Shown in pieces: positions 1 through 64,000 of a stretch of DNA of 64,000 nt; within the stretch, counting starts at the first letter, position 1; each line of letters opens with the position of its first letter. Made by a program: the position numbers and the translations under genes. The notes beneath the pieces were generated by a model that worked only from the letters and a program-made list of their open reading frames with translations, was not told the DNA's origin and made no database searches. This DNA is from Pontiellaceae bacterium B12219. Lineage in GTDB: Bacteria > Verrucomicrobiota > Kiritimatiellia > Kiritimatiellales > Pontiellaceae. The stretch lies in assembly GCA_029432795.1 (NCBI GenBank), contig JARNMJ010000014.1:1-64000 (forward strand), in the 5' to 3' direction.

Positions 1-13
1 ATGCTATTCGTAC

Positions 14-28
14 TTCCATAAGTTGGAA
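14..28. repeat. 15-bp dispersed palindrome, copy 1
   Basis: TTCCATAAGTTGGAA, perfect 5-bp arms. It lies just beyond the stop of the truncated stalk protein. The core starts with T instead of the usual purine. Confidence 0.6.
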
Positions 29-49
29 ACATACCGCCTCCGGGCTCAT

Positions 50-562
50 TCATCCACGGGAAATCCCGTGGTGTTCTGTCTTCGACCGCATAAACACGTC
101 TGTATCCATCCCATAGGTACTGCCGTTCCGCCGTCGGTTGAAGTCGTAGAACGTACCCTCCAGATCACTGCCGATGCTCTGGGAGCTCCCAAGCAGGGTT
201 ACATCGTCAAGGTCGGGGATCAGGTCAACCCCGGCAAGACCTTCCGTAAACCCCTGTCCGACCCCGCTCATTTCCGGGAGCTGAATGTCCGGCATACTTG
301 CCCGCGTCACTTTGGTTACAATGCGGTTTGCCGATTTCGGTTTTTCCGATTTTCTAACCTTAACCTGGGGCTTTTTCAGCTTCATTTTCGGTCGGTCTAC
401 AGGCTTGGGCGGAACAAACTTTTTCTCTTCTTTCTGGGTAACTGAAAAGACGACCAGCAAGCCCGCAAGCATAAAAGCCCCGGCATGGATGAGCACACTG
501 ATTAACAAACCGCTCGGCCCGCCTCTAACCACACCTTTATCCCTTACTTTAGTCCTTGTCAC
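50..562 (-). CDS. TonB-stalk-like membrane protein, probably truncated
   Basis: About 170 residues: a short basic cytoplasmic N-terminus, one transmembrane helix (about residues 20-40), then a periplasmic Pro/Lys-rich stalk (KKFVPPKPVDRPKMKLKKP) like the TonB linker, then the motif MPDIQLPEMSG. It aligns closely with the first ~155 residues of the 627-residue protein at 31186-33069 but stops where that protein enters its PA14-like and SHD1 domains. The GTG start at 562 was chosen because it gives the same N-terminal length as the paralogue and has an AGGTGA Shine-Dalgarno; an upstream GTG at 571 is possible. Either a frameshift or recombination removed the C-terminus, or the protein is naturally short. 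Another minus-strand frame is open across the last ~110 bases to the window edge, so a single-base frameshift cannot be excluded. Confidence 0.65.
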   Translation of the reverse strand: MTRTKVRDKGVVRGGPSGLLISVLIHAGAFMLAGLLVVFSVTQKEEKKFVPPKPVDRPKMKLKKPQVKVRKSEKPKSANRIVTKVTRASMPDIQLPEMSGVGQGFTEGLAGVDLIPDLDDVTLLGSSQSIGSDLEGTFYDFNRRRNGSTYGMDTDVFMRSKTEHHGISRG

Positions 563-739
563 ACCGGTCACCTTTTTTTACATCAACAAAATTCACACAC
601 ATATCATCCACCACCAACCCTGACTGACAGCGATTCAACTGCTTAATAGTACGCTCAGGATCACGTCCTGCCATCGTATATTTGAAGGAGCCAACCCGTT
701 TAAATAAGCCGGGGTATCCGCCTACACAAGGAACAGGAA

Positions 740-3700
740 CTAGTTGCGGCGCAGGCGATAGAACATGACCTCATCAACCGGAAGAACGGGTTCCAGATGC
801 TCACTTTGGTTTTCAATACCGGCATGCGGCATCCAGCTGCTTCCGGTCAGGTTGGTACATACTTCCAGCATATATTCCGTATCGGGCAACAGCTCAAAAC
901 CGAGTCGGCACTGACCCGATACCACCTCAAAAGAGGAGATCGTCAAGTCCGGCTGCAACAGCAGATCCGTACCGGGCGATGGTATGCCATCTTTCCAGGA
1001 AGCCGGATCCGCAGCAGCATGCATATCCGATATGCGGTGGAGTGCATATCCAAGCCCATCAGCTGAAGGCATCCAGGGTTCCGACTCACTGAAAAAAAGT
1101 TCATCCACGATCACCCAGGAAATATTTTCATCCAACGCATCCGGTGCCAGCGGTTTTTCGAGAGTGATCCGCCCTTCTTTATTCGAAAGACGCCCTTCGA
1201 AAGGACCGAACATGACCGGCATACCGGTTAATCCGTAGGCATTCGTGAAGGCTTGCACCAACGTCGAATTCGTTGGACTGAACGACGTCAGCAGCATACG
1301 CCCGCCGGCAGCAAATGTGGTTGAATCCGGAAAATCGAAATCCACATCACCGCGCAGACGCCAGTTATCGACCACCTCGCCGTCCTCCACGGTCCAGAGC
1401 TCAACAGGAGCCGAAGAAGGATTGTAGAGTTCAATATATTCGAGGTTCCGGTTTTCGTTCGTTCCGCCAGGCTCTACCGGATGATACATGACCTCAGAAA
1501 TTACAGGCCTTGGAAGCCAGGCCGTGTTTTCAGCATCGCGGGTCGGCAGGGTCGGCACCCAATAATCTGAACCATCCGGCACCCGCCCGATCGTCACTCC
1601 ATTCTCCTGCCCTTTAAACTGCACCGCATCCACCACCCTTTCCGCTATTCCGCCGGGGGCATAGGTAAGCAGAACCTGCTCCCCCGCTTTGTTAATACCG
1701 AAACCGGCATTAACCGGAGCGTGAAATCCGGTAATTTCATCGAAAGATAAACAGGTGCCGGGAGCCATAACGGGGCTTGCCGGTATGCCCCATTTCAGAA
1801 GGTTGGCCGGATCATCACTCAGATAATAATCCGCGAGCGATACCGACGTTGTTCCGGCATTGAATAACTCGATCCAATCATTGGAATCGTAGTCCGGATA
1901 GGAAGGATGACTGAGGTCGGTATGGCCGGCTATTTCATTGATCCGGATCGATGCAGCACCAACGCCGGGCTCGTCCGCCCCCGGAGATCCATCAACCGCT
2001 TCGCCGGCAACCCAATGCCCACCGTAGCTCAGGTTTTCAGCATCGGGATCGCTCAACACCAGTGAATGCCCGGCCCCGGCAGCAGCAAACGGCCAGTCGC
2101 GGCCGGCGCCATACGTGATCTCCCACGTATCTCCGCAAGGCGAATGCATCTGTATCTGTTCACCATCGCCGGAAAGCTGCCCGATAAATTCGCCCGCAAT
2201 ACGTGATTCAAGCCCGGGGTAACGGGCAAGGAAAGCCGGACGGTCCCGAACCACGACCGCATATTCTCCCGGGAGCAGGGTCAGCAGTTCATGATCCGAA
2301 AAATCAAACCGAATCCCTTCCGAAAACATCAACCCCGTTAAACCGACCGGGTCCGAACCGGCATTGCAGAGTTCAATAAACTGATAATCTGCCGCATCAC
2401 TGCTCTCACCGGATTCTCCGGCATCCGGTATACGGGGTGAATGCATAATTTCGCTGATGATCAACGAAGGGGCCGATGTGCAGAATTCGTTTTCTGTCAA
2501 TGCACTCCAGGTTACACCGTCAAAACAACGCGCTTTAATTTTCGACGAATAACTCAGCACAATTTCCTGATCGTACAATGCCCCCTGTATGGCTCCTGTT
2601 CCATATTCGCGCGGATCACTGCCATCCGTTGTATAGTAGATATCGGCCGGACCACTCAGCTCCACCGCAACAAATCCGTTAAAACAGCTTTCAGTCGTGT
2701 CAAATTCAGGCGCCGCCAGATCGGGATAAAGTCCCATAGCCGAATACTGACTCAATAATGCGGCCGTGCGCGCGGGCAGAATCGTATTCAGAATATGGGT
2801 CTGCTCCGGCAGGTAGTGGTCATTCACGGTATAGGGCACATTGGTTGTTCGCCAATCGCCCCAACGGGCCGATTCAGCCACAACCACTTCATCAAGCACA
2901 TTGCTGATTTCGTTCCAAAGATTGGACGTGCTGGAAGGCGTGAGGGCTCCATCATTAAACAAGTGTTTATGCAGACGGTCCCCAAACATGACCCGGAACT
3001 CTTCGTTGGTACGCGCATGGTGAAACAGGTCGGTAGGTTTACCCGGATTATGTGTTTCAGTTGTATTGCCCGATGCCGATGTCAGCGATTGCTCAGCGTC
3101 CCAGCAGAAAAATTTATATCCCTCGCCTGCCCGGCGACGGCGTGCGGCATACCAGTTTTTATGATCCCAATCCCCATTCCCGATAAAATGATTAATGATC
3201 ATATAATCCGCGAGATTTTCCACATCGCAGTATTGCCTGAACGCCTCATAATCGACCAAATCCGAAAGACCATTGGTCGCGATGGACACCATGGCATCCC
3301 AGGCCATATTATCGCCATCGGTGAAGGGTGTCGTCCCGGAGTTGGTGGCATCCCATTCATCTTTATCTCCACCCAGATGATCCGAAGCAAAGGAGGCCTC
3401 CGGTCGCTCACTGGGATTATAAATCCCCCAGTACAGTCCGTTCAGATAGAGATGGACATAGGTTCCGCGCGATGCCGGCTGTCCCATGGCGGCATGAGCC
3501 CGACGGGTAAACTGATCGCGTGTATACTGCGCCCGGTTGCGTTGGGCCGCAGTTGAATGAATCCAGCTGTTGTTATAGCCCGCACGGAGAATAATCGAAT
3601 CGAAAGAGTCCACCGGACTGTCTTCGAACAGATCATAATTCAGCTTCGTCGGCCCGTAGACCTCCTTAAACAACAGCCGGAAGGAATGCTTGGCCGACCG

Positions 3701-5374
3701 TGAAGCAATACGGCTGGCCCCGCCCTGAATACGCAATCCGCAATTAACCTGAAAGCCCTTGGAACCATCCGGATAGATCAGCTCCGCAGAAGCGGGCCGC
3801 TCCCAGGCCACACCTTCTCTGGTGCTGTTGTCATAAATGCCGGAACTCCCGAAAAGGTGCTCCTGATCGGTCACAATCGAAAGTGTAGGCAACCGCGTCA
3901 GGACATCCGGAAATGCTGCGGCATATTCCGGATGGGTCACGATGTCGGGATCCATCTCATAGTCTTTATAATCCCCCGCCCACATCGTCGGCCAGCCCGC
4001 GGGTTGCTCCGGCTGCTGAATAACATCCGCCGGGAAAATATAGGTCTGCGTATCCACATCCGATGAAGCCCAGCCCGTGCGATAGGCCATTGCGCGCAGT
4101 ACGGTCGTTCCAGCAATTATAACCGGACCTGAATATACGGAACCCGAAACCTCCGTCGGCGCAGAACCATCCAGCGTATACCGAATTGTTGAGCCCGGTG
4201 TTGCACAACTGATGGTCACCTCAAACGCATTGGAATAGAATCCACGATCCACACTGAAGGAAGTATCTTTCACAAAATCGACCGAACGCTCTGCATTCGC
4301 CGCACCCGGCGTCGGAACAGAAAAATAGCCGGTTTCCAACGTCTGGAACCCGTCAGTCAGCACCCCTTCGATCAATGTCTGCATGAGCAGATCAACACTG
4401 CCCGTGCCTGCATTCAACCCCTGTATGGCGAGCACATTCGTTCCTGCCGAGAGATAGGCTTGCGGATCGGTGCTGCTGAAAACCGGCCCCATGGTTACTG
4501 CCAACGATTCGTTGCGCCCCGATTGTGCCCGTGCATTCCAGGAGAGGGTTTCGGCCGTTTCACCGGAACCCAGATTATCGTTCATGATCGGCATACCGTT
4601 CAGGTAGAGCGAAACCCCGTCTTCATAGCGCATACTGATGGTGAATTCATCGAGGTCTGCGGGATCATCCACCACGAAGGGTATACGGATGTAAATCGAA
4701 GCCATATTTCCATACATCTCCGTTTCCACATCGGTATTATTATATTCATCATACGTCGGAGTGCCGCCCCGGTCATAGCCGATCGGGGTCAGGCCACTGC
4801 TCCAGGCCCTGTCATCAAAGGTCGGAGTCGTGCGCCAGAACGTTCCAATGTCTGTAACCGGCACATGATAACGGCAAAGCGTCTGGGAATCTGAAAGCGT
4901 AACCTGATTTCCATTGCCGGAAAAAATAAGACCGTAAGAGAAATCGGATTTCTGATCCGGGAACATGGGATTGAATTCATGCTCGACCGTAGTGCCGTCC
5001 GGCCGAACCAGCGCCAGGTATTCCCCATCGCCATCCAACTTGAAATTGGTGTGCAGTTCACCGTTCTGCACGGTGTCGCGGTTCGAAGCCCAGACCACCA
5101 GATACTGTTTCGAACCTAATGAGGTTGGGGGAAATACCCATTTGGATAACTCGGTCGGAGAATCCGTTAAATGCCATCCCGTTAAATCAATGGATGAAGA
5201 AGTATCGTTGTAAATCTCGACCCAGTCTTCAGCCTCACCAAACGCATTGGTCAGGGTTGATGCGTTGCTCGCCATGAATTCGCTGATGAACACATCCGTC
5301 GCGTGTGTGATTCCCGCAACAGCGCTCAACACAGCGACCAGTTCAGCTGTAAGTTTCTTCCCTCTATTCCTCAT
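740..5374 (-). CDS. Secreted CotH-kinase / lamin-tail domain protein
   Basis: Very large (about 1544 residues) exported protein. Order: signal peptide ending near THA; lamin-tail domain (about 25-130, ISEFMASN...DWVEIYN); a beta-sandwich region; a chitobiase-type beta domain (about 385-470, GSTIRYTLDGSAPT); a CotH-kinase-like domain (about 490-850, SFRLLFKEVYG and YLNGLYWGIYNPSERP); then another chitobiase-type segment and three more lamin-tail domains (ISEIMHSP, INEIAGH, ISEVMYHP). The C-terminal ~70 residues match the short beta domain ending in FYRLRRN that recurs in the window's secreted proteins. The start at 5374 has GGAGGAG 12 nt upstream, whereas the longer frame from 5443 has none and would add a charged leader. 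CotH domains are atypical protein kinases; whether this one is active is unknown. It has its own promoter with the shared operator (5417-5460). Confidence 0.85.
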   Translation of the reverse strand: MRNRGKKLTAELVAVLSAVAGITHATDVFISEFMASNASTLTNAFGEAEDWVEIYNDTSSSIDLTGWHLTDSPTELSKWVFPPTSLGSKQYLVVWASNRDTVQNGELHTNFKLDGDGEYLALVRPDGTTVEHEFNPMFPDQKSDFSYGLIFSGNGNQVTLSDSQTLCRYHVPVTDIGTFWRTTPTFDDRAWSSGLTPIGYDRGGTPTYDEYNNTDVETEMYGNMASIYIRIPFVVDDPADLDEFTISMRYEDGVSLYLNGMPIMNDNLGSGETAETLSWNARAQSGRNESLAVTMGPVFSSTDPQAYLSAGTNVLAIQGLNAGTGSVDLLMQTLIEGVLTDGFQTLETGYFSVPTPGAANAERSVDFVKDTSFSVDRGFYSNAFEVTISCATPGSTIRYTLDGSAPTEVSGSVYSGPVIIAGTTVLRAMAYRTGWASSDVDTQTYIFPADVIQQPEQPAGWPTMWAGDYKDYEMDPDIVTHPEYAAAFPDVLTRLPTLSIVTDQEHLFGSSGIYDNSTREGVAWERPASAELIYPDGSKGFQVNCGLRIQGGASRIASRSAKHSFRLLFKEVYGPTKLNYDLFEDSPVDSFDSIILRAGYNNSWIHSTAAQRNRAQYTRDQFTRRAHAAMGQPASRGTYVHLYLNGLYWGIYNPSERPEASFASDHLGGDKDEWDATNSGTTPFTDGDNMAWDAMVSIATNGLSDLVDYEAFRQYCDVENLADYMIINHFIGNGDWDHKNWYAARRRRAGEGYKFFCWDAEQSLTSASGNTTETHNPGKPTDLFHHARTNEEFRVMFGDRLHKHLFNDGALTPSSTSNLWNEISNVLDEVVVAESARWGDWRTTNVPYTVNDHYLPEQTHILNTILPARTAALLSQYSAMGLYPDLAAPEFDTTESCFNGFVAVELSGPADIYYTTDGSDPREYGTGAIQGALYDQEIVLSYSSKIKARCFDGVTWSALTENEFCTSAPSLIISEIMHSPRIPDAGESGESSDAADYQFIELCNAGSDPVGLTGLMFSEGIRFDFSDHELLTLLPGEYAVVVRDRPAFLARYPGLESRIAGEFIGQLSGDGEQIQMHSPCGDTWEITYGAGRDWPFAAAGAGHSLVLSDPDAENLSYGGHWVAGEAVDGSPGADEPGVGAASIRINEIAGHTDLSHPSYPDYDSNDWIELFNAGTTSVSLADYYLSDDPANLLKWGIPASPVMAPGTCLSFDEITGFHAPVNAGFGINKAGEQVLLTYAPGGIAERVVDAVQFKGQENGVTIGRVPDGSDYWVPTLPTRDAENTAWLPRPVISEVMYHPVEPGGTNENRNLEYIELYNPSSAPVELWTVEDGEVVDNWRLRGDVDFDFPDSTTFAAGGRMLLTSFSPTNSTLVQAFTNAYGLTGMPVMFGPFEGRLSNKEGRITLEKPLAPDALDENISWVIVDELFFSESEPWMPSADGLGYALHRISDMHAAADPASWKDGIPSPGTDLLLQPDLTISSFEVVSGQCRLGFELLPDTEYMLEVCTNLTGSSWMPHAGIENQSEHLEPVLPVDEVMFYRLRRN
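1501..1515. repeat. Near-match to the dispersed palindrome
   Basis: TTACAGGCCTTGGAA, one arm base off the consensus, inside the CotH gene. Listed as a likely decayed or nascent copy. Confidence 0.3.
4334..4348. repeat. 15-bp dispersed palindrome, copy 2
   Basis: TTCCAACGTCTGGAA inside the CotH gene; in the coding frame it specifies FQTLE. Confidence 0.7.
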
Positions 5375-5416
5375 ACCGATGATGATTCTCCTCCAGAAAC
5401 CCGATTTGCGGTATTT

Positions 5417-5460
5417 AAGATAACTTAAATACAACGAAATCATATCATCTATTTAGAGGA
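5417..5460 (-). promoter_or_regulatory. Promoter of the CotH gene with shared operator
   Basis: Inverted repeat TCATCTATTTAGAGGA at 5445-5460 (one arm base off TCCT-N8-AGGA). Its centre is exactly 33 bp from the centre of a TATCTT -10 hexamer (5417-5422, minus strand). The predicted start of transcription is near 5410, giving a 5' leader of about 36 nt. There is no recognisable -35 box. The same geometry recurs at five other promoters in the window. Confidence 0.6.
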
Positions 5461-5557
5461 GCTAATCTTTAGCCCTGAAAGAGATATACGGTTCAGCCGA
5501 ACTCTTCATACAAGCCCGGGCATACACACCCGTGCCCTCCACCTTCAATCAACAGTC

Positions 5558-5589
5558 TGAGATCCCATACGTTAACGTATGGGATCTCA
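5558..5589. repeat. 32-bp perfect palindrome
   Basis: Left arm TGAGATCCCATACGTT is followed directly by its exact reverse complement, with no loop. It lies between the stop of the CBM gene (5634) and the promoter of the CotH gene. There is no T-run on either strand, so a classical terminator is doubtful. It could be a cruciform, an RNA processing hairpin or a protein-binding site. Confidence 0.75.
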
Positions 5590-5633
5590 CAACAACACCA
5601 TCCCGGAGAATGATTCGCTCCAAACTCTGTGGG

Positions 5634-7745
5634 CTATTTTGATAATTCGATATCGAGTTTCAGGAACCGGTTCACAGTTCCAAGGGTTGGAACCGTATTG
5701 GTGACACTTTCGAACTCAGCATCGAGGACTGCGGTACCGACCTCGACCACACCGCTGTTCGTCCAGGCCGGATTGATCAAGTTATCCGAGGAATTAACGG
5801 TATACGTCAATCCACGTTCAGCTGCATCAATGCGGCGATTGTACTGAATCGCAAAATCACTGCCGGAGATACCATGGCCGGGATACACCCCGTCATTTCC
5901 AAGGGTTGGAACACCGCCGAGGGCATATTCGGAAAGGTTGTTCAGTCCATCCAGATCGGGATCAGCAAACAGGTCGGCATCGGTTCCGCTCAGCCCCGGG
6001 TAGTTTGTCATCCAAAGATAATACGCATCGAGCGTTCCATTATCGGTATATACCTGCCGGATCTCCTCCTCTGCGGCCGTGGCGTCCGCCGTTGCATAGA
6101 GGACAACCTGCCCGCCGGCCAGCAGACCGCGCGAAGCCAGACTGGACCAGTCGAGCGTCAGAACACTGCCATTGTCTGAAATCTCCGCATATTCATCAAG
6201 CGCCTGATATTCAAATGAAACGGTATAAGGAATTTCCAATCGGATACTGAGCGAGGGATCCACACGCGGCACACCATCCATTCCGATCAGCCGCAGAGCA
6301 ATGTGGTGATCATATTCATCCATACGAAAGTAGAACCGGGCATAATCCAACGATTCCTCAGAAACCTCCACCACGGAACCGTTCTCTTCGGCTGAAAACT
6401 GTTCCAGGGCATCTATGCCGTACCCGTCAAAAATCCTTAAAATCACACTGGAATCTCCATCCGAATAGGTTCCGATATGCTCGGCACCGTTCAAAACGAG
6501 GCTGGAGATGGTGCCATCAGACTTCCAATCCATGGAAACACCGACCGGGGCAACTGCCGTCGCCAGATTATAACCATCGATACGGGCACCTTCCCCCCCT
6601 TCTGCAAAACCGCTGATCTCCAATCGGTCACCTACGCGCAAATACACATTTTTCACGGTCCGTTCCATCCGATTCACGGAAAGAGCCTCCGAACTTCCGA
6701 GCATCCGGTCCGCCAGCCAGGCATCCACCAACCGGTCATTCAAATAAATCTTAAATGCAGCCTCACCGTCTGTTTCATCAAAATAACCAACGGTCAGATC
6801 ATAGTACCCCGGCAGCATTTCGGTGAGTATTTCAGAAACGGATCCGGCAGCACCCTGCAGCACCACCAGTTCTCCGCCCGATGCCGCGCTGTTGGTTTCA
6901 ACCGCATACCCATCGAGTACCATATTTTCCGCTTCAAAACCGAACGTAATTATCTTTGCGATATGAATGTAATCGACATCCAGCTCAGTCGTACCTTCAG
7001 AATCCCGTAATTCAATGGTGTTGAGACCGTCAAGAAGTACGGACTCCACCGCCACCTCCTCCCAGCTTGTCGAAACCGAATTCACCGTGCCGACCTGATT
7101 GCTGTTCACAAACACACCCATCGTGCGGTCACCGCTCGGAACTTTAACTCCGAAAGACAAAATGTAATCCCCGCCCGCAGCATCCACGTTCCATGTCACA
7201 TTAAAGTTTTCATTTCCATCGAGGTATTCACCCCCGGACGCTGCGGCATTCGTTTTAACACCGCCATTCAGGTAGACCGCATCCTCAGCTTCAAAGCTGA
7301 AGGTGGTCACGTCGGAAATGAATACATAATCCACATCCGGCTCGGCCGTACCTTCCGTATCCCGAAGCTCAAGCGTATTAATCCCGTCCACCATGGCCGC
7401 CTCAACCGTGATCTCCTCCCAGACAGTGGATATACTCGAAACCACCCCGACCTGAGTCCCATTCACAAAGACCCCCATCGATCGTGTTCCGGCACCGGTA
7501 CTGGGCACCGACAGACTGAACGTCAGCAGTTTGGCTCCGGCGTGTGTATCAATATTCCAGGTCAGATTAAAACTCCCGTTTCCGTCCACATAACTTCCGC
7601 CCGATGCGGAAGCGTCAGCACTTATACTGCCGTGCGCAATCACCGCATCCTCAGCTTCATGAAAGGCGGCCTCTGCGGTCGAGGCCATGAACAGAGCAAA
7701 AACCGTAACCACTCCGAATACGTTTATGTTTTTCAATGCAATCAT
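5634..7745 (-). CDS. Secreted triple-CBM protein with unknown module (locus 1)
   Basis: 703 residues with a signal peptide ending AEAA. Three tandem carbohydrate-binding-like beta-sandwiches (CBM6/35 style) follow: about 28-150, 151-272 (both with EAEDAV and DVDYxxI) and 275-400 (EAENMV). Next is a ~170-residue module of unknown family (about 405-570) containing RIFDGYG and FRMDEYDHHIALRLIG. The same module occurs in the proteins at 15915, 7757 and 18540. The C-terminus has a YALGG linker and the common beta domain. The start has GAGGAAAA 5 nt upstream. Only 11 bp separate it from the upstream glycosidase-like gene, so it is the second gene of that operon. No catalytic residues are recognisable; it probably binds a polysaccharide at the cell surface. 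Confidence 0.8.
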   Translation of the reverse strand: MIALKNINVFGVVTVFALFMASTAEAAFHEAEDAVIAHGSISADASASGGSYVDGNGSFNLTWNIDTHAGAKLLTFSLSVPSTGAGTRSMGVFVNGTQVGVVSSISTVWEEITVEAAMVDGINTLELRDTEGTAEPDVDYVFISDVTTFSFEAEDAVYLNGGVKTNAAASGGEYLDGNENFNVTWNVDAAGGDYILSFGVKVPSGDRTMGVFVNSNQVGTVNSVSTSWEEVAVESVLLDGLNTIELRDSEGTTELDVDYIHIAKIITFGFEAENMVLDGYAVETNSAASGGELVVLQGAAGSVSEILTEMLPGYYDLTVGYFDETDGEAAFKIYLNDRLVDAWLADRMLGSSEALSVNRMERTVKNVYLRVGDRLEISGFAEGGEGARIDGYNLATAVAPVGVSMDWKSDGTISSLVLNGAEHIGTYSDGDSSVILRIFDGYGIDALEQFSAEENGSVVEVSEESLDYARFYFRMDEYDHHIALRLIGMDGVPRVDPSLSIRLEIPYTVSFEYQALDEYAEISDNGSVLTLDWSSLASRGLLAGGQVVLYATADATAAEEEIRQVYTDNGTLDAYYLWMTNYPGLSGTDADLFADPDLDGLNNLSEYALGGVPTLGNDGVYPGHGISGSDFAIQYNRRIDAAERGLTYTVNSSDNLINPAWTNSGVVEVGTAVLDAEFESVTNTVPTLGTVNRFLKLDIELSK
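5678..5692. repeat. 15-bp dispersed palindrome, copy 3
   Basis: TTCCAAGGGTTGGAA inside the CBM gene; coding frame gives VPTLG. The 15-mer is identical to the one at 5897. Confidence 0.7.
5897..5911. repeat. 15-bp dispersed palindrome, copy 4
   Basis: TTCCAAGGGTTGGAA, second identical copy 219 bp away in the same gene and frame (VPTLG). Confidence 0.7.
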
Positions 7746-7756
7746 TGTTTTTCCTC

Positions 7757-10700
7757 TTAAAGATTATCGTTGGTTTTGAGCACATATTCAGGACCAAGCA
7801 CGATAAACTGAGTCTCCAGCATTGCACTGCCCCCGCCACTCACCGTCACGGCATTCGCACCGCCCGCGACCGAGAAAGACGTGTTCACAACCGGCAGAGT
7901 ACCGAGCAGGTTCCAGTTGTTGTCATAGTGCTGTGCCGTGGAACCACCGTAATATTCCAGATATTCCCCCGGGCCAACGGTGCCTGTAACCGCCAGCGAT
8001 CCACCACTGCCCAGCGATATCGTCGGGTTACTGAGCGAAGCACTGCCTTCATGATCTACACGGATCACAAAATTCAGAGCCTGCGCTGCTTCAGGATTAT
8101 TGAGTGTCAGCGTGGTTCCGGCAGTAATCGTCTGCTTACGGGCATGCGTTCCTTTTTCCTGTTCAATATAAAAGGGAAGATCGGATCCGTCGGTCCGGCC
8201 CATCACATGATGCGGGGTCCAGACATATTTTCCCAGGGCATTGGTACTCAACACCAGGGCTTCTTCGCTCTCATAATGCCCCCCGTTCTTCCACATGAAA
8301 GAATCGACATAGGCCACATCGTCGTCATGAAACATCGGAGCCAGTTTAATCCAGTCGCCAAACAAACTATTCATTTCATCAAAAAGACCATGATCCTCCA
8401 TGACCTGCCGGGAAATTCCCCGGCCGCTCATCGGCACCATGAAAAACGGGCGGAATCCATTCACCATAATGCTTTCATGCACATGGAAATGGGTGTCCAG
8501 CCGGCTGGTTGCCAGATAAGAGCTGTGCAGTTCATCCGTGCGGATATCAATGTTCATCGCAAAATAGCTCAGCGAAAGATCGTCCCGGATACCGCTGAAG
8601 TCCTGCTCAAAATTGGCGGCAATACTTTTACCGACCCGAGACGAAGAGCCCGGAACGGTCATTTGGCTGTAGTAAAAATTCAGCAGTTCCCGTTCAATCC
8701 AGGGCAAGGTGCGGTGAATCTCCGGCCCGTCGAAATGCATGTGGCCCAGTTCGAGGTTATTCGCCATCCGAGTATATTCCAGCACCATTTCCTCCATCAG
8801 GCTGTTGGTCTGGCCCAGATCATATTCGGGAATATAGTTCTGACCGTAGGAGCAGAAGAGTCCGACCGTTTCCTCTCCCGCACCATGTGAAAATGCATCC
8901 GTGCCCTCAAAACCGCGCGTGCAGTCCTCCAGCACCCATACACCCTCTTCTGTACGGCTGATCCGGCCGGCCCGCACAATCTCTTCGCCGATCCGGAAAT
9001 AGTTATAAAATGAGATCCCGTGCGCATGGGCAATGCCCTGCCCCAACAGCGGAGGCACTGTGCCGGGCTCCGGACGGAAAAGCAGACGGGTTTCAGTGCT
9101 ATCCACCGCGTTCTCCAGCGTACCACGACCCCAGCTTGCCAACCGGCGGTCCACCGTGCCTACCACATAATCCGGATCGTGTTTTCCGATGCCGAAACTG
9201 ACCATATGCAGCCGCAGCTTCACCCCTTGTGCGGCAAGATAATCCGCATAGGCTTTCAGATCGCTTTCACCATTAGGAAATACATCCGTATTCACATGGG
9301 TCTGTCCGTTATATTTCGGCCAGTATTCGCCGCGCCAGGTACGGCAATGCAGATATACCCGCTTCGCATTGTTCGGGAAAACGATGGTATCAGTCAGGCT
9401 GTAGAGCTCCGCCTCGGAATCCGCTTCAAGAATCACCTCATTGAGATCCACAATATTGGTGCGATAGTGTTCGACCCAGTTCAAAACATCCGTTTCGGTC
9501 CAGGTTGTGAACCCTGCCGGATGCGGCAGGTTTTCATTGGCCCAGATGGATGCCAGACAGTTGTCGAGCTCAGCACCGTCGAGCGCTCCGTCATAAATCG
9601 CCACACCACCCCGTTTGCCGTCCAGCGTCTGCCCCCAAAGATACTGCCAGCGGAAATAGACCGGATCGCTGCCGGTGGAGTAGATGACATCATCCAGATC
9701 TTTAAAACCGATGGACGCATTGCTGTAGAGTTTCAGATAAAATCCATAGGCCTGCAGCTCCTCTTCAGGAATCCCTTCAACATTAATCAGATGAATCGAA
9801 ACATACCGGTCATACGCATCAATGCGCACTGTGAAGCGCGGCAGCCCACCGGATTCCGAAATCGTCAGCGTGTCCCCGGCAGTAACAACATGTTCCATTT
9901 TAGTGGAAGAATAGTTCTTCCCGTCAAAGTGGCGGAGATAAAACCCGTCGGATGAATGCGTATCAAGCCGGTCGACCCCGTTAAGGATCAGTGTTGCGGG
10001 TTCTCCATTGAAGTCAAAGGTGAGCTCTGAATTTACGGTTCCGTTTAAGACCGTAATCGAACCGGCGGAAGCAAGGCCGTTTTCCAGGGCCGACACATCG
10101 ATTCCCAGCGCAGTAATCAGATCTGATGCCGTGTATATTCCCGCATCCAATGCTGTTCCCCGAATGGTGGCTGCATTAAAGGTCAGAGCATGCTCCAGCG
10201 ATAAAACACCCTGGCAATCCAGCGTACTTGAAGAACTGGAAAAATCACCGGCAAACGCAAGTGTTCCTGATGCCCCGACATCAAAACTGCCGGTGCCGAA
10301 GCCCCTCCCCTCCAAACGACCGCCCTGCACATCCCACAGACCGAAAAACGCATTTAAAGCATCTGTAATGCGAACGGTGCCGTCCGTAATTTGAAAAGAG
10401 GTAATCGAATTACCCGATAGCAGTTGTGAATTCAGTTCCACTGTTCTGTTGGAAAAGCCGTCATTGCTCAGATGAATGCTCCCTGACCCCGTCAGGGTAC
10501 CGCCGACCGTAGCTGTACCGCCTCCTCCGTTTATAATTGAGGTGCCGTCTTCCATAATGAGATTCACTGAAATGGTGCTGCTTCCATTCTTGAGTTTAAA
10601 CTCAGACGAATCCCGGATCGTGAGCGAATCACCGCCAAACATTCCGCCGGATGTCGGGGTGCGCGTGTCTCCTCCGGTATCATTGATGTAAATATTTCCA

Positions 10701-10858
10701 GAGCTTGGAACGGCCGTATCGGACCAGTAACCGACCGTATGCCAATCCGGACCTCCAGCCGGCATGGCTACAGTTTGATAAACGGTGGCGGCGTGAGTTC
10801 CCATACATACGCCGGTGAGCAGCCCCCACAACAGGATAGGCTTACATTTATACATCAT
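7757..10858 (-). CDS. Secreted TIM-barrel-like putative glycosidase with beta-helix repeat (locus 1)
   Basis: 1033 residues from the ATG at 10858 (GAGGGA 6 nt upstream). The signal peptide ends near THA. Residues ~25-280 are one copy of the beta-strand repeat unit (YQTVAMP, GGDSLTI, LIMEDGTS, GTGSFDVG) that occurs three times in the divergently encoded protein at 11237. Then come the shared unknown module (about 295-400; HFDGKN, RIDAYDRYVSIHLI), a large alpha/beta domain (about 440-880) and a terminal beta domain. The alpha/beta domain has GVKLRLHMVSFG, RIGEEIVR, CTRGFEGTDA and HFDGPEIH; the acidic pair in HFDGPE is a plausible active site. I cannot assign a CAZy family. Its paralogue at 18540 lacks the N-terminal repeat unit. 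The first gene of an operon with 5634. Confidence 0.75.
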   Translation of the reverse strand: MMYKCKPILLWGLLTGVCMGTHAATVYQTVAMPAGGPDWHTVGYWSDTAVPSSGNIYINDTGGDTRTPTSGGMFGGDSLTIRDSSEFKLKNGSSTISVNLIMEDGTSIINGGGGTATVGGTLTGSGSIHLSNDGFSNRTVELNSQLLSGNSITSFQITDGTVRITDALNAFFGLWDVQGGRLEGRGFGTGSFDVGASGTLAFAGDFSSSSSTLDCQGVLSLEHALTFNAATIRGTALDAGIYTASDLITALGIDVSALENGLASAGSITVLNGTVNSELTFDFNGEPATLILNGVDRLDTHSSDGFYLRHFDGKNYSSTKMEHVVTAGDTLTISESGGLPRFTVRIDAYDRYVSIHLINVEGIPEEELQAYGFYLKLYSNASIGFKDLDDVIYSTGSDPVYFRWQYLWGQTLDGKRGGVAIYDGALDGAELDNCLASIWANENLPHPAGFTTWTETDVLNWVEHYRTNIVDLNEVILEADSEAELYSLTDTIVFPNNAKRVYLHCRTWRGEYWPKYNGQTHVNTDVFPNGESDLKAYADYLAAQGVKLRLHMVSFGIGKHDPDYVVGTVDRRLASWGRGTLENAVDSTETRLLFRPEPGTVPPLLGQGIAHAHGISFYNYFRIGEEIVRAGRISRTEEGVWVLEDCTRGFEGTDAFSHGAGEETVGLFCSYGQNYIPEYDLGQTNSLMEEMVLEYTRMANNLELGHMHFDGPEIHRTLPWIERELLNFYYSQMTVPGSSSRVGKSIAANFEQDFSGIRDDLSLSYFAMNIDIRTDELHSSYLATSRLDTHFHVHESIMVNGFRPFFMVPMSGRGISRQVMEDHGLFDEMNSLFGDWIKLAPMFHDDDVAYVDSFMWKNGGHYESEEALVLSTNALGKYVWTPHHVMGRTDGSDLPFYIEQEKGTHARKQTITAGTTLTLNNPEAAQALNFVIRVDHEGSASLSNPTISLGSGGSLAVTGTVGPGEYLEYYGGSTAQHYDNNWNLLGTLPVVNTSFSVAGGANAVTVSGGGSAMLETQFIVLGPEYVLKTNDNL
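10696..10710. repeat. 15-bp dispersed palindrome, copy 5
   Basis: TTCCAGAGCTTGGAA in the repeat unit of the glycosidase-like gene; coding frame gives VPSSG. The paralogous repeat protein at 21506 keeps the PSSGN residues but uses codons that break the palindrome. Confidence 0.7.
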
Positions 10859-10915
10859 TTTGATTCCCTCTCTTTTGCTTTCAACCTTGTTGCAATATGC
10901 CCCTATTGACCAACA

Positions 10916-10959
10916 CTTATAACAGGTGTTCAAAGATTGGAAATCCTATGTTTGGAGGA
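10916..10959 (-). promoter_or_regulatory. Leftward promoter of locus 1 with shared operator
   Basis: On the minus strand TCCTCCAAACATAGGA (10959-10944) is centred 33 bp upstream of the centre of the -10 hexamer TATAAG (10921-10916). The predicted leader is ~51 nt, the same as for the paralogous operon at 20924. The proximal arm of the repeat falls about where a -35 box would lie, and no TTGACA-like box is present. Confidence 0.7.
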
Positions 10960-11099
10960 GCATAAAGACCTATCGTACTCCTTCGAACCGCATAACCGCT
11001 GTAGAAGACGGCATTACAGCGGAACCTCATCATTCCGTCGCCACAACCTGAATAAAACTCGGAGTTTCAACCTATTCTTAAATGATTAAAGCGACTTCA

Positions 11100-11143
11100 T
11101 CCTCCAAACGTAGGATGTAAAAACCGTAATTCCCTGATATCTT
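11100..11143 (+). promoter_or_regulatory. Rightward promoter of locus 1 with shared operator
   Basis: TCCTCCAAACGTAGGA at 11100-11115 (arms extend to CATCCT/AGGATG) is followed by -10 TATCTT at 11138-11143, centre-to-centre 33 bp. The 16-mer differs by one base from the operator of the divergent operon. Predicted leader about 87 nt. Confidence 0.7.
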
Positions 11144-11236
11144 AGTACTTATCTGGAAAAAGTGTCGAATGGTCTCTTGCACACGTGTGCTGGGATTTTA
11201 CGGCAAAAAAAGAGAAAATAACACGAGGAGATCGTT

Positions 11237-13975
11237 ATGAAACAATCACGCTCAGCACATCAACTCCTGCGCATTGGCGCATGGAGCACAGCCCTGGCCT
11301 TCGGCCTTGGAGCTCAGGCCGCAGACATATATCAAACTGCAAACATGCCAATAAATACCAACTGGGAGATGTCTAATTTTTGGGATAACGCAGAGTCCCC
11401 TTCTGCCGGAAATGATTATTTTAATGCAACAGGCAATGACACACGCTCTCCCACCGGTAACGACCCGGTTTTCGGCGGAGATTCCCTCACCATAACCAAT
11501 GGCTCACGATTTCAGATGAAACACGGTGGCACCGCAACGGTGAACCTGATTTTTGAAGATGGAAGCCGGATGACCCATGGCGGTGGAGGCGGTGGTCTTG
11601 ACGGCACGATCACTGGAGATGGAAGCCTCACCATTGACATGGTTTCCGGCCAGACCCGAAATATTACGATTAACTCACTGATCGAGCCCAATACCCTCTC
11701 ATCCATCACAGTACTCGGCGAAAGTATCTTAACGGTAGCCAACTCCGCCAACACGTATACAGGTATATGGAATGTGGCATCCGCCACGTTGAAAGGTGAA
11801 GGGCTGGGACAGGCTTCCGCCTTTATTGTCGGCGGAACCAGCACGCTGGATTTCGATGCCGGCTTTACAAACACCAGCGCTGATATCTCGATTTCTTCCG
11901 GCGGCAACTTTATCCTGGACCAGGATGTTGAAGTTTTCTCAGCCTCTATCTGGGGAATCGCCCTGACCAACAAGACGGGCGGCTACACTGGCGCAGAGTT
12001 GAAGGCAGATCCAACCTTTGGAACCGCTTTTGTCGGATCCTCCGACGACAGCACGCTGACGGTGCATTATACTCCGCAGGTCGTGGTAGGCGACACGATC
12101 TATCAGATTGCCAACATGAGTGCTGTAGCAACAGATGGCTGGAACGACACCAACTTCTGGGATAACGGCCTGGCCCTGATTGCTACCAATGACTACATTA
12201 ACAACAACTTCAACCCCACCAGTGTAAACGAAATCGCGTGGGACACCCGTACACCGGCGTCGGGCTCGGACACCTTTGGAGGCCACTCCCTGACCATGAC
12301 CAACGGCGCCAATTTTGCCATCAAAAACAACGGCCCCTGGACGGTTGATAACCTATACATCTGGGCAGGCAGTTCAATCCGGCTTGCCGGCGGTAGCTCA
12401 TCCGCTCTGGGAGGTGCACTGAACCTGAAAGGAACCGGATCAGTTGATCTCAATGCAGGAGCGTTCGGCCGGATGTGCACGATCTCTTCGCTGATGTATG
12501 CCGACCCCACCATTTCCAATATTGTGATAAATATTGGCGAAACTTCACCGACCAATACAACACAGGCCATGACTGCTGGGTTTGCCATCAACAGCGCACT
12601 CAACGACTTCGCTGGTCTTTGGATCGTCGAAGCCGGCCTATTGAAGGGAAATAACTTCGGTAACGGAAGCTTCCTGGTCACGGATATGGGTGTCCTCGAC
12701 TTTGACTACAGCTACATCAACGCCTCGGCCGACCTTAGGGTTGAGGCCAATCCGACCAATGCAGCACAGAATGGCATGCTGTTGCTGGATAGCAATGTTC
12801 AGGTCGGCTCGGCGACACTCGGCGGGGTAAGCCTTCCCGAAGGCTCTTATAGCGGCGCTGACCTGAAAGCGACCTACGGAGCAGTGATTCACGAAGATAC
12901 CAGTGATGTCGCCGTTCTGGCTGTGGGTGCCTCTATTGCCCTCCCGGTATACCAGACCGGAAATCAACCGACAGGCCCCGGCTGGACAGATCCAACCACA
13001 TGGGACAACAATATGGCTCCGACCAACCTGTTCGCCTATATTAACGGCAACTATGAAGCCCGCTCTCCCAACGTTTCCAATCCGGTATTCCCCGGCCTTT
13101 CCTTTACCATCATCGACAATGGCTATCTCAAGTTCAGACACGCCGGCACAGCCACCATCTCGAATCTAACGATGTATGCAGGAACCGAAATCGTTGCGGT
13201 GACCGGAAATCAACTTGATGGAGATCTGACCGTAAAAGGTTCTGGTTCATTCACCTTCGACACACAGGATGATGGAAGAACACTGACCATCCTCTCGCCA
13301 GTCACCGTGGACAGCACTGTAACCAGCATTGTAATTACCTGCTCCAACGCATATGAGGATAGCGAGAGAAATGCCACAGGAACAACCCTCACCGACACGG
13401 GCAACACCTTTACCGGCACCTGGGTTGTTGATAAAGGCTACCTCAGTGGCCCCGGCCTTGGCCTGGGAAGTTTCCACGTTAAGGAAACAGGATACCTCTC
13501 CATCGGCGCGGCCTATTCCAACGAAACGGCAGACCTGACGATTGATGTGAATCCCACAAATTCCGCAACCGGTGGCCAGATGCTGCTGGAATACGACATG
13601 ACCGTAAGCAAGGCCACTATTTGGGGAACACAGCTTGATGCAGGTGAATATACAGGGGCCTACCTGAAATCCACCTTTGGTGACGCATTCGATGCGGCCA
13701 GCTCCGACACAGCTGTTCTGAAAGTCACCTTCATTCCTGACATTCCGGAAATTGGTGATATTGAGTACACCACCAGTGGATCTGACCTCGTTATCGGTTT
13801 TGTCGCGACCAACTATGTAAGCTACACCATACTGGCCGACGACAATCTCGTTCTTGATCCGGCATGGCCCTTCACGGTCACCAACATTGTCGGCGTAAAC
13901 GGTCCTGTAGCCATTACGAACGATACATCTGCTGATCCGAATATGTTCTATAAGGTCGAAGCAGAACTGGACTGA
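11237..13975 (+). CDS. Secreted three-repeat beta-helix (autotransporter-strand-like) protein
   Basis: 912 residues with signal peptide MKQSRSAHQLLRIGAWSTAL and onward, cleaved near AQA. Three tandem units of ~280 residues follow (starting near 33, 285 and 570). Each opens with YQxxNxP...W.d...WDN and contains GGxSLT, a strand-rich Asn/Gly/Ser/Thr segment, a LKGxGxGxxxFxV turn and a closing ExKA.YG.AF. This resembles autotransporter-associated beta-strand repeats of adhesin-like or surface proteins, but there is no beta-barrel translocator. The last ~75 residues are the common C-terminal beta domain (YTILADDNLV...FYKVEAELD). GAGGAG lies 7 nt before the ATG. It is monocistronic, has a strong terminator, and is paralogous to 21506. 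Possible role: surface display or binding of the substrate handled by the divergent glycosidase operon (inference). Confidence 0.75.
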   Translation: MKQSRSAHQLLRIGAWSTALAFGLGAQAADIYQTANMPINTNWEMSNFWDNAESPSAGNDYFNATGNDTRSPTGNDPVFGGDSLTITNGSRFQMKHGGTATVNLIFEDGSRMTHGGGGGGLDGTITGDGSLTIDMVSGQTRNITINSLIEPNTLSSITVLGESILTVANSANTYTGIWNVASATLKGEGLGQASAFIVGGTSTLDFDAGFTNTSADISISSGGNFILDQDVEVFSASIWGIALTNKTGGYTGAELKADPTFGTAFVGSSDDSTLTVHYTPQVVVGDTIYQIANMSAVATDGWNDTNFWDNGLALIATNDYINNNFNPTSVNEIAWDTRTPASGSDTFGGHSLTMTNGANFAIKNNGPWTVDNLYIWAGSSIRLAGGSSSALGGALNLKGTGSVDLNAGAFGRMCTISSLMYADPTISNIVINIGETSPTNTTQAMTAGFAINSALNDFAGLWIVEAGLLKGNNFGNGSFLVTDMGVLDFDYSYINASADLRVEANPTNAAQNGMLLLDSNVQVGSATLGGVSLPEGSYSGADLKATYGAVIHEDTSDVAVLAVGASIALPVYQTGNQPTGPGWTDPTTWDNNMAPTNLFAYINGNYEARSPNVSNPVFPGLSFTIIDNGYLKFRHAGTATISNLTMYAGTEIVAVTGNQLDGDLTVKGSGSFTFDTQDDGRTLTILSPVTVDSTVTSIVITCSNAYEDSERNATGTTLTDTGNTFTGTWVVDKGYLSGPGLGLGSFHVKETGYLSIGAAYSNETADLTIDVNPTNSATGGQMLLEYDMTVSKATIWGTQLDAGEYTGAYLKSTFGDAFDAASSDTAVLKVTFIPDIPEIGDIEYTTSGSDLVIGFVATNYVSYTILADDNLVLDPAWPFTVTNIVGVNGPVAITNDTSADPNMFYKVEAELD

Positions 13976-14370
13976 GTTTTGCAACAGATAAAATAACATT
14001 AAACCGGCCGGAGTACTCCGGCCGGTTTTTTATTGCGAAGCATTGGGATTAATATCCCGCAGCTTGCTGCGTTTGAATTGCAGGGCTGAAATGGCTCTGG
14101 GACGATGTCTTTCAGCCGAGCGGCGGAAAAAAAATGATTGCTCTTCGCGCTCATTTACTTTCCCCATCTGCTTGCAGCGGGGAGCCTCATTCCATTCTCC
14201 GCTTACATGAGGGAAGAGCACATGCTTTTTACTCAGGAATGTGTCGCTTCTTTGTCCGCGGCAAACCACTGGATCTGCCTAAGCAAAGCTGACTGGTTTC
14301 CGGATAAAACCGTTGCCCATCCGAGCACAGTCCGTCGAGTACGAGAGCCGCTGAGCGGCGGCCACTGCAG
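13976..14370. other. Gene-free region after the repeat protein
   Basis: 395 bp between two converging genes. Apart from the terminator at its start and a small palindrome GCCGCTGAGCGGC (14347-14359) near the phosphatase stop, I see no convincing gene. Short open frames here have neither ribosome binding sites nor recognisable products. Confidence 0.5.
14001..14032 (+). terminator. Rho-independent terminator
   Basis: A perfect palindromic GC-rich hairpin (13-bp arms, AACCGGCCGGAGT and complement) runs into TTTTTTATT, 26 nt after the stop of the repeat protein gene. Confidence 0.9.
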
Positions 14371-15846
14371 CTAGGACTCCAGCTCAATCGTTTCCAGCTC
14401 TTCACCGCGCTCATTGATCAACCGGAAAGTCGCCCGCGGAACGCCGTCGACCGCACGAAAGGAAAATTCACCAAAGGCCCATGACCTACTGGGCAGTCCA
14501 AACAGCTGAGCACTCCGGTCTTCTCCGAATGCGCCCGGCCCCGGAACACCGCCCAGTGTTGCGGCCTCAAACTCGTAGATCTTTTTATTTCCAGGCCTTG
14601 GAATGGCAAAGCCGCGTGCGCCGTGCCGGTCGCCGGAAAGCAGGATCACCTGCGAATCCTTCTTGGCGTCGATCATCTTGAAAATCTCTTCCCGACCTTC
14701 CGTATCCCACGTTCCCCAGCTGTCTTTTCCGTCCGAGATATAGTCGCTCCACATCGTACCGCTGCTGAGCAGAATATAGGGAGAGGTCGACTCGCTGATC
14801 TGCTGTTTCAGCCAGTCCATCTGCTCTTCACCAAGGAATGAATTCAGCTGTCCCCGCTGTTCATTGATTCGGCAGGAGCGCGTATCCAGCGCGATAAAAT
14901 GCACCGGCCCGATTTTAGTCTGAAAATAGATTCCGTTTCGTTCCGCATCGCGATCCGGATTGTTCCAGTGGGTTTTCCAGCTTTTGCGCAATCCGTCGAC
15001 ATCGATCGGATTTTTACTGTTCGCGTGTGTTCCGGACGTATCGTTGCCCCAATAGTCGTGATCATCCCAGGAGGCAAAAACCGGAATATTCGCGGTCAAC
15101 TGCTGCCATGGAGCCGAGAGGTTGCGCAATTGGTAGTCAGCGTTAATCAAACTAAAATCGCACTTACGTCCATCCACAGCAGAATCGCCGAGCACCAGCA
15201 TCGCGCGGTTGTCCCGATCCTGCACCAACTGCATCAGCTCCGGACGGTACAGCCCGACTTTATGAAAACAGGTTCCAAAGGCGATCTTAAACGGCTCTTC
15301 TGAAAGCGATTCCGGAGGCGTCATAAAGTCGCCCCCTCCGAGCGCGCGGCCCTTTGCATCCATCACGGTGTAGGTATAAAGTGTGTCCGGAACAAGTCCC
15401 GTACAACGTACCGATTGAATTCGCCCGGGCGTTTCCGATTTAAACGTTTTAACCGTTTCTCCTGATTTAGGCCCCATTTTAATCGCAACAGAAACCGGCT
15501 CGGGCAGATGCAGCCAAACCGAAACGCCGGCAGATGTAATATCGCCCAGCATCGGCCCGCCCAGCTTCGCGCGGTTGCTTTTTCGACAGTGCGCTGCCAG
15601 CGCCACCTCCGGATTCGGTCCCGTCAGCGCCGCCCGGCAGCCGGTATAAAAATCAAGCACCGCCTGCGGTTGATCAACGTATTGCTTCATGATCCTTAAA
15701 TCAATTTCCAGCGTTCCCTTGTGCGCGTCCTTCAGCGAGACAATCCGCGATGCTGCCGTTTCTTCGGCGCGCGCCAATACCCCGCCAACAGTCGTGGCGG
15801 CCATAACGATAAACTGTTTCCGATTCAGGCGGGAATATTCAGGCAT
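14371..15846 (-). CDS. PhoD-like metallophosphatase, exported
   Basis: 491 residues. PhoD-family phosphodiesterase/alkaline phosphatase: N-terminal Ig-like domain (about 90-190), then a calcineurin-like fold with LVLGDSAVDGR, the metal-binding motif ASWDDHDYWGND, and LSGDRHGAR. The N-terminus LNRKQFIVMAATTVGGVLA resembles a Tat signal with an R-K pair rather than R-R. The start at 15846 has AAGGAAG 6 nt upstream. It follows the CBM gene at 15915 on the same strand with a ~68 bp gap, so it is probably the last gene of the locus-2 operon. PhoD enzymes cleave phosphate mono/diesters, so the protein may release phosphate from a decorated glycan or teichoic-type polymer (inference). The first metal motif is non-canonical (GDSAVDG rather than GDxIYAD). 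Confidence 0.85.
   Translation of the reverse strand: MPEYSRLNRKQFIVMAATTVGGVLARAEETAASRIVSLKDAHKGTLEIDLRIMKQYVDQPQAVLDFYTGCRAALTGPNPEVALAAHCRKSNRAKLGGPMLGDITSAGVSVWLHLPEPVSVAIKMGPKSGETVKTFKSETPGRIQSVRCTGLVPDTLYTYTVMDAKGRALGGGDFMTPPESLSEEPFKIAFGTCFHKVGLYRPELMQLVQDRDNRAMLVLGDSAVDGRKCDFSLINADYQLRNLSAPWQQLTANIPVFASWDDHDYWGNDTSGTHANSKNPIDVDGLRKSWKTHWNNPDRDAERNGIYFQTKIGPVHFIALDTRSCRINEQRGQLNSFLGEEQMDWLKQQISESTSPYILLSSGTMWSDYISDGKDSWGTWDTEGREEIFKMIDAKKDSQVILLSGDRHGARGFAIPRPGNKKIYEFEAATLGGVPGPGAFGEDRSAQLFGLPSRSWAFGEFSFRAVDGVPRATFRLINERGEELETIELES
14589..14603. repeat. 15-bp dispersed palindrome, copy 6
   Basis: TTCCAGGCCTTGGAA in the PhoD-like gene; coding frame gives IPRPG. It is the last consensus copy before a ~19 kb gap. 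Confidence 0.7.
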
Positions 15847-15914
15847 GATATCTTCCTTATTGAGGTTATCTCTCGTGCATCGAGTTGAACATGAAGGAAC
15901 CTTGTACCTTCCGC

Positions 15915-18527
15915 TCACTCATGCCGTATCTTAAGCTGGATAAATTTTTCCGGCACGTCCGTCGCGTAGCGATTGGTTACGGGTTCGTAGCCATCGACCG
16001 CGGGACCTATGAGAATTTGATCCTGCATATTGGTGGTGGAAACCGAAACGACAAGGTTTGTTGAATCGATCAACAGATATTGCAGCCCCTGGTCGATATA
16101 GTCCGTCCGACGGTGATGAACCAGCTCAAACCAGTTCGTTCCTCCTGCAACCACCGGTTTAGCCGTTACACCTGAATCCGTATCCGAGTGGGTCGGATTC
16201 ATACCAAGTGCATATTCCATCAGGTTGTTGAAACCATCGCCAATTCCGCCGTTCTCCACATCGGCGGTAAGCAACGCATCGTCACCGATCAGTCCGTAGC
16301 CTGCGGCCCAGGCGGAATAACCGCCGTAACTGTAATAGAGTGCCGACACCTCGCCATCCGTGAGTGCATGGTTATAGACACGCACATCGTCCAGCGAGCC
16401 TTCATAATAGTTGCCGTCAATCCCGCTGCCGAACCGGGCTTCGGTAACGGTGGAAAGCGACCGGGTATTTTCCGATCCGGAATGCCACAATGAACCGTTC
16501 AGGTAGATTTTCATGATACCGGCATCAGCATCCTTGGTGAATACCCAGTGATTCCATTCGCCCTCAAATTCCGCCGGGGAAGCATTGGTTTGAATCCTGT
16601 CATAACCGCTGCTGTTGCCTGCATCCCAATAGACCACCGATGAACTCCAGGGCAGATGAATGTTCAGAATCCGGTGGCCCTCCGAATCCTCTGCATAGAA
16701 TACTGAATCCTGCCGGGGCTGTTGATCCGGATCGCCCTTGACCCACATTGAGATCGTGACTTCATTACTTACCGAACCAAAGACGTTTGCAGGAATGGTG
16801 ACTGTATCCGAAGAGATACTTCCGTTGAACTCCAGCGCGCCGCCCATGCGGCCACTGGTCCAGACTCCGCCGGACAAGGCAGCATCAAACCCATAGCCCG
16901 AGGCATCGGCAACCTCCGTTCCACTGCCGTCATCCATAGGCCAATGGGCAACCAGACGATCTTCGGCCACCGGAATATTTCCATGGAGTGCTTCAATCTC
17001 AGAAACTGCCGCACTGTTTTCCGCAGGTGTTCCATCTGCATAAAGTGCGAATACGCCGCCGGGGAAACGGTTGCGTTCGCCCAGTTTCGTCCAGTCAAAC
17101 CGCAACTGCGTATCGGACACGGTCGCCTTGGCCCATTCGTCGAGGGTCACCACATTCACCGTGTTTGACACCGGCATGGTTACCCGGATATTCAGGGAGT
17201 TGTCATAAAGCGGCAACTGCTCCACTCCGATCAGGCGGAAAAGAAGATGGTGATCGTATTCCTCCATACAAAAATACATTTTCACGTCGTCCCAAGACTC
17301 TTCGATAACCTCCACAATGCCGTCCCGCTCGGTTCCATAGATCATATTCCAGCTCTTCATATCGTCACCGTTGAAGATGCGTAACTGGGCCAGCCCCGTT
17401 TGAGCACTGAGCTGTTCCACTCCGCCGAGCTGCAGGCTGGAAATTATGCCGCTCGTATTCCAGGTCATGGAATGCTCGACCGCTTCCTTCGATGAAGGCT
17501 CAAAGGCAACACGGTCCACCCGGCAGGGTTCCCCACTGTCTGAATACGCGAGCAGTTCAAGGGACTGGCCTGAACTGATAGAAACCTTTCGGGTTTGATG
17601 CGTCACAAGGTTTCCGGAATCCGGATCCGGGCTTCCCATGTTGCGGCTGGCTGACCAGGCATCTATCAACTCACCATCGATATAGAGTTTATAAACCGCT
17701 TCACCGTCATTCTCGTCAAAGTACACAGTCTGGATATCATAGAATCCGGAACCCAAGAGCGCGAGTGTCCCTGATGCTGTTCCGGCGTCTCCAGCAAGTA
17801 CGATCACCTGCCCATTCGACGCAACCGACTGCGGCTCAATGATGAATCCGTCCAGTGTCATGGCTTCCGCCTCGATGGAGGAAGGTTCAAGCAGTTCCAC
17901 CAAATTGTGTCGGTACCCCCCCGCACCGGTTGTATTCCCGCCCAGTTCAACCCCGATCAGCTCTTCGATTTGCAGGTTGGAGGTGTCATTGATCCCGAAG
18001 TTAAGCGTCAGAAAAAGGCTGTCCGTCTGTCCGGGCTCTGTATCCGCGAAATAGTTAAAATAAATATCAACATAAACCTCGCCGGTCGTGTCATCCTGAA
18101 CAAGCTCAACTGAATTAATACTGAAAAACTCATCGCCGACGTTACAAACACTCTTCAGTTTAATCGTTCCGGTATAGGTAATACTGCCATCCATAAACGA
18201 AATGATTCCTGACTCAAAGGTATACTGCCCATCGTCGTATTTAAACCCCCGATCACCCGTTTCGTTGAAGATGTAATAATCGCTCTGTGCATTGACCGTA
18301 TTGATGGTGATGGTGTAATCACCATTTGTAGATTGTTCGCCGGAACTGCCGCCGCTGATGACTTCACCGACTGCCATCGTCGTCACCGGGGTATTATCCA
18401 AAATCGGATTATTCCCGGACTGATCGGACACCGGACTGCTGACGTTGAAATCCTGATAGTAAAGGGTTGCCGCCCGGCTCGTCGCCACACCTGCCAGGAG
18501 AACCAGTAATATATGTATAATTTTCAT
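15915..18527 (-). CDS. Secreted CBM / LamG protein with unknown module (locus 2)
   Basis: 870 residues with a signal peptide ending SRA. Order: a beta-sandwich of unknown type (about 20-215); a CBM6/35-like domain (about 218-345, SIEAEAMTLDGF); the same unknown module as in 5634 (about 350-515, RIFNGDD and CMEEYDHHLLFRLIG); a LamG/concanavalin-like domain (about 535-745, VAHWPMDDGSGTEVAD, ISMWVKGD, LDDVRVYNHALTDGEV); a YALGMNPTHSD linker and the common C-terminal beta domain. AAGGATAG precedes the ATG. It is the second gene of the locus-2 operon, 12 bp after 18540, matching the gene order of locus 1 although only the module and terminal domain are clearly shared. Substrate unknown. Confidence 0.8.
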   Translation of the reverse strand: MKIIHILLVLLAGVATSRAATLYYQDFNVSSPVSDQSGNNPILDNTPVTTMAVGEVISGGSSGEQSTNGDYTITINTVNAQSDYYIFNETGDRGFKYDDGQYTFESGIISFMDGSITYTGTIKLKSVCNVGDEFFSINSVELVQDDTTGEVYVDIYFNYFADTEPGQTDSLFLTLNFGINDTSNLQIEELIGVELGGNTTGAGGYRHNLVELLEPSSIEAEAMTLDGFIIEPQSVASNGQVIVLAGDAGTASGTLALLGSGFYDIQTVYFDENDGEAVYKLYIDGELIDAWSASRNMGSPDPDSGNLVTHQTRKVSISSGQSLELLAYSDSGEPCRVDRVAFEPSSKEAVEHSMTWNTSGIISSLQLGGVEQLSAQTGLAQLRIFNGDDMKSWNMIYGTERDGIVEVIEESWDDVKMYFCMEEYDHHLLFRLIGVEQLPLYDNSLNIRVTMPVSNTVNVVTLDEWAKATVSDTQLRFDWTKLGERNRFPGGVFALYADGTPAENSAAVSEIEALHGNIPVAEDRLVAHWPMDDGSGTEVADASGYGFDAALSGGVWTSGRMGGALEFNGSISSDTVTIPANVFGSVSNEVTISMWVKGDPDQQPRQDSVFYAEDSEGHRILNIHLPWSSSVVYWDAGNSSGYDRIQTNASPAEFEGEWNHWVFTKDADAGIMKIYLNGSLWHSGSENTRSLSTVTEARFGSGIDGNYYEGSLDDVRVYNHALTDGEVSALYYSYGGYSAWAAGYGLIGDDALLTADVENGGIGDGFNNLMEYALGMNPTHSDTDSGVTAKPVVAGGTNWFELVHHRRTDYIDQGLQYLLIDSTNLVVSVSTTNMQDQILIGPAVDGYEPVTNRYATDVPEKFIQLKIRHE

Positions 18528-18539
18528 ATGATTCTATCC

Positions 18540-20924
18540 TTACAGATTGTTGTTGGATTCCAGAACGTACTCGGTGCCCAATGTAATATACTGCACATTG
18601 AGATCCGGTGTGCCGGATCCGCTGCCCGCCGCCGTAGTCACCGTATTGGCACCGTTATTGACCGAGAAGCTGGTCGCTGAAACCGGCAGGGTACGGTCCA
18701 GGTTCCAGTTGTTGTCATACACATTCACTGAACTTCCGCCGGCAAACTTCAGGTATTCGCCGGGTTCAACATCCCCCGAAACAGACAGGGTTCCGGTACC
18801 GTTCACCGTGATCAGCGGATCTTCCAACGTCGTGGAGGTTTCCACGACCCGGATCACCACCTGCGGCTCCTGTGTGCTGTAAGGATTGTACAGCTCCATC
18901 GTTGTGCCGGAGGTTATCTCCTGAAAGCGCGGCACCGCCCCCCACTCCTGCTCAATCTGATAAAACTCGTCCTCTCCCGAAGTGCGGCCCATGATGCGGT
19001 GAGGCGTAAAGATGTAGTCGCCATTGCTGTCTTTGCCGAGCACCAGCACATCTTCGCTTTGGTAGTGTCCGCCGACCTTGGTCATCATACTGTCAATGTA
19101 GGCGACATCAGCATCTTCCAGCACCGGGGCGATCTCAAGCCAGTACTGGAGAAGCTGAAGTACGTCGTCGCTAAGGCCATGCGAAGCAAGGAGTTCCTCG
19201 CTCACTCCATAACCGCTCTGCGGACAACCCAAAGTCACCCGTCGGCCATTCAGCAGCACACCCTCAGCAGCGTGGAAGTGGGTGTCGAGCATGCTGGTTG
19301 CCAGTGCAGGACGACTGAGATATTCCAAACGGATGCCGACTTCAATCGGGAAATAGCTGTAGCTCAGGTCGTCCTTGACGGAACTGAATTTCTGTTCGAA
19401 GTGGGCGGAAATACTTTGCCCCACCCGGCTGGACGTGGTGGGATGATCCACATAGCTGTAAATGCGATTGAACAGCTCCCGGTTCGTCCAGAAATCGATC
19501 GCATGAATTTCCGGGCCGTCAAAATGTAGATGCCCCAGCTGAAGATCATTGGCGAATGTCGCATATTCCAGGGCCAACTCATCCATCAGGCTGTTTGCCT
19601 GATCAAGATCGTATTCCGGAATATAGTTCTGACCATAGGCACAGTACAGACCCAGCATTTCGTCAGCAGCAGCATGTGCCGCAGCATCCGTACCCTCAAA
19701 CCCGCGTGTGCAGTTTTCGAGAATCCAGACGTCATCATCCGTGCGACTGAATGAGCCCACCCTAATAATCTCATCGCCGATTCTGAAATAATTGTAGTAT
19801 ATATTAGCAGGAGTGTGAGCGAGGCCGTGTTCACCAAGCAGCGGAATGGTCTCGCCCGAATCCGGACGGAAACGAATTGTGGATGCCGACGCATCGACCG
19901 CTTCCTCAAGGATTCCGGCGCCCCAGGAAGCCAGACGGTCATCTACACCTCCGACGATATAATCCGGGTCGTTCTTTCCGATACCACAGCTGACACTGTG
20001 AAGCCGCAGGTACACCCCATTCGTCCGAAGATGATTGGCATAAGCCAGCAGATCCGCCTTGCCGGCGGGAAATACATCGGTATTCACATGAACCCGCGAA
20101 TTATAATTGGGCCAGTATTCACCCCGCCAGGTTTCGGTATGCAGCTTGACCCTCTTGATGTTGTTGGGAATCACATAGGAGTCCGTCAGATTGTAGAGCT
20201 CTGTCAGTGAGGACGCCTCCAGTTGCACCTCACTCATATCGTTATTCTGCGCCGCATAGGCATCAACCCAGGCCAGCACGTCGTTCGTGGTCCAGCTCGT
20301 ATATCCGGCTGGACGAACCATGGTCCCGGCTGCATTCTGTTCGGACCAGACTTCGGCCAGGGCCGCATCCAGTTCGCTTCCACTCAGCGTCCCGTCATAT
20401 AAGACAAACCCACCGAGCCGCCCGTCATGCAGGGAGCCCCAAAGCCAGCGCCATTCCATTTTAATCGTTGTGCCGACACCGTATGGGCTCCAGCCTGATG
20501 TGCTGTCCGCAATATTACTGAGCGAAAAATGGCCGACATCGCCACTGGATTTAAGGTACAGGTTAATCCCCCAGTTGCGGTCATTTGCGCCGATGCCCTG
20601 CACATCGGTCAAGTGGATTGCCAGATGCTTATCATAGGAATCGATACGGAAAGTAAAACTCGGTGATCCGGCGGGATGCGAGACAGTGATCTCATTTCCC
20701 GAGGTCGAGATATCGGTGAGGAGGGTGTCCGTAATGTCCTCGCCATCAAAATAGCGAAGGTGAAAACCCGCCGAAGCATTGGATTCGTGCACATCATGAT
20801 CGCCCAGGACCAGCGTGACCGGTTTGGCGGAAGCATCAAATGTGAGTTCCGAAGCGCCATGGCAGGGCAAAACCGCCAAGCCGGCCCAAAACAGCAACTG
20901 AACATGTAGAAAGTGTTTTATCAT
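18540..20924 (-). CDS. Secreted TIM-barrel-like putative glycosidase (locus 2)
   Basis: 794 residues from the ATG at 20924 (GAGGAAA upstream); signal peptide ends near CHGA. It consists of the unknown module (about 25-170, YFDGED, RIDSYDKHLAIHLTD), the alpha/beta putative catalytic domain (about 200-650) and the C-terminal beta domain ending EYVLESNNNL. It is a clear paralogue of 7757 through its whole length: both carry TWRGEYWP, VNTDVFP, LASWG, NYFRIG, CTRGFEGTDA, YGQNYIPEYDL, HFDGPEIH, SSRVG and HRIMGRT-type motifs. It lacks the N-terminal beta-helix unit. The CAZy family cannot be assigned by eye; the invariant HFDGPE is the best active-site candidate. First gene of the locus-2 operon. 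Confidence 0.75.
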   Translation of the reverse strand: MIKHFLHVQLLFWAGLAVLPCHGASELTFDASAKPVTLVLGDHDVHESNASAGFHLRYFDGEDITDTLLTDISTSGNEITVSHPAGSPSFTFRIDSYDKHLAIHLTDVQGIGANDRNWGINLYLKSSGDVGHFSLSNIADSTSGWSPYGVGTTIKMEWRWLWGSLHDGRLGGFVLYDGTLSGSELDAALAEVWSEQNAAGTMVRPAGYTSWTTNDVLAWVDAYAAQNNDMSEVQLEASSLTELYNLTDSYVIPNNIKRVKLHTETWRGEYWPNYNSRVHVNTDVFPAGKADLLAYANHLRTNGVYLRLHSVSCGIGKNDPDYIVGGVDDRLASWGAGILEEAVDASASTIRFRPDSGETIPLLGEHGLAHTPANIYYNYFRIGDEIIRVGSFSRTDDDVWILENCTRGFEGTDAAAHAAADEMLGLYCAYGQNYIPEYDLDQANSLMDELALEYATFANDLQLGHLHFDGPEIHAIDFWTNRELFNRIYSYVDHPTTSSRVGQSISAHFEQKFSSVKDDLSYSYFPIEVGIRLEYLSRPALATSMLDTHFHAAEGVLLNGRRVTLGCPQSGYGVSEELLASHGLSDDVLQLLQYWLEIAPVLEDADVAYIDSMMTKVGGHYQSEDVLVLGKDSNGDYIFTPHRIMGRTSGEDEFYQIEQEWGAVPRFQEITSGTTMELYNPYSTQEPQVVIRVVETSTTLEDPLITVNGTGTLSVSGDVEPGEYLKFAGGSSVNVYDNNWNLDRTLPVSATSFSVNNGANTVTTAAGSGSGTPDLNVQYITLGTEYVLESNNNL

Positions 20925-20981
20925 ACGCGTATTTCCTCTTTTCCGAACACAATGGCTGTATATTCGATCTATTGACCAAAC

Positions 20982-21025
20982 AATATAACATAGGTTCATC
21001 TTTTAGTAATCCTGCAAACAGAGGA
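20982..21025 (-). promoter_or_regulatory. Leftward promoter of locus 2 with shared operator
   Basis: The inverted repeat at 21010-21025 (plus strand TCCTGCAAACAGAGGA) is centred 33 bp from the centre of -10 TATATT (20987-20982, minus). Predicted leader 51 nt, identical to locus 1. No -35 box. Confidence 0.7.
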
Positions 21026-21163
21026 GATGCTGCCCCCGCCCCCGTCTCAAACGATTAATACCACTCCCTCCGGCCCGAATCATTTACGACCCGGTGATCC
21101 GCTCACTATTTAGTCCCTCTCTATTCAAATCCCATCATGTTTGCGACGGATTTTTAACACCAA

Positions 21164-21206
21164 GGCCGCAAAGTCAACAAAAGTAAGGGATTACATCTTT
21201 GCGGCC
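21164..21206. repeat. Inverted repeat, intergenic
   Basis: GGCCGCAAAG (21164-21173) and CTTTGCGGCC (21197-21206) flank a 23-nt loop. The surrounding text of caa/aag runs resembles the AAAGNNGCAAAG-type intergenic repeats common in environmental genomes. Confidence 0.6.
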
Positions 21207-21278
21207 TTTGCGAAATTGGTCGCTATTCACTTCCCATCATCTGTTAAACCTGGTTCCGGCTCCACCGGGTTGGGTGAG

Positions 21279-21337
21279 TATGTAGTACAGATTTCAGCCT
21301 GCCTTTCCAGAGAACAGCCTGAAGGCTGGACTACATA
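21279..21337. repeat. MITE-like hairpin element
   Basis: Arms of 23 nt (21279-21301 and 21315-21337) pair at about 19 positions, beginning TATGTAGT and ending ACTACATA, around a 13-nt loop. This looks like a short non-autonomous repeat. A genome-wide search would tell. Confidence 0.55.
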
Positions 21338-21364
21338 CAATCGAACATAGTGATGATTCAGGCC

Positions 21365-21408
21365 TCCTATAAACGTAGGATATGAAAACTTTCATTTTCG
21401 GCTACAAT
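21365..21408 (+). promoter_or_regulatory. Rightward promoter of locus 2 with shared operator
   Basis: TCCTATAAACGTAGGA at 21365-21380 with -10 TACAAT at 21403-21408; centre-to-centre 33 bp. Predicted leader about 91 nt, similar to locus 1. No -35 box. Confidence 0.72.
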
Positions 21409-21505
21409 TAAAGACCGTTGCAAAAGGTGGCGCAAGGCTTCGGAGGCATCTTATGCGCCGGAGAGCACGTCAATATACAGGGAACCCCAGCACGAGGAGA
21501 TACAA

Positions 21506-24202
21506 ATGAAGCAATCACGATCACTGAAACACATCCTGCGCGTCGGCACATGGAGCACCGTCCTGGCATTCGGCCTGGCGGCACAAGCGGCAGAATTCTA
21601 CCAAACCCGATCAATGAATCCCGGAGAGCACTGGAACGAAGCATACTGGACCAATGCAACCCATACGGTGACCAATACACCGTCCAGCGGAAACACCTAT
21701 ATCAATGATGTCGGCGGCACCAGAACACCAAGCGATGGCGCGAATTTCCTAGGGGACCTGCTTACGATCAAATCCGGCCGACAGCTTCAATTTAAGCATG
21801 GAAGCAGCTCCTCCGTGACAGTAAACCTGGTCATGGAAGATGGATCCACAATGGCGAATGGCAGCAGCACCGGAAAGATGGAAGGTACGCTCAACGGTAG
21901 CGGCGCTATTACGCTGGATACTACACAGTACGCTGGCCGCCCGATTTTTATCGGATCGCTGCTGGAATCAGACAACACCTTTTCCGAATTCGAAATCGTC
22001 GGAAACGAGGCAAACGTTGTGACGTTTACCAATTCCGCCAACACCTTTACCGGGGTATGGGATGTTGCAAGCGGCACCCTCAATGGCGCAGGGTTTGGAC
22101 AGGCGTCGGGCTTCATCGTTGGCGGCAGTGGACGCCTCGACTTTGATGCCGACTTTGTAAACATGAATGCAGACATCACGATTTCTTCCGGCGGTGAGTT
22201 CCTGCTTGATCAGAATGTGGAGGTCTATTCGGCACAAATCTGGGGCATCACACTCACCAACAACACCTACACCGGTGCCGAACTCAAGGCCAACCCCGTC
22301 TATGGAGCCGCTTTTACCGGCTCCTCCGACGCAAGTACCCTAACGATTTCCTACACCCCGCCGGTCATCGTCGGCGACACCATCTACCAGACCGCTGACA
22401 TGCCGTCCGGGACAGACTGGAATGATCCTTCCTACTGGGACAACGGACTGGCACCCATCTTCAGCAACGACTATGTTAATGCAGGAGCAGGCTGGGGCAC
22501 CCGCACTCCGGGTTCGGGTAGCGGAAGCTTCGGAGGGAACTCGTTAACGCTGACCAACAGCGCCAAACTGACCATTAAAAGCAACGGCCCCTGGACCATA
22601 GATAATTTCAATATCTGGGTAGGATCTTCCATCAGCAGCGGTGGACCTTCTGCTCCAACGATTGCCGGTGGACTGAATCTGAAAGGATCCGGATCGGTTG
22701 TTCTGGATGCACAGTTCCCCGGTAGAATGACCACTATTTCCTCACTCATCGATGCGGATACAACGGTGACCAACATCATTATTCAGATTGGACAAACTGC
22801 ACCGACCAATACGGCCCAGGCCCTGACGGCTGGCTACATCATGAGCGGCCTGCTCAATGATTTCAACGGGGTTTGGGTTGTCCAAGAAGGCCTCTTGAAA
22901 GGCGAAAACTTCGGGGCCGGAAGCTTCCTCATCACCGACATGGGCTATCTGGACTTCGATGCCGACTACAACAACAGCAGCGCAAGCCTAACGATCGAGG
23001 CCAACCCGACCAATTCCACTCAAAGCGGCATGATCCTGCTCGACCAGATCGTGACCGTCGGCTCCGCCACCATCTGGGGCGAAACCCTTGCGGATGGCCT
23101 CTACTTTGGCGGGGACCTGAAAGCACATCCAATTTATGGCGGAGCCTTCGACCCAGCATCCTCCGATGGTGCTCTTCTCGCCGTTGGGGCGGAAATTATT
23201 ACACAAACCGAAGGACACTCTGGCAATGAGAGTTGGGAAACGACCAACAAATGGTCAAATGGTGAAGCCGCATCAACCAACTTCCACTATATCAACAACC
23301 TAGGGGCGGGAACGCGTACACCCAATTACTCCAACCCTACATTCCCGGGTAAGTCGCTAACGCTCGATAATGGTTCTAGTCTTTTGCAAAGGCACACCGG
23401 AACAGGGACGATCTCTAACATGACGATGACTGCGGGTTGCGCGATTTCCCTAGCCACAGGTGGCATCAAAGTATTGGACGGAGATATTGAACTGAAGGGA
23501 TCAGGTTCGTTCACCTTGGACTTCGGGTTTGAGGGCCGCACCTGCGACATCCAATCTCTGTTGACCGTTGGTGAAAGCATTCACACCATTGAACTCAACA
23601 GAAACGGCAATTGGAATACCAATGCATTCAAAACTTCCGGATACACGCTCTCAAATCCTCTCAATACGTTCGATGGCTTGTGGCACGTTCAGGATGGATA
23701 CCTGAAAGGGGTTGGATTCGGCACCAGCAGCTTCCTTGTTGATGACTGGGCTTATCTGGATTTCGATTCGGATTACAGCAACACGAATGCCTCTCTGACC
23801 GTCACCAATGGGGGCATGGTCCTACTCGACCAGACCATCACGGTTGGTGCCGCAAACATCAATGGCGATGAACTGGATGCCAATACCTATTCCGCAGCCA
23901 CCCTCATCTCCACCTATCCAGATGCCTTCGATGCCACCAGTTCGGGAACCCTTATCGTAGACAAAGGTCCGGTACCGGAAATCGGTGATATCACCATCGG
24001 CGTTGCCGATGGCAGTATGGTATTCGGCTGGGACGGATCCGCCTTGGCCAGCTATACTGTGCAGGCAGACAACGATCTGGTTTTCCCTCCGGGTTGGAGC
24101 AATGTGGTCGGCCAGACCGACATCCCCGGCATCGACGGCCCGATGGGCGTGACCAATGCCGTGACAGATCCTAAGATGTTCTACCGGGTGATCGGCAACT
24201 AA
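21506..24202 (+). CDS. Secreted three-repeat beta-helix protein (locus 2)
   Basis: 898 residues, paralogue of 11237. The signal peptide (MKQSRSLKHILRVGTWSTVL start) is nearly the same. Three ~280-residue repeat units start near 32, 285 and 565 with FYQTRSMNP, IYQTADMPSG and TEGHSGNESW; each contains GGNSLTL-type, LKGxxFGxxSFLV and YxGxxLK motifs. The common C-terminal beta domain follows (YTVQADNDLVFPPGW...FYRVIGN). CGAGGAGA lies ~8 nt before the ATG. The strand-rich Thr/Ser/Asn/Gly composition suggests a right-handed beta-helix exposed outside the cell. No catalytic signature is visible. It is monocistronic, with a terminator at 24230, and is followed by the two-component system. Confidence 0.75.
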   Translation: MKQSRSLKHILRVGTWSTVLAFGLAAQAAEFYQTRSMNPGEHWNEAYWTNATHTVTNTPSSGNTYINDVGGTRTPSDGANFLGDLLTIKSGRQLQFKHGSSSSVTVNLVMEDGSTMANGSSTGKMEGTLNGSGAITLDTTQYAGRPIFIGSLLESDNTFSEFEIVGNEANVVTFTNSANTFTGVWDVASGTLNGAGFGQASGFIVGGSGRLDFDADFVNMNADITISSGGEFLLDQNVEVYSAQIWGITLTNNTYTGAELKANPVYGAAFTGSSDASTLTISYTPPVIVGDTIYQTADMPSGTDWNDPSYWDNGLAPIFSNDYVNAGAGWGTRTPGSGSGSFGGNSLTLTNSAKLTIKSNGPWTIDNFNIWVGSSISSGGPSAPTIAGGLNLKGSGSVVLDAQFPGRMTTISSLIDADTTVTNIIIQIGQTAPTNTAQALTAGYIMSGLLNDFNGVWVVQEGLLKGENFGAGSFLITDMGYLDFDADYNNSSASLTIEANPTNSTQSGMILLDQIVTVGSATIWGETLADGLYFGGDLKAHPIYGGAFDPASSDGALLAVGAEIITQTEGHSGNESWETTNKWSNGEAASTNFHYINNLGAGTRTPNYSNPTFPGKSLTLDNGSSLLQRHTGTGTISNMTMTAGCAISLATGGIKVLDGDIELKGSGSFTLDFGFEGRTCDIQSLLTVGESIHTIELNRNGNWNTNAFKTSGYTLSNPLNTFDGLWHVQDGYLKGVGFGTSSFLVDDWAYLDFDSDYSNTNASLTVTNGGMVLLDQTITVGAANINGDELDANTYSAATLISTYPDAFDATSSGTLIVDKGPVPEIGDITIGVADGSMVFGWDGSALASYTVQADNDLVFPPGWSNVVGQTDIPGIDGPMGVTNAVTDPKMFYRVIGN

Positions 24203-24229
24203 GGGGCGGTCTCACGGAGACCTTCGCTG

Positions 24230-24263
24230 AAGTCCCCGCCTCCATACGGCGGGGACTTTTTTA
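24230..24263 (+). terminator. Rho-independent terminator
   Basis: Stem AAGTCCCCGCC / GGCGGGGACTT with a 7-nt loop and a T-run, 28 nt after the repeat protein gene. Confidence 0.92.
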
Positions 24264-24301
24264 TTCGTATATCGACTCACCAGCTGTTCGTGGTATATAA
24301 A

Positions 24302-26329
24302 ATGAACATGTTTCGAACCACAGCCATCTTTGCCGGCGTTTCCGCCGCTGTTGCCCTGACCGCCGGCATGGTCCAGGCCACGGACAAGGACGGCTCGCGG
24401 TATGGCGTGGAGCATCAATCACTTGCTCAACTCGAAAAACGTCTTAAAACGATCGATGCTGAAATTGAACAGTTGGCACACTACAGCCTGCGCGGCGGCG
24501 TGGGCCCCGTCGGGTACCGCTCGCTTAAGAATAAGGAAAATAATACCAAAGAATGGATCCAGGTTGAACTGGGTGAAGCCGCCCCCATCGATCAGGTCGT
24601 CCTGGTGCCGTCGATCTGGCGGGATACCAAAACCGGTTTCCGGGCAGATGGATTTCCCCGCGAGTTTAAGATCGTTGCCGGCACAGCGGCAGATACAAAC
24701 GGCACCGTCATCTCCTCCTTTACAGAAGCGGATTATCTACTGCCCCGAATCGCTCCTGTGGTTATTTCCTGCAGTGCAACAGCATCGTGGCTGCGTGTCG
24801 AAGCCGATAAACTGTCTGCTCGCGCGTGGGATGGAGAATATGACCTGGAACTTGCGGAAATCCTTGTATTTAATGGTCAGGAAAATATCGCGCTGCGCAA
24901 GCCTGTAAACACATCTTCCAAGGGATTCGGCGAGGGTAAAGCCCGTAAAGCCCGCTTTGCGGTTGATGGCTTCCTCCCTTATCTCCTAGATGCGTCTCAG
25001 GGGGAACAGAGCATCGCATTTGTGAGCAAACCGGGTATTGTGGATAAACCAATCCTCACGATCGACCTGGAAAAACCATATCCACTGAACCGTCTCCACC
25101 TCCATGCCACGGACCTCAGCGACACCGTCCCCCACTCCACACCGGCCACATTCGGAATCCCCAAAAAACTGATACTGGAAGGAGCCAATCAGGCGGACTT
25201 TTCGGATGCGGCACAATTGCTCTCTTTTGAGCAGGATTCCGTCTTTGAAGTAGGTCCTATAATCATGCTCAACTTCCCGCAAACCATTTGCCGGTATGTA
25301 CGCCTTATTGCCATTGAGCCCTACCTGGGAACGGAACCCAAAGCAAGCGGATACCAAATCGGCTTTGCTGAAATTGAACTGTTTTCCAACGGGCGAAATG
25401 TGGCCCGGGGCAAACTCTTTCACACCAATTTCGAACCCGCCACGCACGACCGCTCGCTGGTATCACTGACGGACGGCCTTAACCTCTACGGACAAATCCT
25501 GCCCATTCGCGAGTGGATGCAGGAATTATCAAGACGTCACGACCTTGAAACCGAACGTCCCTTTGTTGTGGAGGAGCTGAACCGGCGGTATTCCAAGCAG
25601 AAAGTCAACCTGCACCGTCTTGGCTCGCTCGTGGTTCTGATGGCGGCCGGCATCGTTATTATCATCGTTCTGGACCGAATGGTTCGGCAACGTGCAATTT
25701 ACCGAACACGTGAACGCATTGCCGCCGACCTGCACGATGAGCTCGGTGCGAATCTACATGCCATCGGCCTGCTCAGCGGCATTGCTGAGTCTGTGGTTAA
25801 TGAACCCGAAACGTTGACCGAAACGGTGCGCTGCATCCGGGCCCTGACCAAACGTACCGGCGAAGCCACCAAACTTTGCACGAACATGCTTGAAGCCAAT
25901 GGACTCTGTGAATATCTGGTCGAAGAAATGAAGCGCGCGTCCTATCGCCTGCTGGCCGACCTCGAACACAACATCTCCATCACCGGTGAAAAATTTCTAC
26001 AGGATCTCAAGCCCCGCAAACGGATCGATCTCTTTCTGTTCTATAAAGAATGTCTCACCAACATCATCCGCCATTCAGGAGCAACGAATGTGACCACTGA
26101 GCTGGTGGCTTCTGAAAAATCAATTATTCTCATCATTTGTGATAACGGCCGAGGCATGGAACAAATCGAAGGAAACGGTATTCCCTCATCGCTCAAACGA
26201 CGGGCACGGCTGCTTCGAGGCAAGGTTTCCGCCGAACAGCGAGCTGATGGCGGCACCTGTATTACACTGAAACTAAAGACCGGAAAATGGAATATCGGCA
26301 CAGTTGATATTCCGCCGAAACGAACATAA
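24302..26329 (+). CDS. Membrane sensor histidine kinase with two discoidin-like input domains
   Basis: About 675 residues. A signal/anchor segment (about 1-25) is followed by two F5/8-type-C (discoidin-like) beta domains in the periplasm (about 55-195 and 200-370; WIQVELGEAAPIDQVVL and ILTIDLEKPYPLNRLHL). Such folds usually bind carbohydrate. A transmembrane helix follows at ~445-465 (VVLMAAGIVIIIVL). Then comes a HisKA_3 dimerisation domain with the H-box RIAADLHDELGANLH (phospho-His codon at 25733) and a HATPase domain (ECLTNIIRHSGA, DNGRGM). No Shine-Dalgarno is evident; a GTG at 24290 or ATG at 24308 are alternatives. It is followed 22 bp later by its response regulator. Its position between operator-bearing operons suggests it senses a glycan and controls them (inference). 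Confidence 0.88.
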   Translation: MNMFRTTAIFAGVSAAVALTAGMVQATDKDGSRYGVEHQSLAQLEKRLKTIDAEIEQLAHYSLRGGVGPVGYRSLKNKENNTKEWIQVELGEAAPIDQVVLVPSIWRDTKTGFRADGFPREFKIVAGTAADTNGTVISSFTEADYLLPRIAPVVISCSATASWLRVEADKLSARAWDGEYDLELAEILVFNGQENIALRKPVNTSSKGFGEGKARKARFAVDGFLPYLLDASQGEQSIAFVSKPGIVDKPILTIDLEKPYPLNRLHLHATDLSDTVPHSTPATFGIPKKLILEGANQADFSDAAQLLSFEQDSVFEVGPIIMLNFPQTICRYVRLIAIEPYLGTEPKASGYQIGFAEIELFSNGRNVARGKLFHTNFEPATHDRSLVSLTDGLNLYGQILPIREWMQELSRRHDLETERPFVVEELNRRYSKQKVNLHRLGSLVVLMAAGIVIIIVLDRMVRQRAIYRTRERIAADLHDELGANLHAIGLLSGIAESVVNEPETLTETVRCIRALTKRTGEATKLCTNMLEANGLCEYLVEEMKRASYRLLADLEHNISITGEKFLQDLKPRKRIDLFLFYKECLTNIIRHSGATNVTTELVASEKSIILIICDNGRGMEQIEGNGIPSSLKRRARLLRGKVSAEQRADGGTCITLKLKTGKWNIGTVDIPPKRT

Positions 26330-26351
26330 ACCGATGTTGCGGAACCCTATT

Positions 26352-27014
26352 ATGAAAAAGATTAAAATCATGCTTGTTGAAGATAATCCTGAATATCGGG
26401 ACGTCATAAATTTTGCGATGAAGCGGTACGAAAACTTTGAGCTAAGCGGTCAATTCGGTACTGCCGAGATTGCACTGCGCAGTTTTCACGATATGTCCCA
26501 GCGCATCATCCCGGACATCATTCTGCTCGATCTCAGGCTCCCGGGCATGGACGGACTCGAAGCCCTCGCCCAGTTCCGCAAAACCAGTCCTGAATCCAAA
26601 ATCGTCATATTGACCCAGTCCGACAGCGAAACCGACGTACTAAAGGCCATCACCAAAGGCGCTTCGGGTTATCTGCTGAAAAGTTCCAGTATGCAGGAAA
26701 TTGCCGACGGCATTCAGACGGTTGTACAGGGCGGTGCTTCTCTCGATTCCGGGGTCGCGAAATTTATCCTCAACACTCTGAAATCCAAACTGCCGGAGAA
26801 GGAAGTCAAAGTTTTTCTCACTGAGCGCGAACTGCAGACGCTCACCCTGCTGAGTGAAGGGCTCGTTAAAAAAGAGATTGCGGATCAGCTGAATATCAGT
26901 GTAACCACTGTGGCCACGCATGTGGGCCATATTTATGAAAAGTTTGAAGTCCAGAATGCGCCGGCCGCCATCACCAAAGCCTTCAAACTCGGCATCCTAC
27001 CTGCTGAAGATTGA
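26352..27014 (+). CDS. NarL/FixJ-type response regulator
   Basis: 220 residues. Receiver domain (about 1-125) with acidic pair E10/D11, phospho-acceptor D60 (DIILLDLRLPGMDG) and a Thr/Lys switch region; C-terminal LuxR-type HTH (about 155-215, LTERELQTLTLLSEG, KKEIADQLNISVTTVATHVGHIYEKF). ATG 26352 was preferred because MKKIKIMLVEDN is a standard receiver start; ATG 26334 is also in frame. It is the partner of the upstream kinase. NarL-type regulators bind as dimers to short inverted repeats, which fits the TCCT-N8-AGGA sites at six promoters in the window (inference). Confidence 0.9.
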   Translation: MKKIKIMLVEDNPEYRDVINFAMKRYENFELSGQFGTAEIALRSFHDMSQRIIPDIILLDLRLPGMDGLEALAQFRKTSPESKIVILTQSDSETDVLKAITKGASGYLLKSSSMQEIADGIQTVVQGGASLDSGVAKFILNTLKSKLPEKEVKVFLTERELQTLTLLSEGLVKKEIADQLNISVTTVATHVGHIYEKFEVQNAPAAITKAFKLGILPAED

Positions 27015-27025
27015 TCAATGATACC

Positions 27026-27054
27026 TAAAAGGGAATGCAAGGGTGCATTCCTTT
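27026..27054. terminator. Bidirectional terminator between convergent genes
   Basis: Stem GGAATGCA (27032-27039) / TGCATTCC (27044-27051) is flanked by an A-run on the left and T-run on the right. It serves both the response regulator and the convergent stalk protein gene. Confidence 0.75.
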
Positions 27055-27070
27055 CAGAGCGAAGAACGAA

Positions 27071-28396
27071 CTAATTGCTGCCGCCGGTTGCAGAATCCTG
27101 AATCGCAGCCAGACCGGCCAGCGTTTTAAAACTTCCGTCCGCAATGCGCGTCAGCTGCACAAAGTTCTCCTGCTTCTTCGGATCACTTGAGGTATCGTAA
27201 TCTTCCGGCGTAAACATGATAACGTTTACGGAATACATTTCCTTTTTACTGCTGCGACGCCCCAACCCACTGGTCATCATACTTTCGGGCTTATTCGCCT
27301 TACGTTGGGCAGTTAATCCGGCATACATCTCTTTGGGTGAATAGTGATACCGTTGCGGCTGTGGCGGATGTTCAGTGTTGGGAAAATATTTATTGATCAG
27401 GGAATGGCCTACCAGCACCTGTGGAGGCAGTCCTTCAGCCACACGTTTTTTATTATCTTCTTCAAGTTTCTGATGCGCTTCCTTCTTTTTGCGCTCGTAA
27501 TCATCTCGCTTCGACTGAGACCACTCCTTAGCCGCTTTCGCTTCATGGAACTGCCAGCCCCAGCTCTGCGTCAGCACAAAGACCGTATCCGCCTGTTGCT
27601 GCATCGCCACCATAGCTGCTGTACTCCAATCACTGGTCCGCTGCAGCGGTGTGATCGCATATTTGGCTTGATCACCGTCCACCCGGGCACCTCCCTTTCC
27701 AAGCGTTCTCAAACCATATGATTGATCCGCGGTAGCGTTCAGGGTTTCCAGCCATTCCTTCACTTTTTCAACATTGGAAGAAGAAGCAGAAACCAAATCC
27801 GGAAAACGGGTGATCACCTGATTTTTATCAAATACAGCGATGTTAAACAGTACAGTTGGATTCAGATTTCCGAGAATCGTCACCAACTCTTCTTTAATCA
27901 CTTTATAAGCAGGAATCCCTCCCATTTCGTCGTACATCATCCATGGGGAGGAATCGAGGATGATAAATACCTTCTCGCCCTTACTCTTTACACCGAACAC
28001 CTCAATTTCCGGCATAGAGAATCCCAGTGTACCGGCACCACCGAGTCCATCGCCACCGGCATTTCCCAAACCGCCCTTCACCCCGGTAATTTCCGGCATT
28101 TTAATATCCGGCGTGGTCTGATTAATTTTGGGTTGCACAACGATGCGCTTACGCAGCTTCGGTTTCTGTACCTGTTTCTTTTTAATATTAACCGGCACCT
28201 GAAGTTTTCTCAGCTGCATTTTCGGGCGGTTTACCGGTTTGGCCTCAAAACTCTGTTCTTCCTTTTTAATCACCGTCACAGCCACAAAAGAAAGGGCAAC
28301 CACAATTAAAAGGGCATGAATACCCAAACTGACCAAGGCTGCACTGGATTTTGCATGTTTCTGAAAAAACTGTTTTTTCTTTGGATTACTCAGCAT
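27071..28396 (-). CDS. TonB-stalk-like membrane protein with degenerate vWA domain
   Basis: 441 residues. Cytoplasmic N-terminus, one transmembrane helix (about 25-45), then a periplasmic Lys/Pro-rich stalk (KPVNRPKMQLRKLQVPVNIKK), the motif TPDIKMPEITG, a Gly-rich spacer, and a von Willebrand A-like domain (about 140-300, EKVFIILDSSPWMMYDEM...LFNIAVFD). The MIDAS motif reads D-S-S-P-W instead of D-x-S-x-S, so metal binding may be lost. A long charged helix follows (KRDDYERKKKEAHQKLEEDNKKR). The start at 28396 has GAGG ~6 nt upstream; an upstream ATG at 28423 is also in frame. N-terminal architecture matches proteins 50-562 and 31186-33069. Function unknown; possibly an ExbB/D-energised or scaffold-type envelope protein. 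Confidence 0.75.
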   Translation of the reverse strand: MLSNPKKKQFFQKHAKSSAALVSLGIHALLIVVALSFVAVTVIKKEEQSFEAKPVNRPKMQLRKLQVPVNIKKKQVQKPKLRKRIVVQPKINQTTPDIKMPEITGVKGGLGNAGGDGLGGAGTLGFSMPEIEVFGVKSKGEKVFIILDSSPWMMYDEMGGIPAYKVIKEELVTILGNLNPTVLFNIAVFDKNQVITRFPDLVSASSSNVEKVKEWLETLNATADQSYGLRTLGKGGARVDGDQAKYAITPLQRTSDWSTAAMVAMQQQADTVFVLTQSWGWQFHEAKAAKEWSQSKRDDYERKKKEAHQKLEEDNKKRVAEGLPPQVLVGHSLINKYFPNTEHPPQPQRYHYSPKEMYAGLTAQRKANKPESMMTSGLGRRSSKKEMYSVNVIMFTPEDYDTSSDPKKQENFVQLTRIADGSFKTLAGLAAIQDSATGGSN

Positions 28397-28631
28397 TCCA
28401 ACCTCAACTCCTAAAGTATTCATTTAGCAACAAATATGATTGCCATAAATATCCATGTATTAGAACAAATTAACCAACCACGCACATCCTGCATTTAGAG
28501 CCCCCCCCAACTCGTCAAACGGCTTGCATCTATGCTTACAACAATCAGCATTTCGTATGAGCACCTTTCCGGATTAATGCGCTGTTCGGAAATGCTTTTA
28601 AGGTAATGCCTCGTAAAACCAGACCGGAGTA

Positions 28632-30797
28632 CTACTCGGACTCCAGCACTTCCAGCCCCCGCCCTGAATGTTTGTAGAAATACGGATAAACGCCTTCGCC
28701 GTGCTCCATATACTCCTGGGCTGATCCCCAAAACGAACCATTCATGTATCCACGATACGATGAGGTGTACGGCTTCCCTTCAATTTCCGCAATCGTTTGC
28801 TTGAGCAGCAACCGGGTCCGCCAGATATCCATCAAACGAACATGCATAAACATGGTATCCCAAATCCCGTATTCCGCTTTATGGGCCTCAGTAATAATCT
28901 TTTCAATTTCAGCCAGCGCGGGTTTCAGGTTTTCTGCAAACGCCTGAGAATCCTGATCCTCCAAATAGCCATCAAACGCCTTGGTCACAATATCAAGCAT
29001 CTGACAGGAATACATATGAACCGCGATCTGATAGGTAAAGTGCGCCTGATAATAGTATCTGCGATCAGCCGGAATGATACGGCCCACGCTCCTGCTCTGC
29101 TGCCATAGAGCAGGAAAAAACGCAGCCGTTTCAGTCAGGGGTTCCTTCGCCTGGGCGAATTGATTATCGAACCCTTTAACGTCCCGGAGATCTCCCCCCT
29201 CTTTAATAATCTTCGCGTATTTTTTGAGCATTTCCTGGGTGAGATACTGAATCAAATGCTCGCCGCGCGCCCCCTTCCATCTGCCCTGCACAGGCATCTT
29301 TTCGCGCATGTAGGGAATTTGATAGTACTGCAGGCGCAACTCCGTCAACGCGGGAGCCGACTCCGGCGAAAACTCCTTGGCATACCAGCCCAGAAGATAC
29401 TCCTGCATGGCCTCTTCCGGCGTTGTGCTCAGCGCCGGTTCGGCATCCCAAAGAAAATCGGTAATAGCTTCAACGGACATGGCGGCCGGACGAATACCGC
29501 TCACGTTGATAATTGCATACTTGGTGGCCCCTGCTTCCACATAGCGGCGCAGCTCTTTGTAGATCCGTGCCGGGGGTACGCACTCGGTGGTTCGGTTCTG
29601 GGTATTCATCATCATCATGACGTGATAATAAAGACCATCGCCCGGCGACAGGTCCGAGCCGTCCCCCTTGTCGCGCATATAACCGCGCCCGTCGTCGGCA
29701 AACATTTTACACACACCATCGGGAACCTTGAGCAGCCCGGCATTATAGAATCTGCCTTGTTCATTCCAAAGTGCCGCCACAATCGTTCCGTCCGGATCCA
29801 CTTCACGAATAATCTCTGTCTGCTTATGCATCGCTTCCGAAATAACCGCAGCTCGACCGGCATCGTCTTTCGGAGCAGCCGGATCGCTGTTCCAGAACGG
29901 GCCATCGCTTTCACCCCGGAAGCCGATAATCCACGCCACTTTTTTACCCGCCTGCACCCGTGCCGATTTACGCCAGGCATCTTCAAGGATCTCCTTATCG
30001 GTGATATAGGAAAACGGAATACCCTCGGGCCAGTCCATCATGTTCAGACCCACCGGCAGAATGTGATGAAATGTAATGATCACATCGCGGCGTTTACACA
30101 GCTCGTAGACCGAAGCATCGGAATAAGGGGCGGATTCCGGCGCAATCATATTTCCTTTGCAGCGCAGAAGTGTTTCCAGAATTTTATCCATCCACTCCAT
30201 GGAAATGACGTTTCCACCCAGCGGATCACGGTGCATGCCGTCGTGCAGTTCCTCGTCGTTGATAAACCATCCTCGATTTTCAAACGTCGGTTTTTTCGAA
30301 GTGTAAGCCATCTCCGCCATGAGTTCGATTTCACTGCGTTTAGCGGGTGGGTTATCGGTAAAGATATACATCGGATCCACACCGAGCACCCGCTCACAGA
30401 AGGTGTAGATGGCGAAGATCGTTCCGCGCACATCCGATCCCGTGGCAACAAGAGCCGGATTTTTTTTCACTTTCCCGAAAAAGAGGCGATGCTGTTCCGC
30501 GCCTCCCGGCATCTGGCTGTCGATCAGTTCCTGCGTGTGCTCAACCGAGCCGAAAAGAATGACAGGGCCGGTCCAGGAAGAACGCGTATTATTACGGAAA
30601 ATGACCGGCGGATAACCGAATACTTTATACCAATCACGCTCCGCATCGCGGATCGCTTCCTGAATGGCCGGATTTTCATAATCCGCTTCCATCACAATCC
30701 ACGGTGTATCCCCATTTATTTTTACGGAAGCGGAAGCAAGTGAAATACTGATAAAGAAAAGAATAATATGGGCGACAAACCGGCTGTGTATACGCAT
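28632..30797 (-). CDS. GH115-family alpha-glucuronidase, secreted
   Basis: 721 residues with a signal peptide ending LASA. Recognised as glycoside hydrolase family 115 by VRGTIFAIYTFCERVLGVDP, ENRGWFINDEEL, HHILPVGLNMMDWPEG, GFRGESDGPFW and the MMMNTQNRTTE-type segment. GH115 enzymes remove (4-O-methyl)-glucuronic acid side chains from xylan and related polysaccharides. Characterised members are usually longer (about 800-1000 residues with a C-terminal beta domain); this one ends soon after the helical region, so it may lack that domain. CAGGAG precedes the ATG. Monocistronic, with a promoter that carries the shared operator (30831-30874). It gives the best hint that the regulon's substrate carries glucuronic acid. 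Confidence 0.88.
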   Translation of the reverse strand: MRIHSRFVAHIILFFISISLASASVKINGDTPWIVMEADYENPAIQEAIRDAERDWYKVFGYPPVIFRNNTRSSWTGPVILFGSVEHTQELIDSQMPGGAEQHRLFFGKVKKNPALVATGSDVRGTIFAIYTFCERVLGVDPMYIFTDNPPAKRSEIELMAEMAYTSKKPTFENRGWFINDEELHDGMHRDPLGGNVISMEWMDKILETLLRCKGNMIAPESAPYSDASVYELCKRRDVIITFHHILPVGLNMMDWPEGIPFSYITDKEILEDAWRKSARVQAGKKVAWIIGFRGESDGPFWNSDPAAPKDDAGRAAVISEAMHKQTEIIREVDPDGTIVAALWNEQGRFYNAGLLKVPDGVCKMFADDGRGYMRDKGDGSDLSPGDGLYYHVMMMMNTQNRTTECVPPARIYKELRRYVEAGATKYAIINVSGIRPAAMSVEAITDFLWDAEPALSTTPEEAMQEYLLGWYAKEFSPESAPALTELRLQYYQIPYMREKMPVQGRWKGARGEHLIQYLTQEMLKKYAKIIKEGGDLRDVKGFDNQFAQAKEPLTETAAFFPALWQQSRSVGRIIPADRRYYYQAHFTYQIAVHMYSCQMLDIVTKAFDGYLEDQDSQAFAENLKPALAEIEKIITEAHKAEYGIWDTMFMHVRLMDIWRTRLLLKQTIAEIEGKPYTSSYRGYMNGSFWGSAQEYMEHGEGVYPYFYKHSGRGLEVLESE

Positions 30798-30830
30798 GAG
30801 TTACTCCTGAAAAGATTCGATTAAACACCC

Positions 30831-30874
30831 AGTTTAGCCGAACCACAGTCGATGCCTATCCTCTGTTTATATGA
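30831..30874 (-). promoter_or_regulatory. GH115 promoter with shared operator
   Basis: Plus-strand TCCTCTGTTTATATGA (30859-30874; one arm base off TCCT-N8-AGGA) is centred 33 bp from the centre of a -10-like TAAACT (30836-30831, minus). Predicted leader ~27 nt. The first ten bases are identical to the minus-strand reading of the locus-2 leftward operator. Confidence 0.5.
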
Positions 30875-31063
30875 GATGCAGCAGCCTCGCCCGAAGTAAG
30901 ATGCTCGTATAGGCATCATCAAGAGTAGAATTCACTTCGGAATATTGACTCGAGGAAGCATACAAAGGCAACATCGGCACGATCGCCATCCTGAGACTGC
31001 AGGCATGCATTATTAGAAATCAGAAAAAACGCGGCAGTGCTGCTCAGCGCAACACTTCACACA

Positions 31064-31097
31064 CAATAAAAACTCCTGCATCTTAGCGATGCAGGAG
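31064..31097 (-). terminator. Rho-independent terminator
   Basis: Perfect 10-bp stem CTCCTGCATC / GATGCAGGAG with a 5-nt loop. On the minus strand it is followed by TTTTTATT, downstream of the stalk protein gene at 31186. Confidence 0.9.
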
Positions 31098-31185
31098 CAG
31101 TATGGTTATCCTTCCTAGAACCTCAAATCCTTTTCTATTCTGCCAGACAGATTCTTGCGTACTCGAAAAAGAGGCAGGAAGCTTC

Positions 31186-33069
31186 TTAATACAGATTTGG
31201 ATTCTGTCGGGGGCCGGTTGCGTATTCGAGTTTACAGTCTTTATTAATGTAGTCCCCGACTTCCCGCTTACGAAGTTCGTCCAGATTATCCATCAGCCAG
31301 TTCGCGGTTGAACTGTGCGCGATAATCTCCCCGCGGGAATCTGTCAGCAACACCAAGGTTTCCGCCAGTCGCATGCCCCGACGTTGCTCGATCAGGTTAA
31401 AATCAAACAGTTGGACTACACGGTCCGACATAAAGTCAAATGCTCCCTCTTCCTGTTCACTCGGAATGAAGGTTGCAGAATTGTGATCAAGAACTCGATA
31501 TTTACTATCATCAAGATATTGCTGACCAATGGCATAATACTCGAGTTTCAACTCAAAAGGATATTCTCCGAGCCCCTTCTGTCGTGCTTTTGCACCGAAT
31601 TTCCAATCCAACACACGTGGCGGAACCTGATTGTGGTCCAGAGCGTAGGTTGAACTCGTGATTACAAAGTTTTTACTCGAACGCACAATGCCGACATCAA
31701 ATTTAGGAGGCATAGTGAGTGTAATATAGTCCAGATCTTCCTGTGACAACTGGGAATACGGCACCTTGGTCTGCCGACCCCGTCCATCCCGCAAAGCCAC
31801 CTTATCACCGATTTTACTAATATATTCGGCTTCAAACGCTTTTCCATCTTTCAGCGTCCATACCCGCATTTTAGAGGCTTCCTCTTCTTCCTGTTGAGGT
31901 TCAACCTCTTCCTGAGCAACTTCTTCCGTATTGTTTGTTCTGGGCGGTGCCATGTAATCACGGAAAATCGGCCCCCCGAGAACATCGGCCTCACCCGGAA
32001 CCAGATGCTCCATAATGGCATTTGCAATCGGGCGGGTTGTTTCGGATGTTCTGAAAATCGGAAGGAATTTCTGATTTTGCGGGTTTGTTTCATATTCAGC
32101 CCCGTCGACTTCAACAAGAAGCATGGCACAGAAGTTACCGCCGGGTTGTTCCCCGAGCAACACTTCCATTTCCACCGGTTCTCCGGCTTTTAATTCGATC
32201 CAGTCGCCACCCCACGCGAGATTGTTACCGAGATACCACTGACGATTCTTCGTTGCGCTGCTGACCCATTTACCGGCAATAAGCCTTGCTCCATAACTGT
32301 CGGACTCCCAGGAAGCATCAAGCACAATTTTTCCACCGACGCGCACAATCAGGATATCATCGCCATGTCCCCAGAAACGGAATTTGATGTCTTCCGGATA
32401 AACCAGCATACCTTTGTAGTGGACGGCCCACTGGCAGGCAATGGTATCAGGTTCGCCAAATGCAAAAGGAGCAAGCGAAGATGGAACATGCGGAACACAG
32501 AAAGTGGTCGTATACAGTTTTTTCGGCGACTGATAAAAGCGTGCAAGTACAGAAGGTTTCCAGCCGCTACGACAAAACTTGGTCAACTCATCAGCATACT
32601 GCGTTTCATCCATCGGAATTACATTTCCGCTACGACTGCGCTTCAGATCATAAAAGGTTCCGACGAAGTCATTTCCGATGGTCTGCCCCGATCCGAAAAT
32701 GGTGACTTCACTCAGATCCGGCATAATATCAAACCCACCGAAATCACCATTGCCGATTCCATCCCCGATTCCACTCATTTCGGGAAGCTGAATATCGGGC
32801 ATGTTCGCCCGCGTCACCTTGGTAACAATACGTTGGCTTGTTTTGGGTTGGGCTGATTTCTTTACCTGAACCTTCGGCTTTTTCAGCTTCATTTTCGGAC
32901 GGTCAACCGGTTTCGGCGGCACAAACTTCTTTTCTTCCTTCTGTGTTACCGTAAATACAACCAGCAACCCAGCCAACGTGAATGCAGCGGCATGCACCAA
33001 TAGACTAATCACGAACCCGCTGGGGGCTCCTTTAACGACACCCTTAGGCTTTTTAGCACCACGTTTCAT
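31186..33069 (-). CDS. TonB-stalk-like membrane protein with PA14-like and SHD1 domains
   Basis: 627 residues. Basic cytoplasmic start, transmembrane helix (about 18-40), TonB-like stalk (KKFVPPKPVDRPKMKLKKP), MPDIQLPEMSG motif (about 92-102), a PA14-like beta domain (about 195-345; WAVHYKGMLVYPEDIKFRFWGHGDDILIVRVGGKIVLDASW), and an acidic Glu/Gln linker. An SHD1-type domain follows (about 393-445; MRVWTLKDGKAFEAEYI...VPYSQLSQEDLDYI), then a C-terminal alpha/beta region of unknown type. SHD1 domains are known from planctomycete and verrucomicrobial envelope proteins. The full-length paralogue of the truncated protein at 50-562. No TonB C-terminal domain is present, so it is not a canonical TonB. 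Monocistronic with its own terminator. Confidence 0.78.
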   Translation of the reverse strand: MKRGAKKPKGVVKGAPSGFVISLLVHAAAFTLAGLLVVFTVTQKEEKKFVPPKPVDRPKMKLKKPKVQVKKSAQPKTSQRIVTKVTRANMPDIQLPEMSGIGDGIGNGDFGGFDIMPDLSEVTIFGSGQTIGNDFVGTFYDLKRSRSGNVIPMDETQYADELTKFCRSGWKPSVLARFYQSPKKLYTTTFCVPHVPSSLAPFAFGEPDTIACQWAVHYKGMLVYPEDIKFRFWGHGDDILIVRVGGKIVLDASWESDSYGARLIAGKWVSSATKNRQWYLGNNLAWGGDWIELKAGEPVEMEVLLGEQPGGNFCAMLLVEVDGAEYETNPQNQKFLPIFRTSETTRPIANAIMEHLVPGEADVLGGPIFRDYMAPPRTNNTEEVAQEEVEPQQEEEEASKMRVWTLKDGKAFEAEYISKIGDKVALRDGRGRQTKVPYSQLSQEDLDYITLTMPPKFDVGIVRSSKNFVITSSTYALDHNQVPPRVLDWKFGAKARQKGLGEYPFELKLEYYAIGQQYLDDSKYRVLDHNSATFIPSEQEEGAFDFMSDRVVQLFDFNLIEQRRGMRLAETLVLLTDSRGEIIAHSSTANWLMDNLDELRKREVGDYINKDCKLEYATGPRQNPNLY

Positions 33070-33423
33070 ATCATTTTCCTTCTGAAATTTATTCCGCGTT
33101 CATTTTGGGCAACTCAATGTGGTTCCTGAAATATCAAGAATCACCTGACCCCTACCATGCAACGTCACGCTGCCACCCGACTAAAATTCAATGCAACAAG
33201 TTAGAACAAACAACACGAGCTGTCGATCAGTAAAGACAGTGGTATATTTCATACATTCAAAATAAAAATAGTAAAAAAGGGATGAAATTCAAGAAATATG
33301 CTCATCATTCATAACACTCCATGCCGTTTGTAATAAACGCCAGCGAGAGTACGGCCAGGAGTTACTCGCTTATCCCACGTATTTTTCCGATAAACCACCA
33401 ACGGAAAAATCAATACCGCTGAT
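33070..33423. other. AT-rich intergenic region
   Basis: 354 bp upstream of the stalk protein gene, with an AT-rich core (33240-33300) likely to contain its promoter. No gene or RNA structure is recognised; the shared operator is not present at the expected distance from any -10. Confidence 0.5.
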
Positions 33424-33963
33424 TCAAACTTCTGAAGAGTTCTTAGCCTTATACAGCATCCATGCCGCGAGGGTTTTGGCATCGGCCACGCCGCCATTGC
33501 GAATACGTTCATCCATTTCGGCTTCGGAAAGCAGGACGGTTTCGATCCGCTCGTCTTCATCGAACGACGTTGCGCCCAGCGTATCCGAAACGGTTGCAAA
33601 AAAAACATCAATACGCTCGGTGCAATAGCCAACACTTGGGAAAATGGGCCCCAAAAGTTCCAGGATTTGGAAGTCGTATCCGGTTTCCTCTTTCAGCTCC
33701 CGGCTGGCGGATTCCGCCTCCGACTCTCCCGGATCGCAATTTCCGGCCACCACCTCAAAACAGATCCGCTCCATCGGCTTGCGGAACTGGCGGATAAAGA
33801 CAAACCGGCCGTCGGGCAATTGCGGAATGATCGCAACTGCCACACCATGCTGAACAATTTCCCGCTTGGATTTCCGCCCGTTTTCCAATTCCACATCGAG
33901 CAGCTCCACATTAATGATCAGGCCTTCATAAACGGTCTTACGCGAAAGGTTTTTTTCGTACAT
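33424..33963 (-). CDS. Nudix hydrolase, ADP-ribose pyrophosphatase-like
   Basis: 179 residues. Nudix box GNCDPGESEAESASRELKEE plus TGY (about 83-105) matches G-x5-E-x7-REU-x-EE-x-G-U, so Mg-dependent hydrolysis of a nucleoside diphosphate derivative is expected. The N-terminal LINVELLDVELENGRKSKREIVQHG is typical of the ADP-ribose/ADP-sugar pyrophosphatase subgroup. Divergent from the dGTPase-like gene with a 51-bp gap. The coding region contains a copy of the dispersed palindrome (FQILE). Confidence 0.88.
   Translation of the reverse strand: MYEKNLSRKTVYEGLIINVELLDVELENGRKSKREIVQHGVAVAIIPQLPDGRFVFIRQFRKPMERICFEVVAGNCDPGESEAESASRELKEETGYDFQILELLGPIFPSVGYCTERIDVFFATVSDTLGATSFDEDERIETVLLSEAEMDERIRNGGVADAKTLAAWMLYKAKNSSEV
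33658..33672. repeat. 15-bp dispersed palindrome, copy 7
   Basis: TTCCAGGATTTGGAA in the Nudix gene, right after the Nudix box; frame gives FQILE. Confidence 0.7.
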
Positions 33964-34014
33964 TATGCATCTCCGGTTTGATCTCTTGAATGCACTGATT
34001 TATAGTCCACTCCT

Positions 34015-35163
34015 ATGAATCAAGCGAGAAAAGAGTGGGAGTTGGCGGAAGAGAGGCATTTGGAAGACTATGCATCGAAAAGTGCCGGAAGTTTAGGCCG
34101 GAAATATCCCGAACAGTCGCATCCCTTACGTACATGCTTTGCGCGCGACCGTGACCGGATTCTGCATAGCCGCTGTTTCCGAAGGTTGGAATATAAGACC
34201 CAGGTTTTTGTAAACGGCACGGCGGATCATTATCGCACACGGCTCACACACACCATGGAAATGTCGGCCACCGGCCGGACGCTCGCGCGGATTCTGAAAG
34301 CCAATGAAGACCTGACTGAATGCATCTGCCTCGCCCACGATCTCGGGCACAGCCCCTTCGGCCATGAAGGCGAAAAAGTGCTCAACGATTTAATGAAAGA
34401 TCACGGCGGGTTTGATCATAACCTGCAAAGTCTGCGAAATATCGAAACAGTGGAATCGCCCTACCCCGGATTTCCCGGGCTGAATCTGACCTGGGAAGTT
34501 CGCGCCGGCTTGCTGAAACATGAGGCGCACATCGAAGGTGCGCAGCTCGACGGCCAGCCCATCGGCCCGTTCCAATCTCTGGAAGCGCAGATTGCCGATA
34601 TGGCCGATGATATGACCTATCAGGCGCACGATGTGGACGACGGACTGGAGGCTGGAATTGTAACCCTCGCCCAGCTGAAAACGACGGAGTTCTGGAACCG
34701 TTCGGCGGCACTGACCCGGCAACACTATCCCAATCTTTCGGAATATCAGTTTCTGCGCGCAACCATTCGGACGATGCTCGAATTACAGATGACGGATGTA
34801 ACCGAATATACACTTCAAAACCTGGAAAAATACAATCCGCGCTCTTCACGCGACGTGATAACCGCGCCGGAACGCATTCTTAACTTCAGCCCGGAAATGC
34901 GAGAGATCCTCTCTCAGTTTTCCGCGTTCATGTTTAAAAACCTATACTTCCACCACGAAGTGGCCGCGGCCACCAAACAATCGGTTTCGATGATGCGGAA
35001 ACTGTTTCTTCACTATATTGAAAATCCGGAAACCATGGGCGAAAAGGCACGCGATCGCATCGAAAAGGAAGGTCTTTGGCGCACCGTGTGTGACTACGTC
35101 GCCGGCTGTACCGACCGGTATGCCATTGAGGAATTTAAGAAGTTCGAACTCGACCGGCTTTAA
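34015..35163 (+). CDS. dgt: dGTPase-like HD-domain triphosphohydrolase
   Basis: 382 residues, the usual length for the type-2 dGTPase-like family. Signature residues: RTCFARDRDRILHSRCFRRLEYKTQV, the HD metal-site elements RLTHTMEM and LAHDLGHSPFGHEGE, and a later DDMTYQAHDVDD. It hydrolyses deoxynucleoside triphosphates to the nucleoside plus tripolyphosphate, affecting dNTP pools. Followed 45 bp later by a small membrane protein. Two copies of the dispersed palindrome lie in the gene (FRRLE and FQSLE). The first overlaps the conserved FRRL region, so that copy may be family-driven. Confidence 0.9.
   Translation: MNQARKEWELAEERHLEDYASKSAGSLGRKYPEQSHPLRTCFARDRDRILHSRCFRRLEYKTQVFVNGTADHYRTRLTHTMEMSATGRTLARILKANEDLTECICLAHDLGHSPFGHEGEKVLNDLMKDHGGFDHNLQSLRNIETVESPYPGFPGLNLTWEVRAGLLKHEAHIEGAQLDGQPIGPFQSLEAQIADMADDMTYQAHDVDDGLEAGIVTLAQLKTTEFWNRSAALTRQHYPNLSEYQFLRATIRTMLELQMTDVTEYTLQNLEKYNPRSSRDVITAPERILNFSPEMREILSQFSAFMFKNLYFHHEVAAATKQSVSMMRKLFLHYIENPETMGEKARDRIEKEGLWRTVCDYVAGCTDRYAIEEFKKFELDRL
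34177..34191. repeat. 15-bp dispersed palindrome, copy 8 (G variant)
   Basis: TTCCGAAGGTTGGAA in dgt, frame gives FRRLE. It lies in a conserved family motif, so it may be coincidental. Confidence 0.45.
34570..34584. repeat. 15-bp dispersed palindrome, copy 9
   Basis: TTCCAATCTCTGGAA in dgt; frame gives FQSLE. Identical 15-mer to the one at 35407. Confidence 0.72.
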
Positions 35164-35208
35164 ACTTAAAGGCTGGCGCTCCTGTCATCTAACCGATAGT
35201 TTGAAGCC

Positions 35209-35640
35209 ATGTTTCAATCGATCGACTCCATTCGGTTTGGTGCAGATGTCGCGATGGCCATGCTCATCTGGCTGGTACAGCTGATCATCTATCCAGCGTA
35301 TTATTCAATCGATAAAACTAGTTTCATTTCATGGCACGGCCGATATGTCAAAACGATCGGAATGGTGGTGATCCCGCTGATGGTTGCCCAGATCGCCTGC
35401 ATCAGCTTCCAATCTCTGGAACAGCTAACCCCATTGCGTCTCATCGCATGGGCTCTCTTGCTCACGGCCTGGACAAGCACGTTTTTACTCTCCGTACCCT
35501 GCCATAATAAACTGCAGAAAAACGGCAAGGACAATGCGGTGATCAAGCGGCTTATTCAAACGAACTGGATACGAACCGTTGCTTGGAGCGGAGTGCTGAT
35601 TCTCGGCCTGATAAACCGATTTGCCTGCACACCGCAATAA
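35209..35640 (+). CDS. Small integral membrane protein, four helices
   Basis: 143 residues with four predicted transmembrane helices (about 12-30, 48-68, 77-97, 120-140) and a short basic loop (HNKLQKNGKDNAVIKRLIQTN). The WLVQLIIYPAYYSI and RYVKTIGMVVIPLMV segments resemble uncharacterised bacterial membrane proteins of the DUF1772-like kind; I cannot assign a function. A dispersed palindrome encodes FQSLE between helices 2 and 3. It follows dgt on the same strand. Confidence 0.7.
   Translation: MFQSIDSIRFGADVAMAMLIWLVQLIIYPAYYSIDKTSFISWHGRYVKTIGMVVIPLMVAQIACISFQSLEQLTPLRLIAWALLLTAWTSTFLLSVPCHNKLQKNGKDNAVIKRLIQTNWIRTVAWSGVLILGLINRFACTPQ
35407..35421. repeat. 15-bp dispersed palindrome, copy 10
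   Basis: TTCCAATCTCTGGAA in the small membrane protein gene; frame gives FQSLE in a loop. Confidence 0.72.
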
Positions 35641-35686
35641 CGACCTCATCCCGTACATTTTTGTCATTTTTCTGCGGACACAAAAG

Positions 35687-35701
35687 TTCCAATCCCTGGA
35701 A
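35687..35701. repeat. 15-bp dispersed palindrome, copy 11
   Basis: TTCCAATCCCTGGAA, one of three intergenic copies, between the membrane protein gene and mnmA. Identical 15-mer to 55096. Confidence 0.72.
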
Positions 35702-35833
35702 ATGGAGCGGTGCTGACTTCAGCGCCTTTCGCTCGAACGGGCAGTCATCCAGGCCAGTTGCATAAGCTGAAGAAAAGCACTGAATCTGAAACTTAAAGTT
35801 ACAGAAATTCAAGTAATCTGAATACCCGCTGGC

Positions 35834-36916
35834 TCAGGGCACTTCGTTGATCCAGCCGCCACCGAGCACTTCGCCTTCTTTATAGAAAACGGCCGCCTGA
35901 CCGGGCGTCAGCGCAAACTGAGGCTCTTCAAAGTGAACGGTGGCCTTCCGATCATTGGAAACTTTAACGGAAGCCTGCGCACCGTTACTGCGGTAGCGCG
36001 GGCGCACTTCACAAACCAGATCGCCTTCGGGCGGCTTTCCGGCAATCCAGTGGATGTCGTCCAAAGTGCACTCGGATTTCATCACCCCGGGGCGAGGCGC
36101 AACTTCGACCACATTATTTTCCGTATCCAAACGCTTCACATACATGCGTTCGCCAAGTGCAATGCCAAGTTTACCGCGCTGTCCGACGGTGAAACGATGC
36201 AGCCCTTCATGTGTACCGACCACATTGCCATGCTGATCATGAATTTCGCCCTTTTGGATCACGCCCGGATCACGCTGTTCCACGAAGTCGGCCAATTTGC
36301 CTTCTTCAATAAAACAAAGGTCCTGACTGTCGCCACGCGAAACAATGGGAAGCCCGCGTCCTTTTGAGTAGGCCTTCACCTCCGGCTTTTCGATTCCGGC
36401 CAGCGGAAACAACAGCAGCGCCAATTGTTTCTGGCTGAGCCGATGCAGAAAATAGGATTGATCCTTATTGGGGTCTTTAGCCGCAAGCAGGTGAAACATT
36501 CCCTCATCGTCTTTGGTAACCCGGGCGTAGTGTCCTGTGGCCACAAAGTCGCAGTTCAACTGCAGGGCACGATCGACCAGAAATCCGAATTTTACAAAGG
36601 AGTTGCAGTAAATGCAGGGCGAAGGCGTACGCCCTTCGGCATAGGCTTCCACAAAGGGATTCACAATTTTATCTGTGAAGATTTCCTGCGCATTTACCAC
36701 ATAGTGGCGGATATCGAGATGGTCGCAAACACGACGCGCGCGGTCGACATCCTCCAGCGAGCAGCAGCGTGAACCATCTTTCCACATATGTGCGGTGAGG
36801 CCGATTACTTCATAGCCTTCATCCACGAGCATAGCGGCGGCGGCAGAACTGTCTGCTCCCCCGCTCATTCCGACGGCAACGCGGCCTTTTGTACTGATTT
36901 GGTCTGAATTGGACAT
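35834..36916 (-). CDS. mnmA: tRNA-specific 2-thiouridylase
   Basis: 360 residues. ATP pyrophosphatase P-loop GMSGGADSSAAA near the N-terminus; catalytic cysteines in SPCIYCNSFVKFG and SQDLCFIEEG; C-terminal beta domains with HDQHGNVVGTHEGLHRFTVGQRGKLGIA. It thiolates U34 of tRNA-Lys/Glu/Gln using ATP and a persulfide donor. Length and motifs are standard. Isolated, no operon partner. A G-variant dispersed palindrome encodes SNDRK near the C-terminus. Confidence 0.96.
   Translation of the reverse strand: MSNSDQISTKGRVAVGMSGGADSSAAAAMLVDEGYEVIGLTAHMWKDGSRCCSLEDVDRARRVCDHLDIRHYVVNAQEIFTDKIVNPFVEAYAEGRTPSPCIYCNSFVKFGFLVDRALQLNCDFVATGHYARVTKDDEGMFHLLAAKDPNKDQSYFLHRLSQKQLALLLFPLAGIEKPEVKAYSKGRGLPIVSRGDSQDLCFIEEGKLADFVEQRDPGVIQKGEIHDQHGNVVGTHEGLHRFTVGQRGKLGIALGERMYVKRLDTENNVVEVAPRPGVMKSECTLDDIHWIAGKPPEGDLVCEVRPRYRSNGAQASVKVSNDRKATVHFEEPQFALTPGQAAVFYKEGEVLGGGWINEVP
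35946..35960. repeat. 15-bp dispersed palindrome, copy 12 (G variant)
   Basis: TTCCGATCATTGGAA in mnmA; frame gives SNDRK, the same pentapeptide as the copy in dnaX. Confidence 0.6.
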
Positions 36917-37045
36917 CCGCGGAAGATAAACAGACTCCTTCCTGATGGCAAGTTATGCGTACGGGTTAATTTTTATTGAACGTTCTTACGAAACTTCAGT
37001 CAATTCCCTACTCAACGACGGCATTTATAACCGGCGGCAAACTTA

Positions 37046-37064
37046 TCTAGTATTTTTTACTAGA
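37046..37064. promoter_or_regulatory. Inverted repeat upstream of ribbon-helix-helix gene
   Basis: TCTAGTA and TACTAGA separated by TTTTT; perfect 7-bp arms, 60 bp before the start codon. A candidate autoregulatory operator for the small DNA-binding protein that follows. Confidence 0.5.
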
Positions 37065-37123
37065 CGGGACCCAGACGATTCATTACAACCACAAGAACTT
37101 TAATAAACAACGAGGTATATTAC

Positions 37124-37306
37124 ATGGCAACAAATCCTATTGGTAAAAACACAAAAACTATCGGAATCAACATGTCTAAGGAAATGGCGGACGAGCTTGA
37201 AAAGCGTGCCGATTCGATGCATCTTTCAACCAGCAAATACTGCAAAGTCATTCTGACGGAATGGCTGTCATCCGGCAAAAAACTTACATTGCAGGAAAAA
37301 AAATAA
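37124..37306 (+). CDS. Small ribbon-helix-helix DNA-binding protein
   Basis: 60 residues. TKTIGINMSKEMADELEKRADSMHLSTSKYCKVILTEWL fits the ribbon-helix-helix fold (one beta strand, then two helices) of CopG/Arc-type regulators. GAGG lies 9 nt before the ATG. No toxin or plasmid gene adjoins it, so it is probably a stand-alone regulator. Upstream is an inverted repeat that may be its own operator; a terminator follows directly. Confidence 0.75.
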   Translation: MATNPIGKNTKTIGINMSKEMADELEKRADSMHLSTSKYCKVILTEWLSSGKKLTLQEKK

Positions 37307-37341
37307 GTCTCACCTTTCGCTTAACAGCGGGTTGACTGCAT

Positions 37342-37373
37342 CAGGGTTCCGTTTTGGAACCCTGTGTTTTTTT
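37342..37373 (+). terminator. Rho-independent terminator
   Basis: Stem CAGGGTTCC / GGAACCCTG with loop GTTTT, then a T-run. Confidence 0.92.
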
Positions 37374-37425
37374 CTGAATGTGTAAATACCGCTTATAAAC
37401 CTCATAAAAAACGACGGTTTATCCT

Positions 37426-37454
37426 TTGACATACCTCAAGGTTAGCGTTAAGTT
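37426..37454 (+). promoter_or_regulatory. Probable sigma-70 promoter of small basic protein gene
   Basis: TTGACA (37426-37431) with 17 bp to TAAGTT-like -10 near 37449; ~45 nt before the start codon. Confidence 0.45.
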
Positions 37455-37494
37455 CCGCGTTCAATTTTTAGAAATCAACGACGGAGAGTTTAAT

Positions 37495-37650
37495 ATGTCC
37501 ATGCACACCAGTCTTAAAGGCGCGGCCAAGATCCGCACTAAACGCAACGTAATGAAGCGCTTTGAGCGCGTCGACGCCCTGAAAAAAGAAGGTCGTTGGA
37601 AAGATGGCGATCGTGCACACGGTCTGCCGAAAACCAAACCCGAAGAATAA
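37495..37650 (+). CDS. Small basic protein, Verrucomicrobia/Chlamydiae family
   Basis: 51 residues, MSMHTSLKGAAKIRTKRNVM and onward, ending HGLPKTKPEE. It matches the TIGR04137-type small basic protein of the PVC superphylum, whose signature is KR(N/S)V.KRFER...LKKEGRW.(E/D)GD...GLPK. Function is unproven; ribosome association has been suggested by family naming. The start at 37495 has ACGGAGAG ~9 nt upstream, and a longer in-frame extension upstream would overlap the promoter. It is a useful taxonomic marker. Terminator follows. Confidence 0.9.
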   Translation: MSMHTSLKGAAKIRTKRNVMKRFERVDALKKEGRWKDGDRAHGLPKTKPEE

Positions 37651-37671
37651 ACCGGTTTTTCAGCCTTTATC

Positions 37672-37707
37672 AAAGCACTCCAGGCCAGGCCGGGGGTGCT
37701 TTTTTTA
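37672..37707 (+). terminator. Rho-independent terminator
   Basis: AAGCACTCC ... GGGGTGCTT stem around a GGCC-rich loop, followed by TTTTTTTATT. Confidence 0.85.
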
Positions 37708-37714
37708 TTAAATC

Positions 37715-38458
37715 ATGTCTGACACAACTTCCATCCGACTTCAGAAATATCTGGCCGACTGCGGTCAGGGCTCCCGCCGTTTTTGTGAAACGCTGATTAC
37801 GGCCGGCCGGGTAAAAGTCGACCATAAAATCGTTACAGCGCTTGGAACCCGGGTAGACCCCTCGAAACAAAAGGTGGAGTGCAACGGCAAGATTCTCACA
37901 AAAGAACCCAGTGTGACACTGCTGCTGAACAAACCGCCAAAAGTCATCTGCACCTCAGACGACCCGCAGGGGCGTCCAACGGTGCTTGACCTTCTCGATG
38001 ATCTGCCGGAACGCGTCTATACTGTCGGCCGACTCGACTTCATGAGTGAAGGACTGATCATGGTCACCAACGACGGTGATCTGGCGCATTCCCTGATGCA
38101 TCCGAAATATCATGTCGAGAAGGTGTATAAGGTTTGGATCGACAGCCCGCTCGGTCATCATCAACGGCCCAAAATGATGCGCGGCATTCCAAATAAAGGC
38201 GAAACCCTGCGGGTGCTGGATATTGACGAAGGTCGCCACACGAAACAGGGCGTTGAATATACCATCACACTGGGCGAAGGCAAAAACCGCCACATTCGCC
38301 GCCTGATGGAACACTTTGAAAAGAAGGTATTCCGTCTAAAACGCATCGCCATAGGCCCGTTGCGAATTGACGATCTGAAACCGGGCGAATGGCGCAGAGC
38401 CAAACCGGCGGAACTCAAATTATTGCGCAAATCAATATCCGCAGCCAAAGGCGAATAA
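37715..38458 (+). CDS. rRNA pseudouridine synthase, RsuA/RluB family
   Basis: 247 residues. N-terminal S4 RNA-binding domain (IRLQKYLADCGQGSRRFCETLI...GRVKVD), then the pseudouridine synthase core with catalytic Asp in GRLDFMSEGLIMVTNDGDLAH, and KQGVEYTITLGEGKNRHIRR. It most resembles RluB/RluE-type enzymes that modify 23S rRNA; the exact target position cannot be told from sequence. The ATG is only a few bases after the preceding terminator T-run, and the ribosome binding site is poor. Confidence 0.9.
   Translation: MSDTTSIRLQKYLADCGQGSRRFCETLITAGRVKVDHKIVTALGTRVDPSKQKVECNGKILTKEPSVTLLLNKPPKVICTSDDPQGRPTVLDLLDDLPERVYTVGRLDFMSEGLIMVTNDGDLAHSLMHPKYHVEKVYKVWIDSPLGHHQRPKMMRGIPNKGETLRVLDIDEGRHTKQGVEYTITLGEGKNRHIRRLMEHFEKKVFRLKRIAIGPLRIDDLKPGEWRRAKPAELKLLRKSISAAKGE
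37833..37847. repeat. Near-match to the dispersed palindrome
   Basis: TTACAGCGCTTGGAA in the pseudouridine synthase gene; one arm base differs. Confidence 0.3.
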
Positions 38459-38473
38459 ATTCGCGCGTTGCCT

Positions 38474-38502
38474 CTTGACTAAAGCCCGCAAAATATTACC
38501 TT
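38474..38502 (+). promoter_or_regulatory. Possible promoter of the met operon
   Basis: TTGACT (38474-38479) is followed by an AT-rich stretch with a weak -10 (TACCTT) at about 16 bp spacing, ~20 nt before the riboswitch. Confidence 0.35.
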
Positions 38503-38520
38503 ATTTCTAATATTTACTGC

Positions 38521-38640
38521 ATGTAGAGCGGCGTGAGGGAACTGGCCCGGTGATCGCCCGGCAACCTGAAAAGATTAAGGTGCCAAGGCCAGGCTTTGCA
38601 GCGCAAAGTAACGATGTGTTCCCAGTTTTATGGGAAAAAA
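38521..38640 (+). promoter_or_regulatory. SAM-I/SAM-IV-class riboswitch
   Basis: The core GAGGGAACTGGCCC, GCCCGGCAACC and AAGGTGCCAAGGCC are hallmarks of the SAM-I clan aptamer: the kink-turn/P2 strand, junction and P3-P4 region. GAGCGGCGTGAGGGAACTGG is closer to the SAM-IV/SAM-I-IV-variant style than to the Firmicute S-box. A downstream hairpin TTCCCA...TGGGAA (about 38619-38634) could be part of the expression platform, although it is followed by A rather than T residues. It lies ~155 nt before metY and should repress the methionine genes when S-adenosylmethionine is abundant. Confidence 0.88.
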
Positions 38641-38796
38641 AATCGATGTCTTTCCTCAAAGTATCCCCCTGTCGCCTGGAATTAGCCACTGGATTGGTGG
38701 GTGGATGGATAAATGGATCGTTGGCCATGGATATGACCCAACCGAATATTCCATAAATCCGGCATCCTTTAATCCCTTTAAAATAAGGAAAGACTG

Positions 38797-40062
38797 ATGA
38801 GCAAACTGGAAACAACATGCCTGCACGCCGGATACGAAACCGTTGAAGGCACCACGAATTCACAAGCTGTTCCGCTGTATCGGACCGCGGCCTATCGCTT
38901 TAACAGCACCGAACACGCCGCCAACCTTTTTGGTCTGAAAGAGCTCGGCAATATCTACACCCGACTGATGAATCCGACCACCGATATTCTGGAGCAGCGG
39001 GTGGCTGCCCTCGAAGGCGGCGCGGCTGCACTCGGCGTGGCCTCCGGAACAAGTGCCATTTTCTACAGTATCATCAACCTCGCAAAATCGGGCGATGAAA
39101 TTGTCTCCGCCAACAATCTCTATGGCGGAACCTACACCATGTTTAACGACATTCTTCCGGGCATGGGCATCACCGTTCGTTTTGTTGATCCAATGGATCC
39201 GAAAAACTTTGAAGCGGCCATCAACGAAAATACAAAAGCGGTTTTCTGTGAAACCATCGGAAACCCGGCCCTCGAGTTGGTCGACCTCCGGGCCATTGCC
39301 GATATAGCCCATACAAACGGACTTCCGCTGATTGTGGACTCCACCTTCACCACACCGGTTTTGCTGCGCCCGATTGAACACGGCGCGGATATTGTGGTGC
39401 ACTCCCTGACGAAATGGATGGGCGGACACGGCACGGCTATCGGCGGCATCGTTGTGGACTCCGGTAAATTTGACTGGACCACCGGCAAGCATCCCCTGCT
39501 CTCTGAACCGGATCCGAGCTATCATGACATTCGTTATGCAACCGATCTCGGCGATCTGGCCCCCCTCGCCTACATTCTGCGAATGCGCCTCGTTCCGCTG
39601 CGCAACCTGGGCGCGGCCATTGCTCCGGACAATTCCTGGATGATCCTGCAAGGCATCGAAACGCTGGCCCTGCGCATGGAGCGCCATTCCCAAAACGGAC
39701 TGGCCGCTGCAGAGCATCTTAAAAAATCCGATAAAGTTGAATGGGTTAAATATGCCGGTTTCGATGAAAAAGCTTCCACCTATCTGCCTGATGGAGCCGG
39801 CGGCATGCTGGTCTTTGAAATCAAAGGCGGCGAAGAAGCTGGACGTAAATTCATTGAGTCGTTGGAGCTCTTCTCGCATCTGGCCAATGTCGGCGACACA
39901 CGCAGCCTGGCCATTCATCCGGCCAGCACCACGCACTCGCAGCTGACCGCAGAGCAGCAGGCGGCCGGCGGCATTACGCCCGGCCTGATTCGCCTGTCCA
40001 TCGGCATCGAGAATATCGATGATATTCTGGCCGATATCGATCAGGCACTCGCAAAGGCCTAA
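38797..40062 (+). CDS. metY: O-acetylhomoserine sulfhydrylase
   Basis: 421 residues, PLP-dependent Cys/Met metabolism family. TCLHAGYETVEG start, SGTSAIFYSIINLAKSGDEIV, and VDSTFTTP. The Schiff-base lysine is K206 in VHSLTKWMGGHG. The long insertion around SEPDPSYHDIRY is typical of O-acetylhomoserine aminocarboxypropyltransferase rather than MetB. It makes homocysteine (or methionine) from O-acetylhomoserine and sulfide. AAGGAAAG precedes the ATG. First gene after the SAM riboswitch, followed by metX. Confidence 0.95.
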   Translation: MSKLETTCLHAGYETVEGTTNSQAVPLYRTAAYRFNSTEHAANLFGLKELGNIYTRLMNPTTDILEQRVAALEGGAAALGVASGTSAIFYSIINLAKSGDEIVSANNLYGGTYTMFNDILPGMGITVRFVDPMDPKNFEAAINENTKAVFCETIGNPALELVDLRAIADIAHTNGLPLIVDSTFTTPVLLRPIEHGADIVVHSLTKWMGGHGTAIGGIVVDSGKFDWTTGKHPLLSEPDPSYHDIRYATDLGDLAPLAYILRMRLVPLRNLGAAIAPDNSWMILQGIETLALRMERHSQNGLAAAEHLKKSDKVEWVKYAGFDEKASTYLPDGAGGMLVFEIKGGEEAGRKFIESLELFSHLANVGDTRSLAIHPASTTHSQLTAEQQAAGGITPGLIRLSIGIENIDDILADIDQALAKA

Positions 40063-40112
40063 AGCACCACGGGTCATCCCGGAAACGGGGTGGCCCTTTT
40101 TTTAAGGACATA

Positions 40113-41255
40113 ATGGAAGTACGAACACAGTTTTTCACCTACGGCGAAGATACGGAATCCCGCCTCCTGCTTCACGACGGACAAGACTTCGGCCCGATCA
40201 CATTGGCCTACGAAACCTTCGGAACACTCAACGAAAAAAAAGACAATGCGATTCTCGTGTTCCATGCGCTCTCGGGCTCGCAGCACGTTTGCGGGTTTAA
40301 CCCCGAAGTTCCAGGGGTTGGAAACCGGTGGAATACGGAATGCCAGACCGGATGGTGGAATGATTTTGTCGGCCCCGGAAAAAGCATCGATACGAATCGG
40401 TTTTTCATCATCTGCATCAACTATCTCGGCGGGTGCTACGGCACCACCGGTCCTTCTTCCATCAATCCGGAAACCGGCAAAGAATACGGCGGCGATTTTC
40501 CTCAGATTACCCTGGGGGACATTGTCGATTCCCAGCTCCCGCTTTTCGATGAACTGGGCATCAACACCTTCCACGCCGTCATCGGCTCATCGCTCGGCGG
40601 TATGATGGCGCTGAATTTTTCGGCGCGCTATCCCGAGCGGGTCCGGCGCGTCATTCCGGTCGCCACCGGACTGGAATCCACCACCCTCACGCGCGCGCAC
40701 AATCTGGAACAGATTCTTTCGATTGAAAATGATCCGAATTTTAATAACGGGCATTATTACGACGGCCCCGCCCCCCTGCGCGGACTGGCACTGGCGCGCA
40801 TGATTTCGCATAAAACCTTCGTTTCGCTTCAGGCCATGGAGGCCCGCATGACGGATAAATGCGAACAGGAACAGGACGAGTTTTCCTGGTATAAAATCCG
40901 TACACCGCTCGAATCGTATATTCTGCATCAGGGCCGTAAATTCCTGCGCCGTTTTGATGCCAATACCTACCTTTATCTCGTGGCCGGCTGGACCAACTTT
41001 AATCTGGCCCGGGACATGGGCTGCAAGGAGTACACCGAAGTATTCTCCCAGTGCGGCCATCAAAAATATCTGATTTTCAGCATCGATTCCGACTGCTGTT
41101 TTTATCCGGAAGAACAGGAGTTCCTGCGGGACCGCCTCATCGACGCCGGATTAGAGGTTGAATATATTTCTGTTTCTTCAGATAAAGGTCATGATTCATT
41201 TTTACTGGAACCCGAACTGTATTCCTCACCCATTAAAAAGATGCTTGAACAATGA
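40113..41255 (+). CDS. metX: Homoserine O-acetyltransferase
   Basis: 380 residues, alpha/beta hydrolase fold. Nucleophile S160 in IGSSLGGMMALNFSARYPERV, substrate motifs NYLGGCYGTTGPSSINP and FWxxxx-type helices, catalytic Asp in DSDCCFYP and His in GHDSFLLE. It activates homoserine for metY, directly upstream (50-bp gap), and overlaps yaaA by 4 bp. The dispersed palindrome at 40309 encodes VPGVG. Confidence 0.95.
   Translation: MEVRTQFFTYGEDTESRLLLHDGQDFGPITLAYETFGTLNEKKDNAILVFHALSGSQHVCGFNPEVPGVGNRWNTECQTGWWNDFVGPGKSIDTNRFFIICINYLGGCYGTTGPSSINPETGKEYGGDFPQITLGDIVDSQLPLFDELGINTFHAVIGSSLGGMMALNFSARYPERVRRVIPVATGLESTTLTRAHNLEQILSIENDPNFNNGHYYDGPAPLRGLALARMISHKTFVSLQAMEARMTDKCEQEQDEFSWYKIRTPLESYILHQGRKFLRRFDANTYLYLVAGWTNFNLARDMGCKEYTEVFSQCGHQKYLIFSIDSDCCFYPEEQEFLRDRLIDAGLEVEYISVSSDKGHDSFLLEPELYSSPIKKMLEQ
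40309..40323. repeat. 15-bp dispersed palindrome, copy 13
   Basis: TTCCAGGGGTTGGAA in metX; frame gives VPGVG. Confidence 0.72.
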
Positions 41256-42010
41256 TTACTGTATTATCCCCCTCCAAAAGTATGGATATGGAACGCGCCA
41301 AGGTGAACGATTTCACCGAGCCCGCCTTTCTTGACCAATCGCAGAAACTGGTTTCCAAAGCCCGGAAATTTTCCAAAGCCCAGCTGATGGATTTTATGGC
41401 GATCAGTGAAAACCTGGCGGAACTGAATCAACAGCGTTTCAAAGATTGGCAACCGCCTTTCTCCCTCGACAATGCAAAGCAGGCTGCGCTTGCATTTACC
41501 GGCGATGTGTACGACGGATTAGATGCCACCACTCTGAAAAAAGCCGACCTGAATTTTGCCCAGAATCACCTGCGTATTTTGTCCGGTCTTTACGGGTTGC
41601 TGAAACCGCTCGATTTAATTCAGCCCTATCGTCTGGAAATGGGCCGTCCGCTCGAAACGCGCGGCGCAAAAAACCTCTATGAATTCTGGAGGGCAACGGT
41701 GACGGAAGAGCTGAACGCAACACCGGGCGATCTTTTGGTTAATCTGGCCTCCAATGAATATTTTAAAGCCATCGATAAAAAAGCGCTGAATAAACAGATC
41801 GTTTCTCCCGTCTTCAAAGACGAGAAAAACGGCACCTTTAAAATCATCAGTTTCTTTGCCAAAAAAGCGCGCGGATCCATGGCCCGGTTTATCATCGAAA
41901 ATCGGGTGAAAAATGCTGACGGCCTGCTGGAATTTTCTGAAAACGGATATGCCTATAATGCGGAGTTGTCAAAACCGGCATCACCGGTTTTCACACGCCC
42001 CGAAGCTTAG
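41252..42010 (+). CDS. yaaA: YaaA-family peroxide-stress / DNA-binding protein
   Basis: 252 residues. MITVLSPSKSMDME start, FTGDVYDGLDA, LRILSGLYGLLKPLDLIQPYRLEMG and FFAKKARGSMARFIIENRV are diagnostic of YaaA (DUF328). In E. coli it limits intracellular iron during peroxide stress, and the family has a DNA-binding fold. The ATGA overlap with metX puts it in the met operon. It converges with the symporter gene, the two stops overlapping by 4 bp. Confidence 0.92.
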   Translation: MITVLSPSKSMDMERAKVNDFTEPAFLDQSQKLVSKARKFSKAQLMDFMAISENLAELNQQRFKDWQPPFSLDNAKQAALAFTGDVYDGLDATTLKKADLNFAQNHLRILSGLYGLLKPLDLIQPYRLEMGRPLETRGAKNLYEFWRATVTEELNATPGDLLVNLASNEYFKAIDKKALNKQIVSPVFKDEKNGTFKIISFFAKKARGSMARFIIENRVKNADGLLEFSENGYAYNAELSKPASPVFTRPEA

Positions 42011-43434
42011 TCCGCAACAGCAGGCTCGCCGGATTTTCCAGCCATTGGAAACCAGCGGGCAAGAAACAATACGGCCAGTCCGGCAAGAATCCCCGGCATT
42101 CCTTCGTAGAGCGCATTCTGCCAACCGGCCATGCGCCAGGCCATCGCACCGCTTAAACCAACGATGACCGCGGCAATGGATGCCACCCGCCCCGGCCGGC
42201 CTCCAAAGCATTTGTAAAGCAGCAGCGGAGCAAAGGCACTGGCCAATCCGGACCAGGCCATAATCACCAAACTGAATACGCTCTGTTTATTAAATAACGC
42301 CCAAAGCAGTGCACCCACCGTAATCAGACCGGTGCCCAGTTTCAGAAGCCGCGTGTTTTCAATCGTATTGGGAAGCAGGTCGTGCGTCAGTGCCGAGGAA
42401 CAACTCAGCACGAGCGAATCGGCGGTCGACATCGTGGCCGCAAACACCCCCGCCAGAATCAGGCCGACTAAAAACGGCGGTAATACTTTCAACGCCATCA
42501 TCGGCAAGGCGAGTTCGGAATCAAATGTTCCAGGATCTGGAAGATAAATCCGGGAAAGCAATCCCACGCAGGTTGCCATGATATAGAACGCGATAAACCA
42601 GACGTAGTACCAGGCCTTTGCATGGTTCATTTTTTTGGTGTCGTTGAGCGTCATAAACCGCACCATAATGTGCGGTTGCCCAATCACCGAGAGTCCGGCA
42701 AATCCCCAGCCGACGGCAAAGAGTATGCCTCCGGCAATTCCGGGCACGACCAGATCTTTCGGCATCAGACTCATGAAGCCTTCAACCTTATTCATTTCGG
42801 CAAGGGCGGCGCCGACTCCGCCCAGCGACTGCGTGGCTGCAACAAGCAAGGTGCCCATTGCCAAAACCATCACAATCGATTGCGCGGCATCGGTCCAGAT
42901 GGAGGCCCGGATTCCACCGGCCAGACAATAGGCCAACACGAGTAAGGCCCCGATCACAGCACCCGCCCAATTCGGCCAACCGAAAAGCACCTGCAGCGCT
43001 TTACTGCCGGCCACCAGCTGCGCGCTGGCATAGGCCAGCAGAAACAGCAGCGTGATGAGTGCGATGAGGCGTTGCAGCAGCGGGCTTTCGCCGCCATGCC
43101 ACCCGCTCAGCACCCCGGCATAGCTCACCTCTCCGGTCATACCGGTGCGTTTCCTGAGTTTGGAATGCACCAGCGTTGAAGCCAGAAAATCGCCGGCAAT
43201 CCACCCGATCATTAACCAAATGGAAGCAAGTCCGGTGACATAGGTGTAGCCGATCACCCCGATAAACATATAGCCGCTGTTGTTGGTGGCCACAGCGGAG
43301 AGCCCAACAAGCGAAGGCGGAATGGAACTGCTCGCCAGATAGTAATCTTTTTTTGTTCCCCGGCTTTTCATGACCGAGCTCAGCCCGATCAGTGTGAACA
43401 GGCCGAGAAACAGCAGGAACCCGAAAACCATCAT
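42007..43434 (-). CDS. Sodium:solute symporter of the ectoine operon
   Basis: 475 residues, about 13 transmembrane helices, SSS family. KSRGTKKDYYLASSSIPPSLVGLSAVATNNSGYMFIG near the N-terminus and ADSLVLSCSSALTHDLLP (helix 8 sodium-site region) are typical of PutP-like carriers. Two bp after ectC in a tight operon, so probably a Na+-coupled importer of ectoine or another compatible solute such as proline (inference). Two dispersed palindromes fall in the gene: LPDPG in a loop and FPMAG at the C-terminus. Confidence 0.88.
   Translation of the reverse strand: MMVFGFLLFLGLFTLIGLSSVMKSRGTKKDYYLASSSIPPSLVGLSAVATNNSGYMFIGVIGYTYVTGLASIWLMIGWIAGDFLASTLVHSKLRKRTGMTGEVSYAGVLSGWHGGESPLLQRLIALITLLFLLAYASAQLVAGSKALQVLFGWPNWAGAVIGALLVLAYCLAGGIRASIWTDAAQSIVMVLAMGTLLVAATQSLGGVGAALAEMNKVEGFMSLMPKDLVVPGIAGGILFAVGWGFAGLSVIGQPHIMVRFMTLNDTKKMNHAKAWYYVWFIAFYIMATCVGLLSRIYLPDPGTFDSELALPMMALKVLPPFLVGLILAGVFAATMSTADSLVLSCSSALTHDLLPNTIENTRLLKLGTGLITVGALLWALFNKQSVFSLVIMAWSGLASAFAPLLLYKCFGGRPGRVASIAAVIVGLSGAMAWRMAGWQNALYEGMPGILAGLAVLFLARWFPMAGKSGEPAVAD
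42036..42050. repeat. 15-bp dispersed palindrome, copy 14
   Basis: TTCCAGCCATTGGAA in the symporter gene; frame gives FPMAG. Identical 15-mer to the one over the ahcY start codon. Confidence 0.72.
42528..42542. repeat. 15-bp dispersed palindrome, copy 15
   Basis: TTCCAGGATCTGGAA in the symporter gene; frame gives LPDPG in an extramembrane loop. Confidence 0.72.
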
Positions 43435-43436
43435 GC

Positions 43437-43844
43437 CTAACGGTCTTTCACAGATTCGGCTTCAAGGTTGTAAGACCCGTCGGGATTATGCACCTCTTTA
43501 CCATGCAGCGGCGGATTGAACACACAGGCCATTTTCATTTCATCAAAGGCGCGCAGCATATGCTCGTCGTTTTGATCCAGGTTATAGAGTGTGCCCGGCG
43601 TGATTGGATATTTTTTCCCATCACGAAGCGTTTCCACCTCACCGCGTCCGGAAATGCAATAGACGGACTCCAGATGTCGTTTGTAGTGAAGTTTGAAGTC
43701 GGCCCCTTTGTAAATGGTGGTGATATGGAATGAATAACCCATTTGGTCGTCTTTAAGAAGCAGGCGGGTACTTTCCCAGTTTCCATCCGGAGATACGATA
43801 CGACGGTCCGTTTTCTCGGCATCCTGTAATTGGCGCACAATCAT
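43437..43844 (-). CDS. ectC: L-ectoine synthase
   Basis: 135 residues, cupin fold. [50 protein letters not shown], and [14 protein letters not shown] carry the metal and substrate residues of EctC. It cyclises N-gamma-acetyl-diaminobutyrate to ectoine. Its ATG overlaps the ectB stop (ATGA). Confidence 0.96.
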
Positions 43845-45163
43845 TTCGACACCTCCTCGGTTTCAACAACCACATCATCGAAATAGCACGACTCTTCAGG
43901 AATTGAATCCGCGCGACGGCAAACCAACCGCACCGCTTCCTCCAGAATATCGATTCCTTTTTTAAGATTCTCTTTGGAAATAATAAGGGGACAAAGCAAT
44001 TTGATCACCTGATCATCCGCACCGCTGGTTTCAATGATGAGTCCCTGGCGGTAGGCCGCCTGACTGATCTGCCCGGCGAGATCGCCGTTCACGCAATTAA
44101 TCCCCTGAAACATGCCACGGCCTCGGGTGGTGAAATTTCCTTCACCGTATTTTTCAACAATGGTGTTCAGCCGTTCTTCAATATAGCGGCCTTTCTCCTG
44201 CACCTCTTTTTCAAAGGTATCATCGCTCCAATAGGTATCAATCGCCGCTTTGGCCGTGACAAAAGCCATATTGTTTCCTCGGAATGTACCGTTATGCTCA
44301 CCCGGCTTCCACTGGTCATACTCGGGTTTAATCAAAACCAGAGCAAAGGGAAGCCCATAACCGCTGAGCGATTTTGACAGCGTAACAATATCCGGTTTAA
44401 TTCCCGCTTCTTCAAAACTGAAAAAGTTTCCGGAACGCCCGTTGCCCGCCTGAATATCATCCACAATCAACAGCATGTCGTGTTTTCGGCAGACCTTTTC
44501 CAGGGCCTGCAGCCATTCGGCCGAACACGCATTGATGCCGCCTTCACCCTGAATACACTCTACAATGGCGGCGGCGGGTTTATCGATGCCGCTGCTGGAA
44601 TCGGACAGCATTTTGTCCATGTATTCGATCGTGTTCAGATCCTCGCCCATATAGCCGTCGTACGGCATCCGGCTGCTTCCGGTAAGGGTAACGCCTGCCG
44701 CACCGCGATGGTGCGAGTTTCCGGTACAGGCCAACGAACCCATGCTGACCCCATGGAATCCATTGGTGAATGAAATGATGTTGGTTCGACCACGATAATT
44801 ACGGGCAGCTTTCAGGGCCGCCTCCACCGAGTTTGTTCCGGTGGGACCGGTAAACATGACCATATAATCGAGATCACGAGGTTTAAGAATTTTTTCGTGG
44901 AAGGTTTCCAGAAAATCTTTTTTGGCCTCGGTGTGCAGATCCAGACTATGGGAAATTCCATCGCGCTCGATATATTCGAGCAGCTTTTCCTTCAACTTCG
45001 GGTTGTTGTGGCCGTAGTTCAGCGAGCCGGCGCCGGCCAGGAAGTCCAGATACTGATTGCCGTCGGCATCATAAATAAATTCGCCCTGGGCTTTATCAAA
45101 TACACGTGGAAAATTGCGGGCATAGCTTTGTACTTCAGATTCAATTTCATCGAATATTTTCAT
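43841..45163 (-). CDS. ectB: Diaminobutyrate-2-oxoglutarate aminotransferase
   Basis: 440 residues, class III PLP aminotransferase. [61 protein letters not shown], and PLP lysine in [10 protein letters not shown]. It makes L-2,4-diaminobutyrate from aspartate semialdehyde. The 4-bp overlaps with ectA and ectC indicate translational coupling. Confidence 0.96.
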
Positions 45164-45678
45164 ATGAGTAACCTCGTTTTAATTTTGGGGATTGGGCCGA
45201 TTTGCCACAATTGCTCGGATTCATGTTCATGGTTAAAATGCTTTTGTTTATCAAAACCTTCCAGCAGCCGAACCGGGGCGGACAAGGTTTCCGCCAAACG
45301 GGAAAATAAATTCTGCGATGCTTTATTCGACGGGGTAATCGTGGTTTCGATGCAATTGACGGTCTGGCAAGCTGGACGTTCCTGCAGAGCGACAATCATG
45401 CGACTGGCCAGTCCCTGCCCCCGGGCCGATTCAGCCACGGCCACTTGCCAGATAAAAAGCGTATTCGGCTCGGTTGGTTTAAGATAGCCGCTGACAAAAC
45501 CCACGACTTCTTCGTTGGATTTCGCGGCAATACTGGTTTCATGAAAATGCGTACATTGCAGTAAATTGCAATACATTGAATTTTCGTCTAACGGAGGACA
45601 TGCTCGTATGAGGCGGTGAATCCGAAACCCGTCTGTCGGTTGCGGAGGTTCAATTTCAATCTCTGTTGCTATACTCAT
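45160..45678 (-). CDS. ectA: Diaminobutyrate acetyltransferase
   Basis: 172 residues, GNAT fold with acetyl-CoA loop [12 protein letters not shown] and LFIWQVAV. The N-terminal [20 protein letters not shown] and CTHFHETS segments are EctA-specific. It acetylates diaminobutyrate in the first committed ectoine step. AAGGAAAA precedes the ATG. The first gene of ectABC-symporter, divergent from the MarR-type regulator. Confidence 0.95.
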
Positions 45679-45851
45679 TTTTCCTTGGGGTTGTGGTTTC
45701 AGGCAGATCGTTCCAGCGTGCTCGGAACGGAGGGCTTAATCCTCTTGGAAAGCCGACTCTCTGCCTTTAATCTATGCCGAATGAATTTATTTACCATATT
45801 GCAAATGAGGCCATTCGGACCTCAGAAGAGCAAGAAACCTACGGGAAGGGG

Positions 45852-45865
45852 CTTGTCTTGACAAG
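45852..45865. promoter_or_regulatory. Palindrome in the ect-marR intergenic region
   Basis: CTTGTCTTGACAAG: perfect 6-bp arms around TT, and it contains TTGACA, a -35-like hexamer toward the MarR gene. A good candidate operator for the EctR-like regulator, repressing its own gene and possibly ectA. Confidence 0.55.
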
Positions 45866-45923
45866 ATACTTTCACGTAGAACCTTTCCACATAGTATTAT
45901 TCTAACAGACAGGAAACACAATT

Positions 45924-46487
45924 ATGACAATTCAGCCGAATCCGAAAAACCAGGGCGCTTCTGATTTTTTTGAAAAATATGGTATTCGCGTTTTAAAATC
46001 ACTTCGCCGGATCATTCGATCCGTTGATATTCATTCCAAAAAACTGAACCATGAATACAATATTACAGCACCGCAGATGATCTGCCTTTACAGCCTGCAA
46101 AAACACGGCGTGATGACACAATCGGATCTGGCCAAAGACGTGGATCTGGGCATGAGTACCGTCAATGGCATCATTGACCGGTTGGAGGCCAAGAGCTGGA
46201 TCCGGCGGGAACGCGATGCCAAAGATCGGAGAAAGGTTTTTCTAGAACTCACCGAAAGTGGTGTCATGCAGGCCAATGAAGCCCCCGCACTTTTGCAGGA
46301 TCAGCTTTCCAATGCGCTGCAGGCACTGCCGGAACTGGAACAGGCGGCCATTGCCCTCTCGCTGGAACGCATTGTTGAATTGATGGGTGCCGGACACCTG
46401 GAAGCTTCGAGCAATTTAATACCAACCGACAAAATAACGGAACCCGCTTCGTCCCAAACCGGCAAAAACCCCACAGTGATCCCGTAA
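45924..46487 (+). CDS. MarR-family regulator of the ectoine operon (EctR1-like)
   Basis: 187 residues. Winged-helix MarR core: ITAPQMICLYSLQKHGVMTQSDLAKDVDLGMSTVNGIIDRLEAKSWIRRERDAKDRRKVFLELTESG. It is divergent from ectABC, the arrangement of EctR1 regulators that repress ectoine synthesis at low salinity in methylotrophs. The C-terminal ~35 residues are low-complexity. The mechanosensitive channel gene starts 4 bp after its stop, so both are one transcription unit. Confidence 0.87.
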   Translation: MTIQPNPKNQGASDFFEKYGIRVLKSLRRIIRSVDIHSKKLNHEYNITAPQMICLYSLQKHGVMTQSDLAKDVDLGMSTVNGIIDRLEAKSWIRRERDAKDRRKVFLELTESGVMQANEAPALLQDQLSNALQALPELEQAAIALSLERIVELMGAGHLEASSNLIPTDKITEPASSQTGKNPTVIP

Positions 46488-46491
46488 AATT

Positions 46492-47343
46492 ATGCCCCTT
46501 AAAATTGTTTATCTTCTCATCATCTCGATTCTGACTTTGCTGGTCGGGTGGTTAGCCGCTCGTAGATTACGAAAACTTCAGGAAAAGCGCACAGAACGAA
46601 TCCGCACAACCGATATCCCGGAATCGCTGCCTCAGTACGACACACCGAAAAATATAAAAAGAAAACAGATCAGCAGATTGGAATCCAGATTCAGCATTAC
46701 ACGCTGGTCTGTTTTACTTTCAATTTTCGGGTTTGGCGCAACCGTTGCTCTGCTTCCCTTTATCCGCCACATTTCCCCCACCCTTTTGCCCGTTATCATG
46801 GGGGTAACCTCCGTGATTATCGGCATTGCCGCAAAACCGTTTATTGAAAACATGATCTGTGGAATGGTGCTGTGTTACAGCAAGCTGGCTCGCATTGGTG
46901 ATACTGCACTGGTGGACGATGCCTACGGCGTTATTGAAGATGTCACCCTGACCCACTGCATTATCAAACGCTGGGATTCCTTGCGGTATGTCGTGCCGAA
47001 CAGTTCCATGATGACCAAAGAATTTGTAAACTATTCGCTGAACGACAATGAACGCTGGGTCATCGTGGAATTCTGGATTGACTATGCTGCGGATATTGAG
47101 GCCGTTGAAGCCATTGCCGTCGAAACGCCCAAAGAAAGTGAATACTTTGCCAATACCGAAGAACCACGTTTCTGGGTGGTTGAAACCGCGCAACAGGCGG
47201 TTAAATGCATGATTACCGCCTGGGCCACCTCCCCGGCAGAAGGCTGGATGCTTGGACACGACATTCGAAAGGCCCTGCTTCCCGAGCTTAAAAAACACAA
47301 TATTCACACCCATCAATATCGGCTGAATACGTCCGGATTCTAA
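46492..47343 (+). CDS. Small-conductance mechanosensitive channel (MscS family)
   Basis: 283 residues. Transmembrane helices at about 4-22, 75-95 and 100-125; the last (VTSVIIGIAAKPFIENMICGMVL) corresponds to the pore helix. A beta domain follows (RIGDTALVDDAYGVIEDVTLTHCIIKRWDSLRYVVPNSSM). It releases solutes such as ectoine on hypo-osmotic shock. Co-transcription with the ect regulator makes an osmotic-adaptation module: synthesis, import, control and release. Confidence 0.9.
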   Translation: MPLKIVYLLIISILTLLVGWLAARRLRKLQEKRTERIRTTDIPESLPQYDTPKNIKRKQISRLESRFSITRWSVLLSIFGFGATVALLPFIRHISPTLLPVIMGVTSVIIGIAAKPFIENMICGMVLCYSKLARIGDTALVDDAYGVIEDVTLTHCIIKRWDSLRYVVPNSSMMTKEFVNYSLNDNERWVIVEFWIDYAADIEAVEAIAVETPKESEYFANTEEPRFWVVETAQQAVKCMITAWATSPAEGWMLGHDIRKALLPELKKHNIHTHQYRLNTSGF

Positions 47344-47435
47344 GAGCACTCTCTTTTATAACGCGCCGATTAGGCTTTCCGCTGATGCGCGGCGGGCACA
47401 CAGGTTTCGTACCAAAAAACCTTAAATTCAACCCG

Positions 47436-47450
47436 TTCCAATCTCTGGAG
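47436..47450. repeat. Near-match to the dispersed palindrome
   Basis: TTCCAATCTCTGGAG, intergenic, between the convergent MscS and DUF1266 genes. One arm base differs from the copies at 34570 and 35407. Confidence 0.45.
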
Positions 47451-47509
47451 CATTTTATTCCACAGTCTGCCGTTCATCCGAGAGGAATACCGCTTCGGGA
47501 AAAGAAACT

Positions 47510-48988
47510 TCATTCCTGCAGGAGCAGTCCGGTGCGTATCTCGCAACGAAGCTTTTTAAATTCTTCCGGAATACTCAAGGGATCATAATTATCGCGTTCC
47601 CGCATATTCAACCGCTCCCATGCATTCAATCCATGCCACGCCTCATCCCAGCGCTCGGCCTTCATCAGCACCCGCACCAGCGTGTCAAAATGCGCATGAA
47701 CATACTGCTTGTAAACTCCTGCATAAGCCAGTTCCACGGCCCGGTCCGCATCCCAGACTTCATCATATTCAAACATCAGCCAGGCCTCTCCGTTTTCGGA
47801 AAAAGTCGAGCCGTGCTGCGTCGCCTTCTGATACAGCTCCATGGCCTTCTGCAGATCCTGCTCAACGCCCTCGCCTTCGTGATATAACATCGCAAGGTTG
47901 AGCAGTCCCATGGGACTCCCCTGCTCTGCGGCGCGCGTCCAGTATTCAAATGCCTGATCCAGATCCTGCTCAACACCTTCGCCGGCATAATACGCCATGC
48001 CGACCTCCAGCAGGCAGTCCGTGTTATTCAGCGCAGCACCCTGCCGATAAAGCTCAAGAGATTTCTGAGTATTCCGTTTAATCCCGGGGCGGCCATAGGA
48101 ATAGATATCGCCGAGCCAATCACATGCATACCCCCGGGAAAGGGCCGAGCCCTCATGAACGGCCTGTTGCAAAACCTGTTCCGCTTTTAGCGGCATGTCA
48201 TACACGGCATAAAACGCACCTAAATAACAGAGTTGCGTTTCAGGCACCTCCTCTTTCTCGCCCTCGCTGGCCGTCAGATCCAGATTCCAATCAAGATTCG
48301 TCCACGGGCTGTATTCATTGTGCGTCAGCCAATACACCGCCTCCTGATACAAAACCTGATTCTCCGCGCTTTCAGTACCCGACCAGAACTGACGCCCCAA
48401 CAGAAAACTTTCCCCCATTTCCGACCACGAGTCATATGCCTGCTGCACCTCAATGGCAGCCGGCATAATCCATTCCCACGCCTCATCCGGTTTCAAATAT
48501 CCGCAGGCCACCCCCCACCGGACCAGCGAAACCAAACGGGCCATATCCCAGCCCACCAACGAAACCGGATTCTGCTCATCCGAATGGGTCTTCACAAAGT
48601 CGACGCGGTTCAGATAGCTCCACGACTGATCTTTCTTGGTGATGCTATCCCGAATGTCCAACACCCATTCCGGCCACTTCTGCCGTTCCCGTCTGATTTT
48701 ATTAAACCGAGCGCGATGTCCTTTATCCTTCAGCATCTGCAAGGTATCAATGAGATCCTTGGACGATGCAATATCCCACCAATAACGAAGCAGCCCTTTC
48801 TGGGCATCAACTTCCAGCTCCTCATTCACCATACCCGTCAACGAAAACAGATCCTCATTATTCCGATAGGTCAGCACCGCCGCCGTCGCCAGTCCCCACT
48901 GCTTCTGCTCGGCGGTATAGTTCAGCTCTTCGGCCTGAACCAATGGAAGCACAACCAACAACCCTAAAATCAGTCTACATAAAATCAT
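47510..48988 (-). CDS. Exported DUF1266 / Sel1-repeat protein
   Basis: 492 residues with a signal peptide ending VQA. N-terminal half is DUF1266-like: LLRYWWDIASSKDLIDTLQMLKDKGHRARF, VGWDMARLVSLVRWGVACGYLKPDEAWEWI, and a Trp-rich WSEMGESFLLGRQFW. C-terminal half has Sel1/TPR-like repeats (GYACDWLGDIYSYG, CLLEVGMAYYAGEGVEQDLD, GLLNLAMLYHEGEGVEQDLQ), usually protein-protein interaction surfaces. No partner is evident in the neighbourhood. Function unknown. Confidence 0.78.
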   Translation of the reverse strand: MILCRLILGLLVVLPLVQAEELNYTAEQKQWGLATAAVLTYRNNEDLFSLTGMVNEELEVDAQKGLLRYWWDIASSKDLIDTLQMLKDKGHRARFNKIRRERQKWPEWVLDIRDSITKKDQSWSYLNRVDFVKTHSDEQNPVSLVGWDMARLVSLVRWGVACGYLKPDEAWEWIMPAAIEVQQAYDSWSEMGESFLLGRQFWSGTESAENQVLYQEAVYWLTHNEYSPWTNLDWNLDLTASEGEKEEVPETQLCYLGAFYAVYDMPLKAEQVLQQAVHEGSALSRGYACDWLGDIYSYGRPGIKRNTQKSLELYRQGAALNNTDCLLEVGMAYYAGEGVEQDLDQAFEYWTRAAEQGSPMGLLNLAMLYHEGEGVEQDLQKAMELYQKATQHGSTFSENGEAWLMFEYDEVWDADRAVELAYAGVYKQYVHAHFDTLVRVLMKAERWDEAWHGLNAWERLNMRERDNYDPLSIPEEFKKLRCEIRTGLLLQE

Positions 48989-49043
48989 GTTTTCAAATTA
49001 TCAAAAGATTGAAACCGAAGCCACTTGTTCCTAAAGTTCTTCC

Positions 49044-49874
49044 ATGAGCACACTCCTTAATCCGACCACACTCGCATCCGCCGCAACGGCATTAAAATCC
49101 ATCTGGCCCGAAGCTAAACCCAAAGCCGGACTCGTCCTCGGCTCCGGCTGGGCCGAAGCCGTCTCGGGCTTCCAGGGTCAGGAATGTTCCTACGAACAAA
49201 TTCCCGGCTTTGGAAAACCCGGTGTAATGGGCCATGCCGGCAAACTCCTCGCCACCGAAATCGACGGCATGGAAGTCTTCATTTTTCAGGGCCGGCGGCA
49301 CTGGTACGAAGGCGAAGGCTGGACGCCGGTTATTCTCCCGATTTATCTGCTTAATGCCATGGGGGCCGATACCGTGCTGCTCACCAATGCTTCCGGCGGA
49401 ATTCGAGACGATCTCGGGCCGGGTTCGCTGATGGCGATCTCCGATCACATCAACATGCTCGGCTCCAACCCGCTCATCGGCCCGCATCATCCAACCCTTG
49501 GAACCCGCTTTCCCGATCAATCCGAGGTCTACCGAAAACCGCTGCGCGAAAAACTGCTGAACGCCGGAGCCGATGCCGAAGGGGTCTACATCGCCACCTC
49601 CGGTCCGACCTTCGAAACCCCTGCCGAAATCAATCAGTACAAAGCCATGGGCGCCGACGCCGTCGGCATGTCCACCGTGCCCGAAGCCATCGTGGCCAAT
49701 GCCATGGGCATGCAGGTGGCCGGCCTATCCTGCGTCTGCAACTGGGCCGCCGGCATCAGCAAAGTCCCGCTCACCCACGAAGACGTCAACGAAACTGCAG
49801 CCGCCACCATGCCCCGCATGAAATCAGTCCTCACCAACTTCCTCAAGACGCTCGCCGGGGAGGGCCGGCAGTGA
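49044..49874 (+). CDS. punA: Purine nucleoside phosphorylase
   Basis: 276 residues, trimeric PNP/MTAP family. LVLGSGWAEAV, IPGFGKPGVMGHAGKL, GRRHWYEG, LTNASGGIRDDL, SGPTFETPAEI and GADAVGMSTVPEAIVANAMG supply the phosphate and nucleoside sites. Cleaves purine nucleosides with phosphate to base and (deoxy)ribose-1-phosphate. Cytidine deaminase follows 73 bp downstream, a salvage pair. Confidence 0.94.
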   Translation: MSTLLNPTTLASAATALKSIWPEAKPKAGLVLGSGWAEAVSGFQGQECSYEQIPGFGKPGVMGHAGKLLATEIDGMEVFIFQGRRHWYEGEGWTPVILPIYLLNAMGADTVLLTNASGGIRDDLGPGSLMAISDHINMLGSNPLIGPHHPTLGTRFPDQSEVYRKPLREKLLNAGADAEGVYIATSGPTFETPAEINQYKAMGADAVGMSTVPEAIVANAMGMQVAGLSCVCNWAAGISKVPLTHEDVNETAAATMPRMKSVLTNFLKTLAGEGRQ

Positions 49875-49947
49875 GAGATCAAACATTCTGAAAAGCTCAT
49901 TTTAATATTTCTGACCCTAATTTTTCTGTCTACCCACAAGGACGATT

Positions 49948-50343
49948 ATGAAACCTGCCCATTTAATTTCCGCCGCGTTCCAGGCATTGGAAAACGCGCA
50001 TGCGCCCTATTCCGGCTATCAGGTGGGTGCCGCTCTGCTCTGCGAAGACGGAACGGTGTTTTCCGGATGCAATGTTGAAAATGCATCCTACGGGCTCACT
50101 AACTGCGCCGAACGCACTGCCCTTTTTTCAGCGATCGCGGCCGGATACCGAAACTTTACCGCAATTGCAATTTCCGCGTCAAAAGAGCCGGCCCCCTTTC
50201 CCTGCGGTGCCTGCCGACAGGTGATGGCCGAATTCTGTGCCCCCGATTTCCCGGTCTATATTGCCGAAGGTCCGGGGTTTAAAACCGCCACGCTCGGCGA
50301 ACTGCTGCCCCACTCCTTCAACCTCGGAGATTCCAATGCCTAA
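49948..50343 (+). CDS. cdd: Cytidine deaminase
   Basis: 131 residues. Zinc site CAE (NCAERTALFSAI) and PCGACRQVMAEF; substrate motif AHAPYSGYQVGAALLCEDG and GCNVENASYG. Homotetrameric CDD type by length. Converts cytidine and deoxycytidine to uridine forms. GGACGATT precedes the ATG. Its end overlaps sixA by 8 bp. The dispersed palindrome encodes FQALE in the N-terminal helix. Confidence 0.95.
   Translation: MKPAHLISAAFQALENAHAPYSGYQVGAALLCEDGTVFSGCNVENASYGLTNCAERTALFSAIAAGYRNFTAIAISASKEPAPFPCGACRQVMAEFCAPDFPVYIAEGPGFKTATLGELLPHSFNLGDSNA
49978..49992. repeat. 15-bp dispersed palindrome, copy 16
   Basis: TTCCAGGCATTGGAA in cdd; frame gives FQALE. Confidence 0.72.
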
Positions 50344-50818
50344 AACGCTCTATTTAGTCCGTCATGCAAAATCCGACTGGGACAACGCCCTCGCCGACTT
50401 CAACCGCCCGCTGAACAAACGTGGTTTTCGGGATGCCCCGGAAATGGGCCGACGGTTTAAAGCGCGCCATGCACTCCCCGATCAGATCATCTGCAGTCCG
50501 GCAAAACGGGCTTTCCAAACTCTGGAACACCTTGATCTGGGCGTACCCCATATACGGTTTGAAGAAAGCATCTACGAAGCATCGACCGAAACCCTTTTCC
50601 GGATTATCCAATCGCTGGAAAACTCGATCGATTCCGCTATGCTCATTGGCCACAATCCTGCCATGACCTGGCTGGCGAGCCACTTAACCCACACCGTAAT
50701 CGCCAACCTGCCAACCTGCGCAATCGTGGCGCTGGAACTTCCTTCCAACCAGTGGAACGAAATCGGAGAAACCCCGCTTAAACTGCTGTACCTCGACTAT
50801 CCGAAAAAGACGGACTAA
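50336..50818 (+). CDS. sixA: SixA-type phosphohistidine phosphatase
   Basis: 160 residues, histidine phosphatase family. LVRHAKSDWD at the N-terminus carries the catalytic RHG-like motif as RHA, and IGHNPAMTWLA holds the second histidine. SixA enzymes remove phosphate from His of phosphorelay/PTS proteins. The ATG at 50336 overlaps the end of cdd and has GGAG 5-6 nt upstream. Contains one perfect dispersed palindrome (FQTLE), one near-match (IQSLE at 50606) and one with a non-standard core (50743). Confidence 0.88.
   Translation: MPKTLYLVRHAKSDWDNALADFNRPLNKRGFRDAPEMGRRFKARHALPDQIICSPAKRAFQTLEHLDLGVPHIRFEESIYEASTETLFRIIQSLENSIDSAMLIGHNPAMTWLASHLTHTVIANLPTCAIVALELPSNQWNEIGETPLKLLYLDYPKKTD
50513..50527. 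repeat. 15-bp dispersed palindrome, copy 17
   Basis: TTCCAAACTCTGGAA in sixA; frame gives FQTLE. Confidence 0.72.
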
Positions 50819-50857
50819 TTCCTTAAGGAGTGCGCGTTTTTTTTCAGTTTAAAAAAT

Positions 50858-50886
50858 AAAGGGCGGCCCGAAAGCCGCCCTTTTAA
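50858..50886. terminator. Bidirectional rho-independent terminator
   Basis: AAAGGGCGGC / GCCGCCCTTT with a 6-nt loop and T-runs on both strands, between sixA and the convergent ahcY. Confidence 0.92.
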
Positions 50887-50905
50887 TTTTCAAACGCCGG
50901 AACGT

Positions 50906-52357
50906 TTAATAGCGATAATGCTCGGGCTTGAACGGCCCGGTTTTCTTGATGCCCAGATATTTCGCCTGCTTGTTGGTGAGAACATCCAGCTTCACACCGA
51001 TCTTTTCGAGATGCAGGCGGGCGACCTCTTCGTCGAGCAGTTTCGGCAGCACATACACGCCGATCGGATACTTGCCCGGGTTGCAGTAGAGCTCCATCTG
51101 CGCCAGTACCTGGTTGGTAAAGCTGTTGGACATCACGAAGCTCGGATGACCCGTTGCGCACCCCAGATTCACCAAACGGCCTTCAGCCAGCAGGATGATG
51201 CTTTTGCCATTCGGCATGGTGATCTTGTCGACCTGCGGTTTAATGTTGGTCCACTTATATTTCTTCATCTTTTCAACCTGAATTTCAGAATCGAAGTGGC
51301 CGATGTTACAGACGATTGCCATATCTTTCATCTTCTTCATGTGGCGCTCGGTGATGACATCGCAGTTACCGGTGGTGGTCACAAACACATCACCCAGCAG
51401 TGCAGCCTCGTCCATGTTTACAACTTCATAACCTTCCATAGCCGCCTGCAGAGCACAGATCGGATCGATTTCGGTTACGAGCACACGGCCCCCCTGACCG
51501 GAAAGCGACTGCGCGCAGCCTTTACCCACATCACCGTAACCGGCAACCACAGCCACCTTGCCGGAGAGCATCACATCGGTCGCACGCATAATGGCATCAA
51601 CGAGTGAGTGACGGCAGCCGTAGAGATTGTCGAATTTGGATTTCGTGACAGAGTCATTTACGTTAAAGGCCGGGAAAAGCAATTCGCCCTTTTCTTCGAG
51701 CTGATACAGACGGTGAACGCCCGTGGTGGTTTCTTCGGATACCCCGAGAATATCTTTAGCGATACGCGAGAAACGGTTGGGATCTTTTTTCAGTGCTTTT
51801 TTCAACTGCGCCAGGAATACGGCTTCTTCTTCGCTTCCCGGTTTTTTATCGAGAACGCTCGGATCTTTTTCCGCCTTTACACCCATCTGAACAAACATGG
51901 TGGCATCACCGCCGTCGTCAAGAATCACATTCGGTCCCAGTCCGTTGCCCCAGTCGAGAATGCGGTCGGTATATTCCCAATACTCTTCCAGCGACTCTCC
52001 TTTAACCGCGAAAACCGGAGTTCCCTTTTTCGCAACAGCCGCTGCAGCGTGGTCCTGTGTGGAGAAAATATTGCAGCTGGCCCAACGTACTTTTGCACCG
52101 AGCGCCTGCAGCGTTTCAATCAGCATCGCAGTCTGAATAGTCATGTGCAGCGAACCGGTGATGCGCGCGCCCTTCAGCGGCTTTTCTTTTCCATATTTTT
52201 CGCGCAGCGCCATCAGTCCCGGCATTTCGTATTCGGCCAATTCCAGTTCCTTGCGTCCGAATTCAGCCAGGCCGATATCGGCAATCACATAATCCTGCAC
52301 TTTTTTAGTCGCCGCTTTTTTCGCGGTCTTCTTTGTTGCTTTCTTTTTTCCAGCCAT
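50906..52357 (-). CDS. ahcY: Adenosylhomocysteinase
   Basis: 483 residues. A Lys/Ala-rich N-terminal tail ([19 protein letters not shown]) precedes the standard SAHase: [37 protein letters not shown], the NAD-binding [13 protein letters not shown], and C-terminal [21 protein letters not shown] ending PEHYRY. Hydrolyses S-adenosylhomocysteine to adenosine and homocysteine. It includes the ~40-residue insertion ([23 protein letters not shown]) of the bacterial long form. The start codon lies within a dispersed palindrome. It follows the ArsR-methyltransferase regulator by 60 bp on the same strand. Confidence 0.96.
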
Positions 52358-52362
52358 TGGAA
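52348..52362. repeat. 15-bp dispersed palindrome, copy 18, over the ahcY start
   Basis: TTCCAGCCATTGGAA; on the coding strand the ATG of ahcY (52357-52355) is in its core and MAGK is encoded by its right half. It sits in the ribosome-binding region. Confidence 0.75.
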
Positions 52363-52417
52363 GTCTCCTTCATTAGTTAATGGGGTTCGTTTTTCTTCGA
52401 GAATACTGACAAACAGA

Positions 52418-53347
52418 TTACCGTTTTTTTCCTACAACAATTAAAACCGACAGATCGGGCGTGGATCCGGGCAGCGAATCAATCACGTTCGGCTCAATCC
52501 CCGCGCCGCCCAGCCATTCACGGATTTCAATCGGATCAAAGCCCAGCCACTGGTCGGCCCACTCTTCACGCGTCCATTCATGTTCATGCCGCACCAGATC
52601 GAGAATCACCAATTGACCGCCGGTCTTCAAACCCGCGGCCGCCGAACGCAAAACCTCTTCGGGGTTCGATGTGTGATGCAGCGACTGGCTGATGAATATC
52701 GCATCAAACGCTTCACCGCTCAGCTTCAGGTTTTCCAGATTGCCCACCCGCAGATCCATCCGGTCGCGGACGTTCTGCTCTTTCGCCCGCTCAGAAACAA
52801 GGCGCAGCATTTTTTCCGATTGATCAAAAGCCACCACTTCATCTGCAAAGCGGGCAAGCAGCAGCGTCAGAGCGCCTTCACCGCAACCGAGGTCGGCCAC
52901 GCGTTTACCGCAAAATCCGGCCGCAAGACCGGCGGCCAGCGCCTGCCAACCGCCACCGGGCTCCATAAGCGATCCATAGCGGCCTGCAATTTCATCAAAA
53001 AATTCGCGGCTTCTTTTACGGCGCAGATCGAGCACCCGTTCCACCGCTGCGGCATCGCGGTTCGCCACAGAAATTTCCTTGAGACGACCGTTGAGAATCT
53101 GGGCAAAAGCGGCATCGCGAAACAACTCACCGCGATTGTAAAAAACCGAGGTGCCGTCACGCCGGGAAGACACCAGCCCCGCTTCGCGCATGGGTTTCAG
53201 ATGCCGACTCACCGAAGATTGCGGCATTTCCAATGCCTGAACCAGCTCCGCCACAGAAAGTTCCGCCTGATCCACCGACCGCAGAATCCGCAGCCGGCCC
53301 TCATCCGCCAATGCTTTAAAAATGTCTAAAATATCACTCATATCCAT
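52418..53347 (-). CDS. ArsR-type regulator fused to SAM methyltransferase (SahR-like)
   Basis: 309 residues from the ATG at 53347. Winged-helix ArsR domain (about 1-95; ALADEGRLRILRSVDQAELSVAELVQALEMPQSSVSRHLKPMREAGLV) followed by a class I methyltransferase domain (about 120-305; VADLGCGEGALTLLLARFADEVVAFDQS). Upstream of ahcY in the same operon. In proteobacteria the ArsR regulator SahR responds to S-adenosylhomocysteine next to ahcY. Here the methyltransferase fold could be the SAM/SAH-sensing domain (inference). A palindrome directly before the start is a candidate autoregulatory site. The longer frame from 53392 would translate through that palindrome and lacks a ribosome site. Confidence 0.85.
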   Translation of the reverse strand: MDMSDILDIFKALADEGRLRILRSVDQAELSVAELVQALEMPQSSVSRHLKPMREAGLVSSRRDGTSVFYNRGELFRDAAFAQILNGRLKEISVANRDAAAVERVLDLRRKRSREFFDEIAGRYGSLMEPGGGWQALAAGLAAGFCGKRVADLGCGEGALTLLLARFADEVVAFDQSEKMLRLVSERAKEQNVRDRMDLRVGNLENLKLSGEAFDAIFISQSLHHTSNPEEVLRSAAAGLKTGGQLVILDLVRHEHEWTREEWADQWLGFDPIEIREWLGGAGIEPNVIDSLPGSTPDLSVLIVVGKKR

Positions 53348-53348
53348 A

Positions 53349-53366
53349 TATCCGAATTTCCGGATA
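53349..53366 (-). promoter_or_regulatory. Palindrome at the SahR-like start: candidate ArsR operator
   Basis: TATCCG-AATTTC-CGGATA, perfect 6-bp arms, ending 1-2 bp before the chosen start codon and overlapping its ribosome-binding region. Typical size and symmetry for an ArsR-family operator; binding would block the sahR-ahcY operon. Confidence 0.55.
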
Positions 53367-53480
53367 AAAGGGAATTTCCACCGTTCTGTCAACGTCCATA
53401 ACCGAAAATCAGTCGATTCGACTTGTTTTTGAACCGCTCAAAACCGACCGTATCGAATCCACAAAATTTAAGGCATATAC

Positions 53481-54275
53481 ATGAAAATGGTAAATAACGC
53501 ACTTTCGATTGGTTCTGTGCTCGGTATTCCAATCCGACTCCACATTTCGCTGCTGATTGCGGTTGGCGCGATCTCGCTGTTTTCCGGACTGCCGTTGCTG
53601 GCAATTCTTATTCTTGCTGTAGGGATTTTCGGCAGCGTTGCGCTTCATGAACTGGGCCATGCGGTTGTTGCCCGCGCTAAGGGGGGCTATATCCACGAGA
53701 TCGTACTCTACCCCTTTGGCGGAGCTGCAAAAATATCCAACCTGCCGACACGCCCAATCGACGAAATCATGGTGGCCATGGCAGGACCGATTGTCAGTCT
53801 GGCCCTGGCGTTTATCTTCCGTTTTTTCGAAGTGACCACCTATTTGAGCTACCTGAATGCCATGCTGTTTTTCTTCAACATTCTGCCTGTTTTTCCAATG
53901 GATGGAGGCCGCGTGCTACGCGCCGCGCTGACCATCAAACATGGCCGGCTGAATGCGACCCGCATGGCAGCGCAGGTCGGGAAATATTTCTGCGGCCTGT
54001 TTGTCATCATCGGCCTTTTCGGAATGCCGTTTCAGCTGCTCGGCCTCATCGGTCCGTTCAGATCGAACTTCATGCTGGCCTTTATCGGCGGCTACATCTA
54101 CATGGCCGGACAACAGGAATTGCGGATGGTGATGCTGGAGTATCAGGCCAATCATTTCAGCGGCCACCGAGAAAATGAGATTGAAGTGGAAGTCAGCCCC
54201 CCGCCCTATGCCCGGGGCGGAGATGCTTCAGATTCATTCATGGATCGGTTACGCCGTATGTTCGGCGGAAAATAA
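53481..54275 (+). CDS. M50-family site-2-type intramembrane metalloprotease
   Basis: 264 residues, 5-6 membrane helices. Zinc motif HELGH (SVALHELGHAVVARAKGG) in helix 2-3, the family motif YPFGGAAKI, and third ligand in FNILPVFPMDGGRVLRAAL. It matches the SpoIVFB/Rip-like group without CBS domains. Probably cleaves a membrane-bound regulator, but no anti-sigma partner is adjacent. Confidence 0.88.
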   Translation: MKMVNNALSIGSVLGIPIRLHISLLIAVGAISLFSGLPLLAILILAVGIFGSVALHELGHAVVARAKGGYIHEIVLYPFGGAAKISNLPTRPIDEIMVAMAGPIVSLALAFIFRFFEVTTYLSYLNAMLFFFNILPVFPMDGGRVLRAALTIKHGRLNATRMAAQVGKYFCGLFVIIGLFGMPFQLLGLIGPFRSNFMLAFIGGYIYMAGQQELRMVMLEYQANHFSGHRENEIEVEVSPPPYARGGDASDSFMDRLRRMFGGK

Positions 54276-54295
54276 AAACGCGGCAAATCGCGGAT

Positions 54296-54670
54296 TTATT
54301 TTACAATCGGTTCGCGCCCCGGAGCAGCCGAATCTCCGGGCATTTCCGGAATCTCACGCTGATATTCAATATAGTCATCCGAGCGTTCCTGCTGACGCAC
54401 CTGATATTCCAGAATGATGAACTGCCAAATCGCAATGATGATCAAAATGGAAACAAAAAGAACCCCCATGGAGATCCAGATAATTTTCTCATTTTTCGAT
54501 TTGCGGGCGAGATGAAGCAACCGACGCAAGCCCGAATTCTTACTCCGGCGTTTACGTGAGTGATCATCAAAAGCACGGTTCGAACCGGAACGGCGGCGGC
54601 GCCGTTTTTTCTCGGGTTTGTTGCCGATCGGCATGGCTTCGCGGTTTTTATATATATCGGTGTCTGACAT
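54296..54670 (-). CDS. Uncharacterised single-pass membrane protein
   Basis: 124 residues. Strongly basic N-terminal ~55 residues (KKRRRRRSGSNRAFDDHSRKRRSKN), one transmembrane helix (about 63-85, IIWISMGVLFVSILIIIAIW), then an acidic Pro-rich tail. Not recognised. It follows waaA on the same strand (62-bp gap). Confidence 0.6.
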   Translation of the reverse strand: MSDTDIYKNREAMPIGNKPEKKRRRRRSGSNRAFDDHSRKRRSKNSGLRRLLHLARKSKNEKIIWISMGVLFVSILIIIAIWQFIILEYQVRQQERSDDYIEYQREIPEMPGDSAAPGREPIVK

Positions 54671-54732
54671 CGTTCATTCCATTTAAAAAAAAAGATTTAG
54701 GAAGATGGCATATCGAAAAGGCTTCGTCCAAC

Positions 54733-56022
54733 CTAATTGCCACTCATCCGCTCAACCGTGCGCTCAATGGCTCCACGATTCTGTTCCACCACCTGCTCCG
54801 CAAGCCGGCCCAATTCCACCCGATCATCCGGATTTTCCAGTAATTTCGCAATTGCATTTTCCAATCCCTGAAAATCAGCGACCTGCAATAAGGCTTCTGA
54901 TTTAAGAAAAACAGGCATCACCGCCGGGAAGTTTTCCATATTCGGCCCCACCACAACGGCTTTGCCATACATCGCCGGTTCAATCGGATTCTGCCCGCCG
55001 TGTTCCAACAGACTTTTACCTACAAAAATAATATCGGCCACCGAATAAAAATTCCGCAGCTCACCGGTGGTATCCACCAGCAGGAGGTCCGGTTGTTCCA
55101 ATCCCTGGAAATCAGCCATCTCGCTTCGGCGTACATAGGAAAGTCCCTCTTCCTCGAAACAGGCCACCACTTCATCCCGCCGTTCGGCGTGGCGCGGCAC
55201 TACAATCAGAAACAGTTTCGGGAATGCAACGCGCAGCTTTTTATAGAGCACACAGAGCGCCGCCTCTTCGCCCGGCCAGGTGGATCCCCCCAACAGAATA
55301 ACCGCATCCTCCGGCACATGAATTTTTCGCAAGGCATCGGCCGCCGTCTTTTCCCCTGTCGGATCGCGCTCCGCCACATCAAACTTCACGGTACCCATAA
55401 TATGCACCTCTTCGGGCAAAGCCCCGATGCCGATCATTCGTTCGGCATCCACTTCACCCTGCACACAGATCGGCTTGATTCGCCGCAATATATCCGCCGT
55501 CAGCGACTTTAATTTAAGATACCCTTTATAAGAGCGCTCCGACATCCGCCCATTCACCAGCGAAACAGGAATCCCCTGCTTATCCGCCAAGCGGATCAGG
55601 TTCGGCCAGAATTCACCCTCCACCAGAATAATGCGTTGCGGATTAATAATCCTCAGCACTTTATTGATGATGACAGGAAGATCTACGGGAAAATAAAAAA
55701 GCACATCACGGTCATCAATCTCTTTCATTCCGATGGCATGCGCCGTGGAGGTGGTTGTGCTTAAGGCGAAGTAGCAATCCGGATGAGCCGCGCGATACGC
55801 TTTAATGAAACGAAGCGCGACATAGATTTCACCCACGCTTACGGCATGCACCCAGACCCGGCGATGCTCCCGAAGCCGCGCCTTCGTCAGCGTACCGAAA
55901 TGGCCGATCCGCTGTTCAAAATGCTGGCCATAGCCACCGCGCTTCAGCATGCGCGAAATAAATTTCGGAAGCATGAAAAGAAACACGATCGGGAACAGCA
56001 GATTATAGAGTATCCAAAGCAT
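54733..56022 (-). CDS. waaA: 3-deoxy-D-manno-octulosonic acid (Kdo) transferase
   Basis: 429 residues. N-terminal anchor (MLWILYNLLFPIVFLFML), then GT-B fold: VWVHAVSVGE, FALSTTTSTAHAIG, FYFPVDLPVIINKVLRIINPQRIILVEGEFWPNLI, LVNGRMSERSYKGY, LLGGSTWPGEEAAL, IFVGKSLLEHGGQNPIEPA. Attaches Kdo to lipid A, implying a lipopolysaccharide outer membrane. The start at 56022 gives the usual anchor; 56061 would add 13 residues. Two copies of the FQGLE peptide are encoded by the dispersed palindrome or its near-match. Confidence 0.93.
   Translation of the reverse strand: MLWILYNLLFPIVFLFMLPKFISRMLKRGGYGQHFEQRIGHFGTLTKARLREHRRVWVHAVSVGEIYVALRFIKAYRAAHPDCYFALSTTTSTAHAIGMKEIDDRDVLFYFPVDLPVIINKVLRIINPQRIILVEGEFWPNLIRLADKQGIPVSLVNGRMSERSYKGYLKLKSLTADILRRIKPICVQGEVDAERMIGIGALPEEVHIMGTVKFDVAERDPTGEKTAADALRKIHVPEDAVILLGGSTWPGEEAALCVLYKKLRVAFPKLFLIVVPRHAERRDEVVACFEEEGLSYVRRSEMADFQGLEQPDLLLVDTTGELRNFYSVADIIFVGKSLLEHGGQNPIEPAMYGKAVVVGPNMENFPAVMPVFLKSEALLQVADFQGLENAIAKLLENPDDRVELGRLAEQVVEQNRGAIERTVERMSGN
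54859..54873. repeat. Near-match to the dispersed palindrome
   Basis: TTCCAATCCCTGAAA in waaA; one arm base off the perfect copy at 55096, with the same peptide FQGLE. Confidence 0.45.
55096..55110. repeat. 15-bp dispersed palindrome, copy 19
   Basis: TTCCAATCCCTGGAA in waaA; frame gives FQGLE. Confidence 0.72.
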
Positions 56023-56138
56023 CGCGGCACTATACGCAAATCCATCGGAGACAAAACTCAAAACCTATTGCACGAAGATGATTTTAACACTCATCAGTTA
56101 GGTGCCCCCCAAAAAGCACCACTTCATGGGGGCAAAGA

Positions 56139-56172
56139 AAAACCCCGTTATCATTGCTGATAACGGGGTTTT
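56139..56172 (-). terminator. Terminator downstream of tRNA-Asn
   Basis: Strong stem of AACCCCGTTATCA and its complement with a 4-nt TTGC loop, with TTTTTCTTT following on the minus strand. Also usable on the plus strand. Confidence 0.88.
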
Positions 56173-56176
56173 AAAG

Positions 56177-56251
56177 TGGCTCCGGCGGCTGGGCTCGAAC
56201 CAGCAACCAAGTGATTAACAGTCACCTACTCTACCATTGAGCTACGCCGGA
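56177..56251 (-). tRNA. tRNA-Asn(GUU)
   Basis: 75 nt including an encoded CCA. Acceptor arms TCCGGCG / CGCCGGA with discriminator G, D-arm GCTCAATGGTAGAGT, anticodon loop CTGTTAA (anticodon GTT), T-arm GGTTCGAGCC. Followed by a terminator. Confidence 0.96.
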
Positions 56252-56388
56252 AATCTCGTAAGAGGCGAACAAGATACAATAATCGCAGATTATGTCAACA
56301 CCTTGAAATTAACTTTTTTCGCCCTGTTTTTTACACCGCTTGGAAGCCAAGAACTTGTGAAGGATAATAAATGAAATAATTCTCCAAA

Positions 56389-56994
56389 TCACTCCACTTC
56401 CTGGCGTCCTTTAATGGCTTTCACCAAGGTAGCGCCATCGGAATATTCGATGGCGCTACCGGATGGAAGCCCATAAGCAATTCGCGAAACTTTTACATTT
56501 CGAGTGGAAAGCACTTCTTTTAGATAGCTGGCCGTGGCATCGCTTTCAACATCGGTACCGAGCGCAATGAAGACTTCTGTAATCTGCTCGTCGACCAAAC
56601 GAGCGAGCAGCTTATCAACCCGCAGGTCGGCCGCACCGGTTCCGGACATTGGAGAAATTCGCCCCATGAGCGCGTGATAGCGCCCCTGAAACCCGCCGGA
56701 CTCCTCAATCTTCATAATATCGGCGGGCGACTCCACCACACACAGCACATGGGCATCTTTGCGGTGCCGCGTGCAAAGCTCGCACGGATTGATTGCCGAG
56801 AGCGTTACATTCCCGCACCGCTCACAGTTGGCAATTCCGTCATCGGCTTCCAGCAAGGCATTGGCCAGAATCCGCATCAGCCCCTTACTATCCTGCACCA
56901 ACGCCATGGCCATACGCTCGGCCGTACGCCTTCCAATGCCAGGAAGACGACTCAGGGCGGCAACAAGATTATCCAGGGGAACGAGGTGGTTCAT
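56389..56994 (-). CDS. recR: Recombination mediator RecR
   Basis: 201 residues. Helix-hairpin-helix LSRLPGIGRRTAERMAMAL, zinc finger CERCGNVTLSAINPCELC, Toprim domain (VLCVVESPADIMKIEESGGFQGRYHALMG) and C-terminal SRIAYGLPSGSAIEY. Acts with RecF/RecO in loading RecA at gaps. Downstream of dnaX and ybaB on the same strand, a widely conserved order. Confidence 0.96.
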   Translation of the reverse strand: MNHLVPLDNLVAALSRLPGIGRRTAERMAMALVQDSKGLMRILANALLEADDGIANCERCGNVTLSAINPCELCTRHRKDAHVLCVVESPADIMKIEESGGFQGRYHALMGRISPMSGTGAADLRVDKLLARLVDEQITEVFIALGTDVESDATASYLKEVLSTRNVKVSRIAYGLPSGSAIEYSDGATLVKAIKGRQEVE

Positions 56995-57013
56995 GAGAAT
57001 GAAAAAGTAAGAA

Positions 57014-57062
57014 TTCAGAATGAAGAATTAAAGAGTGCCGATCACCCCTTCTTCATTCTGAA
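57014..57062. repeat. Inverted repeat between ybaB and recR
   Basis: Perfect 14-bp arms TTCAGAATGAAGAA (57014-57027) and complement (57049-57062) around a 21-nt loop. It lies within a presumed operon and could act as an mRNA-processing hairpin or a remnant of a mobile repeat. Confidence 0.65.
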
Positions 57063-57080
57063 ATCTACATGCTAAAATTA

Positions 57081-57395
57081 TTAAAACGGCAACCCGCCCG
57101 GCAGGCCCATGCCGCCGGTCAGCTTGCCCATTTCTTTGGACATGGTGTCCTGCGCGGACGTCAGCACGCCATCGACTGCGGCAAAGACCAGATCTTCGAG
57201 CATTTCAACATCTTCCGGATCAACCGCATCGGGATTGATTTTGATGCTTTTAATTTTCATATCGCAGGTTGCAACGGCTGTAACCATGCCGCCGCCGGCG
57301 GTGAACTGCACTTCGGTCTTCGCCAGTTCGTCCTGCTTCTTTTTCATGTTTTTCTGCAGATCCTGCGCCTGCTTCATCATTTTCATCATGTTCAT
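57081..57395 (-). CDS. ybaB: YbaB/EbfC nucleoid-associated protein
   Basis: 104 residues. MNMMKMMKQAQDLQKNMKKK start, then the strand/helix core FTAGGGMVTAVATCDMKIKSIKI and VEMLEDLVFAAVDGVLTSA. A Gly/Met-rich tail follows. Homodimeric DNA-binding protein typically encoded between dnaX and recR, as here. Confidence 0.93.
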   Translation of the reverse strand: MNMMKMMKQAQDLQKNMKKKQDELAKTEVQFTAGGGMVTAVATCDMKIKSIKINPDAVDPEDVEMLEDLVFAAVDGVLTSAQDTMSKEMGKLTGGMGLPGGLPF

Positions 57396-57441
57396 GATTT
57401 AGTCCTTCGTTCTTTGTGCTTAGTCCGTAGTTAAATATTTT

Positions 57442-57462
57442 GTGAGCCGTGAGCCGTGAGCC
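57442..57462. repeat. Short tandem repeat, 3 x 7 bp
   Basis: GTGAGCC three times in tandem, between dnaX and ybaB. Possible slippage site; no function evident. Confidence 0.7.
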
Positions 57463-57490
57463 GTGAAGTTCACGCATCAATAATCACGCT

Positions 57491-59134
57491 TCATTCTCTG
57501 ATATCCGTGATCTCCCCATTAAACGTGTCGACCACCAGTTTGACAATCGGGTTTGCATACCATTTCTGCTCTTTCGTCTGAATGACGGTGCCGCCGGGAC
57601 CGTGACCGGTGACGGGGCTGTCGGACGGCAGCGGACGAATATCATCGGCCTTCAGAGGCTCAAATACGATGGAAAGCATGCGGCCGATTCGTTTTTCAAC
57701 GGCACGACTGAGTGCAACTTTGGTGCGGTCGTCTTCCAGGCGTTTCCGATCGTTGGAAAACTCGGGATCGAACCCAACCGTAAGGTGGGTTTCGTCGGTC
57801 CGAAGAGGCGCGGTGTTGAGCAGGTAGCTTTTGGCGAGCGAGTTGGCGCGGCCGGTTTCCTCAATCAGATCATGCCATTTTTCGAGGAGTAAATTGACCT
57901 CATCGGCTGAGGCTATCTTTTTTTTTTGAGGCTCTCCACCGTAGGATGGAGCAGATTCTGAAACTCCGGAAGTGCCTATCCGGCCGGATTTAAAGTTTTT
58001 TTTTAGGGCCGCTACCTGTTTAAGCAGCTCGTTAACCGTTGCCGTTTCAGCCGCTCGGGAACAGCGTATCAGCCCGGTTTCGAGCAGGGTTTTCTTGGAA
58101 AGGGCAAAGCGCATCCGGCCGTCGGTTTCAACGAGTGCGTCGATAATGCGCAACACCCGGCCCGCCTCGGTTTCCGGTGCCAGCGTATTGTAAAATTCCA
58201 ACTGTGTTTCCGGCAGCTCCAGCGCACTCGCCCCTTTTCCGGCATAGAGCACCACCAGCAGATTTCGGAAACTTTCGAGCATTTCCATTACGACCCGCTG
58301 CAGGTCTTTTCCGGATTGGTCCATCTCGGAAATGATGTTGATGATTTTCGGCACATCCGATTTAAGAATGGCCATCGTGAGCGCTTCGAGTACGTGTCGG
58401 GAAACCAGACCGAAAACAGCAAGCACGTCGTCTTCGTCGATTTCCTTACCTCGGAAAGAGATAATTTGATCGAGTGCGGATTCGGCGTCGCGCAATCCAC
58501 CTTCGGCACCGCGGGCAATGGCAATCATGGCATCTTCGGTAATGGAAATGCCTTCCTCTTTACAGCCTTTCCGCAGACGGTCAACAATGTCCTGCACCGA
58601 AATCCGGCGCAGATCAAACCGCTGACAGCGGGAAAGAATGGTGGGGAGCACCTTGTGCACATCGGTGGTGGCAAAAATAAATTTTACGTGATCCGGCGGC
58701 TCTTCCAGCGTTTTCAGCAGCGCATTAAAGGCGGCGGTGGAAAGCATGTGCACTTCGTCAATGATATAAATTTTATAGGGACCGCGCGCCGGAGAATAGC
58801 GGGCGTTGTCGCGCAGATCGCGTACCTGATCGACGCCATTGTTGGAGGCGCCATCGATTTCAATCACATCCAGGCTGTTACCGGCCATGACTTCTTTGCA
58901 GGAGTCGCAGACATCGCATGGAGTTGGCGTCGGACCCTTTTCGCAATTCAGGGCTTTGGCAAGGATGCGGGCGGAGGTTGTTTTTCCGGTTCCGCGGGAA
59001 CCCACAAACATATACGCATGCGCCACCCGGTCGGTTTCAATCGCATTGGTGAGCGTTTTAGTGACGTGGCCCTGCCCCACAACATCGGAAAACTGTTGCG
59101 GTCGCCATTTTCGAGCTAGAACTTCGTATGCCAT
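57491..59134 (-). CDS. dnaX: DNA polymerase III subunits gamma and tau
   Basis: 547 residues. AAA+ clamp loader: RKWRPQQFSDVVGQGHV, Walker A GSRGTGKTTSARILAKAL, zinc-binding CDVCDSCKEVMAG, Walker B IYIIDEVHML, and sensor FATTDVHKVLPTILSRCQRFD. Domain III ends near 365. The C-terminal third is variable, as in tau. At codon ~403 a run of ten A residues contains the heptamer A-AAA-AAG, with frameshift-stimulating elements around it, so a shorter gamma product (~411 residues) is likely. First gene of dnaX-ybaB-recR. A G-variant dispersed palindrome encodes SNDRK. Confidence 0.96.
   Translation of the reverse strand: MAYEVLARKWRPQQFSDVVGQGHVTKTLTNAIETDRVAHAYMFVGSRGTGKTTSARILAKALNCEKGPTPTPCDVCDSCKEVMAGNSLDVIEIDGASNNGVDQVRDLRDNARYSPARGPYKIYIIDEVHMLSTAAFNALLKTLEEPPDHVKFIFATTDVHKVLPTILSRCQRFDLRRISVQDIVDRLRKGCKEEGISITEDAMIAIARGAEGGLRDAESALDQIISFRGKEIDEDDVLAVFGLVSRHVLEALTMAILKSDVPKIINIISEMDQSGKDLQRVVMEMLESFRNLLVVLYAGKGASALELPETQLEFYNTLAPETEAGRVLRIIDALVETDGRMRFALSKKTLLETGLIRCSRAAETATVNELLKQVAALKKNFKSGRIGTSGVSESAPSYGGEPQKKKIASADEVNLLLEKWHDLIEETGRANSLAKSYLLNTAPLRTDETHLTVGFDPEFSNDRKRLEDDRTKVALSRAVEKRIGRMLSIVFEPLKADDIRPLPSDSPVTGHGPGGTVIQTKEQKWYANPIVKLVVDTFNGEITDIRE
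57744..57758. repeat. 15-bp dispersed palindrome, copy 20 (G variant)
   Basis: TTCCGATCGTTGGAA in dnaX, in the tau-specific part; frame gives SNDRK. Confidence 0.62.
57898..57937 (-). promoter_or_regulatory. dnaX programmed frameshift / slippage cassette
   Basis: Minus strand, 5' to 3': Shine-Dalgarno-like GGAGAG (57937-57932), ten A residues (57927-57918) ending in the slippery A-AAA-AAG (57923-57917), a 4-nt spacer, then hairpin CCTCA/TGAGG (57912-57898). A -1 ribosomal shift meets TGA at 57902-57900; loss of one A would give TAG at once. Either route makes a gamma-like protein of about 406-411 residues. Confidence 0.8.
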
Positions 59135-59163
59135 GTGATAATGCGTAATCCGTAATGCGTGAC

Positions 59164-59178
59164 TTCCAACCGCTGGAA
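59164..59178. repeat. 15-bp dispersed palindrome, copy 21
   Basis: TTCCAACCGCTGGAA, intergenic, ~30 bp upstream of dnaX and downstream of the SRP RNA. Confidence 0.72.
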
Positions 59179-59208
59179 GCTAGCGTTTCTTCCTCCCTCG
59201 GGGGAAGC

Positions 59209-59362
59209 GAACGAGACGGTTCCCGGCCAGCGCTCCCGCCGGCGAGTCCGAACACCCGAAAAACATGGTGTACCGTTGCTGCCTTCCGACCCTGGCGGGG
59301 TTAACCCGATTTCGTCATCCGGATGCCAACGTTCAACACGCGTGCCGGGAACCGTCTCGTTC
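59209..59362 (-). ncRNA. ffs: Signal recognition particle RNA (4.5S-type)
   Basis: The minus strand contains AACCCCGCCAGGGTCGGAAG followed by GCAGCAACGGTA, the conserved apical domain with its GGAA tetraloop that binds Ffh. The ends are set by a perfect 19-bp terminal helix (59362-59344 with 59227-59209), which continues beyond with one mismatch. About 154 nt, longer than the ~110-nt E. coli RNA; exact ends are estimated. Confidence 0.88.
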
Positions 59363-59458
59363 CCTTCCCTTTTAAGGGGAAGAACGAGGAAGATACTCGG
59401 GGCGGTGGTTCATGGCAAGCCCGCGCGGGCGGAAACTGATTTTCCCGGGGACGGAACC

Positions 59459-60586
59459 CTAATTGGCGCGGCGAATCATGACCAGACCGTAAATCTGTCC
59501 CAGCACAATCGGAACCCAGGGGAGGAGCCACGGATAGAACTGCGGCGATTTATCAAACGTGTCCGACAGAATGATGAAGATATAATAAACAAACATGATC
59601 GCCAGGCTCATGAGCATGCCAATCGAAGATTCTTTGCGGTGCGAGGTGATGCCCAGCGGAATGGCCACCAGCACAAACATCAGCGGAGCAATCGCCAGAC
59701 AAATGCGCTGATGAAACTCAATCAGGTCGCGGCCATGCTCGATTTTCATGTCGTATTTACGCATCCACCCAATATCCGCCTCCGGGTTCCGGATTACATA
59801 GATCAGTTCTTTGAAGGAGAGATATTTCCGCTTTTTGCGAATGGAACTGGGTTTTGTCAGATCATTCAAATCAACCTGAATGGGATGTTTCCGGGCGTTG
59901 ATGTAATGAGATTTACCCGGATTTTCAGCATCGGCCAACTCGATGCGTACATTGAACAGATCGATATTCAGCAGCATATTCTCGCGGTCGAGGCTCAGGA
60001 TTCCGCTTTCCGCACGGACGGTATCTGTGATTTCATCCGTCTCTTTATCGACTCGGTACACAACGAGATCCTTGACCTTGTTTTTATTCTTTTTGCCGAC
60101 ATAGATCATGTAACCGGGAAACTCGCGGATAAAGCGCCCCTCTTCCAACAGTTTTATCGGATCTTCCACCCCCATGCTCAGTGCATTTTTTTTGAGATGT
60201 TCGGCTGCCATCGTGGTTTGGGGATAGATGGTGAAGCTATTGTAAAAACAGATCGCACTCAGAAATATTGAAAACAGAATAATCGGAGACGAAATCTGCC
60301 ATAGACTCAGCCCGCCACCCCGCATGGCGGCCAGCTCGCTGTCGGACGAGAGTCGCCCGAAAAGCAGGAGGGTTGAAAAAAGTGCGCTGATCGGAATAGT
60401 GAATGAAAGTGAATACGGCAGCGTATACACCGCAAACTGACCGATGACCCCCAATGGCAGCCCCTTTGCCATATAATCGATCAGCTTATACATTGTACCA
60501 ATGCTGAACGCGAAGGTGATCAGCATCAACGCCGTCCCGAAAATCGTCAAATAATCAAACAACAAATATTTACTTAGTTTGCGCAA
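59459..60586 (-). CDS. LptF/LptG-family lipopolysaccharide export permease
   Basis: 375 residues. Six transmembrane helices, three at each end (about 10-30, 50-75, 95-120 and 290-370), flanking a periplasmic jellyroll domain (about 135-260). LFGRLSSDSELAAMRGGGLSLWQI is the coupling-helix motif. It should pull lipopolysaccharide from the inner membrane with LptB. Whether it is LptF or LptG cannot be decided, and no partner permease is adjacent. Probably transcribed before SRP RNA and dnaX on the same strand. Confidence 0.88.
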   Translation of the reverse strand: MRKLSKYLLFDYLTIFGTALMLITFAFSIGTMYKLIDYMAKGLPLGVIGQFAVYTLPYSLSFTIPISALFSTLLLFGRLSSDSELAAMRGGGLSLWQISSPIILFSIFLSAICFYNSFTIYPQTTMAAEHLKKNALSMGVEDPIKLLEEGRFIREFPGYMIYVGKKNKNKVKDLVVYRVDKETDEITDTVRAESGILSLDRENMLLNIDLFNVRIELADAENPGKSHYINARKHPIQVDLNDLTKPSSIRKKRKYLSFKELIYVIRNPEADIGWMRKYDMKIEHGRDLIEFHQRICLAIAPLMFVLVAIPLGITSHRKESSIGMLMSLAIMFVYYIFIILSDTFDKSPQFYPWLLPWVPIVLGQIYGLVMIRRAN

Positions 60587-60701
60587 AAAATGCCCCCCAA
60601 TGAATCCAAAGAATATAGAGCCTCAATACTATCGGCTCAAGCCAAGAGCCCACATTTGGAAGCTGAACCAAAAGCCCTGCAGCAGGGCGAAACCATCCGA
60701 G

Positions 60702-61598
60702 TTAATTACAGGGCCTTGTTGATCTGAAAAATTGAGACAAACGCATCTCAAGCACTTTTCTTCTTTTCAATCTGTATCCATTAGGGAACGCAACTGAATT
60801 GCAGTTACGCAACCCTTTTGCCAGCGCCCGATCAATATACAACGTTCTGAACCAGTAGTTTCTAAGCGTATTTAGTGTATCAAAGCCTTCAGAACCATAA
60901 CGGCGTTCAATCATAGCCAAAAATTCTTTGCGCCCCTGCTCCTCGTAGGCTGACCTTGTCTCACTTCTCTTCCCCGCCTTATAGGCCATCAATGAGTCAC
61001 GATGCACCTCAACATCTTTGATACGGAAATTAAGAAAACCATGTTTGTGAGCACATATCTCTAAATCGAAATCCATTGCCCACCCACGTATCAATGACAC
61101 ATCAAAAAAAGAAGTTTTCTCCTTCTTCAAAATCTCAAGCAACTGACGAGAAATACAAAAGTGAGTGGCCTCTCCGACTTGAGAAATAAGATATTTAGCT
61201 TCAGAATCGTCTTTCAAATGCGACTGAAACCGCTCCAAAGCTTCCTGTTCTGTAAACTGTAAAGTTCCAACCTTGAAGGGAAGGGACATTACAGCACCTA
61301 TAGCTTTATCGAGTTCCTGCTTATAGGGCACATGCGCATCAAACTGGAGACTTGTACTGGTATAAAAGAAGTAATCAAAATCATAATTCAACATGACATG
61401 GTTCAGAAGAAAACGGATACCCGTGCCAAAAAAATTATTCACCTCAACGCTTAAATTCGTCAACGGAGAGGGCTCAACTTTATCCGAACCATTGTCAAAG
61501 AGTATTACGTGATCAAACCCATCAGCGATGAGCTTCTTATAAGTCACCTCTGCTTTTTCAGGTTCGTTGTAATGAATAACGGCCGCAATAATTTTCAT
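60702..61598 (-). CDS. Glycosyltransferase, GT2-like
   Basis: 298 residues. MKIIAAVIHYNEPEKAEVTYKKL and VILFDNGSD recall the nucleotide-sugar binding start of GT-A enzymes, and DFDYFFYTSTSLQFDAH resembles the DxD region although the DxD is not clear. WAMDFDLEICAHKHGF is like the acceptor-side ED motif. Probably builds surface polysaccharide. Its ATG overlaps the stop of the upstream fusion gene by one base (TAATG), so translation is coupled. AT-richer than the core genes. Confidence 0.65.
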   Translation of the reverse strand: MKIIAAVIHYNEPEKAEVTYKKLIADGFDHVILFDNGSDKVEPSPLTNLSVEVNNFFGTGIRFLLNHVMLNYDFDYFFYTSTSLQFDAHVPYKQELDKAIGAVMSLPFKVGTLQFTEQEALERFQSHLKDDSEAKYLISQVGEATHFCISRQLLEILKKEKTSFFDVSLIRGWAMDFDLEICAHKHGFLNFRIKDVEVHRDSLMAYKAGKRSETRSAYEEQGRKEFLAMIERRYGSEGFDTLNTLRNYWFRTLYIDRALAKGLRNCNSVAFPNGYRLKRRKVLEMRLSQFFRSTRPCN

Positions 61599-62911
61599 TA
61601 GAACGATCCATGTATATCATACAACTTCTTGCCATCAACAAACTCCACGATATCACTGAGAATATTTACTTCTTTATTAACCAACTCCAATGCCTTGTTG
61701 ATTATTTCCTTTTTAAATTCCTGTCTTATGATGACCAAACCATCACTATCAACAAATATCAAATCTCCGGGATGAACTGGTTTCCCGGATATCCTGATAT
61801 CTTTATTAAATGATTCGAGCGTTGCCCGACGCCTGACATCAACAGCATTCAAGCTTTTATAAAAAACTGGAATCCCCAGTTTTTTAACATTGGAATTATC
61901 ACGGGTTGCACCATCAACAACAACTCCGCTGGCTCCCGCCCTTACAGCCAAGTTAGCATTTAACTCCCCGAAATAGGCAAAATCGTTGAGCTCATTTTCG
62001 ACTAGGATAATATCATTATCCACAATGCTTTCGTACGAACTTAGTGCCTCATAGACCCCCCGAAAATCTTCGCCTTCTTCAAGCGCTCGCAGCTTCAAGG
62101 TTTTCGCACGGCCAAAGAGCTTACTACCCTCAATATTAGGCGTGAATCCATTAACAACAAAACCTTTTTCAATACCAGTATCAATCCGGATATCATCCAG
62201 CAGATCTGCAAACACCGGAGAGGACAAAAAGTTTTTCAATACACGGAGAAGGTCATTTTCTTTCTTTTCCATGCCGATGGCAATATAACTAGCCAGCTCA
62301 AATTCTTCCGGTGTATTGACATCGATCGCCTCCAACGCACTGGCCTGCAGGCTCAGAATTTTATCGCCGTATCTGCGTTGAGTCTTGATGGCGGTCTCTC
62401 TCTTGACAATATAAAGTCCCATTGTTTCAATTTCAGTCGGGGATAAATCAACCGAGTTCGGAATATTGTTGATGTCATAGGTCGGTTTTCCATCCTTCCA
62501 ACAATAGAGCTTCTCATTCCTCAACAAAACCGCCGAATCGAATTCATCCGATACTTTCAACTTTTCAATGGCTTTATCGATTGTTTCGGGATTTATAAAT
62601 GGAGATGTGCATAACAACTGGACATAAATATCAGCTCCAGGATTTGAATTCACCTCATTAAGAAAAAGTTTGTGTCCATCGGTTTTATTCGAAGCCAGCG
62701 TTTTTTCTCTATGCATAAATTCGATCGGTAAATAATCCACCATTTCATATATTTTTTCGGACTCAGTATCCAAAAAAACCTTATCCACCTGCTTACACTG
62801 CAACAACGTCTTCAATGCATTAACAAATAACCGCTCTCCATTAAGATATTGAATGTTCTTATTCTCTACTCGATCAGAGGTTGATTTTGCTGGCACAAAT
62901 GCATAAACCAT
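61598..62911 (-). CDS. Cytidylyltransferase-RraA-like fusion protein
   Basis: 437 residues in two parts. Residues ~1-215 resemble CMP-sugar synthetases (NeuA/KdsB type): MVYAFVPAKSTSDRVENKNIQYLNG, YVQLLCTSPFINPETIDKAIEKL, EAIDVNTPEEFELA. Residues ~235-437 resemble RraA/HMG-aldolase family: NLAVRAGASGVVVDGATRDN, GIPVFYKSLNAVDVRRRATLESFN, VHPGDLIFVDSDGLVIIRQEF. RraA-like folds include aldolases and RNase E inhibitors. Fused to a sugar activase it may make or modify an unusual acidic sugar before CMP activation (inference). The basic RSxRxxxKN nucleotide motif is altered to KSTSDRVENKN. Operon with the downstream glycosyltransferase. Confidence 0.72.
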   Translation of the reverse strand: MVYAFVPAKSTSDRVENKNIQYLNGERLFVNALKTLLQCKQVDKVFLDTESEKIYEMVDYLPIEFMHREKTLASNKTDGHKLFLNEVNSNPGADIYVQLLCTSPFINPETIDKAIEKLKVSDEFDSAVLLRNEKLYCWKDGKPTYDINNIPNSVDLSPTEIETMGLYIVKRETAIKTQRRYGDKILSLQASALEAIDVNTPEEFELASYIAIGMEKKENDLLRVLKNFLSSPVFADLLDDIRIDTGIEKGFVVNGFTPNIEGSKLFGRAKTLKLRALEEGEDFRGVYEALSSYESIVDNDIILVENELNDFAYFGELNANLAVRAGASGVVVDGATRDNSNVKKLGIPVFYKSLNAVDVRRRATLESFNKDIRISGKPVHPGDLIFVDSDGLVIIRQEFKKEIINKALELVNKEVNILSDIVEFVDGKKLYDIHGSF

Positions 62912-63151
62912 TTACGTTTCCTTTTTTACAGAGTGATATATATTTGCCTAACTTTAAGTCCAAAATACTCACTAAATACTATTATAACTTTGCATATATT
63001 GCGGGTTAGCTATAGATAATTTTGTTCAAATAATCAGGAAACTGCAGGATTTCTATGTATTCACTTTGCAACACAAGGATCGTAGTCTGGACTGGCACTT
63101 AGCAAACATGCATTCTGATACTAAAATTACCTATACAGCGAGTACGACCTG

Positions 63152-64000
63152 ATGAAAATCTCTGTGCTTATAAACAACTACAATTATGCTCAATATATCA
63201 CGGAAGCTATTGATTGCGTAACTCAACAGACTCGTGTACCCGACGAATTAATTATCGTTGATGATGGTTCAACCGATAACTCGCCTGAAATTATTCATAA
63301 AGCGATACGGGAAGTACCTTACGCCAAAGTCATCGCCACAGAAAATCGGGGGCAGCTTTCTGCCGTGAACGAGGGGATCTCGGCAGCCACCGGAGACATT
63401 CTTTTTTTTCTGGATGCCGACGATCGGTATAAGAAAAACCATATTGAATGTTGCGAACAGGTATTTCTGAAAAAACCCCATATTGGTTTCATCTACACCT
63501 CACATAAAAATTTTGGCTGCGACGATAAAACCCACCACTCCTTCGATCATTCCAGACAGATTGGCGTTTGCGTATTGACCACCGGCTACCTCCATTCGTA
63601 TCTGGGTTCCATCATGTCCACCCACGCAATCAAGCGGGAATATCTGATTCCCCTATTTCCGATACCCGAACGATTTTACAAGGCCTGGAAAACAAGAGCT
63701 GATAATATCATCATCTGGGGAGCCGGTTTGACCGGAGCCTGTAAGTACTATCTTCGGGAACCGACCGTCTTATATCGGATTCACGGAAATAATCACTTTG
63801 CGGGAAAAGACAAGGTGTCTGAAGTTGAAGCCAACGCCTATAATCTGGCCTCTGACCAAATCGTCAATTATATGTGGAATAAACTGGGATACAGCCAACA
63901 GCTGGGCTGGAAAACAGCCGATGAATTCAAAACGATTGAAAACCCAACAAAAAAAGAGGTAAGACGGTATATTAAGATCCATCAGAGAATTATCAGTTCC
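63152..64000 (+). CDS. GT2-family glycosyltransferase, partial
   Basis: 283 codons, open to the right edge without a stop, so the C-terminus is outside the window. MKISVLINNYNYAQYITEAI, IIVDDGSTDNS, ENRGQLSAVNEGISAATGDI and FFLDADD are the classic GT2 nucleotide-sugar and DxD motifs. It transfers a sugar in surface glycan synthesis. The Shine-Dalgarno is weak. Divergent from the fusion gene. Confidence 0.85.
   Translation, partial: MKISVLINNYNYAQYITEAIDCVTQQTRVPDELIIVDDGSTDNSPEIIHKAIREVPYAKVIATENRGQLSAVNEGISAATGDILFFLDADDRYKKNHIECCEQVFLKKPHIGFIYTSHKNFGCDDKTHHSFDHSRQIGVCVLTTGYLHSYLGSIMSTHAIKREYLIPLFPIPERFYKAWKTRADNIIIWGAGLTGACKYYLREPTVLYRIHGNNHFAGKDKVSEVEANAYNLASDQIVNYMWNKLGYSQQLGWKTADEFKTIENPTKKEVRRYIKIHQRIISS
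63676..63690. repeat. Near-match to the dispersed palindrome
   Basis: TTACAAGGCCTGGAA in the partial glycosyltransferase; one arm base off. The only trace of the element in the last 5 kb. Confidence 0.25.

Follow-up and report, generated by a model that had tools for sequence, protein, structure and literature searches.

The Pontiellaceae bacterium B12219 encodes, in a 64,000-nucleotide stretch of its genome (contig JARNMJ010000014.1, positions 1 to 64,000; hereafter the window), a two-component system that, judging by sequence comparisons, very probably acts through 16-bp inverted repeats (dyads) as an activator of the promoters that carry them. From the sequence we infer binding, activation, the phosphorelay, its ligand and the operon structure. 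The dyads would be binding sites of the phosphorylated NarL/LuxR-type regulator encoded at 26304-27014 (plus strand), behind its membrane histidine kinase (24290-26329, plus). The kinase, whose outer part seems to carry discoidin-like, possibly carbohydrate-binding modules (weak matches), would sense a glycan or its breakdown product and phosphorylate the regulator; a regulator dimer would then occupy a dyad centred near -42, adjoining a weak -35-like hexamer, and bring the housekeeping RNA polymerase to a promoter with a TANNNT box, in many cases an extended -10. The regulator's targets would include the genes for secreted hydrolases and large secreted repeat proteins, for GH115, CotH and PEP-CTERM proteins and for accessory membrane proteins. 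Through the window operon it would also activate its own gene, and the window module would belong to a paralogous family in which each module comprises a kinase, a regulator and a dyad.

The first-pass annotation had singled out six promoters in which the centre of a TCCT-N8-AGGA repeat lies 33 bp from that of a -10-like hexamer; in all six the hexamers are as claimed, 22 bp past the dyad. The dyad at 5445-5460 (minus), which has one arm mismatch and is supported by matrix rank and spacing, precedes TATCTT (5417-5422, minus) and a secreted CotH kinase/lamin-tail-domain protein (740-5443, minus; Pfam). The start listed for this gene overlaps the promoter, and the true start is likely the ATG 42 bp past the -10; a counterpart of the site (G001:C118:52989) stands before a 1674-aa protein with a similar N-terminus. 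At 10944-10959 (minus), TCCTCCAAACATAGGA (coding strand) and TATAAG (10916-10921, minus) precede a secreted protein (7757-10933, minus) without a family match, whose N-terminal part resembles the repeat proteins and whose start is likely 57 bp past the -10, near 10858. The dyad TCCTCCAAACGTAGGA (11100-11115, plus), found as an exact match and by matrix, is followed by TATCTT (11138-11143, plus) and secreted repeat protein 1 (11237-13975, plus), which is 50% identical to secreted repeat protein 2 (21506-24202, plus). The latter lies behind the top-scoring site of the window, TCCTATAAACGTAGGA (21365-21380, plus), and TACAAT (21403-21408, plus); to judge from an 87-bp gap, its gene is probably the first of an operon with the kinase and the regulator. 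TCCTCTGTTTGCAGGA (21010-21025, minus), whose core is inverted relative to the other sites, and TATATT (20982-20987, minus) precede a secreted protein (18540-20999, minus) that shares 52% identity with the C-terminal part of the 7757-10933 product; a LamG-domain protein (15915-18527, minus; Pfam) and a PhoD-like phosphatase (14371-15918, minus; Pfam) are probably genes 2 and 3 of this unit, as their spacing and overlap, respectively, suggest. The sixth dyad, TCATATAAACAGAGGA (30859-30874, minus), also with one arm mismatch, is followed by TAGGCA and then TAAACT (30831-30836, minus) ahead of a GH115 enzyme (28632-30797, minus; Pfam); proteins whose N-termini resemble that of this enzyme stand behind sites at G001:C118:10649, G005:C1:3339191 and G016:C162:87301. 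There are also two weaker dyads: GGCTCTAAATGCAGGA (28487-28502, minus; TCTAAT at 28459-28464), near a membrane protein (27071-28423, minus) that has a hydrophobic N-terminus and matches a sortase-target model below threshold, proteins with a similar N-terminus following sites at G005:C1:3404021 and G001:C118:5916 and 33835; and TCCTTCAAATATACGA (674-689, minus; TACTAT at 646-651), upstream of a membrane-protein N-terminus (50-571, minus) that shares 68% identity over 146 aa with the 31186-33069 protein.

How far do these sites exceed chance? All four exact TCCT-N8-AGGA sites are where they had been reported, against 0.70 expected in the window, and at least four occur in 0 of 100 shuffles. The two one-mismatch sites are present too, but such matches as a class are unenriched in the window (23 versus 19.8 expected) and were rejected as stand-alone evidence; sites 5445 and 30859 draw support from spacing and conservation. 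A matrix of 34 sites from other genomes ranks the six sites top in the window (45.5 to 22.6; best reversed control 6.3), a test that is not fully blind because the 34 sites came from a matrix begun with this genome's sites. Next come the two weaker dyads, at 28487 (16.4) and 674 (15.4), and the remainder score at most 7.5. With a matrix of only the seven A2 sites outside the window, five of the six are still top (43.6 to 15.1); the 21010 site, with its inverted core, drops to 6.5, under the best control (7.2) and under 46080-46095 (10.2), which lies in the housekeeping half. That half (31-64 kb) holds no family-matrix match scoring at least 12 and no motif with up to 2 mismatches, in line with the claim that housekeeping genes lack sites. 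The two divergent regions of the window show 50-52% protein identity to each other and, on this sequence evidence, are an old duplication, which leaves the six sites partly dependent on one another; in the duplicated intergenic DNA, only islands of 33, 23 and 25 bp still match, over a gene start, a -10 and a dyad.

Outside the window, the bare TCCTN8AGGA repeat is barely enriched (69 places in the 4.75-Mb genome versus 59 in a reversed control) and was rejected as the motif. The conserved AAA/TTT core that had been pointed out holds, with the 21010 core inverted: TCCTNNAAACNNAGGA occurs at 10 places genome-wide and at 0 in the control, and thus the AAAC core belongs to the signal. Six more core-motif matches in this genome share the spacing, each with a TANNNT there, and a scan of the genome finds TCCTN2AAACN2AGGA-N22-TANNNT, with up to 2 mismatches, at 30 strand-places versus 6 in the reversed control. 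A matrix of 13 G000 sites gives 78 matches versus 0 at score 12 in 1.265 Mb, mostly regulator neighbourhoods and with the training sites included; among the 144 family matches are the 13 training sites, and some palindromes are counted in both orientations, while over the iterations the reversed control grew from 0 to 3. Among ten genomes, the family model has 38, 23, 24, 28, 17 and 2 matches in the six with close regulators and 0 in G024, G004, G012 and G028. Model R1 has no match in the 80 regulator loci taken from named genomes; the family matrix finds 2 matches of at least 12 in 77 of these loci (1.29 Mb), and the dyads of the three closest (L078-L080) are of other kinds.

The genes behind the sites probably encode mainly exported proteins. 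By a hydrophobicity rule, signal-peptide-like N-termini are found in 85 of 99 downstream proteins versus 260 of 423 background ORFs, in line with the predicted enrichment of secreted genes; the 99 are those behind sites scoring at least 24 with a callable ORF, the start being chosen by a simple rule, and 11 of them are PEP-CTERM proteins. In other species, sites stand ahead of proteins with like N-termini: in cluster C118 of G001, for example, these resemble those on contigs C55, C211, C233 and C6 of this genome. Pfam upholds the CotH and GH115 assignments of the first-pass annotation, but not its "glycosidase" label for 7757-10933 and 18540-20999: neither has a Pfam or NCBIfam match above cut-off, and 18540-20999 has no match in the PDB. 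Its scope, secreted carbohydrate genes, fits part of the set but is too narrow, as PEP-CTERM proteins, accessory membrane proteins and repeat proteins also belong.

The regulator belongs to the NarL/FixJ (LuxR-type) class: 26304-27014, which probably starts at the Met at 26352, has a receiver (PF00072, E 3.1e-21) and a C-terminal GerE/LuxR helix-turn-helix (HTH; PF00196, E 5.4e-17), both also present in the C211 and C233 regulators. The HTH is of the GerE type, with no AraC HTH, and no sigma-54 activation domain is found in the regulator at E <= 0.001. Kinase and regulator are separate genes; their PDB relatives are DesK and VraS for the kinase and VraR, NarL and DesR for the regulator. The kinase combines HisKA_3, HATPase_c and an ectodomain with weak F5/8C-like matches. 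The first-pass annotation had named no regulator and left the sites unconnected to this two-component system. Regulator homologues number 13-20 per genome in five genomes, the closest being 78% identical (G005), and 54 of 86 have at least 50% identity; the set of 53 used below derives from 54 listed, with G001:C204:113008 left out, and it contains two below 50% identity and lacks two partial matches of at least 50%. Comparison with plasmid records gave 808 records, all below 60% identity. A kinase-sized ORF (647-722 aa) ends beside 49 of the 53 regulators; among 24 such kinases scanned, HisKA_3 is present in 24, HATPase_c in 23 and F5/8C-like ectodomain matches in 18, and H482/D483 is invariant in all 24, indicating an intact H-box.

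Do the dyads belong to these regulators? A nearby dyad is found at 35 of the 53, mostly about 2.4 kb away, and 18 have no qualifying site (score at least 18, at 1.5-6 kb). Among 140 assigned sites, 35 lie 2250-2750 bp upstream of the regulator centre, 32 of them facing away, and no other 250-bp bin within 10 kb has more than 6. In the two few-contig genomes of the five, 20 of 24 family sites in G005 (1.7 expected) and 12 of 17 in G021 (0.7 expected) have a close regulator homologue within 40 kb, and in G021 17 of 17 have one within 70 kb (1.2 expected), a test that is partly circular because model R2 was trained on regulator-neighbourhood sites. Model R1 was not, and the closest regulator homologue (in G005) and those at G001:C118, G001:C122, G016:C162, G000:C211 and G021:C1:449k lie 2.4-5.4 kb from one of its matches. 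Five of the closest regulators (two on G016:C145, G000:C218:63k, and G005:C1 at 1.33 and 0.98 Mb) lack an R1 match within 60 kb and have only variant dyads. The dyad might instead be read by another dimeric class II activator (of the CRP/FNR, LacI or MarR type), the two-component genes being merely co-resident; a twofold-symmetric site near -42 also fits CRP-type activators, and several regulators may sit in such loci. This is improbable: the sites track this regulator subfamily across genomes, often at a constant distance of about 2.4 kb, distant NarL-type regulators are near only 1 of 24 (G005) and 0 of 17 (G021) sites, and the arms vary with the local regulator lineage, which is unexpected for one global regulator.

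These arm variants (TCCTNYAAACRNAGGA versus TCCCGTGAACACGGGA and TCTACCAAACGGTGGA) accompany a constant TANNNT between paralogous loci, and the arms covary: among 126 distinct dyads, pair 4/13 is complementary in 80 (shuffles 53.5 +- 5.1; 0 of 2000 reach 80) and pair 5/12 in 51 (33.4 +- 4.9; 1 of 2000 reach 51), with shuffles that ignore kinship among sites. Over 35 regulators, dyad distance correlates with receiver-domain distance (r 0.40) and with recognition-helix distance (r 0.31); since receiver distance also tracks the unconserved spacer (r 0.17, p 0.009), shared descent accounts for part of this. Within genomes, recognition helix and dyad correlate at r 0.07 (p 0.043; partial test p 0.067): the helix predicts the dyad no better than lineage does, and a helix-to-base recognition code is not established. 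Some action in trans must be assumed, because the regulator closest to the window-type sites C233:1643 and 2709 belongs to a different subtype. Outside the genus, similar dyads with an AAA/AAT-type centre (judged by eye) occur at 10 of 18 loci, 2345-2455 bp upstream, with scores of 6.1-28.9, the weakest not significant because the best reversed control in any row reaches 7.4; L294 and L296 have a dyad at 2.8 and 4.6 kb, and no clear dyad is seen at L292 (two regulators), L293, L300, L303 or L306. The 18 loci derive from 20 rows: L079 and L301 seem to be one contig (equal length, same dyads), and L299 (1157 bp) was left out.

Promoter architecture bears on what the bound protein would do. With a dyad-only matrix on stretches of four other genomes, TANNNT stands at gap 22 in 41 of 76 matches, and at each other gap from 5 to 49 in at most 3; at looser thresholds gap 22 has 46 of 119 (others up to 5) and 51 of 200 (up to 7). 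In the family consensus, conserved positions run from the dyad through to the -10, with a partial TG (0.41, 0.56) ahead of it and TAKGCA directly after the dyad, 16 bp upstream of TANNNT; from its likeness to TTGACA, we take TAKGCA to be a weak -35-like hexamer. The statement that no site has a -35 box is thus nearly right for the window and less so for the family: the hexamer is full only at 30859 (TAGGCA), partial at 5445 (TATGAT) and 21365 (TATGAA) and poor at the other three. The sites probably represent the class II activator-dependent sigma-70 promoter type, with a dyad near -42 (taking the -10 to span -12 to -7), a poor -35 and a -10; the fixed spacing, the specificity, the sites ahead of proteins with like N-termini in other species and the signal-peptide-like products likewise support the activator-dependent regulon that had been proposed. 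Equally improbable as a different activator is that the dyad is an operator at which a protein blocks RNA polymerase until a glycan is present: the interval from -50 to -35 does overlap the polymerase footprint, but a fixed 22-bp gap would then be needless, and promoters that depend on an activator usually have just such a weak -35-like box and partly extended -10. That an alternative sigma factor or a transcript hairpin accounts for conservation reaching from dyad to -10 is very improbable, as the arms differ between paralogous loci and TANNNT stays, and the dyad lies upstream of the -10; an RNA element was rejected, 10600-11300 having no Rfam match at E <= 1 and the window's three gathering-threshold matches touching none of the sites.

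The motif, its spacing, the dyad symmetry with covarying arms, the co-location and the patchy occurrence in the phylum are all computed. If the window's two-component system does activate these promoters, it would explain how such bacteria turn on a set of secreted-protein genes, many of whose products probably degrade sugars. An evenly poised conjecture goes further: a patchy, perhaps transferable family of cassettes, each a glycan-sensing kinase, a LuxR-type regulator, a divergent secreted protein and a cognate 16-bp dyad with covarying arms, might control secreted glycan-degrading loci in Verrucomicrobiota, regulators and dyads having co-diverged so that the dyad alone matches sensor, regulator and targets. 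The dyads could serve to sort scattered loci into regulons, and for Pontiella-type bacteria they bring sensor, regulator, its candidate sites and a target list into one set. These bacteria are described as degrading sulfated and other algal polysaccharides (PMC7356697, PMC10880615), and in open-licence PMC texts we found no promoter code or regulon for them.

The system has much in common with NarL, VraR and DesK/DesR: a receiver with a LuxR-type HTH, a HisKA_3 kinase, paired genes and a site near -42. It differs from them in the kinase's large ectodomain, which has F5/8C-like matches, in dyads of 16 bp (TCCY-N8-RGGA) that contain a central A-tract, and in its many paralogues per genome (13-20), tied to secreted glycan loci. 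Bacteroides hybrid two-component systems sit beside their target genes. As described in PMC11253607, they are numerous paralogues that serve as sensors for polysaccharide utilisation genes, and to that extent work alike; they join the kinase and an AraC-type regulator in one polypeptide, whereas here the proteins are separate and the DNA-binding domain is LuxR-type. In Pontiella agarivorans, two-component genes (PF07730, PF02518, PF00072) lie near glycoside hydrolase and sulfatase genes, and substrate sensing has been suggested (PMC10880615); the gene association is shared with the present account, and in that paper, whose main text has 0 occurrences of "promoter", we found no promoter motif, binding site or regulon. 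Verrucomicrobium spinosum is tabulated with 65 PEP-CTERM proteins and no PrsK/PrsR (PMC1569441), and the same 2006 paper remarks that PEP-CTERM systems have more regulators and DNA motifs still to be found, to which the two-component/dyad system is a candidate answer. PrsK/PrsR of Proteobacteria, as portrayed there, is likewise a two-component system with a shared upstream motif and PEP-CTERM targets (here 11 of 99); unlike PrsR, which is sigma-54-interacting and whose motif includes a sigma-54 site, the present system would pair a LuxR-type regulator with a sigma-70-like -10, the consensus ending in TANNNT.

The six 16-bp dyads starting at 5445, 10944, 11100, 21010, 21365 and 30859 lie where the first-pass annotation placed them, and in all six a -10-like hexamer starts 22 bp past the dyad. 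The exact dyad occurs four times in the window (0.70 expected), a number reached in none of 100 shuffles; chance is no explanation for the dyad and its fixed -10 spacing. A matrix from 34 sites in other genomes, which came from a search begun with sites of the genome under study (G000), ranks these six highest in the window, followed by weaker matches at 28487-28502 and 674-689 and the rest at 7.5 or below. A matrix from seven non-window sites clearly recovers five of the six. The other, 21010, has an inverted core and is the least secure site because it scores 6.5, below both the control (7.2) and 46080-46095 in the housekeeping half (10.2).

In the whole genome (4.75 Mb, 273 contigs), TCCTNNAAACNNAGGA is found in 10 places, compared to none in the reversed control. 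All six places outside the window have TANNNT at the identical gap, reading in the AAAC direction; two of them (contig positions C6:2536 and C211:1623) are apparent paralogous copies, so that five are taken to be independent, and the chance of TANNNT at that gap is near 0.015 for each of them. With up to two mismatches, motif, gap and TANNNT occur together at 30 strand-places (6 in the control). We ran a sequence-only model from 13 sites of this genome (R1; E <= 0.01) against 40 genomes, of which 25 belong to the same genus and 15 to others: it matches in six, all same-genus (14 in G000, 9 in G001, 6 in G005, 5 in G016, 2 in G021 and 1 in G015), and in none of the 15 genomes of other genera. 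The matches are clustered (G001 contig C118, 10-58 kb; G005 C1, 3.34-3.40 Mb; G016 C162, 87-129 kb). Does the spacing persist when the -10 is left out of the model? Applied to stretches of G001, G005, G016 and G021, a dyad-only matrix from the 13 sites gives 76 matches when the threshold is 12, against 8 in the reversed control. TANNNT stands at gap 22 in 41 of the 76, and no other gap between 5 and 49 has it in more than 3; lowering the threshold to 10 and then to 8 leaves gap 22 with 46 of 119 and 51 of 200 (other gaps, at most 5 and 7).

Iterated over 1.265 Mb of sequence, most of it around regulators, the matrix yields 144 matches versus 3 in the reversed control and a family consensus of CA-TCCYNYAAACRNRGGA-TAKGCA, then a T-rich stretch, a partial TG ahead of the hexamer, and TANNNT. 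TAKGCA occupies -34 to -29, 16 bp from the -10; the earlier view that a -35 box is absent is nearly right in the window, where only 30859 has the full TAKGCA, but less so for the family. Among 126 distinct dyads, the arms covary strongly at pairs 4/13 and 5/12 and less at 1/16, 3/14 and 6/11 (observed values reached in 2, 27 and 54 of 2000 shuffles, which ignore relatedness); pair 2/15 hardly varies, and pairing is lacking in the central two. This pattern suits a symmetric dimer recognizing the dyad over an A-rich center.

Which protein could that be? The main points of the first-pass annotation are right, and the regulon can further be tied to a regulator. After the repeat protein 21506-24202, behind the window's best site, come a histidine kinase (24290-26329; HisKA_3, HATPase_c and weak F5/8C-like matches) and the proposed dyad reader, a NarL/LuxR-type response regulator (26304-27014; receiver and GerE) whose gene overlaps that of the kinase; C211 and C233, also site-bearing, carry one such pair each. 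Across the 40 genomes, where distances to R1 matches were measured, regulator homologs adjoin motif clusters, with a site ~5.3 kb away at C55 (the window's contig, of which it forms positions 1-64000), G001:C118, G005 and G016:C162 and ~2.4 kb away at C211, G001:C122 and G021; five further close homologs have no R1 match within 60 kb. A family model from 93 sites (R2), searched in ten genomes, finds 38 sites in G000, 23 in G001, 24 in G005, 28 in G016, 17 in G021 and 2 in G202, and none in G024, G004, G012 or G028, which are without close regulators. Its co-location with regulators, unlike that of R1, is partly circular because R2 was trained in regulator neighborhoods: close regulators have 20 of the 24 G005 sites (1.7 expected) and 12 of the 17 G021 sites (0.7 expected) within 40 kb of them, and all 17 of the latter within 70 kb (1.2 expected). 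Distant NarL-type regulators have 1 of the 24 and 0 of the 17 nearby.

Regulator homologs (E <= 1e-30) number 16 in G000, 17 in G001, 20 in G005, 20 in G016 and 13 in G021; 54 of these 86 reach an identity of at least 50%. An ORF of 647-722 aa ends beside 49 of 53 examined, and all 24 scanned kinase-sized ORFs beside regulators have HisKA_3. By the criterion chosen, a site is present for 35 of the 53. Of 140 assigned sites, 35 are 2250-2750 bp upstream of the regulator's center, 32 of them facing away from it, toward a divergent gene. Three single dyads have a box at gap 22 on either side (L024:16850-16865 in G000:C233, CATAAT/CATAAT; G016:C162:35454-35469, CATAGT/CACTAT; G016:C162:67516-67531, TACCTT/GTATTT) and may be promoters that serve both the kinase and the divergent gene across the DNA that separates them. 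Among 25 secreted proteins whose genes are divergent from kinase operons or lead them, 19 form one BLAST component (E <= 1e-5), to which low-complexity matches may contribute; these proteins are a possible third module member.

The same dyad variants reappear across species with the same regulator subtype: TCCTGTAAACACAGGA with helix YTTVDTHVAH at C211, G001:C122 and G016:C145, TCTACCAAACGGTGGA at G001:C204 and C229, and CCCTCTAAACGGAGGG in G005 and G016. Dyad distance correlates with regulator distance for both the helix (r 0.31) and the receiver (r 0.40; both p 0.0002), and receiver distance is correlated with the unconserved spacer too (r 0.17, p 0.009), where helix distance gives 0.06 (p 0.22). 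Dyads thus follow regulator lineages. A role of the recognition helix in setting the dyad is not established, since its contribution is small once lineage is accounted for (partial p 0.067; within-genome r 0.07, p 0.043). Regulator relatives (E <= 1e-60) in 13 of 387 sampled phylum genomes and 11 of 198 genera, together with 10 of 18 testable loci that have a same-plan dyad 2345-2455 bp upstream (judged by eye), suggest that the module is patchy and perhaps transferred.

Signal-peptide-like starts are found in 85 of 99 ORFs downstream of sites versus 260 of 423 background ORFs in the same stretches (odds ratio 3.8, p 1.7e-6), and PEP-CTERM-like C-termini in 11 of the 99. Sampled genes behind or near sites include CotH, GH115, GH116, alpha-L-fucosidase, GH28, GH95, sulfatase, PhoD-like and SASA/GDSL esterase families. 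The regulon is wider than the secreted carbohydrate genes first proposed, because two products predicted from the window, 50-571 and 27071-28423, are membrane proteins, not CAZymes. These and 31186-33069, all on the minus strand, are related; a site is predicted for the first two and none for 31186-33069. Their hydrophobic N-termini resemble TonB-type accessory proteins, and in G001, G005 and G000:C218 there are sites followed by proteins that begin similarly. In the product of 7757-10933, the N-terminal ~270 aa are similar to repeat proteins 21506 and 11237 (38 and 35% identity) and residues 302-1058 to 18540-20999 (52%); it is a predicted fusion of both divergent gene types. The window also carries a SAM riboswitch (38516-38620, plus strand; RF00162, 60 bits) upstream of an ORF starting at 38797, a bacterial small SRP RNA (59234-59331, minus strand) and a tRNA-Asn (56180-56251, minus strand).

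From position, symmetry and co-location we infer that the regulator would act by class II activation, as a phosphorylated NarL-type dimer. Literature searches, covering open-licence PMC texts, turned up no publication describing the dyad motif. One paper describes a PrsK/PrsR motif and says that more motifs and regulators are still to be found (PMC1569441), another reports kinase and regulator genes close to those for glycoside hydrolases and for sulfatases and proposes that substrates are sensed (PMC10880615), and a third describes the hybrid systems of Bacteroides (PMC11253607).

Follow-up and report, generated by a model that had tools for sequence, protein, structure and literature searches.

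The window, the whole stretch of 64,000 nucleotides that was analysed, comes from a marine, Pontiella-like Kiritimatiellota whose closest named relative is Pontiellaceae bacterium B12227. Two paralogous genes, referred to here as P1 and P2, lie on its reverse strand, each with a partner gene directly downstream. The features of the locus are given below, with (+) for the forward and (-) for the reverse strand.

5634..7745 (-): downstream partner of P1; the beta-sandwich is present here too, matching the family profile at E 1e-16
7757..10858 (-): P1, about 1033 residues, with the domains of P2 and an additional N-terminal module; ORF 7757-10933
8606..8608 (-): P1 counterpart of P2 E487 (NFEQ)
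8714..8737 (-): HFDGPEIH of P1, the predicted nucleophile motif
10115..10831 (-): N-terminal module of P1, 41% identical to the triple-module ORFs 11237/21506
15915..18527 (-): downstream partner of P2, a beta-sandwich like the N-terminal domain of P2, plus LamG
18540..20924 (-): P2, about 794 residues, a predicted secreted GH-D-like glycosidase; ORF open to 20999
18543..19055 (-): C-terminal beta-domains of P2, residues 601-771
19056..19610 (-): barrel of P2 from helix 3 to strand 8, residues 416-600
19395..19397 (-): E487 of P2, inferred candidate for the general acid/base
19503..19526 (-): HFDGPEIH of P2, with D446 (19518-19520), the predicted nucleophile, at the end of strand 4
19620..19943 (-): insert of P2, residues 305-412, RIGDEII...CTRGFEGTDAAAH; resembles Rcc01698_C and phage tail proteins
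19956..20243 (-): barrel strands 1-3 of P2, residues 205-300, including TWRGEYWP, VNTDVFP and H286
20394..20855 (-): N-terminal beta-sandwich of P2, mature residues 1-154; also present in both downstream partners
21506..24202 (+): triple-module secreted protein, divergently oriented, with no Pfam match
24290..26329 (+): sensor histidine kinase, conserved next to family genes; its F5/8-type-C-like match is weak
26304..27014 (+): response regulator, with a receiver and a LuxR-type HTH

The initial annotation had pointed to two paralogues, at 7757 and 18540, sharing about 450 residues and seven sequence motifs. Both open reading frames were confirmed, and all seven motifs (7/7) are present in both proteins. 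The similarity is real but extends further than had been proposed: P1 and P2 are 52% identical over 772 aligned residues (E = 0), since the N- and C-terminal beta-domains are also common to both. The Met codons read from the sequence at 10858 (P1) and 20924 (P2) are each followed by a signal-peptide-like stretch and are likely the starts of the two proteins. The additional N-terminal module of P1 comprises about 250 residues and is also part of ORFs 11237 and 21506 nearby.

Through whole-genome searches, matches to the family were found in 30 of 388 genomes sampled from the phylum and in 46 of 346 from the class. An alignment of 50 sequences from Verrucomicrobiota/Kiritimatiellota genomes was prepared, and its maximum-likelihood tree is divided into a close clade of 21, with P1 and P2 inside it, and a sister clade of 29 (support 100/100). 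Closer relatives of P1 and P2 are present in other species (L011, 90%, and L001, 80%, over the aligned region), and the duplication is therefore old. Two divergent members, L005 (on contig C217 of the same genome) and L038, have lost E449, the glutamate of HFDGPE, and carry Lys in place of H286, while D446 and E487 are retained; these two may differ in specificity from the other members.

The AlphaFold2 model of mature P2, built with the 50-sequence alignment, has a pLDDT of 93.1 and a pTM of 0.91. It consists, in order, of an N-terminal beta-sandwich, a (beta/alpha)8 barrel and C-terminal beta-domains, with a further beta-domain of about 100 residues between strands 3 and 4. The barrel strands lie at residues 209-212, 235-238, 282-285, 442-446, 474-477, 504-507 and 540-543, with the last at about 592. 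A glycosidase-type fold had been expected from the sequence, and the predicted TIM barrel, with its pLDDT of 93 and its strands in order, bears this out. The description of the shared region as an alpha/beta domain fits the barrel but not the part from NYFRIG to CTRGFEGTDA, which is the inserted beta-domain and lies outside it.

When the P2 model was compared with the PDB by Foldseek, GH101 (5a59, 3e-9), a GH36 galactosaminidase (9e-8), GH66 and GH97 were returned. A model of the sister-clade member L022 (pLDDT 83.7, pTM 0.87) gave GH36 as the best match (3e-17), followed by GH101, GH31 and GH129. GH101 and GH129 (NagBb, ZgGH129) are fold neighbours of the family, by 5a59 for P2 and by 5wzn and 8rzk for the sister clade; a GH129-like enzyme is known to act on desulfated carrageenan (PMC5698469). 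At 0.2-0.4, the global TM-scores are modest, which probably reflects alignments that cross several domains and the insert.

For profile-profile comparison, the insert was excised, the target families were gathered from related genomes and GH5 served as the control. With both clades in the profile, GH27 was matched at 92.8% (E 4e-7) and GH36 at 89.4% (2e-6), followed by GH97 (14.7%), GH31 (11%), the GH5 control (3.4%), GH101 (0.8%) and GH129 (0.2%). The close clade alone gave a weak match to GH36 (59%), 1.5% for GH27 and values near background for the others, so the strength of the GH27/GH36 match comes from the inclusion of the sister clade. A wide profile searched against the PDB reached alpha-galactosidases of GH36/GH27, at 4.5e-6 to 2e-4, through the block 'vNtkvFPnGeaDLkavadklhaaGlklg'. 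Fold and profile assign the barrel to the superfamily of the alpha-galactosidases, GH27/GH36, which on fold takes in GH101/GH129/GH97/GH31 as well. GH101 or GH129 as the family itself was rejected, as both are fold neighbours, yet their profile scores do not exceed that of the GH5 control.

The barrel of P1 and P2 has no above-cut-off match in Pfam or NCBIfam, and scans of the aligned relatives assigned their barrels to no family, with isolated weak matches only; one relative has a weak match to a beta-L-arabinopyranosidase model. The Pfam cut-offs for GH27, GH36, GH97, GH101, GH129 and GH31 are reached by 0 of the 50 members. GH27 (PF16499) matches none of them, and a Pfam GH27 search of the organism's own genome was also empty. 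GH36 (PF02065) and GH97 (PF10566) each match a single member below the cut-off, at E 0.078 and at E 0.027 (14.3 bits, the cut-off being 32.5), respectively, and GH101 (PF12905) and GH129 (PF11308) have no above-cut-off match among the 50. PDB sequence searches found no homologue spanning the domain. Matches to de novo TIM barrels in the PDB were set aside because they are repeat-summed over one strand-helix unit and do not reflect homology; those to B3/bromodomain chains (E>0.2) are due to chance, and Pfam matches such as SAM_PNT and DUF1604 (E about 0.1 or above) were disregarded. A tblastn search for a P1/P2-type protein on plasmids found none, and no description of the family was found in the freely accessible literature searched. 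Thus, the earlier statement that the domain matches no known family holds for Pfam and NCBIfam, but the superfamily (alpha-galactosidase, GH-D) can be placed. A new glycosidase family within a known superfamily is credible on these sequence comparisons, its newness being measured against Pfam and NCBIfam.

Three things link the family to GH27 and GH36: the barrel, the nucleophile Asp where strand 4 ends, and the block 'vN...FP.G..DL......h..G'. It differs from them in its low identity (about 10%), in the additional beta-domain that separates strand 3 from strand 4, and in lacking both the strand-2 DD pair of GH27 and the Lys two residues before the nucleophile. D446 lies at the final bridge of strand 4 in the P2 model, is invariant (50/50), and falls on the known nucleophile in both alignments: LGHLHFDG is paired with WGVDFIKLDG of GH27 and with IAYIKWDAN of GH36. 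GH97 (SusB, BtGH97b) is another fold neighbour, whose retaining members have their nucleophile Asp at the same site; it differs in its weak profile match, and the calcium-binding glutamates of GH97 are not recognised in the P1/P2 family.

The acidic residues D and E of HFDGPE had both been proposed as catalytic. The proposal stands for the Asp, which occupies the GH27/GH36 nucleophile site at the C-terminal end of strand 4, but not for the Glu, which is not invariant. E449 is Glu or Asp in 46 of the 50 members overall; in three of the 21 close-clade relatives it is replaced by Ala, Asn or Gly, which makes it an unlikely second catalytic residue. In GH27, the Asp of WRxxxD is the acid/base. A similar pattern, W...[STA][RQH]....D, is found in 27 of the 29 sister-clade members (24 of these with R), whereas no acid/base Asp of the WRxxxD or SDDTD type around strand 6 is conserved in the close clade, which includes P1 and P2. 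What is invariant there (21/21) is E487, located in the helix that follows strand 5. Since the R....D Asp is unconserved in the close clade and E487 is invariant, E487 is put forward as the candidate general acid/base, a better one than E449 as judged from conservation. The family, its barrel fold and superfamily, the position of D446 and the clade difference at the acid/base site are computed results.

The inserted beta-domain has likenesses of its own. Recurrent scan hits among the 50 members are CBM11 and, on the NYFRIG...CTRGFEGTDA block, Rcc01698_C and phage tail PHROGs. Rcc01698_C (PF23666) scores 20.4 and 21 bits on the inserts of P1 and P2, against a cut-off of 27 bits; it reaches E<0.1 in 27 of 50 members (best 2.5e-5), and all the scores given are below the cut-off. 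Further, phrog_1101 matches the insert in 22 of 50 members (best 1.1e-7), and Foldseek against viral models gave local matches over 91 columns at 3.0-3.2 A. The insert and these tail proteins have in common the pattern G-E...C-RG..GT...H, which contains E362 and R384, both invariant (50/50) in the insert. The source of Rcc01698_C is the gene transfer agent of R. capsulatus, where it belongs to the megatron baseplate protein (PMC7296036). The domain is part of the tail in phage and gene transfer agent proteins, whereas in P1 and P2 it is a single domain within an enzyme barrel. A direct tblastn of the insert against phages found none, and the link to phage tails is therefore remote. A phage-derived protein, as Rcc01698_C might suggest, was rejected, because the insert alone matches and the neighbours are carbohydrate enzymes. 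No insert of this type was recognised in GH101 or GH129, and it is not a known feature of GH27, GH36, GH97, GH101 or GH129. From its position in the model alone, it is probably a lid or a subsite.

In most of the Pontiella-type neighbourhoods examined, the gene directly downstream of a family gene is a partner whose product has a domain resembling the N-terminal beta-sandwich, with L089 and one L085 copy as exceptions. No barrel was found in the partner proteins at 15915-18527 and 5634-7745, and both end in an 'NNLxEYALGxxP' stretch. The secreted proteins encoded at 21506-24202 and 11237-13975 (+) are 53% identical and contain three repeats of about 290 residues each (YQT...W...W...TRTP..GG.SL), and a single copy of this repeat is fused to P1. 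The gene at 21506..24202 likely belongs to the same glycan locus; the triple-module proteins may have a surface or glycan-binding role in a Kiritimatiellota polysaccharide locus. Four other family-gene loci also contain the kinase, and three the response regulator. About 15 kinase paralogues (42-54% identity) are present in the organism's own genome, including on the three contigs with the main family copies, and such kinase/regulator sets possibly control many polysaccharide loci of the lineage.

Sulfatases, SASA/GDSL/AXE1 esterases, GH116 and GH28 are encoded beside the relatives, and GH115 lies within the window. Two apparent fusions were seen among them: one ORF at L089:4293-7181 (-) joins GH28 and a sulfatase, and L001:15662-18700 joins GDSL and esterase-like domains with a sulfatase. 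A large protein with LTD, chitobiase C-terminal and CotH kinase domains (740-5443, -) adjoins the locus in the window. A PhoD-like phosphatase (14371-15918, -) is kept beside family genes in several Pontiella loci, and its target is possibly a phosphorylated or sulfated glycan. Cultured Pontiella are known to degrade sulfated algal polysaccharides (PMC10880615). Because of this lifestyle and the sulfatase and esterase neighbours, the substrate is probably a marine sulfated and/or acylated polysaccharide.

Taken together, P1 and P2 are best read, with a probability of about 0.68, as secreted retaining GH-D-like glycosidases of an unclassified family that use D446 and E487 and act on a sulfated or acylated marine polysaccharide. 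Enzymatic activity and a retaining mechanism are both probable: D446, at the end of strand 4, would attack at the anomeric carbon, with E487, which closely follows strand 5, probably serving as the acid/base. The strand 3-4 insert would emerge at the active-site face and probably shape or cap the substrate site. The enzymes would probably remove alpha-linked (or stereochemically equivalent) sugars, together with the sulfatases and esterases encoded nearby.

A change in the second catalyst alone, with family and fold as described, is unlikely, though it is the strongest of the rivals. The enzymes would then be inverting, or the acid/base would be D524 (after strand 6), D296 or E449; D296 is invariant in the close clade (21/21), D524 is Asp or Glu in 20 of 21, and E449 is widely acidic, as given above. 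GH97 offers a precedent, for its catalytic carboxylates have shifted within the family and it has both inverting and retaining members (PMC2670981). The same family, however, argues the other way at D446: its retaining members have Asp at the equivalent site and its inverting members Gly (PMC2670981), while D446 is invariant at the nucleophile site of retaining GH27/36/97. Moreover, the three paralogues without E449 still have D446 and E487.

It is somewhat less probable again that P1 and P2 form a divergent subfamily of GH27, GH36, GH97, GH101 or GH129, or of a recently founded CAZy family. The superfamily similarity by fold and profile is clear, and the family libraries compared were Pfam and NCBIfam; nevertheless, none of the 50 members reaches the Pfam cut-offs, no PDB chain matches over the domain, and no such insert is known from those families. 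A catalytically dead GH-D-like barrel, acting as a carbohydrate-binding or scaffold protein, is improbable. The several additional beta-domains, the loss of the sugar-binding DD of strand 2 and of the K of KxD, and the change of H286 to Lys in L005 and L038 are in keeping with it. An Asp kept at the nucleophile site in 50 of 50 members across two deep clades, a clade-specific invariant Glu and the enzyme-rich loci in which the genes sit all speak for an active glycosidase instead.

Beyond the preferred reading of P1 and P2 as active retaining enzymes, a broader proposal can be made only tentatively. The sequences would form a new GH family within the GH-D superfamily, or perhaps a pair of sister families. 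One clade would have kept the acid/base at the GH27-like R....D site, from which it would have shifted in the other to a Glu that follows strand 5; a phage-tail-like insert would have been added as a lid or subsite, and the target would be a marine sulfated-polysaccharide linkage without an assigned enzyme.

Kiritimatiellota degrade sulfated algal polysaccharides with large sets of enzymes, most of which are uncharacterised. The present family is directly testable, as its nucleophile can be named, there is a candidate for its acid/base, and both a partner gene and a regulator recur with it. If the proposal is true, a founding member would be added to an important superfamily, and the pair of clades would provide a natural experiment in the change of the acid/base of a glycosidase. 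The insert, likewise, would be a domain common to phage tails and polysaccharide enzymes.
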